From Warburgia ugandensis (lineage: Eukaryota; Streptophyta; Magnoliopsida; Canellales; Canellaceae), in NCBI GenBank assembly GCA_035236585.1, contig CP141127.1, forward strand, positions 46,142,001 through 46,206,000: a DNA stretch of 64,000 nucleotides, given 5' to 3'. Below the pieces are notes generated by a model. It saw only the letters and a list, made by a program, of their open reading frames with translations, was not told where the DNA came from and ran no database searches. Made by a program: the position numbers and the translations under genes. Shown one piece after another: positions 1 through 64,000 of this stretch. Within the stretch, counting starts at the first letter, position 1, and the number at the start of each line of letters is the position of its first letter.

Positions 1-1777
1 ATAACTTTTTCATATCATACTAACCCTTTATTTCAAGTATTCTTGATAATTCCTATTAAAAGAGTCCATATTGACTTTGTAGTCATCCATTCTCAAGCCT
101 TTAAAAACTCCCTAATTTACCATATATTCTTCAAGTCTCAATAATCTACCATAAACTCTCTATGTTTATGTAATTAATGGCAAGATTATACTAAGAGAAT
201 GTCCTTACAGTATGTTATAGAATCAATAAGAAATAAAATTCTCTATTTGTCATGGTCATTAGTATCATCTTCCATCTTTGTTAGGTCAACTTCCATATCA
301 TTCTTAAAATTTACATGACCTTAAACTTTACCTCTTCAAATCCACATTTATACCTACAAGATAGTTGATAAGCTTTGTAAGTGTTTTCTCCAATTGGTCA
401 TGATCTTCTCATAATAATTTCGTATGTCATCACCCCTTATCCAATAACTCTCATTTTCATCAAACTTATAACTCAAAATTTGTTTTAATATTTCACTATA
501 AATTTTCATTTCTAGCTCCCCATTGATGACAATAGGTTCGGAATAACTCATCCATATGGAGTAAAGGGTACTTAATATCATTTATGCATAATCTCATTGA
601 TTCCTTCATTTTCTTCCTAATCTGTAGATAACATTTTCTAAACTTCTATAGAGATTTCATCATTTAATCTCATGTTGAATTGGAAATCTTCAAAACATCT
701 TAAGATTTCTAACTACATATTTCTCCAAAATCTAGATTCATTCATCATTTATAATCACCTCATTTATCTAAATTTACACTTAAGTTTAGTTGCCTATATT
801 TGTTTATAGGTTTTCCTTCCTCATGATTATTTCACCATTCCTTCAAAATGTATTTTTCCTCATTATATTCCATAATTCTTTCAATATCACTAAATCTATC
901 ATATAAATAGAATCAATATTCCCTAAATTCATCATATCCGTATTCATTATAGGTCTTCAATTTCCATTCTATCATCAATGCAAATTATAGTCCTTAATTA
1001 TTTCCATATTTCAATTCCATCATATAGCTGAATCAATATTTCTCTAAATTTTATCTCCTTTTTTTTCCACCAATTTTGAACTATCTCCTTAAATTCTTCT
1101 GTATGATCATCTCTATTTTGATGATTAAATCCTTTAGCTAATTTTCATAATACTACATCTATGTAGTAATTACAACCTTTACATTTACATTTATTATTTA
1201 TTATTATTAATTCCAAATTTTGTAATAATTCTAAGGTTTTATCTTTAGTATCTATTTCACCTTTCCTATAAGGGTTGGATTTTATCCTTCTTCATCCTTT
1301 CTATCATATTTTTCCAATTTATCATTTCTTTCTTTTAATCTCCATTACTTCACCTAATAATAGTAATATTAATGTATTTTGTTTCTACAAGTATCTTTAC
1401 TTAAGATTTCAGGTTATACCTGAATATCATACCGTACATCTTCTTCTATTGTAATGTTTTCCTTACTTGTTTCTATAACTACTATTCCCTATATTGACTT
1501 ACTAAGTAGTACTCCTAGTTATTTCACTAAGTAATATCTACTTATACTCCACTAGTACTTCATGAGTTAATTACATTAACTCCTCACCTAATGAGTCAAT
1601 CACATAACTCTTCCTATACTCATTATTAACTAATGAGTTAATCACATAACTCATTCTCATTAAATACTATCTTATTTCTTATTCACTCACTATATCTCAT
1701 CCTCTAATTGGATTGTCATCTTCATAATGGACATAAGGGTATTGTACTATGACTAGATGAATGGCTTTGATACCAAC
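1..1777 (-). mobile_element. Internal leader of family-1 Ty3/gypsy element (partial, gag replaced)
   Basis: This is the part of a minus-strand LTR retrotransposon lying just inside its 5' LTR (which sits to the right, 1778-6738). Bases ~880-1777 align by eye over their whole length with 61800-62721, the leader of the sister element at the right end of the window; both end in the same GACT(A/G)GATGAATGGCT context before the PBS. In the sister the gag start follows directly, but here bases 1-880 show no gag. They hold only a 75-codon minus-strand frame (354-581), rich in charged residues and matching no family I recognise. This suggests a non-autonomous or rearranged copy. The rest of the element lies left of the window. 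Confidence 0.75.
1764..1775 (-). promoter_or_regulatory. Primer binding site, tRNA-iMet type
   Basis: On the minus strand this reads TGGTATCAAAGC, matching 11 of 12 bases of the common plant initiator-Met PBS TGGTATCAGAGC. It lies two bases inside the LTR edge, as expected. It fixes the orientation of the element as minus and marks 1778-6738 as its 5' LTR. Confidence 0.85.
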
Positions 1778-4700
1778 TATGACGTCCCTGGTTTTTGTAA
1801 CACATTTTGTAATACATTTTTCAAAGGCAGGGCACCCTTAGTAGTAAATTTTTTTTGCAAAACAAAGTAGTGGAAATTCTTTTCTTTAGAACTGGTTTTG
1901 TAAAACCCAAATCACCACTTCATACATAACATAAGTAGAATTTTGTACAAGATAAAATTCCATTGAAGGAATACACTTTTATTAAATAGTAAAATCCATC
2001 TAGTGGTTCATAGTACAGCCTAGTTATTAGTACAATACATGTACAAATTACAGAATCCAAATTTCAAACCTCACCATACATTAAAAACACTCAATACCAT
2101 ACAATGCTCTCAAATAAAAATACATGTTTTCAAGGAATATACCTTGATTGATTATTCTTCCAAGTCTTCTTAAGTCTTGAGCTCCTAATTCTCCTTCTCT
2201 ATATTTGAGATATTATATACATTCAAACATTTACAATATCTTCAGTAAGCTATGCTTGGTAGGGGATTCAAGAAGCATAATAATTTGACAGTATAATCCT
2301 AATACTTCATAATCCCATTATTCATACTCATGGATCAATCTCTTTACTTTGTCATATATGTACATCCTTACACATACATACTGTACATGTCGTAAAGATA
2401 TATATATATATACGATCAAAACCGTGAAAAATAGTTAATATCTCAAACATCAATAGTCACACTTAGACACACTGTGTTGATCAATCATCCAGACTCTGCT
2501 CGAAAATACTTCCTCATTTGGGCAGTATCATCACACTCAACCATACTGTGTTGATAAAACATTCAGACTTTGCTAGAAAAATACTCCCTTATTTGGGCAG
2601 TATCGGCATCTCATTATGCTATGCATCATAATGCAAAATACTCAAAGGACTACTAGGTTGCAGTCTGATCCGTACAAGCACACTCGGATAATTGCTTTCA
2701 TACTCCACGGATACTAATTGTGGAAAATCATCTATGTCATGTCTATATGGGGGGACAGACCGTCACAATGGTGGCCTTCCCATAATTGCCCCACCTGACA
2801 GTTTGCCTCTCTTTGGGCACGGTATTAACATATATATCACATTTCGGAGAGCGGGTAGCCAAACCCTCCTAACCCTCCTAGCATAGCATCCCTAGGCTTA
2901 TGCCTGTTTAAAAAAAAAACCACAAGCCTCCTTGCTTGTATATAAAGTATTCTTTTACTTATCAGATGTCTTGTCTATTTACATCATCTTCCTCATATTT
3001 TGATATTCTTATACTGATGATAGGATTTCACTTCAAACTTAGGGATCATCATTTACAATGAATGATACTGGGATCACCATTCTATATGAATGATTCCCAT
3101 GTATTGATTTTATATTTATTAGACAATTTGTCTATTTATCTAGGGCTGGAAAACCTTTTAGTTCCTTATTCACTTAAGGTTTTTCTCAATTCTAACTTAA
3201 CCATTTCATATGTGTTTTGGTTGGATCATAAGTGTTTTCAATGGATTTAATACAAGTTTTTGCATTATACTTGTCAACATTTCCAGACATAAGATCATAT
3301 ATTCAACATGCATTTGTCATGTAGATGCATTCATAAAATCCTCCTACCTTGAAGTAGTGGTTCATCTCTTCAAATCTTCCATGATCTTAATTGACATATG
3401 AAATCTGTAAATCCATACATACTGTCAATATTTATACAATCTATATTTTTTATCCTATCTATATTTTTTTGTCTAATCTTGTCCTTTGATATAAAGGATT
3501 AGATCTTGTGCCCTATCACGATTTATCTTCCTCAGATAGTGTTTATCCTATTGATCAATAGATTTGATGGTTAGAATGATCTTCTAATATTTCAAATTTA
3601 AGTATTTTCTATTCTAAGTCTTTGTGTATTCTTTTCATTGATCTTGATCTTTCATAGATCCATTGATCAACAATTTATACTTGTTGATAAAGATTAAGGG
3701 CTTAGATCTTCTCTCATCTAATTCTTTTTTTATCTAAGTTCAGTTGTTTGATCATCCCTAAGGAGGATGATCTTGGTTTTCTTCCTTGAATCATATTTGA
3801 TCAAGGGTTTGGATTCTCTATCTTGATTTGTCTACAACATACATACCTAGATACATAATAAAATATGACATTAGGATTCTTATTGTTCTTGATCATTCAA
3901 GATCCTATGGATCTTGTTTGATCATCCTTATCTTACTTACAATTTTTATTAGGGTTAGATAATTTACTAACCTTTTATGTTCTTATTATTATTATTCAAC
4001 CAGTTAATGTTTTATTGGTTGAAGATAACTTATTTCATCCTAAGTCTAGACTGTTCCTCTTATTTTCAATTGGCTCAGGCTTACTAGCTGAATGGTTGAA
4101 CACAAAGTTGTTACTTCAATCCTCATGCAAGGTTCCATTTAGACCTCACAAATGTCAACAGAAGGAGGAGAAGAGCGAGGCTCTATTAGAGAACCACCTT
4201 AACTACCATGTTCAACATTCACTAGAATGGCCTTAGCTCAACCTTTCATAAGGTTCCTATGAGCATTTTAACCATAAGTGTTGTTTCTAATTGATTTTAA
4301 TTAAATCCATGAACATTTAAAATGTAATTCATGGGATTTATTATTCTCTTAGTTTGGGCCAAGGATTTGGTAATCTTTATATTGTCGTATTCACTATAGC
4401 CCTCACTATGATTATACTTTATGATGTATATGTATTTAGTGAAGTCCCTCCATATGTCATCAATTACCTCTTTTATGGTATTTTTCATAATTCTACAATT
4501 AAAGGAAATTACACCATTAATTCTAAGGAATTTAAAGACAATCATGCCAAAATTGAAAGTATTGACCTGAATTTAAATTTTCTATTTAAAATAAATTAAC
4601 TAATAATATTGCAACATCTTATTCTAGGAAATTAAAGATAATTACACTAAAATTGGAAAATAGACATGGATCATAATTAAGTCAAATTTACTATAAAAAA

Positions 4701-6738
4701 TAATTAATTAACATGTGATCAAGCTGTCCTTATGATCCAACCATCCGATTTGTCCATCTTTTAAATCTAGCGTTGATATTCTATTAAGAATGCAACCCTT
4801 GATCCTTTATGTTTTTCTTTGATCCAACATCATAATAACATGATCCTAACCTTAGATCATTCAATTTATAGGTCCAATTGGCCTGATCATTCTTGATCCA
4901 TCCGATCAAGGAGATCCATTGAGATTTTCCATGATCATTTTCAAATTTAAGGGCCTACACCTTGATTTATTTCATATCAGTCTAATCTAACCATTCCCAT
5001 GTTGTTTTATCATCATTAGATCCTTAGTGGAGTTAGATTTTCAATTCTGATCACCCAAGATCTACTTGATTAAGGGTGTAAGTAAGAGTATTTTTAATTA
5101 ACAAAAATATTTGATGCTTAAAATCTTGTTTTTATGGGTTTAGTATGTTCCCCTCATCATGATCTATTCATATCATCTTACAGATTGAAAATCGGACTTA
5201 AATTGAGTGAGTAATTGCATTTTTAAATTTTTAGCCATTTTCAAAGGCTGATTTTTGTCTATATTGTTTTTCAATTTGACATCATTTTGATTATGGTCCA
5301 TTACTATTGGAATGGATTTTAGTGATTATCATACATAAATATAACATCTCCATTAGATTCTACACACCATTAGAAATTCATAGCAACTTTTCAATCTAAA
5401 ATCGGAGCTAAAATGAGCTCTCAAATGAAGAAACAGGATTTCAATTAAAAAATTAATGGCCTAGATCTGATCTAGCCATTAGAACGTGTTTTAGGCGATC
5501 TGGAACATGCCAAGATCATCTGGAATGTAACTAGACAATCTCAGAACGTGGGTAAGTGATTTGAGTGGGGTTAGGCGTAGATCAACACTTGATCTGGGAG
5601 ATTGGTTGAGAAGCTCAGATGTAGACCGTCAGACCAACCCTTCTATAGATCTCCCAAATCTGAAACATCCAAGGGCTAATATTTCTTACCTAGGGGTTTT
5701 TGACCCTTTTAGATCAATTGGATAGCTCAAATTTTCCATTTGAGCCCTCCATCATCTAAAAATGAAGGGATCTTATCCTTACTTGATTTTTATAATTTCT
5801 AACCTAAAACTACTTTTAGAAAAACATAGGTTTTGTAGCCCAATTTAAAAGAATTATTCGTTGATGATAAGATTGCCCGATAACTGCTTGTTTTGTGTTT
5901 TCTATTAATTGCACCATTGGATCTTGAAATTTCTTTAGGGGTTTTGTAGATAAGGCAGTATAGGATTGTACAGATGGTGAGATTTGATTTGGAATAGAGT
6001 GTCTAATTAAATTTAGGTCTCTTGTTCCAATTAGAGAGAGGAGAGAGAAAATGAAAGAAAAGAGATTTTTGGGAGTTTTCAAAATTTGGGAATGAATCTA
6101 GATTTGGTTTTGTAGGGGAAGCAATATAATTTTGTGATAAATTTTAGGAACATTTTTGGAGGGATATTTATAGATGTTTCACATTTTTCATAATTACTTG
6201 TAATAATTATGTTTTAATTCTTTTGAATGTTAAATTAACATTGGATCTTTCACTACCACCTCCTTCTCCACTATCAGCTAGTAGTGGTTTGACCACTCAT
6301 TACATGTTTTATGGTCGCAGGATTCATTTGTGGGCCCCATAGGGGTGTGAAAAGACCATTTTACCCTTTTATGGAGAAAATTTTGTTTTATTCTCTTGAG
6401 GTCAGAATTGAGCATACTTATTGGTGTTAGAATTGTATTTTCAAGTACATTCTAAATATTAAAGTCTTAGATCTTGATTATGGGAAAAAATACCATTTTA
6501 CCCTTTTATTCATAAAAATGGAGAAAATTAGGGATTTTTCATTTTAACTCGGAATTGAATGCACTTAGTGTCATTTTGATCGGTTTTTCTAAAAGATTCA
6601 TAATTTGTAAATTTTAAATCATGTTTTAATCTTTATAAAAATAGAATTTTCACTAACCTAATATTGTAGCCCAAAATTTTTGAAAATTCAAACTAAATTG
6701 ATTTTCTCAATCAATTTACAAAATTTGGGGTTATTACA
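1778..6738 (-). mobile_element. Giant 5' LTR (about 4.96 kb), family 1
   Basis: The right edge reads, on the minus strand, TGTAATAACCCC. The left edge abuts the PBS and corresponds to the start TGTAATGACC seen at 62722, though here it is corrupted to TATGACGTCC. The same sequence recurs as a solo copy at 20144-27729 (after removing its nested insert) and as a partial copy at 62722-64000, so length and ends are supported by comparison. A TATA-like CTATAAATA lies on the minus strand at 6165-6173. LTRs of nearly 5 kb with an iMet PBS suit chromovirus elements of the Del/Tekay type; that lineage call is inference, since no integrase of this family is in the window. The small open frames inside are incidental. 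Confidence 0.9.
6165..6173 (-). promoter_or_regulatory. TATA-like box of family-1 LTR
   Basis: On the minus strand this reads CTATAAATA. The equivalent position in the solo copy G (27155-27163) carries the same motif, which supports it as the LTR promoter and agrees with the orientation given by the PBS. Confidence 0.55.
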
Positions 6739-7194
6739 AGATGGGTATGGGAGTTGTAACTAAAGTGAATATGGGAGTTGGTTTTGAGTATATTCATTGA
6801 ATTATATAAATTTTTATGGGATGATGAATGAGAATAACTTAGTGTGGAGTATGGGAGTAAATGAGTATGGATGAAGTGAATTTAGAACTTGTAAGTGAAG
6901 TGAATATGGGAGTTGGTTTTCAATATATTCATTAAATTATGACTTTTACGGGATGATGAATATGGGTAACTTAGTGTGAAAGCAAATGTGAATGTGTATA
7001 GATTTACAAATGAAGTGAATGTGTATTGTGATCTCTCATTTTGTAATTTCTTAAAATAGATGTGGATGCATAATGATGAATTTGGATGTTTTGTACCCAA
7101 TGTACAAGTGAATGTATGTTTGTTTTTTATGTGAAAAAAGATTGTAAGATTAGGAACAATATTAAATTGTATATAGGTGCTAGTGACTGGAATG
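6739..7194. repeat. Orphan AT-rich segment with a tandem duplication
   Basis: The segment lies between the giant LTR and the CACTA-like array and has no counterpart elsewhere in the window. It contains two diverged tandem units, about 6764-6898 and 6899-7018, both starting AGTGAATATGGGAGTTGGTT and both containing GGGATGATGAAT followed by AACTTAGTGTG. The minus-strand frame across 6882-7277 is low-complexity Thr/Phe/Ser and I do not regard it as a gene. Confidence 0.6.
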
Positions 7195-7860
7195 TCACAA
7201 ATGAAAAAAAAGACTTGAAGTTGTTTAGCCCTAAATGACTTTATAAGTGGTGGACTTTTGAAGTCATTTAGACACAAATGACTTTAAAAATCAGCACTTT
7301 TGAAGTTGTTTATACCTAAACAACTTCAAAAATCAGCACTTTTTAAAGTTGTTTAGTGCTGAACAACTTCAAAAGTCTTTTTTTGCATAGCTTTGAAGTC
7401 ATTTAACCCTAAACAACTTCAAAAGTGCATACTTTTACAGTTGTTCAGCCTTAGACAACTTCAAAAGTGCATACTGTTAAAGTCCTTTTTCCCTAAACGA
7501 CTTTAAAAATCTAATACTTTTGAAGTTGAGCACAAATGACTTCAAAACTATGTCACTTTTGAAGTTGTTTAACTAAACGACTTCAAAAGTACTCCAAAAG
7601 TGCCATAGTTTTGAAGTTGTTTATCCCTAAATAACTTTAAAAATGTAATAGTTTTGAAGTCATTTGTGCTAAATGACTTTAAAAATTCAACACTTTTGAA
7701 GTTGTTTAGTTAAACAACTTCAAAAGTCCTTGATATTTAAAGTTGTTTGTCTAAACAACTTTAAAAAGTTATTGACTTTTGAAGTCAGCTTGATAGAAAT
7801 CTCTTTCTATCCAACTTCTATTAACATTTTTTATTGACTTTAAAATCCTCCTTTGTAGTA
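7195..7860. mobile_element. CACTA-like non-autonomous element made of inverted subterminal repeats
   Basis: About 660 bp packed with more than a dozen copies of TTTGAAGTTGTTTAG and its reverse complement CTAAACAACTTCAAA, in alternating orientation, so many short hairpins can form. The right end, read on the minus strand, is TACTACAAAGGAGGATTTT, close to the CACTACAA... start of plant CACTA (EnSpm) transposons with one base changed. The left end reads TCACAAATGAAAAAAAAG. Both sides are flanked by ATG (7192-7194 and 7861-7863), the 3-bp duplication expected for this superfamily. There is no transposase frame. The family call is inference from termini and repeat style. Confidence 0.5.
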
Positions 7861-8198
7861 ATGACAGTTTGTAAGTATTTTTCAAGAATTAACTTTCATA
7901 AGATGCCTCAACACATGAACAACATGCAAAATTAGCCATATGCATTTCCACTAAGTGGTTAAAGTAGTAGAACTACTAGGTTTTTAAAACTGCAATTCTC
8001 AGCACAGTAAAGGAACTTTACCACAAAACCAATTTTCTTCTTTTTTTGCTCTAAGTACATCTACTTAGCCCCAACTTGAACTAAACATTGTCCTCAACGT
8101 TTGGAAACATAGGACCCTATATGATGATGGAATGATGTAGAATACTAAGATTCAAAAAACTTCTGGTTGCCTCTCAGGGAATGCTAAGTTTTCCATCT

Positions 8199-9300
8199 TC
8201 AACAAGACGTGATAATGAGTGCAATGAATGTGCTGTGCAATGTGTTCCAGACCATGCTAAGGTCGATCATGGCATATTGTACCTCTAATGATATTTCTTC
8301 TACCTCAAGGTTAATCATTTCCAAGAAGGGTTTAAGCCTCTGTCCATTGACCTTTGAGATTTCACCATCCTTTTCTATCTCAATAGCCATTGAGGATATA
8401 CAATGCATATTACATAGGGTCTAGTCCATTGAGACATAAGTTTCCCTGAAAATAGATACAACCTAGAATTATAAAATGAGACCTTTTGTACTGGGGTGAA
8501 GCACTTCATTAAGATTTGTCTACCATGGTTAATCTCCATTTGGTCTTTGTATAGACATACAGATTCATATGCATCTTTCCTTAAGTCTTCCTACTCATTG
8601 AGTTGGATTTTTTTGTGGTTCTCAGCACCATCTAACTCAAAATTGAATTTTTTGATAACCTAATATCCTTGTGTTCCAATTTTATTGGTTAGTGGAAAGC
8701 CTTTCCATAGACCAGGAGGTAGGGTGATAGGCCTATTAGAGTCTTATAAGTAGTATTATAGGCCCAGAAGGCATCGTTAAGTCTAATAGGCCAATATTTC
8801 CTATTTGGATTTACTGTATTCACCAAAATATGATTGATTTTCCTACTTGACACCTCTACCTCACGGTTTGAGGGTGATATGAGGTAGTTATTCTATGGTT
8901 GACACCGTACTTTTTTGTTAAGTTTTCAAACACTATTACAAAAGTGTTTGTCCCCATCACTAACTATGATATGACAAGTGGAGTGCCAAATCTTATAAAT
9001 ATATTTTCCATTAAAAATTTGACCACCATCTTATGGTCATTGGTCTTGCAGGCTATTACTAACACCCACTTGTACACGTAGTCCACCCCCACGAGGATGT
9101 ATAAATACCCAAAGGAATTAGGAAATAGCCCCAAAAATCTATGCCCCAATATCAAAAGTTTCTACAATAAGGATGGTATTTAGAGGCATCATAATTTTTC
9201 TCCCTACCCTTTGGCACCTAGCACATGTCGTGTAGTAAGCATGTGAATCTTAAAAATTGTGGGTCTATAAAATCCAAAAATGAAAAAATCTTTGTAGTGA
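8199..9300 (-). pseudogene. Element A integrase and pol C-terminus (Athila-like, broken)
   Basis: Integrase joins the cDNA copy to host DNA. About 9225-9150 encodes a CARCQR-type stretch, part of the zinc-binding module. At 9155-8964 follows the core start, with the clear motifs GLFPNSFGYLYILVGVDY (first catalytic Asp in VDY), CKTNDHK and FGTPLV. The frame then breaks: a stop and a shift lie just before the SDG motif holding the second catalytic Asp. At 8408-8199 is the pol tail with EKDGEISKVNGQRLKPFLE, a hallmark of Athila-type pol C-termini. Element B carries the same segments at 33300-34430. No chromodomain is seen. It is certainly non-functional; the lineage rests on the motifs and the tRNA-Asp-type PBS. 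Confidence 0.8.
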
Positions 9301-9469
9301 TTTTTCTAGAGCTAAAGTGGCCCCCAGAAGCATGATCATGACAGAAGGAGATGATCTCATTATGCTCAATATCGGTTATGTGTCACCTTATCACTTAATT
9401 AGGATAGTACTTAAATATGCAAGGATCATCTCAAGTAAAGTATCTAACCTTGATTACAAATCTTTTTAT

Positions 9470-9900
9470 ATCTTGTTGGTCCAATGATTGGCCATTTGTA
9501 CTATAATAAGAGAGTTAACTATATCTCCATACCAAGGTAACTAGGATAAATGTGCATTAACTATTCATCCATGCCAAGGTAACTGGATAAGTGGTATGAT
9601 GCAACATTTTTAGAACCTTTCTTATTCAAAATTTCTAAGTCAAATTCCTATAGTAGTAGTATCCAATGGATTAGCCTAGGTTTTGCATCCTTTTAAAAAA
9701 GGAGGTATTTTAGAGTAGCATGATCTAAATATGCTATTACTTTGATCCTAAAAAGTAAGATATAAACTTATCCAATGCAAACATGATTGCCAGCAACTCT
9801 TTTTCTATGGATGAGTAGTTGAGTTATGCGTTGTTGTGTTTTACTATCATAGTATATCACATGAGGGAGTTTGTCAATGCGCAACCCCAAAATAGCCATG
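9470..9900 (-). pseudogene. Element A RNase H domain (broken)
   Basis: RNase H removes the RNA strand during reverse transcription. The readable block is about 9830-9720 on the minus strand, with the family motif ending EKELLAIMFALDKF followed by a YFLGSK and AYLDHATLKYL stretch, comparable to the better preserved block of element B (34934-34746). Stops interrupt both sides, and the rest towards the integrase is hard to read. It lies between RT and integrase as expected. Confidence 0.65.
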
Positions 9901-10059
9901 ATCATGTAGTCCAAAGCATCACACATTATCTCAAATGGTGCACTATAGTCAGGCAGTCAAATGATAGGCATAGAGATCAATTTGGCCTTTAGGTGCTCAA
10001 ATGCGTTTCTACAGTCTTCATCAAAATCAAAAGAGGCCTTATTTCTAAGTAGATTACAA

Positions 10060-10800
10060 AGGGGCTTAGTAATCTTACTTAAATCCTTGATGAATATCTT
10101 GTTGAACCTGCATACCTAGGAATGAGAGGATTTCTTTTATTGTACTTGGTGGATGAAGGATGACTATTGAATCTACTTTAGTCTTATATACTTCAATACA
10201 ATTGTGTGACATTATGTTGCCTAGAATGATACCACTTGTACCATAAAATTGCACTTTGCCCAACTTAATACTAGATTTTTCTCCTCACACCTTACACATA
10301 CTAATTTCGAATAGTGTAGGCAAACCAAAAATCAAGAAGGAATCCATGAACACCTTTACAAACCTTTCTACCAAGTTGAAAAATATGCTCAAGATACACC
10401 TTTGAAAAATGGTTGGAGCATAGCAGAGTTCGAAAGGCATATGTTGGTGAGCAAAGGTCCTAAAGCATTAGGTGAAGGTAGTCTTCTCCTGATCCTCAAG
10501 TGTCATAAGAATTTGGTTATAGCTGGTGTAACCATTAAGAAAACAATAATAAATATGATTGGCTAATCTCTCAAGCATTTGGTTAATAAAGGGAAGAGGA
10601 AAGTGGTCTTTCCTGATGACCTTGTTCAATTTCTAGTAATCAATACAAATCTCTCCACCAAGTGATTATATGAGTGGGCACTAACTCATTATCCTCATTC
10701 TTGATTACTGTGAAACCAAATTTGTTGGGTAGAACCTGAATGGGGCTAATCCAAGTGCTGTCAGAGATGGGGCAATATTATGCCATCATCTAAAAGCTTA
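10060..10800 (-). pseudogene. Element A reverse transcriptase (both catalytic motifs damaged)
   Basis: RT copies element RNA into DNA. Reading leftward from about 10790, the motifs are NEDNELVPTH, then RKDHFPLPFINQMLERL, then the motif-A region at 10530-10544, which reads FLNGY where the family normally has FLDGY. After this come EDQEKTTF and the MPFEL/FQRC blocks. The catalytic YxDD-type box at 10339-10350 reads FMDS, so its second Asp is Ser. The downstream thumb block HNCIEVYKTKVDSI and the SFLG motif are at 10200-10110. There is at least one internal stop after TTFT. Loss of metal-binding Asp residues plus stops means no activity. Confidence 0.85.
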
Positions 10801-11039
10801 AGGACTTCATCTCTTACCACATCCTTTATGTGGTGTTTAGTCTTCTTTGAGTTTCTTTGGATGATTTAACATTCTCTTCCAAGTAGATCCTATGCATACA
10901 CACAGTTGGACTAATCCCCTTGATGTCTGCCATAGTCCACCCTAGAGTAGTCTTATGTTCTTTGAGAACATTAAGTAATTTTCCTTCCCATTTTTGGTTT
11001 AAATATAACGCTATTATAATAGGTAAGGATTCATTTGGT

Positions 11040-11990
11040 CCATAGTAAGAGTACTTGAGATTATTAGGTAAGGGCTTTCAGATCAGAGAAGGTGGCTGCT
11101 CTATAGAGGGTAGGGAGACAGATTATGATGGAGGGAGTGGTTCCACATGAGGTGCCCATTTGGAGGTATCCATGATTAGAGTTGCATCTAAGAGATTATT
11201 TACCTCCTCAATGGACCTGTCTAAATCAATATCACTGTTAAAGTGCATTACACAGGCCTCAATTAGGTTAGAGATGAATGATAGTGGATTAGTGTCTTGA
11301 ATTAGACCCTTGATCAAAATGACTTCATAAGAATCATCAAGGTCTAAGTGATGTTGTCAGCATTACAAACATTGAGTTTGACTTTCATGTTGTTGAACAA
11401 CAGCTTCATCACAACATTGCCATAGTTTATTATGATGTTGGACATTGCCAAGAATGGACGTCCAAGTATAACCAAAATTTGACTACCAAGATCGGATATA
11501 GGCCAGGTGTTCACTGCAATGAAGTTGATTGGGTATTAAAACTGGCCACCTATATTAAAACATCCTCAACCAAACCATGTTGTATCTTCATTGATCTATT
11601 TTCCATTTGCAACTTAGTAGGAGTTGGTTTTAGCACACTGAGCCTCAATTGCTCATAGACAAAGTATTACAATAGGTTAACACTAGCAACTAGGACAAGC
11701 AATTCCCTATCTATGACATGGTCTCCAATAATGAATGAATTTGTAAGGCACCATGGGTCTCTAAACTTGGGTGGGGTCTTATGTAGAATTAGAGAGCTCA
11801 CCCTCTCAGTAAGGAAAGCTTTCTTCTATTCATTAAGCTTTCTCTTTTTTTGTGCATAGCTCTTTCAAGAACCTGGCATAAGCAGGAACATCTTGATGGC
11901 ATTGAGCAATGGAATACTAATTTGCACATGTTTGAAGACATCCATTAGCTCGTTAAAATTTGTTCCCTTTTTATCCTTGTTTAGTAACAA
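11040..11990 (-). pseudogene. Element A protease and protease-RT linker (broken)
   Basis: An aspartic protease matures Gag-Pol. About 11717-11640 reads VIDRELLVLVASVNLL followed, after a stop, by YEQLRL. Element B has DIGASVNLL at this point, so in A the catalytic Asp and the following Gly positions have become Val. Further left, 11317-11123, is the conserved linker seen in Athila-type pol, with DIDLDRSIEEVNNLLDAT and MDTSKW...EPLPPS motifs; element B carries the same linker at 36343-36011. The reading frame changes several times. Confidence 0.75.
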
Positions 11991-11999
11991 AGGAAATTG

Positions 12000-13560
12000 A
12001 GCTTTAGGCACATAGGGTGCCTCCACGATATGTTCAACAGGAGATTTCCATCTCTTTTCTTTCTCTTATATTTTGGTTGCCTCATTATCCTCTACAGTTT
12101 TCTTAGGCAGCCCCACTTTCTTGTTGACCTAATAGCCACTCCTAGGGGTCATCATAGACTTGGCTTTCGCATGAGAATTATGTGTTTGAGAACTAAACCC
12201 TTTCTCAAATTGGCACTTAGGTTAGGGATGGGTTGACTAGGGAACTGACCCTTGCCTTTATCCTATAATGCAATAAACAACTGGCTTATTTGCATTTCTA
12301 ACTTGGCTATGGCTTGAGAGTTAACATGAGTAGAATGTTGACTATCATTCTGCAAGTGGTGTAGGGCCTTATTAGTTTCTTCATTTTGCTTCAAAGTTCT
12401 TTTAATAAGGGACTGTATATTTTCCTCAAAAGAAGGTTTCTTTGGTTGTTGGAAGCTAGGTTGCTATTGGGGAATTGTAGCTCTAGGAAAGTTCTATGTA
12501 GGGGAATTCATAGAATATTCGCCCTGGTAGGTGTTCTTCAATCATGAAAAATTTGGATGCCTAGTCCATCTAGGATTGTAGGTCTCAGAATATGGGTTAT
12601 TGCTAGGAGTGTGATATAGATTTAAAGCATTCCCTTGTTCTAATAGATATTCGTTTAGTGCTCTATTTTATTGATTAGACATGGTCATATTAGCTAGACT
12701 AGAGCAAAGAGCACAAACCTCCTCTGGAGGCTTAAGAGATGTAGTACCCATGAGGGGTTGAAACATTGTTTCAAGTTTTTCTACCCTCCCATCATACTTG
12801 TCCATTATCTTAAGTGCAGAGTTGAGCTTGTACGCTAGATTTGTATATAGTCCAATATCACACATGCCTCCTTTCTTTGGAGGTTGGTTGTTTCTCTCTA
12901 TTTGGATTAGAGTAATCCCATTGTTAGAAAAAATCCCAGGCCTTTCTCTCATCTCTTCCACTTGCTGGACTAACCATTTGTCTATTTTGAGACATAAATG
13001 CCTTGTAGAAGTATTAAACTTGCTGCTATTTCTCAAATCCATGATGTGGCCATTTCTACAATAGTTCATTCCACTGTTCCTAGCATTCATAATATTATTC
13101 ATCATCCCTTTGCTGGAAATTGATAATTTCCTTATGAAGGGCATTAGTTTTGCAAATAGGGAAGAATTTATTAAAAAACATTCTAGACAATTGGTCTCAT
13201 GTATTGATGGAACCTACACCCAAAGAATTTAGACATAACTTGGCTTTATCCTTAGGTGGCTATGGAAACAACTTAAGCCTAATTGAGTCATCCAAAAATT
13301 TTTAAAACTTAAATGTGGCCAAAATACCAAGTAATTCCTTAATATGTAGGCATGAATTCTCTCTTTCACGACCATAAAAAGAGGGGAGTAACTGTATGAC
13401 TCCTAGTTTTAATTCAAAATGGTCTCATTTGTTGGAGATAATGCCATATACAATGGGGTATTGAGTTGGAGTAGTGCATAAAAATCTCTAATAGATTTAT
13501 GCTCGAGTTCTACTGATGGTACAGTGATGGGATAGGAACTTGGTTTCTTAATCCTTACCT
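12000..13560 (-). pseudogene. Element A gag (Athila-like, broken)
   Basis: Gag forms the virus-like particle. The N-terminal part is readable at about 13440-13100: FELKLGVIQLLPSFYG, then LDDSIRLKLFP, then a DKAK..LNSLG block, and MFLNKFFPICKTNALHKEI, the standard retrotransposon gag order. The C-terminal half is open at 13144-12668 (158 codons) with KIDKWLVQQVEEM, a QPPKKGGMCDIG stretch and a weakly heptad-like segment before SLKPPEEVCAL. No clean CCHC zinc knuckle is visible. The opposite-strand frame at 12798-13064 is a shadow. Element B shows the same gag split in two by element C. Confidence 0.75.
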
Positions 13561-13599
13561 AAGGTTACATTCAATCTATGGGTCAAAAGGTAGTAGCTC

Positions 13600-14834
13600 T
13601 AAGTTCTTAATTCGACGCACTTGCATAAACTAAGCTAATTCCTAATTAAATGATATGACCTAACTATATGCTGACTCCAACTCTATGTGATGCGCACTCA
13701 ATCCTAGTAAAGATTTAATGGAGTTGTTTTGATTATCTTTTGTTACCACATAGAGTGGTGGCTTCTGAGACCTAGATCTAGACAGCACCTTTTTATCTAG
13801 ATTTGATTACTACTTACTAGTTGGGTTCTAGTCTAAAGTGGTTAATACAATCCTCATGTCATGAGGTAGTAAGACCTCAATTGACATTAATGGAAGGTAT
13901 GGGAAAATCACTTGAATTTTAGGATACCCACTATAAACACAATGGTAAGAAGCCACTAGAGTGACAATAGATCATGTCCTTCTAAAAGGGTCGTATGAGC
14001 TAGTTAACCCTATGTCTCTTCTTACATGATTATATATTAATGTTTAAAGTATGGGATCATGACATACACGCATTTGATTGATTCCTAGGCGACCTAAGAA
14101 TCTAGTGATGAAATCAAGTCCTTATCTTATAAGGGTTCTTGTCGGGACCTTTTTAGCATTATGTTCCATCCCACGATAAAGCTTTAAATGTGAAATGCAA
14201 AATAAAAACAAACTAGTGCCTACCTATATGCTACTTAACAAAGGGTTGAAGACCCTAACAAACGAGACATTATAACCAAATAGTGTATGCCTTGGTTATG
14301 CTGGGCTTGGGCTAAACTTTGTTAGACAATTGCTTACTAGTGTAGCAATCCTAAATATTCTGCAACATATATCAATGCATGATACTAATGTATATGATTT
14401 ATACTACCATCACAATTTTATATTAAATGCACTTTATACTAGAAAATAAAAGTGGATGAAGATTGCTCGCAGTGAGGGTTTCAATGATGATCAAGTGTGG
14501 GCCACCATACCCCACAATGCCCTCTATTATTACAACCCATTGAAAAATTAAATAAAAAAACTACAATGGGCCTCACTTTAGTTTCACTCAAATCTTAATC
14601 TAGGAAAACAAATAAGAAAAAAAAAAAACTAATCTATGTTGATGAAGCCTTGGCCTACAGGATCGTCACTACTCCTTTGCCAATTTCACTTGCATAAAAA
14701 TCAAACAAATATGATCAATATGAGTAAAATAGCAATAAATGAAAAAATGATGAAAAGCCTAAACTACTGCACCGTAAACCTATACTAGAGGTAAATAATC
14801 AAAGATAAGGTCCACTGCACAATTCCATTGTGAT
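13600..14834 (-). other. Element A 5' leader
   Basis: Non-coding leader between PBS and gag. It shares ordered blocks with 45500-46775 (element C), 50420-51497 (element B) and 60543-61005 (plus-strand unit), including the block GATCAAGTGTGGGCCACC at about 14490 and the GATGAAGCCTTGGCC block at 14641. No protein-coding signal is seen. Confidence 0.7.
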
Positions 14835-14852
14835 TCCCCAGCAACAACATGA
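14835..14852 (-). promoter_or_regulatory. Primer binding site of element A, tRNA-Asp type
   Basis: On the minus strand the end reads GTTGTTGCTGGGGAATC, close to the Athila/Tat PBS TGGCGCCGTTGCCGGGGA (12 of 18 by my alignment). It sits a few bases inside the LTR end, after an AGCTTTT spacer that recurs as AGTTTT at the other Athila-like units here. Confidence 0.75.
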
Positions 14853-17436
14853 AAAGCTTGTTGTGATGTTTTAATTAACTCACAAGCAAACAAATTAGTT
14901 ATAGTAAATTCACTCAATGGAGGCTGATCCCATGAGGAATCAAACATATTGTTTGATTAGTGGGTCCTTCCTTAAACTACTTAATTTGGAGAAGACAATG
15001 AGATTTTGAACCTAAACTAAGAATAGTAACTTAACAAAAATGTAGAATATGGAAATATGTAAAGATGATAAAAACAAGCTAGACTTAGAAAGTTTCCTAA
15101 AAACATACTTTCTACAAATAAAACTTTCCTAATTATAAACTTTCTAACAATGAAAATTAATAACTTTCTAATCAAAGCATAATAGACTAATGGAATCAAT
15201 ATAAGAAAACACATAAGTAAGCAAGGAAATCAATAATCCACAATTCAAAAAATCATCATGAATAGTGCACATAGTTCATGATGAAAGAATAATGCAAGTT
15301 GCAACAATTGGAAACTAATGAGTAAATGCTTCTAATGCACCCAATAACACTTATCTAAATGTACATGTAATGACCTAGTATGCAAACATAATTAACTACT
15401 TAGCTAATGCACTACCCTTAGAATCATTTGCATGACTCATGGCCTATGTGTAAGTAGTCAAGGTGTGCTCTTTGATTCCTAAATGAAATGCATATAACAA
15501 CTAAGATACAATTCATGGAATATATAAAAACACAATAGAAATGTGTTGCTCAAAGAACCCTTACACATTAGCATGACTTGCTAAACTAGGTGACAACCTT
15601 CATAATCATGCACATGACTCCAAGGAGTGGTGGGCATGAAATTGAAGAGTGAGGTGTGTGAGAATAGACAATATAACTCCAAAATAAGTATGGATCATGG
15701 CATTAACCCGCAATGTAAACAAAGATTGAATCTATTGATATTCATAACATGAATCAAAACTAGCTTTTTTATTAAATGAAATGACAACACAAGCACAAGA
15801 GAACAATACAATTACGGATATGCACAACATCCTAAACCCAAAAACCCTTTTAAACCCCTTCAATCATCATCCAATATTTAAGGTAAGCATGCATTTGAAC
15901 CCTTGAAGGAGTACAAATGACTAACCACTAAAAAGAGTAGGAAAGAAAGCACCAAAATGAGATCTATAACAATGAAAGATTAAGGGAAAAAAGGGAATGG
16001 AAAAAATGGATTCAATATGAGTTATCCCTTGGCTATCACTTCAAGGGAAAGGAAACCTTAGATCTTTGAAAAAAGATGCAAGAAAACTTAACTAATGGAA
16101 GGCACATAAAGGAGATCTTAAGCATGAAAACAAGCATCAAAAGGAAATCAAAGCACGGAAAAAAAAATCAAAAGCTATAGGAATCTAACCCTTAATGGAA
16201 GAAAAACCAATGAACAAGTGCTAAAGAGGGAGGCATGGAACTCTTGGAAGAAATTGCTCAAAGGAGAAAAAAAATAGAAGGCAAGAGGAGAAAAGGTAAG
16301 ATGGGGGATGCCTCCTCTTTTGGAGTAGGCATTCCTCTTTTCCAAAGTTTCAACTTGTTACTTAAGTTTTTCTAGGGTAACATAAGTAAAAGGTAGGGTG
16401 GGAATAAGAAGAGAGAAGAGTGGATGGTTAGTATTTGAATATGGACGGCTACTTAGAGTTTATTAAAGAGGCAACATGGTGGAAGAATTGGTGGGAGAGA
16501 CCTTTTTGTTTTGGGTGGGGCGTCACCTCTCTTTCATGCATGCATTTCCTTAAAGATAGGATGAGGTGGCAGGTGAGATAGAAGAAGAAAAAGAGAGGAA
16601 ATTGAGAATGGAAAGAAAGATAGAGAGGTGGGTTAGAAGGTGTTAGAGGTGGAATGAAAAGATTGGACTCCTTGGACAACTAAGAGGAAGGAGGCTCCTA
16701 CATTGTGGGATCTAAGTGTGGATTTCCTTTGCCTAAGATATTTCAGGTGAAAAGGAGTTAGAAAGAGGGGGAAATGTGAGAAAAAGGTGAGGTAGATAAG
16801 CTAAGTGAGAGATGAAAACTTCTACTTTGTAGGAGTTGGGCATGGGATTTGCTCCCTATAGGGATTTCACATGGAATGCTTAAGAGGAATGGAAGGTGGA
16901 TGAAAATAGAGGGAAAAAGAGAGGAGATAAGAAGGAAGAGGAGAAATAGGAAGTGGGTTGATTGGTTGGCTAAGATGGGATTTAGAAAGGTGAATGGTAG
17001 CCTTTGGATCCAAATTGGATGGCGAATCATGGAACAACATCGGTGACATCAAGGAGGGGAGTGGGACACCAATTTCTAAGGAGATTGGTGTGAAACTCCC
17101 AACTCCATAGGTGTCTCATATGGAGTTCCTTGAGTGAGGTGGAGAATGAGAGAAAGTAAGAAAATAAGTAGAAAAGTTGGGAAATTAATATGACCTCTTC
17201 CTATTGGTCCACGTGGTACCTTATCCAATTAAAATTTCACTCAAATATCCTCTCATTATCTTCTTATTATCGCATGATATTTGCTTAGATTCTCCTCCAT
17301 TCATAGCTTTCAATGTAGCTTAGCTCAAGTGGCTTGATGGCTTGCTTAGAGAGCATATTTGGCTTGGCTTCATGGTAGCTTTGAGGTCTCTTTTGGCTTG
17401 GCTTGGTCACAAGACCCCCTTGGCTTTGATGGCTAG

Positions 17437-17441
17437 CTAGG
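17437..17441. repeat. Target-site duplication CTAGG (left) of solo LTR E
   Basis: CTAGG here and again at 29818-29822, immediately outside the TGTAATAAC... and ...GATGCTACA ends of E. Perfect 5-bp match. Confidence 0.85.
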
Positions 17442-20138
17442 TGTAATAACTGTAAATACATAATTCTGATAAGTAAATTCATACATTTACAAAAAAAAAT
17501 AGAGTAAAATTTTTTATTTAATTTTATTGATTAAGGGTGTGTTATAAAGGTAAAAATAAAGAATCGAATGAGAGTGTTAAGAAATTAGGTTAGTTTAAAA
17601 TGTCAAAATTGATTATTTAGTTAATTTGCATATTTAGAATCAAAGATTCCAAGGAAAAATGAAGATTTGATAATTACATTAAATTAACTTCAAAAGACTT
17701 TACAAAATAAATAAATTAATTAAAATATAAATTGATGCTAAATTAAGGAATGAGTGAGACCACTAGACATCATCCAAATCCTAGGATGAAATTCCAACTA
17801 ATTAGCTTAGAATTGTAAAATTTGTTAATTGCTTTCCAAGGTACAATTGCAAATATACCTTGGGCATGATATAAATGAAAACAAGTTAGTTAAATATAGG
17901 AGTTAATTGAATTTAAAATCCAAGTGGATCTAGGCCATCCATGTAGTGCAGTTGGACCCCATGCATCCCTCATTTTGCACTTGCATAAAAACTCAACCTA
18001 AGGATAAAATATACTTAAAAACTTAGACTGGAAAAAAAATAAAAAAGCCATTAATGAAGGGGGAGGGAACTAATGAGAGGATATGGGAAATTGTAGGAAG
18101 AAGGAGTAGGGAGGGAAGTCTAGGTGATGGAGAACTAGGAATTTAAAGGACGAAGTTGAGCTTCTATTGAGAGGAGCATTGAAGAAGAGGGAGTTGCAGA
18201 GAGTAAAGAAATAATGGTTAGCTAGAGGAAGAGGACAACCTACATAGAGAGTGGAGGGAGGCTAGCAGGGAAAATGACTCAGGTGAAAGAAAGGAGAGTG
18301 AAGAAAGATCACTGGGGTTTAACACCACTGTATGGGAAAGTGTTGAAGAGCCTCAGGCCAGTTGGAAAACTAGAGCCCTGCTTGAGTTGCATCTCCATGT
18401 AGTGAAGGAGGACGACGACAAACTCAGGAGAACTAGTCGGAAAACTCAATGATTCCACACTCTAAATAGGTCAAGGTTTTTCATGGGGTGATTTACTAAT
18501 GCAGTCTTGGATTAACTAAGTAGAAATTCGTGAATTTAGTTCAAATTGTGAAATAGTTTGCTTTCTTGTAGAATTAATCCGTACCATGTGTACTCCTGAA
18601 AGAGATCTTCTTTTTCTATCAAATCTTTGCTTGATGAATGAAGATTTTATATGACTCCTAGCTTGCATTGTGCATGTTCTATTTTAGTTTCTTGCATGCA
18701 TGATGAAATAAAGGATGAATCTCCTCAAGAAATAACATCCAAAAACTTAATAAAAAGAAAATCCAACTTATGGGTCTTACTCATAGATGATTGGACTTGA
18801 AAGTGGTGTGAAAAAAAAAACAAGGCAATATCTTTAATGGAAAAGTTGACTAAATCATCTAGCAAATAGTGATCAGGGACTGGGTGCTCCCTACATATCT
18901 AGACATACTTGTAGTGGGGTAGTGTCCATTCTCAACGTATAATTTGAATTTGAACTTCAATTTGTGGAATGTGAAACATGAGTTCTTTAGACTACATATC
19001 AATATTCATCTACATATCAATTTTCCCAAAATTGAGCTTTAAGCATTCATTAAAGGGCACTAAAAGGTAGGAAATAACATCAATTCCTGCACACGTGCAT
19101 GCAAGAAATGACACCATTGCCTACAATCTATTGGCTCACTATAGCTTGAATTGAAAATGGTAGTTAGATCTCCTCATTACCTTTAAGTTAATGAGATTCT
19201 TTCCCGAGGAATCTATGTGAAGTTAAAGTTTCAAAAATCAATGGCATCCATTCCTAGTTCACTATGAATAGGAAGTGTTGCCTTATGCTTTTGATTCGAT
19301 TTTGGATGTTCTAAATCTTTAAATATGTTGAGCTGATGGTAAACTATGAGAAATGCCAAAGATTTAGCAATGCAAGGCAGGGAATGGAATTGAACTTTCA
19401 ATGCCTGTACACACCCATGCTACTGGTATGGACATGTGAAGAAGATGACCAGACTAGAATTCTTGAGTCATTTGGAAATTCCAGTCCTAGGAATTCCTGT
19501 GTAAAAACTTTGCATAGTGTTGGAATTTGAGGAATTTAAGAATTCCTTAATAAAGAAAAATGTGAAAATCCATATATTTGTTTTTAATTTGACATGAAAA
19601 TTTTCTGATAGTTTATTTCACTAGATGTTGAGCACTGTAAGAACAAACTTTGAACTAAACAAAATGAGGGGTAAAATGGTAGATAGGCTAGAAGGTGAGA
19701 AATTACCAAATTACCCTTAGGTTATAATTTGAAGAATAAGTTAGTTCTATGAATGAAATTGCATATATTAACTCATCTAGGAACATCCACCTAAGACTTA
19801 CACTATAACCAAAGTCTCATAAGCCCTTGAAACATATAGCATTTCCTTAGGTCTTCTTTATTTAGGACTTGAAATGTTTCATAACCTAGCAACTAATGAC
19901 ATAGGGAATTACAACTTCATGTCATTGGAGAAAGTTAAGTACATCTTAGTTAAAGGAAATCCCTCCCTAAGATAAGACTATGATTTGACCATTTTACTTT
20001 TAGTCTTGTCAACCTATGGTCACTGAAATATAATTTTAAGTGACTAGCCGGCCTTAGTCTTTCCAAAACTCAAGAAACTCATCTTATAAATAGCTAGCAA
20101 TAGTCATCATTGTCATACCATCTTAGTATGTCAACATC

Positions 20139-20143
20139 TATGT
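20139..20143. repeat. Target-site duplication TATGT (left) of solo LTR G
   Basis: TATGT here and again at 27730-27734, directly outside the two ends of G. Perfect 5-bp match. Confidence 0.9.
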
Positions 20144-23100
20144 TGTGATGACCTGGGTTTTTGTAACACATTTTTCAAAGGCAGGGTCCTTAGTAGTAAA
20201 TTTTTTTTACAAAACAAAGCAGTGAAAATTCTTTTCTTTATAACTTGTTCTGAAAAACCCAAGTCATCACTTCATACCTAAAATAAGTAGAATTTTTGTA
20301 CAAGATAAAATTTCATTGAAGGAATATACTTTTATTAAATTCCAGAATTCATCTTGTGGTTCACAGTACAGCTTGGGTATCATTACAATACTTGTAAAAA
20401 TTACATAATCCAAATTTCAAGGCTCACCATATAATAAAAACTCTCAATACAATACAACACTCTCAAATAAAAATACATGTCTTCAAGGGGTATTCCTTAA
20501 TTGATTATTCTCCTAAGTCTTCTTTAGTCTTGAGCTCCTAACTCTCCTTCTATATCAAGATATTGTAAACATTAAAACATTTATAATATCTCAGCAACCT
20601 ATGCTTGGTAGGGGATTCAAGAAGCATAATAATTTGACAGTATAGTCCTAATACCTCATAATCCCTTTATTCATACTCATGGATCAATCTCTTTACTTGG
20701 TCATATATGTACCTCCTTACACATACATACTATATACTCTATATAGATATATACCTATGGTCAAAACTGTAAAAAATAGTTAATATCTCAAAACATAATC
20801 ATGCCCAGTTTATACTGAGTTGATAGATCATCCAGACTTTGCTAGACATACTCCCTTATTTGGGTAGTATCGGTAATTCACTATAACTAGGCATCTCATC
20901 ATGCCATATCATAAGGCATTTCACTATGCCATGCATCATAATGCAAAAATACTCAAAGGACTACTATGCATGCAGTCAGAATCCATACCAGCATGCCTGG
21001 ATGACTGCCCAATAATCCACCTATACCATCCTTGGTAGAAACCACAATATCCATGTCTGTATGGGGAGGACCATGGCTGTCACAGTGGCAGCCTTCCCAT
21101 AATTGTCCCACCTAACTTTTAGCCTCATTTAGGCTTGGTATCCATATAATAACAAGTTTTGGAGAGCAGGTGGCCAAACCCTACTAACTCTCCTATCATA
21201 GCATCCCTAGGCATATTCCTATTTAAAACAAAACTACAAGCCTCCATGCTTGTATGTAAAGTAATTCTTATACGTATCAGACAATTTGTCTGTTTACTTA
21301 GGGCTGGAATATCTTCTAGTTCCACATTCACTTAGAGTTTATTCCTTAATTCTAACTTAACATTTTCATATGTGTTTAGTTGGATCATAAGGGTTTCAGG
21401 GGATTTAATACAACTATTAACATTACACTTGTCAACATTTCTAGACATAAGATCATGTATTCAACATGTGCATCCCATGTAGATGCATTCATAAAATCCT
21501 CCTACCTTCAAGTAGTGATCCATCTCTTCAAACCTTCTATGATCTTGACTGACGTATGTAATATGTAAATACATATTGTCAATATTTATAAAATCTGAAT
21601 AATCCTATCTATATTCTTAGTCTAATCTTGTCCTTTGATATAAAGGATCTAGATCTTTTATCCTATCATGATCTATCTTCCTCAGATAGTGTCTATCCTA
21701 TTGATCAATAGATCTGATGGTTAGAATGATCTTCTAATCTTTCAGATCTAAGCATTTTCTATCCTAAGTCTTTATGTATTCCTTTCTTTGATCTTGATCT
21801 TTCATAGATTCTTTGATGAACAATTTATACTTGTTGACAGAGATCAAGAGCTTAGATCTTCTATCATCTGGTTCTTCTTTGATCTAAGTTTAGTTGTTTG
21901 ATCATCCCTAAGGAGGATGATCTTAGTTCTCTTCCTTGAATCATATTTGATCAAGGGTTTGGATTTTCTATCTAGATTTGTCTACAACATACATACGTAA
22001 TAAAATACAACATTAGGATTCTCATTGTTCTTAATCATTCAAGATCCTATGGATCTTATTTGATCATCCTTATCTTACTTACAGTTTTTATTAGGATTAG
22101 ATAATTTACTAACCATTTATGCTCTTATTATTATTATTCAACCAGTTAATGTTTTACTGGTTGAAGATAATTTATTTCAGTATAAGTCTAGAGTGCTCCT
22201 CTTATTTCCAATTGGCTAAGGCTTACTAGCTGAATGGTTTAACACAAAGTGGTTACTTCAATTCTCATGTAAGGAGGTGTTTAGACCTCACAAACATCAA
22301 TGGAAGGTAGGGAATTAGAGAACCCCCTTAACCACCATGCTAAGCATTCACTAGAGTGACCTTAGCTCAACCTTTCATAAGGTTCCTATGAGCATTTTAG
22401 CCCTAAGTACTCTTTCTAATTGATTTTAATTAAATCTATGAACATTTAAAATGTCATTCATGGGATTTATTATTCTCCTAGTTTGGTCCAAGGATTTGAT
22501 AATCCTTATACTATCCTATTGACTATAACCCTTACTAATATTAAGTCCAAGTCATTCACTCATCTTAATTTTCATGGATCTCTATATTTCATTAGATTTC
22601 ATTTTTGGTGATTTATAAATATTGAGACATAACTGCTAATTAAACAATTATATTTACTAACTTAAAGACAATTAATATGCTTATACTATACTTTGACAAT
22701 TCAAATAATTATACACTTTAAATCATAAGAGAATTGTACATTTATATCATTCTAAGCGCATTTATACTCTAATATACTAACATGGATCCTAAGTTATAAA
22801 ATACATGAAATTTTACTACTAATCTAATGGAATCATGCTTAAACTTTAAATTTAAACTAACAAGGCCCTAAGATAATTAAATCTATCAACCTAATAACAA
22901 ACTAATAACATTTAGAGAATAGCATGCTAAATTTTAAGAATTACACTATCATGCTTCCTAATTTATAACATAAATCACATTTACCATTATATTCTCAAAT
23001 AAAAGACAATTAAACTATCTAAATTCTTATTATTAGAAACTTTTACTTATGATCCAACCACTAGATCTTAGATCTTTTCCTTTAGATCAAGGGTTTTAAT

Positions 23101-23247
23101 CACATTTAGGTCTTTTACTCCATTAAGATCCAAAGATCATACCACTTGTTTTTGCCACATTTAATCCATGATTTCACTATATTCCATCATAGTCCCATTT
23201 GTTCAATCCATACTATGGGTCTGATCATGCTTGAACTCATTGATCAA

Positions 23248-23252
23248 GTGGG
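23248..23252. repeat. Target-site duplication GTGGG (left) of solo LTR H
   Basis: GTGGG here and again at 25946-25950, directly outside the TGT...ACA ends of H. Perfect 5-bp match. Confidence 0.9.
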
Positions 23253-25945
23253 TGTCACGACCCAGGTTTTCTCATGCATTTTTAAATGCAATACCTAATT
23301 TCCTAAGGCGGGATGCATCCCTATTTGAAAACCATTTTATAAAAACCATGCAATGCAGCGGAAAACCTTTAGTTTTAAACTCATTTTTGAAAACCCCGAG
23401 TGTCATTTGCTTTCACAACAACTAAGGTAGTTTTTGAAAAACTTCAGAAATCATAAATGTTTTTCCCCAGGTCTTTCCAGTCACAACGCACAGCCCAACT
23501 GTAACTAAGTACAAACACATGTCCAAAGGGTTGAGAGTTTACTTACATGTATATTTGTTTCCTTTTGGATTCAGTTGCTCATAGCACTAACATAGATGTC
23601 CTCTTTTTGTGAGTGGAGCTGTCCTGAACCATGATATATACGAACGTATCCTGTCCTTGAGTGCTTACTGATGTCTGAAAAATGTTAAGGATTGGGTGAG
23701 TATATAATATACTCAGTAGGAGCCTATCACTACTAGTTTTATAAATGCATGAGATGTTTTAAAATTATATGCTCATTCAAAATATGCATATGTTTGAATA
23801 CTCGAGTTCAATATCAGTATAAGAATCCATAATCAACTCAAATACTCATGACGTAAAAGATCACATAATCCAAAATTGAAAGTATCATATATATATGATG
23901 ACATCATGATATGCAATAGATGCTTCATGGAGTCCAACTCATGGACCTCTAGTATGGTATGGTCGACCAACCTCATATCATCCTATATGAAATGCACATA
24001 ACTCATCAAACCATAGGGTCCACTATGCCCACGACCTCCTCACCGTGTGGTCCACGGGTACCTGAGGACACTCGGTCATAGCCTCCACGGGGCCTATGAC
24101 ACGTCGACCTAGTGCTGTGACACCAGTGGTAGCCCCCTGTACTACATGCAGTCAATGTAGGGACTTGCCTCTTTTTGGGCGTGGTACCCATCTACCTATT
24201 AATGGTAGAGGCCGGGTGGCCAACCCAGACCCCTCGGCATAGCACCCACGGGCTTACTTGCCCAAATCACATAAGATTAAATAAACCAAAACCTCTTGTT
24301 AAAACTTGTCCTCTTTGGGTCCCTCACAACTGCCTGGCCCTCGGCACTCCAGCGTCTTTTGGCAACCCTCAAGGACATGCAATCTTTGCAAGTACTTAAA
24401 TCATGCAATGTATGCACTTATTCACAACACCTATATGTGCATAATGTATATGCAATCATTTCCAAAACATGGTTATGTACAAAGCATTTATCATGCATGC
24501 TGAATTAGGTCATGCAAATCAAGTCGTCTATTTAAAACATATGTTCTCAAAATAATAATGGTTCTTTTAAAAGAATCTAATAGTGATAGAGCACCTACCT
24601 GGCTAGGTCGCGCTAACCCTTTTGTCCTCGGACGCTCCTGATCATGGTTTGGGGAATCAAGGTTAGTTTGACCCATCTTTTATGGGTTTCAGAGTAGTTG
24701 GGTCTTATTACTTAGGCATTAAGGGTCCACCCCTATGCCTATGGGTGTCCTAAGGTCCTAATTTGGCCTTGGTATCCTCAGTTTTCCAACGTTCTAGTGG
24801 CCATGCGCAACCATCCTATTCTAAGGGTCATTCCTACCTTTTATTGGGCCTTGATTAGAGATTTTATAGTTTGGATGTGTCTGTGTCTTCGACACGGACA
24901 CAAGGCATTTTACTGCGTCTCAATCGGAGATCTAGATCTCAAGTTATAAGCATTTTAGTGTCCTATGTACATAGAGTCTTTAAAGACAAAAAGTGGGAAT
25001 GCTAGTGCGCTGCGCGTCAGCATCATGCGCCCTGGCTTCCTTAACAACCAAAATGATGCCTCTGCTAGTGCGCTGTGCATCTGTGGTGTGCGCCTCAACA
25101 GGCGCGTCTGCAGACACGCGCGACTTCTCCGCCCTTCTGTCCCTTTAGAGGGCGCGTCCCCGGACGTGCCCGTTGGTTTTCTTCCAACGCGTTCGACGCG
25201 TCACATTCCGTCCGGAACATCTGCGTCGACTGGGGGACTGGAGCATCCTCAGGACACCCTGGTTCAACCCTATTGAACCAGTGCGGCCCTGGGGATGTCC
25301 CAGGGTCCTTGGTGGCTCTCCCAAGCTCCGTTTTGCATGGTTTTTCATGCAAAAACTTAGGGGAATTGACCTTGGAACTATAGGGGAGATGGGTTTTGAG
25401 CGATCTCGGACGTACTTGGCTCGTTGTTGGGTTTTTCTCCTCATTTTCCCCTCTTGGTCACTGCTCCACGATGGGTTTTCTTCAAGGTTTTGGCCTGCCA
25501 TTAGAGGCACCCAAGACCTCTATTTGTAGGGCTTTTAAAGAGGGTTCTGAAGGGGTTCTAATCGCCTTTGAATGGCGGTGGAGAAACCTCCAGAATGGCG
25601 GTGGTTTCTCCTTGAAACACCGCCGTTCCAGAAACCTCTAGGAGGTTGAAGATGAAGGGTGCCCGTATCAAAACGGGCCCCTGTGTTTTGTCGCTAAACC
25701 CGTTTTTGTGAAAATTATAATTTTGCCCCTGAACTTCAAAGGGCCATAACTTGCTCATTTTAACTCCGTTTTGGGTGATTTTGGTCTCATTGGATTCCTT
25801 TTTTTGAGACGCATCTAATGGAGCTATTTTTAGGACCAAATTCCTAGGTTTAGTCAAGGTGACTAGTGAAATGACCAAAATGCCCTTATCTTTAAAATCG
25901 AACTTTTCATGGGCTTTTAATATTACAAAATTTGGAGTCATTACA
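23253..25945 (-). mobile_element. Solo LTR H, family 2 (2693 bp)
   Basis: It starts TGTCACGACCCAGG and ends GGAGTCATTACA, short imperfect inverted ends typical of LTRs, with a perfect GTGGG duplication inside solo LTR G. An inverted relative is present at 42510-45450, sharing both ends and long blocks near the PBS-side end (23253-23720 against 44990-45450 reversed). By analogy with family 1 the CCCAGG end is the PBS side, so it lies in minus orientation. Bases 25000-25520 are strikingly GC- and CpG-rich for this window and hold several overlapping open frames on both strands, which I regard as by-products of composition. Confidence 0.92.
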
Positions 25946-28260
25946 GTGGGTCCCTTTCTATATTTAGGGTTTTTCTACCATAAAGCGTAGATCCTTCAAT
26001 TTATCTTAGATCTATTCAAATAAATCATGGATATTACTTTATTTAAACATTATATCATCAATAAATTAGATCCCCATGATTTGATCATCTCAGATCTTGA
26101 AGATCATGAAAATTAGAAGCTTAATTCTTAAAAATAGAAAGTTTTTCGAATTATTTTATCAATATTATGGTTTCAGAAGAAAATAGATGTTACAAGCTTT
26201 CCATAGCTTCTTTCCAATCTCAATTTGGAGTTCACATGACTCCACAATTGAGGACTGGGTTCACAGTCATTCCTAGGGTCCAGATTTGATCTGGGCCCAG
26301 TGGAAGGGACCGCTGGGATCAGTCGGGCAACAGGTCTAGTCGGGCAGAACGATCACCTCACTCTTATCACCAGGACGCATGCAGTAATGAGCATCCTGGG
26401 ACTAGTGTTGTCACACGATCATTCCATCAGGATGGTGTCACACATGGAGACGCAGCTGTAGGGCGTCCTGCGGTGGCGTCCCCAGATTCTTACCCTTTAA
26501 AGAAGATCGGACCGTCCACTTTGGACCGTCCAATCAATTCTTCTTCAATTAAGGGCTAAAACCTTGATAAAAATTCTTGAAATTTCTACCATAGGGGTTT
26601 TGGACCCTTCTAGATCGATTGGATGGCTCATATTTTCCATCTGAGCCCTCTATCATCCAGAATTGAAGGGTTCTTACCCTTACTTGATTATTATTATTTT
26701 TAACCTAAACTTAATTTCAAAAAAATCAAAATTACATAAAATAACATGAAACAAGTGTGGAAAGGGTTTTCACCTACCTGATTGGAGGAAAACTTTAGCT
26801 TTTGCAGTATAAATTAAAAGAATACTGACTTGATGATAAGATAGCCCAAGAACCGCTTATCTTGTGATTTCTAGTTGATTGCACCGTTGGATCTTGAAAT
26901 TGATTTGGGGGCTTTATAGATAAGGTAGTCTAGGTCTTATGGATGGTGGGATTTGTGAGTTTGATTTGGAATAGAGTGCCAAATTGAATTTAGGTCTCTT
27001 GTTCCAATCTAGAGAGAGGAGAGAGAAAGTGAAAAAAGAGAGATTTTGGGGAGTTTTGAAAATTTGGAAAGGAATCTAGATTTGGTTTTAAAGGGTAAGC
27101 AAGCTGATTTCATGGAAATTTTAACAAAACATTTTTGGAGGATTTTTGGAGGTGTATTTATAGATGTTTTTGAATTTTTCATAATTACTTGTAATAATTA
27201 TGTTTCAATTCTTTTAAATATTAAATTAACATTGGATCCTCCACTACCACCTCCTTCTCCACTAGAATATGGTATTGGTTTGATCACTCATTGCATGTTT
27301 ACTGGCCGTTGGATTCATTTGTGGGTCCCACAGAGGTGTGAAAGGACCATTTTGCCCTTTTATGGAGAAAAATTCATTTTATTCTCCTGAACTCGGAATT
27401 GAACTTACTTAGTGTCGTGGGAATCATATTTATGCGTAAATTCTAAATATTTATGTCTTAGATCTCGATTATGGGTAAAATTACCATTTTACCCTTTTAT
27501 TCATAAAAATGAAGAAAATTAGGGATTTTTCATTTTAACTTGGAATTGAACATACTTAGTGTCATTTCGATCAGTTTTTTGAGCACATTCATAATTTATA
27601 AGTTTTAAATAATGTTTTAATCTCTATAAAAAGAGAATTTCCAATAAACTAATATTCCAGCCCAAAATTTCAAACAATTCAAACTAAATTGGTTTTCTCA
27701 ATCAATTTACAAAAATTGGGGTTATTACATATGTGACATTGAATAGAAGTTGGGTGAAAAATTAATTGTACCTCAAGTCCAAATACGAGTTAATTATCAT
27801 TAACAATCTCAAGAATGCACTAGTTGAGAGATAGTATTTAAACATGGTAAACTTATCTTCTAACAAACACTAAGAGAGTATTAATTAAGATATGAGAAAA
27901 TAATAACATGGAATAATACATAAGGACCATAAAGTTAGAGATGAAGTTAAAGACACACCTTCTCGTAACAAGGCATTTAGACCTTAACACCATGAAGAGG
28001 ACAACAACAACTAAAACGACTACGTAATAAGTTGAGAATGGAATTAACTAGGTAATTCATACTACCAGACATAGCATGGTAGTACATGACACTCCATCAA
28101 ATTCATGATTTAGAGATATCTATAATATGAACTGATGGGTTCACAAATTTGGCCAAGGGCCTGGAACATGGTTTTCATTGACATTTGGTGAGCATCACTC
28201 GAGTGGTGCTAAGCCATGAGATTTGGATTGTTTTATTAGCCACTAGTTTTGGACTTCATC

Positions 28261-28560
28261 GATGCTTTTGGAAGATAGTCAATGAGTAGTCATAAGTCTT
28301 AACAAATGCTGTTTTGTAGATGCTTAAGTAGGTGCTCTATGAGTAGTTATAATCCTTGATGATTATGGATTTCATCAATGGTTTAGGCTGGCACTCTATG
28401 TGCAGCGGTAAGTTGTGATGGATGCAGATTTGTCGATGCTTAGGTAGGTGCTCCATGAGTAGCTGTAAGTTCTTGTGGATATGAATTTTACTGATGCCTT
28501 GGGTAGTCACTCTTGGAGTGTCTTAAATCCCAAATTGCTTGGCAGGTGCTCTACAAGTAC
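28261..28560 (+). repeat. Degenerate ~60-bp tandem repeat inside solo LTR E
   Basis: About five successive units of close to 60 bp. They share a core like TAGGTAGGTGCTCCATGAG, TAG(C/T)(T/A)(G/A)TAAG, and a GATT(T)..T.GATGC end. Units begin near 28261, 28321, 28381, 28441 and 28501, the last being the weakest. It is non-coding and lies in the part of E that would be upstream of the PBS-side end. Confidence 0.6.
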
Positions 28561-30312
28561 CATAAGACCCGAAGGCTTGCATGCTTAGGGCAATAGTTAG
28601 ACCTGGAAGCAAGCATGCTACATGCCATTGTAAGTCCCAAAGACCTTATGCTAGGAGGTGTAATTGACCACTGACCTCTGAGATGAGATTGATACTAGCC
28701 CTGCCATGGATATGATGGCCAGTAAGAGTACCTTCTCATGGGGACTTGCTCTGAGTGATAGTTCGGTGGCCCTCATGAGGTCTCATGAGTAATGGGTCGT
28801 GCATGTATCTAAGAGTAGACGTAGATGCCATGGTAGTTGTCAGTGGGTGACGGTAGGGCCCCACAAGCATAGGTGTCTATGTGTTTGTTAGCATGTTGGG
28901 CATGCTAGTCATTCTCAAGAGTTTAGACCATTGGTCTCTAATGGTAGGATGATATGCCACTAATGGTCCTTAGTGGCAGGATGATATGGAGTGATCAGTT
29001 TTACACAATGATGCAGGCATAGATTATGCATTGCTAATTGAGGCTATGGGCTTGGGTTCGACATTATTTGTTTTGAGCATTTTGATTTGATAGATTTTTC
29101 ACTTACTTTGAACATTATGGATGATTTGATATCATTTGTCTTTGTGGATCTTTATAGCACATGTGTTAATCACACTTTTCATAGATTACATATATGTATA
29201 TATGTATTCATAGACATGCACTTATAATTATATATATGTATTGATAGACATACACTTATAATATTGCATGCTCTATTTTAAGTGTTCTAGCTTAGATTAG
29301 TTTTTCAACCTGTTGTGAGCTATTGTTTTTACGTACCCCTCCAAACAATATTTTACGTGATATTCTAGGTAGCCTGAGAGCAAGAGATACAAGGAAGGCA
29401 AAAATACTTTGATCCTTCCTTGTATTTGCTTAAATGTTAGGAGATTATGGCTGAAGAGTAATTCCCTTTGATAGAATCCATGTATAGGATTACATTTAAG
29501 ATATTGTAAATAACTTAAACTTCTATTGACACATTGGGTGACTGTAATATGAATTGCAAAAAATTTTTGAATGGGTTGTGTGGGTTTTCTTGGGGCAGTA
29601 TGGTTGATCTTGTGGCATGTATCTATAACCTTTCATTGGTTAGAAGACTATTATTTTACATATATGTGGAGATTTTAGCATAAGTCTCAAAAGAAGTTGA
29701 TGAATTTTAAAAATAAATAAATATATTATTATTCTGATAATGTTTTCTATAACAAGGAAATTTCCACAACTTCTCATCTTAAAATCAATAAAGGCTTTAG
29801 AAACCTAGGATGCTACACTAGGCTCCTTAGCTTGTCACCTTCTTCATTGTTTGTATATGGCTAGGTGGCTTGAGTGAATCCCATGCAAAGGTGCTGGACT
29901 TTGGATGGCCTATGCATAGGGCCATTTTAAACACCTTTGGCTCCTCGAATTCCATCCTTTGCATGCCTTAATGTGCTCTTGATCCTTGATATCTCTTTGG
30001 ATAGATGATGATTAGGCTTTAATTTGATTTTTTTTATCTTGATCTTCAATTTTCATCTCCATCAATTTGGCCGTTGGATCATCATCTTGATTCCCAGAAA
30101 AGATGAAAACTCTAATTAAATTCTAGAAAAAATAGTTATTCACTTACTTATCCTTGATTAGCCTCTAAACTTGCAAATTATTAAATATTTGGTTTTTTTA
30201 GTCAGAAATGCATGTGTTATAATGTTTGGCCAAAAACCCTAGTTTAACGATGTAAGTTATACCATGTGGACAACTAATTGGATGATTGTCACACAAATTT
30301 GGACACTTTTAA

Positions 30313-31628
30313 GAAACCAAACAAGGAAAAGGTTGTTGAAGACAAGGAAAGGTAGCCAAGATATTGAAGTCCAACATTTTAAGATCTCCAAGTTGATGTG
30401 CTTGATTTTGAGGAGTTATAAGCGACCCATCTTACTTCAATTAGGTGTGGAATTCTTGGGTATATATAGAGTTTTGGGTTTCCAATATGATAAGAATCTA
30501 TCCTAGGAAGAATAAGTAGAATTAGAACTAGGACTCAAGGTAGGAAAGTTAGGTGGTGGTTCGAGATAGAAGATTAGGTGAGTGGACTTCCTAATTATGA
30601 GTGAAGGAAAGGGGGGGCCGGGGCAGGGGGGGTGTTATTGAATTCCAACCTAGGATGATGTGTGGAATCTCTTTCACATGTTGGGATGGAGAGAAAGTGT
30701 AAAATGTTAAGAAAAATAGAGGAAACAAGTAGGCATGTGACGTAATTGAGGGAGGAATGGGTTTAGAAGGTGGAGTTGTGAATTGGCTAGATTTATAAGT
30801 AGGGAAGGTGTCACCTTTCAAAGAAGGTGATGTGGAACTCCTTTTCTAATTATCTAACATGGTGAGTAGGAAAGAGAGAAAGGTAGGGGGCAAAAGAGAG
30901 GAAAACAAATGAGGAATTTAGACTTAGTCTCTCTCTTGATTGATCCACCAATGCATGTAAATCTTACCATGTTGTTTATTGCTCAAATTCCTTTTAAATT
31001 ATCCCTTGAAATTTACTATTTAGCATAAATAATTGCTTAAAATGTCTCCTCCAATAATGTGAATGTATATGGCATGGCTCTCATGTGGCTTGGTGGCTCA
31101 TTTTGTTGGCTTAAGTGGCTAAGTCCTTTAGCTTCAAGGCTTGAATGGCTAGGCATCCTTAGGTTTCCTTATTAAGCTATGAAATTTCATTATGGCTCCA
31201 ATTCTCATCCAAAGGTGGTGGAATTGCATAGCTTTTGCACAGGACCATTTTAGTACCGTTGATGCTTCCAATTGCCTTTTTGGACTTCATTTGCTTACCT
31301 TAAGATGAACTAACCCCTTGATTTAGCTTTAAAAAGTTGAAATTTAGGTATTTGGCCCTCTTTAATATTGATTTTCAATTCTTGTCTTACTTGTTCTTGA
31401 TTGTTGGATCATCTTCTCAACACCTATAAAAGAGTAAAAATCCTAATTAAATCCTAAAAATTATGATTATAAATTAGCTTCTAAACCTAAAAATATAAAA
31501 CTTTTGAATTATTAGGTCACAAATGCATGTATTATAAAATTGTGAAAAAATCCTAGAGTAATGCCTAAATTTCATAACACATGGTCTACTAATTGGGTAC
31601 CCTTTTATACAAAATTGAACACTTATCA
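30313..31628 (-). mobile_element. Element B 3' LTR, inner fragment
   Basis: This aligns from its first bases with 52868-54121, the second half of element B's 5' LTR (shared block GTTG(T/G)GAAGACAAGGAAAGG and the TATATATAG box). The missing ~1.3 kb of the LTR is not deleted by decay but interrupted: the outer end of element A's 5' LTR abuts it exactly at 30312/30313. So A inserted in this LTR, and the remainder should lie left of A's 3' LTR, outside the window. The right end on the minus strand is TGATAAGTGTTCAAT, followed inward by the purine-rich AGGGGTG at 31629-31638, the likely polypurine tract. Confidence 0.8.
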
Positions 31629-33300
31629 CACCCCTAAGTACCATTTTGCTAGTCCCGAGTAAAACATGCAAAAAATCATGAAAATAAAAGAGTTACCATT
31701 TTCTTAGCACATGCAATAAGTCCTTCAAGCCCTATGTTACCCCTAGTGGACAAATGAAGCCCCTTGAGGGTTTTCAGTAAATATACCCATAAAATTTCAT
31801 AAGGATAAGTTCCTTTATTTTATTGAATTCTCTTCCATTAGCACTCTACTGGCTTTAACAACATGATAAAGACGAATGAGAAATTCTACAAGTTAGAAAA
31901 AAAAAAAGCTCTAAGAGAAAATGATTAAAAAAAATTCCCTCATGATGTGACCGAATCCAACAAAGTCAAATGGTTCACATAATCTTTTACTCACAAATGA
32001 GACAAAAGATTATGATCTTTAAGAATAAATGTCATTACCAAGGCCTGTAAGGGTAGTTCACCTTAATTCCTTCCTATTTATATCCTCATTAAGGCTATAT
32101 TCCACCTTAAGATCAGTAGGTCATTAGACAGGACTAAATGTATGCTTGGGAATGGTTTTGAAAGAATGGGTATAAGGATTCAAATTTTCAAATTTGACGA
32201 GAGGTCTTTTATAACAGTTGTTTGGACAACTTTTCTTTTCTTTGTATTGAAATAAATATCTTTACTAATTTTTGTTTTTCATGATATTTCTATTTTTTTG
32301 ACTTTTCCTTGTATTTCTCTTCTTCTTTTTTGTTTGAGGGAAGGGCTTTTCTATGTAAACATTTTGATATTTTTCACTTCTTAGATTTTTGTCCTTTTTG
32401 AATTTTTCTATCATCTCTACTCATTTTTGAATGATAGGTAATGCATATTTAACTGAGGTTTTTGGGATAAGGTAAATGGGGTTTTGGAAAGAATACCAAG
32501 AAGCTCAAAGGTCTAACTAGTAGTATGCATTACTGGGTAGCTTCATGTCTCTGAGATGAAATAAGGATGGCCTATATCACTTCCTAGTTTCTTAAAGCCT
32601 ATCAGATTCAATAAATTTTTAGGAAATTAAGTTAGTACTCCTATTGTAATTCTTGGCAATTGACCAAAACAAAGATACTTGGATCTTGCATTGTAATGTA
32701 CACTGAAGAAAGTGATGTTTGCTGAAGAGATTATGGAATTACTTATAACCCTCAGAAAGATGATAGCCAACACTCACTTGGGTCTACAGGTCTCCACTAA
32801 TTTTCCTGAGGGTCTCATATATTAGTCTAGACTATGTACTATATGTAAGTGTATTCTAAGATTTAACTTTCATAAAACACTTTGGAACATTAATAAGATG
32901 AAGAATTAACCATATTCATTTCTATTAATAAGTTAAAGTAGTATAAATAATATGTTTTGAAAAATCCAATTCCCATAGCCGTGAAGGAACTTTGACCCCA
33001 AAAAACTTTTCAAAACTAAAAAAAGAACTCTTTTTTTTTTTTTTTTTAAATACAAGAAAATTCAGAAATCCTATGAAATCTCATGCATATGTACACCCAC
33101 AAATTGGAACTAAACATTGTCCCTAATGTTTTCAAACATAGGACCATATACGATAAATGGGTAATGTAGAACAATGAGACCTTTAAAAGCCCTGGGTTTA
33201 ATATCTTCAACTAGACATACAATACTATGCAAAGATGAAGGACATTGGTGAATGGAGGTGATATCATGGATGCAAGTGTCATGGGACATACTAAGGTGGG
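31629..33300 (-). other. Element B 3' untranslated internal region
   Basis: Non-coding DNA between the pol tail and the 3' LTR of element B, starting with the probable polypurine tract (31629-31638). The last part (about 32850-33120) aligns with 7890-8110 of element A and 40850-41100 of element C. It includes a run of about 20 T at 33024-33046. No gene is seen. Confidence 0.65.
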
Positions 33301-34430
33301 TCCTAATATTATGGTAATGCTGGTTGGTTTTCTTCCATTTCAAGTTTCTCCAACTCTGAATTGGGTTTTAAGCTTTGCCCATGTACTTTGAAAATCTCTC
33401 CATCCTTTTCTATCTTGATGGCCCCATTAGATAAGTGGTACATATTATGGTGGGTCCATTGCCTTGAGATCAAAGTTTTCCAGGTAATAGATGCAATCTA
33501 GAATTATACAAAGAGACCTTTTGTCTTGGGGTGATGGAATTTCACATGATGTGTCTATCATGACGACTTTTCATGCAATATTTTTGTATCTTAGCTTAAT
33601 CATATGCATCTTTCCTTAATTCATCCAACTCATTGAGTTGAAGTTTTCTATGGGTTTCAACAATATCTAGTTCAAAATTGATCTTTGAATGGCCTAATAT
33701 GCTTTATGCTCTAGTTCTACTAGTAGGTTGTAAGTTTCTATAGACCAAAGGATAGGATGACATGTCTGTAGGGGTTTTGTATATAGTATCATAGGCCCAT
33801 AAAGCATCAGTAAATCTCAAAGATGAGTCTTTCCTAGCTGGATTAACTATCTTTCTAAAATTCATTTTATCTCCCTATTTGACACTTCTACCTATCCACT
33901 TGTTTGATGATGAAAAGGTGTAGCAATTTTATGGGTAACACTATATTTCTTCATTAAGTTCTCAAACACTTTACTATAAAACAGTTTTTCCCCATCACTA
34001 ATTATGGCTCTAAGAGTACCAAAGTGTGAAAATATATTTTCCTTTAAGAACTTGATCATCACCCTATGGTCATTGGTCTTGCATGATATGGCTTCTACCC
34101 ATTTGGACATGTAGTCCACTCCCATAAGGATGTAAGGATAATAAAAGGAGTTGGGAAAAGGTCCCATAAAATTAATGTCTCAAACATCAAAAGGCTCAAT
34201 GATAAGGATGGGGTTTAAGGACATCATACTTCCTTTACCTATACTCCCTAACTATTAACATCTACCACATTCTTTGTAGTAAGTAGGGGAATCCTCGAAA
34301 ATGGTGGGCTAATAAAATTTCACTAAAGAAATATTTGCAACTATTTTTCTACAACTAAAATGGCCCCCACATACATGGTCATGAAGAAAAGAAAATGACT
34401 TTATGATGTTCACTATTTGGTATACATCTC
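33300..34430 (-). pseudogene. Element B integrase and pol C-terminus (broken)
   Basis: About 34430-34309 shows the zinc-module remnant ending in a GGHFSCRKIVANIS stretch. The core is open at 34167-33892 (91 codons) with GPFPNSFYYPYILMGVDY (first Asp), SKWVEAI, KTNDHR, IISDGE (second Asp) and HHQTSG. A stop falls right after TSG, followed by VEVSNREIK with the catalytic Glu. So all three DDE residues are still visible but the frame is cut. The tail near 33430-33340 reads KIEKDGEIFKVHGQSLKP. This is the best preserved integrase in the window, and its motifs are those of Athila-type elements. Confidence 0.85.
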
Positions 34431-34745
34431 CAAATGATCCGATCAGGATAGTACTTGAACAAGTACATATCATCCCATGTAAAGAGTTTAGCCTCAGCAA
34501 TGAATCTTTTTCTATCTTGTTTAGACCAATGATTAGGATTTGACCTGTGACAAGATAATTAACAATATTTACATACAAAGGAAACTAGGAAATGTGTATC
34601 AATTGTTAATTTGGAAAAGTTTTTGTTATAGGCACATTCTCACTAGTAGACTCTAAAACTAACCATGAAAAATGGTGTGCTATAACATTTTCATAACCTT
34701 TCTTATACCTAATTTCCAAATTAGACTTCTTAGAAAGAAGGTATT

Positions 34746-34960
34746 TTAACATTGTGGGTCTGAATAGACAATGACCTTAAATCTTAGCAAATAAGATCTA
34801 AACCTATCTACAACAAAAGCAACTACTGACAACTCTTTTTTTGTAGTGAAATAATTGAGTTGGGCATCCTTAAGAGTCTTGCTAACATAATATATATATA
34901 TATAAGGGAAAGTTTGACAATACACTATCCCCACACAACCCCTATCACATAGTCTAAAGC
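34746..34960 (-). pseudogene. Element B RNase H fragment
   Basis: The frame reads IYYVSKTLKDAQLNYFTTKKEL, then FVVDRFRSYLLRFKVIVYSD, the core of the retroelement RNase H with its Glu and Asp positions. Just before it a TA dinucleotide run (34888-34901) has expanded into an Ile-Tyr repeat, which probably also disturbs the frame towards RT. Confidence 0.75.
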
Positions 34961-35289
34961 ATTACACATTATTTCAAATGATGCATTCCAATCTTGAGAT
35001 TGAATAACGGACGCATAAGTTAATTTAGCCTTTAGGCACTCAAATGCTTTCATAAAATCAATCTCAAAGTCAAAATTTTCCTCCTCCACAAGCAAATTAC
35101 TTAGGGACTTAGCAATTTTACTAAAATACTTGATGAATCACATATAGAAACCAACATAGCTTAAAAATGAGCATATTTATTTCACCCATCCTTAGAGAAG
35201 GAAGGTTAGAGATTAAATTCACTTTAGTTTTTTCTACTTCTATGCATTATGTGCTATGATATGGACTAAACAATGCCATTTATAACATA

Positions 35290-35790
35290 AAATGACATTT
35301 TTCCAATCTAACACTAAATTTGTTTTCTAATACCTAGCAAGGACAAGTTTTAAATAGTGCAAGCATTCATCAAATGATGAACTAAACACTAAAAAATTAT
35401 TCAAAATCACTTCTAAAAACCTCTCCACCAGATCTGAAGTAGTTAGAGCACTACAAAAGGCATATGATGGTAGGCGAAGGTCCCAAAAGAGTAGGTGAAA
35501 GCAGTCTTCTCCTGATCCTTAAGTGCTATGGGAATTTGGTTATAGCTAGAGTATCCATTAAGAAAGTTATAATAACTATGACTGGTTAACCTTTCTAGCA
35601 TTTGGTTTATAAATGGAAGTGGAAAGTGGTCTTTCCTCGTGACTGAGTTCAATTGTCAATAATCTACACAAATGCTCTACCCGGTGGTTGTGTGAGTGGG
35701 TACTAACTCATTATCCTCATTTCAGATTACTATGACTTTAGACTTCATGGGACAACCTTAACTGGGCTAACCTAAGTGCTGTTAGATATA
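35290..35790 (-). pseudogene. Element B reverse transcriptase (catalytic Asp residues replaced)
   Basis: The motifs in order are NEDNELVPTH, then the open block 35652-35443 with TRKDHFPLPFINQMLERL, then FLNGYSSYNQIPIAL (motif A, 35551-35565, Asn where Asp is catalytic), then EKTAFTYSFGTFAYHHMPF. The YxDD-type box at 35393-35407 reads ILNNF, so both Asp are Asn. Each change is G to A on the coding strand. After it come FSSSFDECLHYLK and further broken thumb sequence. The enzyme cannot be active. The spacing and the motif wording match element A's RT at 10060-10800. Confidence 0.85.
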
Positions 35791-35959
35791 AGGTAGATGA
35801 CACCAACATCTAATAATTTAAGCACTTTGTCTCCACTGGCTCCTTGATATTTGGGTTTAGTCTCCTATAGTCCACCCTAAAGCTTTCTTATATTCTCTAA
35901 GAACATCAAGAAGCTTACCTTCCTATTTTTTATCTAGATCTGAGGCTATGATTATAGAA

Positions 35960-36343
35960 AAGGATTCATAACATCCTAAGTAAGAGTACTTTAGATTTTT
36001 AGGTAATGGATTAAGGATCAAGGCATGTGCTTTTTCTACTGAAGGTATTGGGCAAATTTGAAGGAGGAAGTGGTTCTACTAGAGGTTCCCATTTGGAGGT
36101 ACCCATTATAGGTGTAGCATCCCAAAGATTATTTACCTCATCAATGGAATTGTCTATATCAAAATCACCACTAAAATGTGCTAGACATGCTTCACATGGG
36201 TCTAGAATAGATAATGGTGGATTAGCATCTTGAAGTAGACCTTCAATTAAATTGTTTACACAAGAATCATCTAGGTCTAGATGTTGATGATCGGCATTAA
36301 AAACATTAAGCTTTACTTTCATATTGTCAAAAGATAACTTCAT
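35960..36343 (-). pseudogene. Element B protease-RT linker
   Basis: An open frame of 110 codons at 36343-36011 that begins LSFDNMKVKLNVFNADHQ and contains DFDIDNSIDEVNNLWDATP and SKWEPLVEPLPPS. This acidic linker between protease and RT is typical of Athila-lineage pol and is shared with element A (11317-11123). It is one of the longest uninterrupted retroelement segments in the window but has no known catalytic role. Confidence 0.75.
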
Positions 36344-36519
36344 TACACCATTTCTACAACTAGTGATGGGACACTACCAAAAATGGTCATCCAAGAATTG
36401 TCAAGATTTGACTACTAGGGTTTGATACAGACTAGATATCTAGGAGAATGAAATTTATAGGAAAGTAAAATTAGGCCACATGTATTGGAACATGTTCAAC
36501 CATACCATGTGAAATCTTC

Positions 36520-36930
36520 ATTAATCTATCTGCTAACTACAAGGTGCTATTGGTTGTTTTAAGATCAGTGAGCCCTAGTTGCTCATAGATAGAGAATAGC
36601 AATAGGTTTACACTAGCCCCTATATCTAGTAATACCCTGTCAATGACGATTTTCAATAACACAAAAGATGGTAGGACAACTTGTATCTTTGAACTTAAGA
36701 GGGTGTTGATTAAAGAGCCGAGCCCTATAGTGAGGAAGGCTTTCTTTGCACTTAATCTTGCACTTTTGTGTGTAAAGCTCTTTGAGAAATTTGGCATAAG
36801 CAGGAATGTCTTTAATAGCATTGAGTAATGGAATATTTATTTGTACATGCTTGAACAAATTCATTGTCTCATTAAAATTAGTTCCCTTCGTAGACTTCTT
36901 TAACAATTGAGTGAACGGGGATTTAGGCAC
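36520..36930 (-). pseudogene. Element B gag end and protease (frameshifted)
   Basis: Two overlapping frames cover one original protein. The right frame (36930-36640) carries the gag tail with FKHVQINIPLLNAIKDIPAY and AKFLKELYTQKCK. The left frame (36821-36537) takes over at the protease with LLDIGASVNLLLFSIYEQLGL; the catalytic Asp codon is at about 36626-36624. The switch of frame between them is a frameshift mutation. The catalytic triplet DIG corresponds to the Asp-(Thr/Ser/Leu)-Gly of retropepsins and is intact, unlike in element A. Confidence 0.75.
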
Positions 36931-36934
36931 TTAA

Positions 36935-37588
36935 AATGCCTCCACTATAAGCTTAGATGGAGTAAGGGGTTTCTGTCTTTTCTCTTTGTCTTGTGTTTTA
37001 GCTAGTTCATTCTCCTCTAGCATTTCCTTAGTCTGCCCTACCTTGTTATCAACTTGATGGCTAATCCTAAGGGTAGTTATGGACTATGCTTGCTCATGTG
37101 GTCTACTTAAACTTGATCCTATTTCATATTTGCCCTTAAGGTTTGGAATTGGCTGACTAGGAAATTGTCCCTTTGCTCTATCAATCAATGCTATAAATAA
37201 TTGGCTAATTTGGATTTCTAATTTGGCAATAGCTTGGGAATTTACGGTTGATCTCTATCTACTCTCATTCTAGATATTGTTTAAGGCCTTATTAGTCACT
37301 TATTGTTTCTTCAGGAGCAACTCTATATTTTCCTCAACTGATGATTTCTTTGGTTGTTGAGGAAGCTGAAACTAGAAGGCTACAAAGGAGTTGAAGCTTT
37401 AGGAAAGTTTTGTGTAAGGGGTTCATAGATGGCCCTCCTTGGTAATTGTTCTTTGACCATGACAAGTTATGATGCCTAGCCCATCATCAATTATAGGTCT
37501 TAGAGTAAGGATTATTGCTAGCATTGCTATATGTATTCATTGCATTCACCTATTCCAAAAAATGTTCATTGTACACACTATCAGATGG
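36935..37588 (-). pseudogene. Element B gag, C-terminal part (interrupted by element C)
   Basis: Collinear with 11990-12660 of element A, including the stretch at about 37290-37400 corresponding to A's TTTCCTCAA(A/C)... CTTTGGTTGTTG block. No long frame survives. It stops exactly at the ACAAG duplication where element C inserted; the alignment with element A resumes at 49446 with no gap, showing that the two parts were contiguous. Confidence 0.7.
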
Positions 37589-37593
37589 ACAAG
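37589..37593. repeat. Target-site duplication ACAAG (left) of element C
   Basis: ACAAG here and again at 49441-49445, directly outside the LTR ends of element C. It is a perfect match and lies inside the gag of element B. Confidence 0.85.
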
Positions 37594-40166
37594 TGGTGTA
37601 GCTTCAATATTACTTGCAAATGAATGGATCAATGTAGTATTGCATGAAAGAAAGGTAAATCCTCCAAGGAATTTCACAAATTTGTATGTTAGATGGATAT
37701 TATTTGATGTGCTTAACTTCATCCAAAGAGAGGATTGAATTGGATTTGAATTTAAATTGGGAAAGTAAATGACAAAAGAAAGAAAATATGCAGGAAACTA
37801 AAAAATATACCTAAAGGAAACATTCAAAAAATAAAGATAATCAATGAATTAGAAAATTTCCTAACTAACATGCATTCAATAAAAGAAACTAATGCTAAAG
37901 AGGAAACTTACTAAGCAACTATATGTATGGAAACTTACTAAAGTGGAAACTTTCCTAATTCTAAAACTTTCTAAGAATAGAATTTTCTAAGACTCAAAAA
38001 GGAAACCTTCTAAAACTAAAATAAGATCCAAATAACTAAACAAGTAATGCTAAACTAACATGAAAAAAAATAACAACAATATACCTGAAGGAAATTCACT
38101 CAATTACCATGCACATGACTCATGGGTTGTGCACATGGTTCATAAGTGAGAGATGGCAAGAAATTATGAATTAAAATCTAAATAACATGCAAACTAATCA
38201 AATATCTCACTAAAGTACCTAAAAAGCTAACTAGTTCCTATGATTTCAAGCAAATAAGGTGAATGGACTGCTCAACATTGCACATGAAACATAAGATGAA
38301 AATTTTCAGCAGCATGGTCTATATAAAACTCAATTTGAATAAGGCATCGAAAGAAACTTAACAATAACTTTTCATGCAGTATAAAACTCAAAAATAAAAT
38401 TACTTCCCTACTAGAATTAAATAGGGACCATGTTCTTGAAACCAATTTAGTCGTTCATTTCAAATTACATCCAACAATGGTGCACATGTGCATAGATAAC
38501 AAGGTTGGAAATTGTGCACTTTACTAAGGCCTAGAACGTGATTCAAAGCAAGAATTAAATACACTTCAATGATCACAATCTAAACTAAGATATCATGCAT
38601 GTGAATTCAAGAGAGAAAATCAAAGAAAAATATGGAGAAAGGCAGCAAGGAATAAGGCAAAGAAACATGGGGAAAACAAGGTGATGAAAGGAAGGAACAA
38701 GAGAACTATGGTAGGGAAACAAAAGAGATTCAAGCTATTATTTCTCTTGGATAATACTTCCAGGGAAAAAATTAAATTGGATCTTGAAGAATTAAGTAAG
38801 AAAAATAGGAGGAGTGAAAGCAAGATTCACGAAAAAATATGCTAGTTCTATGTGTTGAAAGTAAATCAAGAAAGCAAAGAAACAAAGCAATAGAGCAAGG
38901 AATTAAAGGAAGCAACTAACCTGGAATTGAAGTGCAAGGAATAAGAAAAGAAAGCATTAAATTTTTTCTGGTACACTACTAACAAACAATTGTAAAAGAG
39001 TCCTAGATCTCCCTCGAATGAAAGTCCACTTTTCAAGGGGTTGGAAACCAACCCTCATACTTAGAAAGAAAACATGGAATCCATGACATATTTATAGATG
39101 GCTGATTTTCCAATTGAATGAAGATTATTCTTAGATAGAAATTAGATTAGATCTATGACTTTAGTAAGGAAAGTTAGGTGGAGCGATGTAATGGATGAAT
39201 TAGGTTAGCAATGATGTCATTATTACTGATTGCCATCTTTACAAGGGGCGCTGCATCATGTTCTTAGGATGGTGGTTTGGTGCTCCTTCCATTCTAATTA
39301 CATGGTATTTTGGTTCATGAAAAGAGAGAAAAATGATATGAAATATTGGGAAATATCTCGGATATTTATGTGTTGTGATTTGAAGTAGATCCATGGGTTT
39401 CCTAGTTAGGAAATCAATTAAGAAACCAATTGAGCAATGGGGAGGCATCACCTTTTCAAGAATGTGGCTCCCTCCTTAAGCCAAAAACATGAAACCTTAG
39501 TTAGGTGGGTGGAATGGATGGAAAATGGAAAGTAGAAAGAGGAAATTCTCTCTTGATTGGTCCACCCACACAGGATCATCTTACCTTATACAAATATCTC
39601 TCAAACTCTTCCAGTTATCCCTTGAAAATCATAGTTTTTAACATAAAATAATTGCTTGAAATAGTTCTCCAATAGTATCACTCCATGTGGCATGGATCCG
39701 ATGTAGCTTGATGGCTTGGCTTCCTTAGGTTTCCTAGTTAGACTTGGAAACCACATTTATGGCTCCAATTCTCATACCAAGTGGTGGAATTGCATGGCTT
39801 TTTGCATGGATCATTTTAGTCACCTTTGATGCACCCCATTGCCTTCTTTTGCTTACCTTAAGATGATCTTATCCCTTGATTTAGTTTTGGAATGATGACA
39901 TTTAGGCTTTTGACTTGATCTTCAATTCTCATCTTAATCAATCTCAGATCACCTTCTCAACGACTATTAAAGATGAAAACCCTAATTAAAACCTAAAAAA
40001 TTATGACTATTCACATACTTACTCTGGATTAGCTTCTAAATATGCAAAATAACAAACTTTGGAATTATTAGATAAGAAATGCATGTGCTATGAAATTTCA
40101 AAATGCATGTGTTATAACACATGTCTACTAATTGGGTACTTTTATAAAAAATTGAACACTTATCAC
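37594..40166 (-). repeat. Element C 3' LTR
   Basis: The left end TGGTGTAGC matches the left end TGGTGTAAC of the other LTR at 46800. The right end on the minus strand is TGATAAGTGTTCAAT. A TATA-like CTATAAATAT lies on the minus strand at 39088-39097. The minus-strand frames at 38620-38823 and 38866-39051 recur in the other LTR only because the two LTRs are copies of each other. Confidence 0.88.
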
Positions 40167-40215
40167 ACCTCAACTAGCATTGTGCTAGTTCTAAGAGAAA
40201 CATGTGAAAAATTAT

Positions 40216-40650
40216 GGTTTTTAGGAACTGTCCTATATTTTTATGGTTTTTAAGAAACCATCAGTATAGGATGATTTTCAAAAACTGTCATATAGGACTG
40301 TTTTTATAAACTGGTCCTATACTCTTATATGGTTTTTGAAAAATCTTCAATATTGGAAGAGTTTTCAAAAACCATCCTATACTGATACTCCCATACTCTA
40401 TATAGGACGATTTTTGAAAACTAGTCCTATATTATTACAATTTTCTAAAAACCTTCAATATAGGATGGGTTTTCAAAAGCCATCCTATACTCTTATAGGA
40501 ATATAGGATGGGTTTTGAAAACTTGTCCTATATTTTTAGGACTTTTGAGAACCATCAATATAGGACGAGTTTTCAAAAACCATCCTATATTTTTGTGGTT
40601 TTTGAAAAACTAATCGCCTATATTCTTATAATAAAAACCATCCTATATTA
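40216..40650. repeat. Array of short inverted repeats, MITE-like
   Basis: A run of alternating direct and inverted copies of a ~20-bp unit, TATAGGA(C/T)G(A/G)GTTTTCAAAA and its complement TTTTCAAAAACCATCCTATA, at least ten copies with changing spacers. It interrupts the 3' untranslated part of element C, whose similarity to element B stops near 40215 and resumes near 40850. In style it resembles the 7195-7860 array but the unit is different. Neither terminal motifs nor a duplication could be fixed. Confidence 0.55.
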
Positions 40651-40659
40651 GTTATTGTA

Positions 40660-40845
40660 CACTCATTTAATTATATTACATGAGTCGTGTCATGTCGACT
40701 CGTTTAATAATCATGTTGTGTTCGAGTCATAGGTTCTTGACACGATTATTAAGCAGGATGTATTTGTGTCGACCCATATACTATAATGGGTCAATCTCGA
40801 CACGACACGAACATGACTTGCCAACCTGAATTGCCAGGCCTATTT
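40660..40845. mobile_element. Short hAT-like non-autonomous element remnant
   Basis: On the minus strand it starts near GGCCTGGCAATTCAGGTTGGC and continues with GTTCGTGTCGTGTCGAG, GGGTCGACACAAAT and TTAATAATCGTGTCAAGA. Such sequences, rich in CGTGTCG and beginning with a GGCAATTCGGGTTGGC-like stretch, are widespread as small transposon remnants in plant DNA; placing them with hAT is from memory of such repeats and not certain. The rest is palindromic and AT-rich. Confidence 0.4.
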
Positions 40846-41234
40846 TACTTTCACAAAATACTTTAACACATGAATAAAATGAAGAATTAACCATATGCAT
40901 TTCTATTAAGGAATTAAAATACTAGAAGTACTAAACTTCTAACAATTCAATTCTCATCACAGTAAAGGAACTTTGACCAAAAAACAATCAAATATCAGAA
41001 AAACTCTTTTTTCTTTTTTGTTTGAAATACACAAAAAGCTTAGAAATCTCACGCATATCTACACCCCCAACCTGAATTAAGCATTATCCAATGAGACTCT
41101 AATAACCCTAGAATGCCTTCTAATGAGCACTAATTTAATGTCTCCATCCAAACATATCTTATAATTAATCCACTCTAAATCCAACTAGTTTTTTCTCATC
41201 CCAACCCTAATAATGGAGGAATTTATGACTCTTA

Positions 41235-42505
41235 TGTCAGAATTTCATGGTAGTCAATATACATCCTCCACCTAAACATTTTAGGTGGTGGTAAAAATAT
41301 AGCTTGAAAGACCACCATGCATTTAATTTTCTTAGGACTAGTTTGAGTTGAATGGCCCCATTGATTACCAAATTTAAGGACAATAGTGACCATTGCAATT
41401 AACACATATTTTTCCTCATTCACCCTTACATCTTTCTAAAATTGGGGATAAGTTGACTCTGTATTTCCCTAATAGGTTGTTCTTCTCTTTTTGGGGGCAA
41501 AGCAATGATGGGGCTTAAATCCTTAATATTTTCTAATGTGTACCTTAACGTTCGTTGATATTGATCCAGAACATCAACGGACTCTTCTTCTTCCTATTCT
41601 TAAAGCACAAGTAAGATTTCAAGTGGGCCTATAGTGCTATCTGATATTTGATCAAGTAAGGACTGAATGTCCCATTTGGGTACTTCTTCTACACTGCAAG
41701 GTTCAAATTGAACTCAAGAAGTGTAAGGGTTTCTGTTCAATCTTGCCATTGAGAAGTGTCCACTAATGGCTCAGTGTCTAAATATTCATTCTCTTAATCA
41801 ATGAATGTCTCTTCATAATAATCATAAAAAGTAGTTAGGGCATTATGCAAGTAGATATGAGTTTGAGGATTGCAAGGATGGTTGGAAATCATGTAGCTCA
41901 AAAGGAACATATGGTATTTCTATCCTTGTAAGTCTTTCAAGGGGTTTTTAGTCTCCTCCCTAATTTGTTTCATTTCCTTAGTAAACTATCTAATGCCAAC
42001 ATGTGGTTGATCTATTTTCAATGATATTAGCTACTTTCTCTAATTCAATTCTCTTCTAATTTGAGTGTTGTGGCATTAGGGTACTAGGAACATTTCGAGA
42101 AGGATTGAACCCTGATTCTTCTCCTTGATATGCCTGATAATTTTATTAGGGATGATTAGGTTGGGACCAGATGGTTCATCTTGATAATTCTGAGACCATG
42201 GTAGATCATGTTGCCTAGCCCATCAACTATAGTCATGATAGTTTGTCTTGGGATAATAGTGATTGTTAGGTTTAGGAAATGCATTAGGTGCATCCACTTG
42301 CTCCTAATAATATCTATTGTAGGAGGAGCTTGATGGCCATGAAGTGGGAGGATATGAAGATTCAAAAGAGGCACACTCATTATATTGATATTGTTTATAT
42401 GACCTAGTATAATAATTCTTGTATTGGGGTTGATATGCCTTAGTATAGGAATTATCATAATGAGGTTGTTGATATGCTTTAGTATTTTGCTTAGAAGCAA
42501 AGAAC
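41235..42505 (-). pseudogene. Element C gag-like internal coding remnant
   Basis: Reading leftward, the remnant begins with a Tyr/Ser/Pro/Gln-rich segment (42500-42304). Next is a stretch with WARQHDLPWSQNYQDE and, farther on, FTKEMKQIREETKNPLKDLQ, which resembles the QF.QE.R..I..LE segment in the C-terminal half of Athila-type Gag. An acidic segment with DTEPLVDTSQWQD follows, then PKWDIQSLLDQISDS and REEQPIREIQSQLIPNF, and last a 63-codon open frame (41423-41232). Frameshifts and stops separate these blocks. The gag link is weak; the later blocks match nothing I recognise. It is the only coding content of this pol-less element. Confidence 0.5.
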
Positions 42506-42509
42506 TTAT

Positions 42510-45450
42510 TGTAATGACTCAAAAATTTTAAGCACTTTTGTATCACTTACCAACTATATGATTGTCATTTACTAAATTGATATAGATTATTTATTTTGAA
42601 AATCAATATATGTAATTAACTACAGTAAATGTTCTATTTTAATTAAAATATGAAATGAAATCATCTATAAACAATACATATATAATTAGATTCTACGTTC
42701 AAAATGGAATCCAACGGCTCAAAGAACACTGAAAACGGAGTTCGTATGACCAAGTTATGGGCTTTTGAAGATGAAGGGCATTTTTGTAAATTGAAATTAC
42801 AAAGCCCAAGGATGAAAAACACAGGGGGTCGTTTTACTAGCAACACCCCCTTCTTCCTTGTCACCTCCCTCTTCCAAGCGACGCCCTTGTACCACCTTTG
42901 CAGTGCAGTGCAGGAAAAATGGCAGCGCCGCCATGGGACGACACTGCCTCCCTCTTCTATAAATTTCCCCCATCTTCCCCTCCTCTCAACACCTCTTCTA
43001 CATTCTGAATCTCTTCTCTATGTGCTTCGTCATCTAGGGTTCTAGAAACACTGAGGAAGCACCAAAATCTTTGTCGCTCTCGCCCAGGTACCTTCCTTTT
43101 CTTCCCTCTTTTCCTCCTCTCTTTTTCTAGCATTTTCCCTACATCCCCACCAGATCTGGTCTCACAAGGCGACAAGTCGCAGGTGAAACCAGTACCAGTG
43201 GATCTGCCTCAGATCCACCACTTGGGCAACTTAGATGCGAGATCTAAACCACCCAACACATTCGTGGGATCCCCAAACCCTTGAAAACCTAGGACAATCC
43301 ACGTATTGGGACATCCTGGGCATTGATTTGGGGTTGGGAGGGTTGGATGGTCTAGATCGGGCCTCCCCATCCCAGTCAACCGTGATGTGTGTCCAAGATG
43401 CATGCGCATGATGTCATCTAGGACACACACCCCAGAGCGTCATTCGAGAGTGCGCGTACATATGAATGTGGTCTCGGTTCGACCAGGATGCACACGCGTC
43501 CTAGGAACCATGACGCGTGAGCCTAGTATGGATGAATATAGCTCATCCGTTGGTACACAACACTAAAAATGCAATCAAGGAGGCTATATAACTCCGATCG
43601 ATGATCTGAAAGAACCATTGCATTCATATTAATGAGATGGACCTAATGATACTATAAAAGTTAGGATTAGAGGACTATTTTATATGACTATAGCCTAAAA
43701 ACTATAGAAGTCTCATAGATCTACAATATCAAAGATGATCAAATCTCATGAATTGATCCATTAGAGATGTTAGGAGATTAAGAGCTCAAGATCAACCCTA
43801 AATTACATATATCCATCCTTGAATTATAGATCTGACAATTCAAATCAAGTACAGAGACCTGTGCTAAGCATCAGGACAAGTGATCTATGAGATCTAACCA
43901 TTAAACATTAGATATATATGTGAGTATAGCCTGGAAACGCATTAAGCAAGGATCTATGATCCTAAAAGGAAGATCTCGCCATTAATCTATAAATCTAATT
44001 AGTAATCTAGAAAGGATGGAAAATAATACTTGAATCCTTGTTATCAATTAATATCCAGGGTATGACAAAGGTGAGTTAGGGTCGAGTAATGAAGAATGCG
44101 ATTCAGGAGACATCGAGATAGGTAGTCTGATACTACTAAGTTTTCAAATGCATTCTAAACCCTAAGTGATTTACTTGACTTTATTATCGTATTCATATAT
44201 GCTTTTTGAGATATGATGTTCTTATACAAGCATGCGGAATTGTCTTTATGATTTATGGCTTTGAATACGATTACTAGCATGAACAGATTTTATGCATTGC
44301 TCACATGTTTTGAAAATAATTGCATAAATTTCCTGATTATGATGATTGAGATTTGGATTATTTATATATGCTTTTTGGGCTATTAAGCCTGGTGGGCATT
44401 ATGCTGAGAGGTTGTTTATGTACGGGGTTGGCCTCCTGGCCTCTACCACAAAAAGTGGATGGTATCGCTGCCAAAATGGCATTGTCCCTTCCTCGACTAT
44501 TGTGGTAAACAAGGACAACCACTGGAGGTGTTCACGGCACCCTTTTGGGGACATATCCATAGTCACCGTGGAGGCTATGGTAGGCTAGTCTCTAGGTACT
44601 AGACACACACGATTCTAGATGTGTTTTGGTCATGAGCATAGTTGGCCCTATGATTTTAGTGTTATCGATATGCATATAGCATTGAGATGGTCGTATATGA
44701 GTACTCGTGACCAGTTGGCATGATGTGTTCGCTGAGAGACCCATGTACATGATATCTGTAGTGATGCTATCATTTGCTTTGACAGATTACTATTTTAAGA
44801 ATTTCATGATTATAATTAGTTTATGATTCATTATATGATTTTTGTGATAGTTATATCATTGATTTCTAGATTTCGATAAAAGCTTTCATGATTGAAAATG
44901 TGCAAGCAAGCTTATGATCTGTGCATAAAAATGTATGTTTATACAAAAAGAAATTGCATGATGTTTCATATGGAAAGCCTCTTTGAAACCATGTATATTG
45001 CATGCCGTGTGTTCAAAATAGTAGTATCAAATCACCTACTGAGTATGAGGAATACTCACCCAAATATATTATTTTTACAGATTAGCTCCAAAAGGCTTAG
45101 AAGAAGTATCAGAAAAATGTTAGTACTATGCTCAAGAGAATGAAGAGAAGACAAGTATAAATGTAAGTATATGATCTACCTTTTGGGCATGTATCTGTAA
45201 TTGCTATAGTTGGACTACGAGCTATGACTGGATAGACCTAGGAAGACATTTATGATTACCATAATTTTCAAAACTACTTTGTTCATCTTGAAAGCAAATG
45301 GCACTTGGGGTTTTCAAAATGAATTTAAAATAAAAAGATTTTTCCACTGCATTGCATTGTTTTTATAAAATTGTTTTCGAATAAGGATCGATCCCGCATT
45401 AGGAATTAGTTTTGCATTTAAAAATGCATGTGAAAACCCAGGTGGTGACA
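42510..45450 (+). mobile_element. Solo LTR J, family 2 (2941 bp)
   Basis: It starts TGTAATGACTC and ends CCAGGTGGTGACA, the inverse of solo LTR H's ends, and shares long blocks with H in inverted orientation (for example 45290-45430 with 23275-23420). Flanking bases CTTAT (42505-42509) and CCTAT (45451-45455) agree at four of five positions, a plausible decayed duplication. A TATA-like CTATAAAT is at 42957-42964, in agreement with plus orientation. A GC-richer block follows at 43200-43560. Frames such as 42704-43045 are not conserved with H and are not called as genes. Confidence 0.85.
42957..42964 (+). promoter_or_regulatory. TATA-like box of solo LTR J
   Basis: CTATAAAT, placed about 450 bp after the LTR start and followed by a pyrimidine-rich stretch and then the GC-rich block, the usual layout for a promoter within this LTR type. 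The counterpart in H at 25520-25529 is less perfect (CTACAAATAG on the minus strand). Confidence 0.45.
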
Positions 45451-45455
45451 CCTAT

Positions 45456-46775
45456 TCAAGTGATTATCTATTTTCTTCATCACGACATCTATTCTATCAT
45501 ATCTATCGGACTAATCAGGAGTATGCCTTGTGTCTATTTCATAATTATTGTCATAAGGTATTTGCTTGGAGTAAAATAGTATGAAAGTGGTTTCCTATCC
45601 CCTTCTTGGTAGGTCATTGTACTAAAAACAAATCATTTTATATAATGAATGAGCACTTTCTCTCTTATTTATTTATTTTTATGTGAATTTAATGAAAAGC
45701 CTTAACTAAATGATGCATTCTAATTAAATGTGACTCCTAACTCTAGATTATGTACAATCAATCCCTAATAGTCCATTAATGAGCTAAGTTATTGATCTAT
45801 GATAATGTGTAGGGTCGTAGCTTTTAAACCTAAATCTAGACACATCTTTCTTTTATCCAAAATCAACTACTGCTTACTAGTTATGTTATGCTCTAAAGTG
45901 GATAATATGATTCTCATGGAAAGAGGCATTTAGGCATCAACAATAGTCAATGAAAGTGGTGACAATAGATCTCCTCCTTCTAAAAGGGTCCTACAAGCTC
46001 AAAGCCCTTAGTAGTTTGCTACTTGATTTTAAATTGAGCTTCAAGGGTTGGTATCATGAACATAAAGGAATTTGATTGATTTATCTAGGTGGGTCAAGGG
46101 TCTGGTGATAAAATCCAGTCCTTATATTAGGAGGGTCCTTGAGGGGTACTTACTATCAATGGGTTCCATCCACTATAAAGTAGTAAATGTGCAATGCAAT
46201 TACAAGGAATGGGAAACTAATGCTTACCTGTATGCTATCAAACCAAGGGTTAGACCTTTTTGGTGCATAACTAATGCAACAACCCTAATAAGATGCAACA
46301 ATTATAATGAATGACCCAAACAGTATGAATTACCCTACAAAACAATATGCAAACTACATTAAATGCTACTTTACTAGGAAAAAAAAGAATAAAGTGAGGG
46401 AAGCTTATAGTGGGGTTTTTGATGAAGATCAAGTGTAGGCCATCATACGCCACACTTCCCCTATATTAACAAAACCTATTTAAAAATTGAATAAATAAAT
46501 TGCAAGTTACAATGGGCCCTTAGTACAAGTTCACTAAAAAATGAAGAAAAAAACTAATTTAGAAAAGGAATAAATTTTGATGAAGCTTTGGGCCACAGGA
46601 TCACCATTGCTCCTTTGCCAAATTCCCCTCACACAAAACAAGTAAGTTATGTCAAATTTTTAGGAATTTAGCAAAAAATGCATGAATGATTCAAAAAATA
46701 TAGTTTAAGGCAACCTAAGACTATGAGTAAAGATAAACTATCCAAATAGATATCCAATCACAAGTATTTTATGAT
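45456..46775 (-). other. Element C 5' leader
   Basis: Non-coding leader collinear with 13600-14834 (A) and 50420-51497 (B): shared blocks include the TGATAAAATCCAGTCCTTAT region at 46100 and GATGAAGCTTTGGGCCACAGGATCACC at 46575. The small frames at 46072-46314 and 46271-46453 are incidental. Confidence 0.65.
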
Positions 46776-46793
46776 TCCTTGGAAACTATGCTA
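46776..46793 (-). promoter_or_regulatory. Primer binding site of element C (decayed tRNA-Asp type)
   Basis: The minus strand reads TAGCATAGTTTCCAAGGA against TGGCGCCGTTGCCGGGGA: decayed, but in the exact position, after the conserved AAGTTTT spacer that follows the LTR end. Confidence 0.6.
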
Positions 46794-46799
46794 AAAACT

Positions 46800-49440
46800 T
46801 GGTGTAACTATAATATTAATTGTAACCTCATCAATGAATCTAGTATTGAACCCAAGAGAGGTCGATCCCATGAGGAATCTCAGAGACTTATTTGTTTGAT
46901 AGATCTTATTTAAAGCACTTAACTTTAGTCGAAGAGAAAGACTGAATTAGATTTGAATTTAAACTAGGAAAGTAAATTACAAAACAAAGAAAATATGCAT
47001 GAAACTAGAAACTACACCAAGAGGAAACTTTCTAAAAATAAATACAATCAATGAAATTAGAAAATTTCCTAACTAGCATGCATTCAATAAAGGAACCTAA
47101 TGCAAAAATAGAATGAATTAAACCAAGAAACTTAACTTAATGAAACTTATTAAAAAGGAAACTTTCCTAATTCTAAAACTTTCTAAAAATAAAAATTTCT
47201 AAAACTTGAAAAGGAAACTTTCTAAAAATAAAAAAATACATAAAAAAATAACTAAACAAGTAATGCTAAACTAACATGAAACAAAAGAACAACAATCCAC
47301 TCAAAGGAAATTCCCCCAATTACCGCGTATATAACTCATGGAGTTGCGCACATGGTTCATGAGTGACAAATGGCCAAAAATCATGAATTAAAAACTAACT
47401 AACATGCAAAATAATCAAAGAACTCACTAAAGTAACTATAAAGCTAAATGGGTTCCTAAAATTTCAAGCAAATAAGTTGTATGGACTACTAGGCATTGCA
47501 CATAAAACATAAGATGAAAATTTCCAACAACATGGTCTATATGAAACTCAATTCAAGATATTGAAAGAAACTTAACAAGCATCTTTCAAGGAATACAACA
47601 CTCAAAGTTGAAAGTACTTCTCTACTATAATTAAACAAGGACCACGCTCTCGAAACAAATTCATTCATTGACTTAAAATTACATCCAACATTGGTGTACA
47701 TAGATAACAAGGTTGGAAATTATGCACTTTTATATGGCCTAGAACTATACTAGAAATAAGAATCAAATACACTCCAATGATTACAATCTAAACTCAAATA
47801 TCATCTATGTGAATTCAAGAGAGAAAATCAAAGAAAAAGATGGATAAAAGAAGCAAGGAACAAGGCAAAGAAATAAGGAAAACACGAGGAGATCAAAGTA
47901 AGGAACAAGAGAACTATGAGAGGGAAACAAAAGAGATTCAAGCTACTATTTCTCTTCACTGTCACTACCAGAGAAAAATTAAATTGGAACTTAAAAAATT
48001 GAGCCAGAAAAATAGGCAACTGAAAGCAAGATTTAAAGAAAGATAAGTTAGTTCTATGTGCTAATGTAAATGTAGAAGACAAAGAAACAAGGCAAGGAAT
48101 TAAAGGAAGCAACTAACATGGAACTGAAGTGAAAGAAACAAGGAAAGAAAGCTTGAAAATTTTCATGGAATGCCTCCAAAGAACAGAAGTAAAAGAGTCC
48201 TAGATCAACCTTGAATGAAACTAACCAAACCCTACTTGGAAAGAAAACATGGAATCCACAGAGTATTAATAGATGGCTGGGTTTCCAAATGAATGAAGCT
48301 TAATCTAATAGAGGAAATTAGATCTAGATCTAGAATTTTAATAAGGAAATTTAGGTGGATAGATAAGGTGGATTAATGAGGTAAGAAATGCTATCATCAT
48401 GGCTGGTTGCCATCTTTAGAAGGGAGAGGGCATCACCTTCTTAGGAAAGTGGCTTGGAGCTCCTTCCTTTCTAATTGCCTAGTATTTTGGTTGTTAGAGA
48501 GAGGAAAAAATACAAAGGAAAATGGTAGAAAATATTGCAAAGTATCTAGGGTTTTGAAGAGTTTTGATTTGAAGTAGATCTAGGGCTTTTCTTACTAGGA
48601 AGCCACTTAAGATGCCAACCGAGCAAGGAGGTGTTACCTTCTTAAGGAGCTCCCTCCTTAAGCCAAAAATGTGGAAAACCTAGTTAGGTGGGTGGAAAGG
48701 ATAGAAAATGGAAAGAAAAAAGTAGCAATTCACTCTTGATTGGTTCACCTATGTATGAGCATCTTACCTTTTACAAATATCTATCAAAACCTTCCAATTG
48801 TCCATTAAAAAGGACACTTTTTAGCTAGGATAATTGCTTGAAATAGCCCTCCAATTGTACCACTCCATGTGGCATGGCTCCCATTTGGCTTGATGACTCA
48901 GTCCTTGATCACTTGAGTGACTATTTCCTTTGGCTTCAAAGCTTGAATGGCATGGCTTCCTTATGCTTCCTAGTTAGATCAGGAAACATCATTTATGGCT
49001 CCAATTCTCACACAAAGTGGTGGAATTGTACAGCTTTTTACATGGATCATTTTAATTACCTTTGATGCTTCCCATTGCCTTATTTTGCTAGCCTTAGGAT
49101 GATCTTATTCTTTGATTTAGCTTTGGAATGATAACATTTAGACTTTTGACTCAATCCTTTAATCTTGATCTTTAATTCTCATTGTGATCAATCTCGTCTA
49201 GTGTATCACCTTCTCAACACCTACAAATGATGAAAAATCCTAATTAAATCCTATTAAATTATGAAAATTCACATACTTATTTTATATTAGCTTCTAAATT
49301 TTTGAATTAGCAAAATTTTGAATTATTAGGTTAGAAATACATACGTTATGAAATTTCAGAAAAAAACCCTAAAATAACTCTATAATTTATAACACAGGCT
49401 ACTAATTGGGTACTTTTTATGCAAAATTGAACATTTATCA
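46800..49440 (-). repeat. Element C 5' LTR
   Basis: It is a copy of 37594-40166: left end TGGTGTAAC, right end (minus strand) TGATAAATGTTCAAT, collinear throughout, for example 47800-48110 with 38580-38880. The outer end is followed by the ACAAG duplication and the resumed gag of element B. The 94-codon minus frame at 47828-48112 corresponds to 38620-38823 and is hydrophobic low-complexity, not a gene. Confidence 0.88.
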
Positions 49441-49445
49441 ACAAG

Positions 49446-50160
49446 TTGTAGTTAAATGTGCTAGGCTATAACAAATAGTAGAAACCTCTTATGGAGGTTT
49501 CATGGAGGCGCTTCTGGCCACGAAGGCATCAAATTTTCAATCAATTTTCTAGAACATATTTTCTACCTTGTCCAATCGTTCTACCACGGAGTTAAATTTA
49601 TAAGACATATCTATAGTCACTCCTATTTCATACATGCCTCCGTTCTTTTGGGTCTAGGTATTTCTCTCCCTCCTATTAGAATAATACCATTGCTAAGAAT
49701 TTTGAACTATTATTTGGAAAAACTCCTAGGCTTCTATCTCATTTTTCAACATAAGGGCCACTCCACTTACTACATCAACCATCTATCTATTTTGAGGTGT
49801 AAGTGCCTCATAGAAGTAATGAACTTGCTGCCATTTTTCCAAATTGTCATGGGGACACTTTTGTAGTGATTCATTCCATCCTTCCTAACATTCATATTAT
49901 TACTCATCTTCTCTTAGCTGAAAAATGATAATCTCCTTACAAAGGGCATTGGTCTTATGGATGAGGAAGAATTTGTTTAGAAACATTTTAGACAACTAAT
50001 CCCATGTAGTAATGGATCTGACCTCTAAAGAATTTAGCAATGATTTGGCCTTATCTTTCAATGAGAAAGGGAACAACCTAAATTTCATAAAATCATCTAA
50101 AGCATTTCGGAATCTGAATGAAGCATAAACGCCAAGGAACCCTTGATACCTAGGAATGAA

Positions 50161-50192
<32 letters not shown>

Positions 50193-50400
50193 AGACCATA
50201 AAATGTTGGGAGTAACTGTATGACTCCAGGTTTAAGTTTAAAGTGGTCTAAATTGGTTGGTGGTAATGTAGTGAATGAGGGGTGTATAGAAATGTCTTAT
50301 GGCCTTATGCTCAACTACAACTTGTGTGTCTGCCATGGGGTTAGGAATTTGATTTCTAACCCCTTGCCTATGAGTTCATTCAATCTCAAGATCTATTGGT
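49446..50400 (-). pseudogene. Element B gag, N-terminal part (interrupted by element C)
   Basis: It resumes exactly where the gag stopped at 37588. It is collinear with 12680-13560 of element A: blocks around AAACCTC(T/C)T(A/C)TGGAGG (49480), the CATACATGCCTCC block (49630), the CATTTTGAGGTGTAAGTGCCTCATAGAAGT block (49790), and the segment encoding the AKSLLNSL-type and FLNKFF-type gag motifs at about 50090-49940. No long open frame remains. A (CT)14 microsatellite at 50165-50192 has grown inside the coding part. Confidence 0.7.
50165..50192. repeat. (CT)14 microsatellite inside decayed gag
   Basis: Perfect CT dinucleotide run of 28 bases. Element A has only CTCTCTTTC at the matching place (about 13360), so the expansion is specific to this copy. 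Confidence 0.9.
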
Positions 50401-50419
50401 ACTAACTTAGTGTTTTGAG

Positions 50420-51497
50420 ATTAACAACCTTGCTGCACTATAATAAAAAACCAATCTAAATGATGCAATCTAACTCTAAATGACTCCTAACTCTATATGA
50501 TGCACAATCAACCCTAATCGTTCACTATCAAGCTATTTAATAATCTTTGTTAATCTATAGTAGCTTTTAGACCTAGATTTAGATAGCTCTTCCTTTAGTC
50601 TAGACTCTATTATTGCTTTCTAATTTGGTCCTACCCAAGGTGGTTAATACAATTCTCATGGAAGGAGGCATTTAGAATTCAACAATTGTCAACAAAAGGC
50701 ATGGAAAAATCACTAGGATTTTGGATACCTACTATAACCACGATGCTTAAAAGCCACTGGAGTGATAATAGATCTCCTCCCAAAAGGGTCATACAAGCTT
50801 AAAACCCTAACCTTTTAAGCACTGGGATTGCCAGCATAAAAGGAATTGATTTGATTACTTCAGTGGACCAAGGATTTGGCGATGAAATCTAGTCCTTAAC
50901 AATCAATGTATTCCATCTACCATAAAGCAATAAATGTGTAATGCAATTACATGGAAAGGAAACTAATCCCTACCTATATGTTATCTAACAAAGTAAACGT
51001 TGTGAAATAGGTACAATCTAATGCAACAACCCTAAATAAGATGCAACAAGTATAATGAATGGCATAAAACTATATGAACAAACTACACTAAATGCAACTA
51101 CACTTAGAAAATAAAGAGAATGACAAAAGCATACAATGGGGTTTTTGATAAAGATCAAGTGTGGGCCACAAACTTGGCCTATATTATTACAACCCATTTA
51201 AAATGAGATAAACTATTTCAAATTACAATGGGGCCTCACTACAAGTTTTCTCAAAAGTAGAAAAAATTTAATCTAGGAAAGCAAGGAAATCCTAATTAAG
51301 TTGATGAGCTTTGGCCCATAGGATCACCACCGCTCCTTTTCCCAAATTCCCCTTGCACAAAACAAAGAAAAATGGTCAATTTGTTAGGAATTAGCAAAAT
51401 ATACAGATATGACACAAAAACACAAATGTAATGGAACATAACACTAAGACTAGAGATAAATAACCTAAATAAAGATCCTACTAGAAATTCATTATGA
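50420..51497 (-). other. Element B 5' leader
   Basis: Non-coding leader collinear with the leaders of A and C, with the shared GATCAAGTGTGGGCCAC block at about 51155 and the GATGAGCTTTGGCCCATAGGATCACC block at 51302. The 70-codon minus frame at 51296-51508 crosses leader and PBS and is not a gene. Confidence 0.65.
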
Positions 51498-51516
51498 TCA
51501 CCTAACAATGGTGCCC
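51498..51516 (-). promoter_or_regulatory. Primer binding site of element B, tRNA-Asp type
   Basis: The minus strand reads GGGCACCATTGTTAGGTGA, related to TGGCGCCGTTGCCGGGGA with several changes. It lies after the AAGTTTT spacer that adjoins the LTR end TACACCA. Confidence 0.65.
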
Positions 51517-51522
51517 AAAACT

Positions 51523-54121
51523 TGGTGTATTTTTAAAATTACTCGAAAGTGCATAGATAAAAGTAGTAATAACATGTAGGAGAGATTGATCTCATGAAGA
51601 ATCTCACAATTTTCAATTGGTTGGATCTTATTTAAGTTGCTTATTTTAGCCAAAGAAAATAGTTTTGATTAAACTAGGAATTTAAACAACATAGAATGGT
51701 ACACATGCATAAAATTAGAAACATCAACTAAAGGAAACTTTAAAAAATAAAATTTTTAAATTGAAATAAAAAATTTCCTAATTAACATGCATTCAATATA
51801 AAAAGCTAAGGCAAAATCAAAATGAATGAATCTAGAAAACTTTTACCTGAGGAAACTTGTTAAAAATGAAAATTTCCTAAGCTAGCACTTTCCTAAACCT
51901 AAAACTTTCTAAAACTAAATTACAAATTTCCTAAAACAAATCTAAGATAGATCCAAGTAACTACTAAAATCTAAACTTAACCTAAGCAAAGAATCAACCA
52001 ACAACTTAGAGATGAACTTCAATCACCATTCACATGACCATGAAAGTGTGGGTATGGTTCATAGAGTGAAAGATGGAAAGAAATTATGAACTAAAAGCTA
52101 AGTAACATGCAAAGTAATGAAACAACTCAATGAACTAAATAAAAAGATATATGGGTTCCTACAATTTCAAACAAACAAAGTGTATGGGCTGTTAGATGTT
52201 ACACATAAAACATGAGACGAAAAATTCCGACGAGATGTTGTATATGAAACTCAAATCAATTAAGGCATGGAAAGAAAATTAGTCAAGAAATTTTTGTGAA
52301 ATTTAGCACTCAATAGTTGAAGTACTTTACTGTTATAATTAGTTAGTGAAAATTCTCATCATACTAGTTTATTCATTGAGTTGAAATTACAAAAAATAAA
52401 GGGTGGTGCACATGTACATAGAGAACAAGGCGAAAAATTGTGCACTCTACTTAAGCGACATCTCAACATCAAATCAATAATTAAACATACTCCAACAATC
52501 CCAATCTAAACTTAGATATCAAGCATGTGAACTCAAGAGAGAAAATCAAAGAAAACGATGTAGGAAAGAAGTAAAGAACAAGCAAATAGACAAGGGAAAA
52601 ATAAGATGATCAAAGCAAGAAATAAGAGAATATTAAAAGGGAAACAAATGAAATTCAAGCTACTATTTCTCTTGGCTGTCACTAACATGGAAAAGATAAC
52701 TTGTATCTTGAAGAATTAAGTAAGAGAAACAAGAGAAATAGAAGTAAGAGTGAAAGGAGAACAAAGAGGAACTATGTGTGGGAAATTTAAGAAACAAAGA
52801 AAGCAATGAACAAGCATTGAAAGCAAGGAACTAAAGCAGGATACCAACCTAGAACTGAAGTTAAAAACCAAAGAAATAAATCAAGGGAAAGGTTGTGGAA
52901 GACAAGGAAAGGCAGCCAAGGTGTTGAACTCCAAAACGCTAAGAGATCTCCAAGTTGATGTGCTTGATTTCAAGGAGTCAGAAGCATCCCCTCTAACTTC
53001 AATTAGGCATGGAATTCCTTGGGTATATATAGTGTTTTGGGTTTCCAATATGCTAAGATTCTATCATAGGAAGAAGAAGGAGAATTAGATCTCAAACTGA
53101 AGGTAGGAAAGTTTTGTGGTGATTGGAGATAGAAGACTAGAAGGTTAGATGAGTGAACTTTCTAATTAAAAGTACAGGAAATGTGGTTGGGGGAGGCATG
53201 GGTGGGACTTGAATTTCAACCTAGGATGAGTAATGGAATCCATTTCCTTAAGGTATATCACATTTTGGGATGGAAAAGAAGTGGGAAAAGGTAAGAATGA
53301 CGAAAGAAAGAGATAGGTTGGTAAAGTACTTGAAGGAGGAATGGATTTAGAAGGAGGTGGGGGGTGAAGTGGGGGAAGAGAGGAAAAAAAAAAAAAGAAT
53401 TTAGACTTGACCTCTCTCTTGATTGGTCCACTTATGCTTGCATATCTTACTGTGTTAATTATCACTCAAATTCCTTTCTAATTATCCCTTGAAATTCATT
53501 ATTTAGGATGGATTGCTTGGCTCCTTGAGACATGGCTCTTTTGTGGCTTGGTGGCTCACTTTGATGGCTTAATTCTTGATGGTGTGAGTGGCTAAATCAT
53601 TTAGCTTTAAGGCTTGAATATCTTGGCATTCTTAGCTTTTTTTTTTCTTTTTTTTTTTTTAGACTTTGAACTTCATGAATGGCTCCAGCTCTGATTCATT
53701 GGTGGCGGAATCGCATGACTATTTGCATGGACCTATTTTACTCACCATAGATGCTTCCAATTGTTTCCTTGAATTCATTTAATTCCCTTAAGATTATCTT
53801 AATGCTTGATTTACCTTTGGAATGTTGAAATTTAGGTCTTTGGCCCTCTTTTGATCTTGATTTTCAATTCTTATTTTAGTTGATCTTGGCCATTGGATCA
53901 CCTTCTCAACACCTACAAAGAATAAAATCCTAGATAATTATGATTATTCACATACTTAGTATGGATCAGCTTCTAAATATACAAAACATCAAATTTTTTG
54001 AATTATTAGGTTAGAAATGCGTGTTATGAAATTCTAGAAAAAAACATAGAATCATGCCTATAATTTATAACACATGGACTAATAATTTGGTACTTTTTTA
54101 TGCACAATTGAACACTTACCA
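51523..54121 (-). mobile_element. Element B 5' LTR
   Basis: It runs from TGGTGTAT beside the PBS to the right end that reads TGGTAAGTGTTCAAT on the minus strand, 2599 bp. Its right half matches the 30313-31628 fragment, the other LTR of B. A TATATATAG box lies at 53024-53032, also present at 30461-30469 in the fragment. It is also related to the LTRs of A and C over the outer few hundred bases. Confidence 0.85.
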
Positions 54122-55693
54122 ATATACAATTAGTTCATTATTATATCCCTTTTGTATAATTTCCTATGAAATTAAACTCTGAGTCAAATAATCATATATA
54201 TAGTTCAAGTTGAAGAGTTAGTATAACTTAGAGATCTTGAAGAAGATAAGTAAAGACTTATAACCCTTATGAGGTTAGAGCCATTCTTTCTTTAAGAGGG
54301 TCATACATAAATTCCAAATTTTTCTTTAGTGGATATAAATACCTAGTTGATCTCATCATTCTTGTCTTGGTCAACTATTAAGAGATCATATAAAAGACTA
54401 TACTTTATGTTTCTTAAGTTTATGGTCATTTAAAGTCACATTAAATGTAGGAGATGATAAAGGCCATCCTTTTGTTAAAAACCTAGAGCCTTTAGCCTTT
54501 ACTGAGTTATTCCCACTAGTTAGAACCTTGAGCCTTTATATTAAATCTTTTCATTAATAGCTAATTCACATTACCCACATTTTATCTTATAATATATCCA
54601 CTACCCATTTATTTTAGGAATATGTAAAGATGGTTGAAAGATTATCTTGAGAAAAAGTATGAACATTAAATTCAAGAGATGAACATCAAAAGGCTGAAAA
54701 GAAGAAGAATTCAAAAAGGCTATAAATAAAGTCAAGTGAAAAAGAGAGAGAAAAAAGTGAAGAAAGATAGCAAAGAAGACTGTTCACTCTCCTGTGAAAA
54801 GAAGACTATGAATACTTTCTTAGAAGACCTTTACATTCTTCCAAACACCTTTGTTTACCCTTATAGCACTTTCTTTAATAACTTGACCTGAGCATTATGT
54901 TTCATCCTAATGAATGACCTAACTTGATCATAGGAGTATTAAGGCTTGGATGTGGTTATGAATGAGTAGGGATTCTTGGAGAGTGTAACATTTTTTAATA
55001 GTTGATATCCTTTCCATGAGACCATTATTAGATTTTTTTTCTAAGTTGTCGTTCTTTTGTATGAAATATGTGAGAATATGGCTATGATGAACATTATTGT
55101 ACTCGTATATTGAAGAGTTTGTAAGACTTATTTTTGAGTAAGAAGAATATTTTGTGAGATTTTGAAATCAAAGCATACTTTTGGATAGGAATTTAGGTTA
55201 TAATTTACTAGAAGATTGGTAATTATGTACATATTGGGTATATTCACATACTTACACTTTGACGACTGATGAAATAATAGAATAATTTTAGCATATTGGT
55301 AGACTTTTGAACTTTTGTTCATCATGCTAAAGTTAGGAGTTTAATGAAAGCTAAATGAAACAAAATTCTCTGTGATAAATAAAGGACTTCTATAAAAGTT
55401 TTGAAATGTTCCTAGGTGTCACCCATAGAAATCTTTATGATACTAGAACTCATCCACTAAGTGCAAACTAGGGGTTTAAAGGATCTCTATATATGCTAAA
55501 TGTAGATTACAACACCTAGGCATGTGGTTAGATTATTATTATTATTTGTATTTTGTAGTTTGCTCGAGAACTAGCAAAATATAAGTCTAGGAGTATTTAA
55601 CATATACATATAGAAACATTACATATGATATCCCTATTTTAGCAGTTTAGACCTTGGTCTAACTTACATATTACTAATTTAGGGTTTATTTCA
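54122..55693. other. Unassigned AT-rich DNA
   Basis: 1.6 kb between the outer end of element B and the start of the plus-strand LTR. I see no similarity to the other parts of the window, no convincing frame (55128-55325 is low-complexity) and no clear ends. A purine-rich stretch (54660-54790) and a CCTAGGTGTCAC motif at about 55411 recall LTR sequence, so an undetected LTR fragment is possible. Confidence 0.4.
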
Positions 55694-58361
55694 TGATAAG
55701 TGCTGATTTTGCATTAAAACCACCCAATTAGTTACCCAAGTGTTATAACTTATAGATAAATTAGGGTTTTTACACCAAAATTCTTAATACGTGCATTTTA
55801 GACCTAATGAAGCAAAAATTGGATATTTTGTAGGTCTAGAAGCTTATCGAAGTTAAGCATGTCATTAATCACATTTTTTCTAGGATTTTATTTGTGTTTT
55901 TCACTTTTTGTAGGAAGAAAGATGATGATTTGACAGTCGTGGTCGATCAGGATGAAATTGAAGATCAAGATCAAAAGATTGAGTCAAAGCTTAAAACTCA
56001 TCAATTCAAAGGTCAAGATCATCTCTTGGCTCAATAATGGATGCAATTAAAGGAGCTAAAGGTGGCTCAAGGGGGCCCATGAAGTAAACCATGCATTTCC
56101 ATCACCTTTGCATGGAAGCCACTTGAGCCACCTAAGCCAAATTCAATCCATGGACATGGTGATAAGCTAAGGAGCCAAGGCAACCACCAAGCGAAGCCAA
56201 GGAAGCTTCCAAAGCCAGTTATGAAGCCTAAACAATGGAGCCTTCAAAGTTAGTCACCTAAGCCATCTAGATAAGCTAAGTGGAAGGCTAGGATTGGAGG
56301 AAAGTCAAGAGGATTATCCATGAGATAATTTAAAGATAATCAAGGGAAATCTTATTAAGATAAGATCTATGTGGGCCAATAGAATGAGAGCATTCTATTT
56401 TTAGTGTTTTCCTCACTTTTCTCCACTTTTTCCTCATCTTCCACCTCACCCCTAAGTAGTGTCACGAATTTGACTTTCCATACAACAGTCCTACCATTCC
56501 AAGACTCCACCTTCTTAAACTCTCATCCCAACTACTCCACCTCCAAAGATGGCAACCACCAATTCCTTGTTTCCTCATTTAAAAACCTAAATTGTCTTGA
56601 CATCTTAGCCATAAAATTTCACACTTTTCATCCCCACCATACATCTATCTTAGGCTACCCTAGCAAATATAGGAAGAAAAGCATAAAAGTCCAACAAAAA
56701 CCAAGGGCTTAGGGACAACTCCCCATTAGGAGAACGGAGATGTCTCGTTCACTTGGAGGAGGAAGTCCTCTTCCTGCAGTCTCTCCTTTCAACTTTTTTC
56801 CTAAAGCTTTCTTATCTTTTGGGTGCTTCCAACATCTTCCAAGGTGGATTGCCACTCCTTCCAAGTATTCCATGCATAGGGTTAGGTTTTACTTTGAAAG
56901 TTTGGTTAAGTCTCCTTGATCCTTCTTTTCTTTTCTTCCATTGTCACCTTGTTTGCTTTTGATTCCATGCTTTGTTGTTAGCTTGATTTCCTTGCTTGTT
57001 AGCTTTGAGCTTAGTTTCATAATCCCTTGATTGAAAAGCTATAACTCTTTGGTAGTTACAACCAAAAGAGTTAGCTATTAGATCAATGCCCTTTTTCCTT
57101 GAACTTCCTTACTTTCTTTGTTGATTGTTCCTTGTTTTCCTTGTTGCATTGCAAAGAAACAAGTTAATTGCTTAGAGATAGACATACTTTTAGGTGCTCC
57201 TTTCCATAAGTTCCTTCATTGGTCCAACCAATTTTTCTTTGGTTTCACTTCTAGAAACCACTTGCATATCAGAGGAGAATAGTTTGAGGGTTTTGGAAGG
57301 TGTTTTAAAATTGATTTGAAACAAGTTTCGTGTCTTGAATTGAATGCAATTTCCACCACTATGTATATGTTTTATGCATTTTGGAAACCACTTGTATATT
57401 AGAGAATATCAGTTTGAGGGTTTTGGAAGGTGTTTTAAAATTGATTTGAATGAAATTTCCAGCACTATGTATATGTCTTATATGTTCAACTTTTTGGATG
57501 TAATTGGTACTGTTTCAATGAAATCACTTGAATTTCTTATGTACACTTGTTTCTAGTAGTGAAGAACTATTCATTGAATTGTAAAGTCATGCTTTTATGT
57601 GTTGATTACTTGAAAATTGGAAATAGCATGGTGCTGGAATTTCCAGCAATATAGAGATATCACTTTGTTTATGCTTAATTCATGACATTAATTGCTGCTG
57701 ATCTGAGCTGTTCTTTAAGAAATTAATTAACATTTTAAGTTGTGTGTTTAATACTTACATTAGATTCCATGAAAGTTAGTGAGAGGTCCATTGTTTTCAG
57801 TCTATGTTTACCCAACAAATAATGTGCTTAAACCCATGGTTCATGTGCGTGGTTTCAAGGTGTTTTCCCTTAGAAAAATTGCTTAATTTAGATTAGATTC
57901 TCATGCTCAAATTCTAGATATATTCATAGATTCCATGTTAGATTACTTTTGCATCATAGTTCATGCATATTGTCATGATCATCCATCCATCCTACTACTT
58001 GGTTTCATGCGTTCATTTTAGCTTAATTCCATGCTTGGCACTTGTTTAGTTGATTCCATAAGTATTCCATGTTTTGGATTTTTAGTTAGATCATTTTTTA
58101 GGTCTAGTTTGCATGTTAGGTTAGTGGAGAAAGTTTCCATGTTTTCATTTAGAAAATTTTAAACTAAGAAGCTTCTAATTTCATTCAATTTTTAGTTTCC
58201 ATCATTAGTTTAGGTTTAAAATCTCATAATCTTTGCCTGGTTAAGTAATTTAAAGTAGGGACCACTAGTATCACATTCATTTGATTCCTCATGGGACTGA
58301 CCTTCTTGCATGAGAATAATACAACCGATCTGTGGGCTTGCAAGTTTTATTTAAAACAACA
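55694..58361 (+). mobile_element. Athila-like LTR, plus strand (unit F)
   Basis: It starts TGATAAGTGCTGATTTTGC, directly comparable to the minus-strand TGATAAGTGTTCAATTTTGC starts of the LTRs of B and C, and ends near AAAACAACA just before the AAGTTTT spacer and PBS. 2668 bp, matching the size of the family. It contains the GAATTCCTCATGGGA(C/T)-type block near 58285 also seen at the PBS-side ends of A, B and C (as GATCCCATGAGGAAT). This LTR and the next are the only Athila-like LTRs here on the plus strand. Frames at 56404-56962 are incidental. Confidence 0.8.
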
Positions 58362-58370
58362 AGAAGTTTT

Positions 58371-58388
58371 TGGTGTCGTTGCTAAGGA
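58371..58388 (+). promoter_or_regulatory. Primer binding site of unit F, tRNA-Asp type
   Basis: TGGTGTCGTTGCTAAGGA, matching TGGCGCCGTTGCCGGGGA at 13-14 of 18 positions, after the AGAAGTTTT spacer. Confidence 0.8.
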
Positions 58389-60516
58389 GTCACAATGTTT
58401 TGTGTAGTGTTTCATTTTTTAGGTTTTTTTCCTCTAATCTAGGTTTAGATTACGATTTTTTCTTTATTTTTGCATTTGTTGCTATTTTCCTCAATTGATC
58501 ATCCAACCATTAATTTGTCAAAATTACTAGGCAGATGATCGTCAAAGCTTATCAAATGCTTAATATACAGTTTATAGGACTCTAATTTGGTCTTTTCTTT
58601 TGTAGATCAAACAAAAGAGGCATGGATGGATCAAATCAAATTTCAACAATGCAGATCATCTTGAAGATCAATAAGGCAAGAGGGGATGGTTTCCTAAAAG
58701 AAAATAGTTCTAATAAGGAGAGGAGATCATGGATAAGATTTGGATGAAGAGGAAGTTTTCTAGTAGGAAACTAACTCCAAAAGGATAAGGAAAGAGGGAG
58801 AGAAGAAATTAGGAGGACTCTATAAGAAGGAATTGTGGAGCTCAAGGGGGAGCTAGCTGTTTTCATTATTTTCCCTTCCTTTGCTTGCCTGTTTATTTCA
58901 TAATTTTCTTGTTCTTTCCACTAGAATTCTATTCATTGTTTTTTTTTTTTTTACCTCTCAAGCACTAGCACCAGCACCAGCACCAAGCACCTAGCACTCT
59001 CAAGTCTCCATCACTCTCTTTCCCTTACCTCACACACACCCATTGTCCTTTCTCATTTGTTTTTTGCTTCTCTTGGCTTCCAGTAGGAAATCGAAATTCA
59101 TCTCTTTTCCAAATCACCTTCCCTGTCTGTTCAAACCATGCTTCACCTTCTCTCTTGTTTTCTACTCTCTCTGGTCACAACACCTGTTTGCTTCTACTGC
59201 ACCACCTCCCCAATCGTTGATCGCTATCCCTTCTCTTTCTCTATTCACCGCCAGACAAACCTATCTATGCTCCCTCTATGTTCATTGGCATTGATCCATC
59301 TGCTTCACCATTACCTCCTAGCCTCTCTTTTGTATCTACTCGACACAAGCACTAGCAACTGGCATCATCATCCACACCCACCTAAGCAACCCACTCTCCC
59401 TTCAATCCATCTCTTTGTTCTTCTCTCTGACCAACACCCAGATAGCTGCTCCATCACTGGCATAATCTCCACTCCCTGCTTACCGCTTCACCGCACTGGC
59501 TAGGCTACCTGATCTCTCTCTCTCTCTCTCAGCATTGCATTATCTTCCTGTTCTTCATCACTGCCAATGGCTTCTCCCCTATCTTTCCCTTTCTCCTCCC
59601 CTTCCCTCTTGATTTTTTTCCCTATTAGAAAATTGTCAATCTTGGCAGCCACTACCTCTGCTCAAAACTGGCATCCCCTGCTCCTCCCTTCTCCATCTCC
59701 ATGGCCTAGAGTCACCAACAGGCTTTCCTCTATTTTTCTTTTTTCTCCCCATATCTTTTCCTCCTCTTCTCTCCCCATTCATCATCTTCCTCCATCAATG
59801 GGTTTTCTCTGGTTTTTGTTTAAAGCCAAATTTCAACAAAAATTCCACTTTTTCCCTAGCTTAAAATTCTAAAATCTCATTTGAATCCCTATTTTGTCTT
59901 TAATTTTATTCCTATTTTCCCTTATCCAAGATCTATTATTCTCAGATTAATCCAATCCAATCCTAATTGCTTTAAGCTTAACCGAATCAACGGTTTAGCT
60001 TAAACCAATAGGATAGCTTTAGTTCTTCTTTTGTTCCACATCAGAATTTCAATTAAATTTTACGCCATGTTCTTAGGATAGTTCCTAGATTATCCAATGC
60101 TCTTGATCTTTAATATGAACTTCATAAAGCAGATATGAGCCGTCAAAACCCAAAATCCTTATTTAGCCCAGATCTCTTAGATTTTTTGGAATCTGCCTAT
60201 TTGATCCAGTGGATCACCAATCAAAAGCACTAGAAAGATACTGATGAAGGATGAATGAAGTTTATGAGACCAGATTTGAAGAAATTGATGATAAGTAGTA
60301 TAGGAGAGTGAAAGTTTCTTTTTTTTAGTGAAATTTCTATTTTTTAAATTGGACTTTTTGTAATTTCATTGATTAAAACACTAGAGTATGATTGAACTTT
60401 CTATTAATTTTTGTCATTTAAATTTAATTTTTGAATAATTTAATTTTATGAAAATTTTAATTTCTTAAAGCGAGTCCTTGTGGGATCGACCCGTACCGTG
60501 TACTTGTAGTTAAACA
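58389..60516 (+). mobile_element. Short leader, then a second plus-strand LTR (left edge unclear)
   Basis: About 100 bp of leader follows the F PBS; then comes another LTR that ends at about 60516 (TTAAACA) just before a second tRNA-Asp-type PBS. The start of this LTR could not be fixed; it is likely near 58500, giving about 2.0 kb. It contains a CTATAAG box at about 58816 and a long pyrimidine-rich tract with CACCAG repeats and CT runs (58955-59870), probably the transcribed R/U5 part. Open frames at 59043-59872 come from this pyrimidine bias. The second unit seems to have inserted into, or recombined with, the leader of F. Confidence 0.6.
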
Positions 60517-60524
60517 ATAAGTTT

Positions 60525-60542
60525 TGGCACCATTGTGGGGGA
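60525..60542 (+). promoter_or_regulatory. Primer binding site of the second plus-strand unit, tRNA-Asp type
   Basis: TGGCACCATTGTGGGGGA, 14 of 18 identical to TGGCGCCGTTGCCGGGGA, preceded by the ATAAGTTT spacer and by the GGGATCGACCCGTACC block common at the 3' end of such LTRs. Confidence 0.85.
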
Positions 60543-61005
60543 CCCACAATAGAGTTTTTATAAAATTTAATTAAAAATCCTAAAAAATAAAAAATTAGAA
60601 AAATCTAAAAAAATAATTTTTTTTAGGAATTGCATAATTTTAGCATTTTAGACATTTTTACATCCATTTTTCAATTTTCATAGTGCATAAATCACCTTGT
60701 TTCCTGAATTTGGTACTTATTTCTATTTTTCTTTTTTAGAAAATTAGAAAATGGAGGTAATTGGCAAGTGGATCTTCATCAAAGTAGAAATTTTTCTGCT
60801 TTCCTAGAATAAGATTTTCCTTTTCTTTTGAGTGAATCTTTTAGTGAGGATCTTTGTAATTTGCAATTCCCATTTCAAATTTAAAAGGGTTGTATAATAT
60901 AGGGCAAGTATGGGATAAGGTGGCCCACACTTGATCTTCATTAGAAACCCCACTGTAAGTATCTCTCACTCCTTTTATTTCCTAGATTAGGGTTTACATT
61001 TAGTA
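60543..61005 (+). other. Truncated Athila-like leader
   Basis: Non-coding leader with the GGCCCACACTTGATCTTCAT block at about 60920, the plus-strand counterpart of blocks at 14490, 46430 and 51150. It runs into family-1 gag near 61005; no Athila gag follows, so the unit is cut here. Confidence 0.7.
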
Positions 61006-61009
61006 CAAA

Positions 61010-61766
61010 GTACCTTTACTTTCAACCCTTGGTGCAGCCCTTCTATGAATCGATTCACTGTGTGCATTTTAATTTTACACACACAAGTCACAAATCTTCT
61101 TAATTGTGTAAATTTGTTATCATACTCTACCACTGACATGTTTCCTTATCTAAGTTCCAGAAACTCTATTAGCTTGCTTGCTTGTACATGAGAAGGGACA
61201 TATTTGTGGTTGAAGACTTCCTTAAATTACTCCCATGTAGTATTTTTAGAATTTGAGAAGAAGGTATTGTTAGTGGATCTTCACCAAAATGCAGCTTCTT
61301 ATTTTAATAGATAGGTGGCAAATTTAACCTTCAACTCTGGAGGAGTACGTAGTGCACTGAAAGTCCTTTCTAGTTCATATATCCATTCCTCAACCTTCTC
61401 AACTTCTCTCTTGCCATTATAACCTGTAGCCATCTTTTGAAACCTTTCCATCATTTTGTCAACCTTTTCTGGGGCTAATGGAGAATTTCTAGCTTCTTCA
61501 CTTGGTATAAGCGAAGATTGACCTTGTACCAATGTGGGAGTATTTGGTGTTGGTGTTGGTGTATTGTGTCTTGCTTTAGGCTGAGCTTGAGCTTGAGTAC
61601 TTGGTACCTCTGTTGGAGGTGATGAACTTTGGGGTTGTTGAATGTGAGGAAGAAGGTTCCTCAATACTCTTGTTACCATCTCTTCCACATTATCCATGGT
61701 TAATCTCTCCATATTATCTTCTGAAGTATTTTGAGCTATATACCTTGAGACTCTCTTTGGCGGCAT
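61010..61766 (-). pseudogene. Family-1 gag fragment
   Basis: Gag of the minus-strand family-1 element. It starts MPPKRVSRYIAQ at 61766 and stays open for 155 codons to 61299, with a Pro/Gln/Thr-rich stretch, then MERFQKMATGYNGKREVE and EEWIYELERTFSAL. After a stop it continues with TTWE.FKEVFNHKYVPSH, KLIEFLELR.GNMSVVEYDNKF and FIEGLHQGLKVKVL, the standard retrotransposon gag core (a conserved Trp, then EF..L..G..SV.EY). At least two stops interrupt it. It breaks off near 61010 against the Athila-like leader, so the CCHC knuckle and all of pol are missing. The start is supported by the leader ending right upstream. Confidence 0.85.
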
Positions 61767-62721
61767 CTACTCATAAACCAAAATTCCTATAATTACTCCA
61801 TACAACTATTTCTATCATATACGTACAATCAATATTCCTAAATTCATCATATTAATATCCTTATTCATTCATAGGTCTTCACTTTCCATTATCAATGCAA
61901 ATTATAGTTCATAATTATTTCCATATTTCAATTCTATCTTATAGTTGAATCAATATTCCTCCTTATTTATCTTTATTAAAATTCTTTTCATTCACCAATT
62001 TCAAAAATATTTACCTACCTCCTTAAATTCTTCTCAAGTAAGATCATCTCTATTTTGATGATTAAATCCTTTAGCTAATTGTCATAATACTACACCTATG
62101 TAGTAATTGTAACTCTTACATTTATTATTATTATTTTTGAATTTTGTAATAATTCTAAGGTTTTATCTTTAGTATCTATTTCGCCTTTCCTATAAGGATT
62201 GGATTTTATCCTTCTTCATCCTTTCCATCCTATTTTTCCAATTTATCATCTCTTTCTCTTAATCTCCATTATTTCACCTAATAATAGTTATATTAATGTA
62301 TTTTATTTCTATAAGTATCTTTACTTAAGATTTCAGGTTATACTTGAATATCATACATTACATCTTCCTCTATTGAAATGTTTTCCTTACTTGTTTCTAA
62401 ACTTACTATTCCCTATATTGATATCATTAACTTAATAAGTAGTACTCCTAGTTATTTCACTAAGTACTATCTACTTATACTCCACTAGTACTTCATGAGT
62501 TAATTACATTAACTCCTCACCTAATGAGTTAATCACATAACTCTTTCTATACTCATTCTCAACTAATGAGTTAATCACATAACTCATTCTCTACTCATTA
62601 TCATCAAATACTATTTTATTTCTTATTCACTTACTATTTCTCATCCTCTATTTGGATTGTCATCTTCATATTGGACATAAGGGAACTACACTATGACTGG
62701 ATGAATGGCTCTAATACCAAC
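61767..62721 (-). other. Family-1 5' leader
   Basis: Leader between PBS and gag of the right-hand family-1 element, collinear with 880-1777 (for example the TTAAATCCTTTAGCTAATT block and the TAATGAGTTAATCACATAACTC block, which is itself tandemly duplicated at 62522-62590). No coding signal. Confidence 0.8.
62708..62719 (-). promoter_or_regulatory. Primer binding site, tRNA-iMet type
   Basis: The minus strand reads TGGTATTAGAGC, 11 of 12 identical to TGGTATCAGAGC, two bases from the LTR end at 62722. Confidence 0.88.
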
Positions 62722-64000
62722 TGTAATGACCTAGGTTTTTGTAACACATTTTGTAGTACATTTTTCAAAGGCACCCTTAGTTGTAAATTTTTTTTGCAAA
62801 ACAAAGCAGTGAAAATTCTTTTCTTTAGAAATTGTTTAGTAAAACCCAAGTCATCACTTCATACATAACATAAGTAGAATTTTGTACAAGATAAAATTCC
62901 ACTAAAGGAATATAATTTTATTAAATTTCAGAATCCATCCAGTGGTTCACAATACAGCCTGAGTATCAGTACAATACTTGTCCAAATTACATAATCCAAA
63001 TTTCAAACCTCACCATACATTAAAAACTCTCAATACAATACAATGCTCTCAAATAAAAATACATGTCTTCAAGGGATATACCTTGATTGATTATTCTTCC
63101 AAATCTTCTTAAGTCTTAAGCTCCTAATTCTCCTTCATTATATCTGAGATATTGTAAACATTCAAACATTTATAATATCTCAGCAAGCTATGCTTGGTAG
63201 GGAATTCAAGAAGCATAATAATTTGACGATATAACCCTAACACTTCATAATCCCATTATTCATACTCATGGATCAATCTCTTTACTTTATCATATATGTA
63301 CATCCTTACACATACATACTATATATATCATATAGATACATATGGTCAAAACTATGAAAAATAATTAATATCTTAAACATTAATAATCACACTCAGACAC
63401 ACTGAGTTGATCAATCATCCAGACTCTGCTGGAAAATACTCCCTCATTTGGGCAGTACCATCACACTCAGCCATACTGAGTTGATAAAACATCCAGACTC
63501 TGCTAGAAAAATACTCCCTTATTTGGGTAGTATCGGCATCTCATTATTCCATGCATTGTAATGTAAAATACTCAAAGGACTACTCTGATGTAGTCTAATC
63601 CATGCCAGCGTGCTCGGATAATTGTTTTCATACTCCATGGATAAATGTGGAAAACTATCTATGTCATGTCTATATGGGAAGGCAGACTTTCATAGTGGTG
63701 GCCTTACCATAAATGCCCCGCCAAACATTTTGCCTCTCTTTGGGCATGGTATCAACATATATATCAAATTTCTGAGCGTGGGTGGCCAAACCCTCGTAAC
63801 CCTCCTAGCATAGCATCCCCAGGCATACGCCTATTTAAAACAAAAACCACAAGCCTCCTTAATTGTATATAAAGTATTCTTTACTTATCAAACGTTTTGA
63901 GCATTTACATAATTATCCTCGTATTTTGGTATTCTTATACTAAGGATAGGATTTCACTTCAAACTTAGGGATCATCATTTACAATGAATGATACCTATGT
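62722..64000 (-). mobile_element. Family-1 5' LTR, partial (continues past window)
   Basis: It starts TGTAATGACCTAGG, beside the PBS. It is collinear with 1778-3070 and with 20144-21240. Only the PBS-side 1.28 kb of an expected ~4.9 kb LTR is in the window. The plus frame 63622-63813 mirrors 2692-2886 because of this homology only. Confidence 0.9.

What the first reader, a model, noticed from the sequence alone, without database searches (positions are those of the whole stretch)
14859..54121. Five-deep nest of LTR elements: B > A > E > G > H
Element A's outer LTR end abuts the interior of B's 3' LTR (30312/30313). A's LTR is split by E with duplication CTAGG (17437-17441, 29818-29822). E is split by G with TATGT (20139-20143, 27730-27734). 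G is split by H with GTGGG (23248-23252, 25946-25950). Three successive perfect 5-bp duplications give an unambiguous order of insertion across at least three families. Nesting is common in plants; five levels with three cleanly readable duplications within 25 kb is a good calibration locus.
Basis: seen in the sequence. Interest (0 to 1): 0.7.

Follow-up and report, generated by a model that had tools for sequence, protein, structure and literature searches.

The report
Stack of old nested plant retrotransposons

Summary
In detail: all three 5-bp duplications are present and perfect, and homologous copies in the window support the order B > A > E > G > H, most weakly at E > G and B > A. The interpretation needs four corrections.

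(1) E, G and H are not whole elements. Each has TG...CA ends but no detectable second LTR, and no Pfam match in the 9 of 16 open frames searched. They read as solo LTRs of about 4.8, 4.9 and 2.7 kb.

(2) Duplications alone prove little: TGT...ACA ends with matching 5-mers occur 295 times in the window against 309 expected. Homologous copies carry the argument.

(3) The stack branches: B also holds a two-LTR element at 37594-49440 (duplication ACAAG), itself holding an H-like solo LTR (42510-45450).

(4) B > A rests on one junction; the other side lies outside the window.

B is Ty3/gypsy (RNase H, integrase traces); A is its relative. G-type LTRs have a tRNA-Met-type primer site, as most chromoviruses do. 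LTR divergence (B 0.275, inner element 0.219) agrees with the order. E, G and H have no LTR pair to date, which weakens the calibration claim. Wheat 3B reaches 8 layers (PMC4290129): ordinary.

The parts
51523..54121 (-). B, 5' LTR (2599 bp)
   Evidence: LTR alignment and boundaries; grouped with 30313-31628 in the tree
30313..31628 (-). B, truncated 3' LTR; broken at 30313, homologous to 52873
   Evidence: K2P 0.275 to 52873-54121
31629..37593 (-). B, interior, first part; integrase trace (33895-34179) and RNase H traces (34749-35137) in Ty3/gypsy order
   Evidence: Pfam rve 8.7e-08, RT_RNaseH 2e-10 and RT_RNaseH_2 5.3e-05, the last below its cut-off
49446..51522 (-). B, interior, second part
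   Evidence: collinear with A's interior across the 37594-49440 insertion
6744..14858 (-). A, interior; matches to B's interior begin at 7870, the left limit is inferred from the G-type LTR that ends at 6738
   Evidence: 8328-12655 matches 33364-37570 and 12957-14001 matches 49762-50799
14859..17441 (-). A, 5' LTR, inner part, up to and including CTAGG
29823..30312 (-). A, 5' LTR, outer part; outer end at 30312
17437..17441 (.). target-site duplication CTAGG, left (E in A)
29818..29822 (.). target-site duplication CTAGG, right (E in A)
17442..29817 (+). E, putative solo LTR (4785 bp without G); strand tentative
   Evidence: TGT...ACA ends, no terminal direct repeat, no Pfam match in the 3 of 3 listed frames lying inside E, no copy in the window
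20139..20143 (.). target-site duplication TATGT, left (G in E)
27730..27734 (.). target-site duplication TATGT, right (G in E)
20144..27729 (-). G, solo LTR (4888 bp without H)
   Evidence: blocks from near both ends match the 5' LTR at 1778-6738 (20159 and 27729), and the left end matches the LTR at 62722 onward; no terminal direct repeat
23248..23252 (.). target-site duplication GTGGG, left (H in G)
25946..25950 (.). target-site duplication GTGGG, right (H in G)
23253..25945 (-). H, putative solo LTR (2693 bp); strand by likeness of its ends to G
   Evidence: alignment to 45450-42510 begins and ends exactly at H's ends; no terminal direct repeat
37594..49440 (-). second branch in B: two-LTR element (LTRs 37594-40165 and 46800-49440, K2P 0.219) with duplication ACAAG (37589-37593 / 49441-49445)
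42510..45450 (+). H-like solo LTR inside 37594-49440, opposite strand to H; imperfect duplication CTTAT / CCTAT

Best explanation
This is an old stack of LTR retrotransposons in a plant-type genome. A minus-strand Ty3/gypsy element, probably of the Athila/Tat kind (B), received a related one (A) in its 3' LTR. A's 5' LTR then received E, E received G, and G received H. E, G and H were later reduced, most likely by recombination between their own two LTRs, to solo LTRs, leaving their 5-bp target duplications intact. In parallel B's interior received another two-LTR element, which itself received an H-like element now also a solo LTR. Shown: the boundaries, the duplications, the lack of detectable second LTRs, collinearity of split hosts with homologous copies (A across E; B's interior across 37594-49440; G across H at the level of interval length). 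Inferred: recombination as the cause of the solo LTRs, the far side of A, E's family, the Athila/Tat label.
For: Three perfect duplications at TGT...ACA ends. E in A: the LTR at 55694-58374 (reverse strand) runs through the site, A's left flank reaching 56186 and its right flank starting at 56179; A's joined flanks score 698 against it (null 235 +/- 17, 20 resamplings) and 539-562 against three other LTRs (nulls 234-242). H in G: between the matched blocks G has 1340 bp without H and the copy has 1266 bp (from the coordinates). H's ends are the ends of its alignment to 42510-45450; score 1249 against 512-575 in 8 resamplings. Solo state: Smith-Waterman of first against last 1200 bp is 43 for E (null 32 +/- 4, maximum of 30 also 43), 34 for G (34 +/- 4) and 26 for H (27 +/- 3), against 1449 for a true LTR pair. 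B's two LTRs are split from three other copies with support 100 over about 1.3 kb, A not included. K2P is 0.275 +/- 0.018 for B's pair and 0.219 +/- 0.011 for the element inside it. CpG observed/expected rises with nesting: A/B 0.12-0.17, E 0.20, G 0.23, H 0.61, though families differ.
Against: E has no copy in the window, so its two halves are tied together only by the TATGT duplication and by G's ends. Close to H (within about 250 bp left and 450 bp right) G and its copy do not align significantly (z 0.2 and 2.0). B > A is seen on one side only. Over the last 490 bp alone, B's two LTRs group with support of only 58, and the truncated one is nearer to the LTR at 37594-40165 (K2P 0.265) than to its supposed partner (0.322). 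H and 42510-45450 are alike mainly at their ends; a full MAFFT alignment gives 53% identity. A 2-mismatch match to the tRNA-Met primer 12-mer lies inside H at 24114; at that stringency chance matches are expected.
Confidence: 0.88

Rival explanations
1. E, G and H are complete small or non-autonomous LTR elements (LARD or TRIM type) with LTRs too short or too decayed to be detected, so the stack is of whole elements.
For: TG...CA ends and 5-bp duplications fit any LTR element; E's end-against-end score equals the maximum of 30 resamplings.
Against: No terminal repeat in G or H; G corresponds to an LTR that lies next to a tRNA-Met-type primer site at 1778-6738, so G is an LTR and nothing more.
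Confidence: 0.07
2. The A/B junction is a deletion or recombination breakpoint rather than an insertion of A into B's 3' LTR, so the true stack is four deep plus a neighbour.
For: Only one side of A is in the window; no duplication can be checked there; A's end lacks the usual CA; over the last 490 bp the pairing of B's LTRs is weak.
Against: The break falls exactly at the outer end of A's LTR as defined by homologous ends, while the LTR that follows is cut in its middle.
Confidence: 0.1
3. The stack is an assembly artefact of repeated sequence.
For: The parts are repeats; I had no reads to test it.
Against: Misjoins do not create matching 5-mers at element ends, nor flanks that run on in homologous copies.
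Confidence: 0.02

Closest known systems
Nested LTR retrotransposon clusters of plants (wheat 3B, PMC4290129; maize 22 Mb, PMC2773423)
   Same: Elements inserted into each other, oldest at the base (passages seen); wheat 3B stacks reach 8 layers (passages seen)
   Different: Here the inner three levels all look like solo LTRs and the LTR pairs are strongly diverged; both are differences of degree
Athila/Tat (OTA) clade of Ty3/gypsy (A, B and the element at 37594-49440)
   Same: LTRs of about 2.6-3.1 kb; B has RNase H and integrase in Ty3/gypsy order; A has a decayed tRNA-Asp-like primer site (pattern recalled)
   Different: Too decayed to place in a named lineage; no domain tree was made; the primer sites of B and 37594-49440 did not pass the scan
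Chromovirus clade of Ty3/gypsy, perhaps Tekay/Del (G, possibly H)
   Same: tRNA-Met-type primer site next to the G-type LTRs; long LTRs
   Different: No integrase or chromodomain seen; the lineage name is an inference from memory

Membership tests
Solo LTR (E, G, H) | TG...CA ends with a 5-bp target duplication | tested here: met
Solo LTR (E, G, H) | no second LTR within the insertion | tested here: met
   E is borderline (equals the maximum of 30 resamplings) but far from the positive control
Solo LTR (E, G, H) | no coding domain | tested here: met
   9 of the 16 open frames of 70 aa or more in these insertions scanned with Pfam, 0 matches; 7 frames, all in H, were not scanned
Solo LTR (E, G, H) | whole length equals the LTR of a full element of the family | tested here: inconclusive
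   met for G (LTR 1778-6738 beside a primer site); H only against another solo copy; E has no copy in the window
Athila/Tat (A, B, 37594-49440) | primer site of a tRNA other than Met (tRNA-Asp type) | tested here: inconclusive
   recalled 18-mer, up to 6 mismatches: 6 matches in the window; one is A's (14835, 6 mismatches), one belongs to the + strand relative (58371, 5), one lies at 60525 (4), three lie elsewhere; B and 37594-49440 did not pass and look alike only by eye
Athila/Tat (A, B, 37594-49440) | Ty3/gypsy domain order (RNase H before integrase) | tested here: met
   B only: minus strand, 35137-34749 RNase H, then 34179-33895 integrase
Athila/Tat (A, B, 37594-49440) | placement in a reverse-transcriptase / RNase H / integrase tree | not tested
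   domains are fragments
Chromovirus (G) | tRNA-Met primer site (in most chromoviruses, not in non-chromoviruses; PMC6317226, passages seen) | tested here: met
   recalled 12-mer, up to 2 mismatches: 3 matches; the two with one mismatch (1764, 62708) lie beside the two G-type LTRs, the third (24114, two mismatches) lies inside H. The same site is also used by most Ty1/copia groups, so alone it does not prove Ty3/gypsy
Chromovirus (G) | chromodomain at the end of integrase | not testable with these tools
   G is an LTR only; the interiors of its relatives run off the window or are cut

The most novel reading that the evidence does not exclude
E is not an LTR at all but a large non-coding mobile element with TG...CA ends and 5-bp duplications, mobilised by an LTR-element integrase.
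Probability: 0.04. Interest if true: 0.4.

Novelty: new member of a known kind. Interest (0 to 1): 0.15.

Why it matters
It is a checked example of insertion order read from sequence, with homologous copies in the same window serving as empty sites. It also shows a trap: a 5-bp duplication next to TGT...ACA is found about 300 times by chance in such a window, so homology has to fix the ends first. As a dating locus it is limited, because the three youngest levels have lost one LTR each.

Tried and rejected
Free search for TGT...ACA with matching 5-mers as evidence: rejected, 295 found against 309 expected. Shared termini of E with G and H as a family link: rejected for E (z -0.1 to 2.3); the 3' ends of G and H are alike (z 5.9), their 5' ends weakly (z 2.0). 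Rfam and tRNA searches: nothing. Exact scans of viral contigs for one end each of E and G: 0 matches each. CpG depletion as an independent clock: not relied on, since H and the H-like copy are both high (0.61, 0.55), which looks like a family property. Age in years: not claimed, since species and rate are unknown (one search gives 8-69 million years over three assumed rates). I made no test of assembly quality beyond the sequence itself.

Full report
What was checked. The A/B junction is also as described: A's LTR ends at 30312 at the position where other LTR copies end (31628, 40165, 49440, 54121), and 30313 onward matches B's other LTR from 52873.

Is it more than chance? Not from the duplications alone: 295 TGT...ACA pairs with matching 5-mers lie 2-13 kb apart in the window, and 309 +/- 23 are expected from 20 resamplings. 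What makes it convincing is that homologous copies fix the ends. For G, matched blocks reach 20159 and 27729 against the LTR at 1778-6738, and 20144 against the LTR that starts at 62722. For H, an alignment to 42510-45450 starts and stops at H's own ends. With ends fixed, a 5-mer match has probability 0.0018. For E the site is bounded by the homologous LTR at 55694-58374, which runs straight through it; 20 of 4000 random window pairs of the same size gave a match.

What the levels are. B is a minus-strand Ty3/gypsy element: 5' LTR 51523-54121, interior 31629-37593 plus 49446-51522, 3' LTR cut at 30313. It keeps an integrase trace (Pfam rve 8.7e-08, 32.8 bits against a cut-off of 32.6) and RNase H traces (2e-10, and 5.3e-05 below its cut-off). 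Of the other 27 of 30 frames scanned, 25 had no match and 2 had matches at E 0.06, below cut-off. A is a relative, with its 5' LTR at 14859-30312 around E. E, G and H look like single LTRs: no terminal repeat, no Pfam match in 9 of the 16 open frames of 70 aa or more. The two G-type LTRs seen with an interior stand next to a tRNA-Met-type primer site, which among plant Ty3/gypsy elements points to chromoviruses but is also used by most Ty1/copia groups (PMC6317226, passages seen). The Athila/Tat label of A and B is weaker: of 6 matches to the recalled tRNA-Asp-type pattern, one is A's and one its + strand relative's, while B's and that of 37594-49440 did not pass.

A second branch. B also holds a two-LTR element at 37594-49440 with duplication ACAAG. 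A's interior, collinear with B's, lacks it and shows the uninterrupted site (joined flanks z 25.7; each side alone z 18.1 and 13.0). That element holds an H-like solo LTR at 42510-45450 with an imperfect duplication CTTAT / CCTAT.

Time order. B's LTR pair differs by K2P 0.275 +/- 0.018 and the inner element's by 0.219 +/- 0.011, in line with the nesting. In the tree of five copies over about 1.3 kb B's two LTRs are separated from the rest with support 100; over the last 490 bp (six copies, A included) their support is 58, and the truncated LTR is nearer to 37594-40165 (0.265) than to its partner (0.322). In one survey about a quarter of nested elements show more LTR divergence than their hosts (PMC7251063, abstract and passages seen), so the divergence order is a consistency check only. 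E, G and H cannot be dated this way.

Weak points. G in E rests on the duplication and on G's ends alone, as E has no copy in the window. Next to H, G and its copy do not align significantly; the support there is that the interval without H is 1340 bp in G and 1266 bp in the copy, and that the joined wider flanks score 689 against 413 +/- 26. The far side of A is outside the window. The species is unknown; that it is a plant is inferred from the element types.

Comparison. Nested stacks are common in large plant genomes (PMC2773423, passages seen); wheat chromosome 3B has up to 8 layers (PMC4290129, passages seen), and solo LTRs inserted into complete elements were annotated at the maize adh1 locus (PMC2672092, passages seen). 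The finding is real, well read and ordinary.

Noticed in passing
1-6738 and 61299-64000: Two further G-type elements on the minus strand: 5' LTRs 1778-6738 and 62722-64000 (cut by the window), each with a tRNA-Met-type primer site; an open frame at 61302-61766 looks gag-like by position (recalled resemblance, no Pfam match).
   Followed up: partly
55694-60985: A + strand relative of A (LTR 55694-58374, primer-like site at 58371) followed by a second tRNA-Asp-like site at 60525, perhaps another LTR of about 2 kb inserted behind the first.
   Followed up: no
7215-7787 and 40213-40630: Tandem arrays that also match themselves in reverse, at the 3' side of the A and 37594-49440 interiors; alike in position, with no match to each other.
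   Followed up: no
23253-25945: H is richer in G+C (0.438) and CpG (o/e 0.61) than the other pieces measured (G+C 0.31-0.38, CpG 0.12-0.30), except the H-like copy at 42510-45450, which shares the high CpG (0.55).
   Followed up: partly
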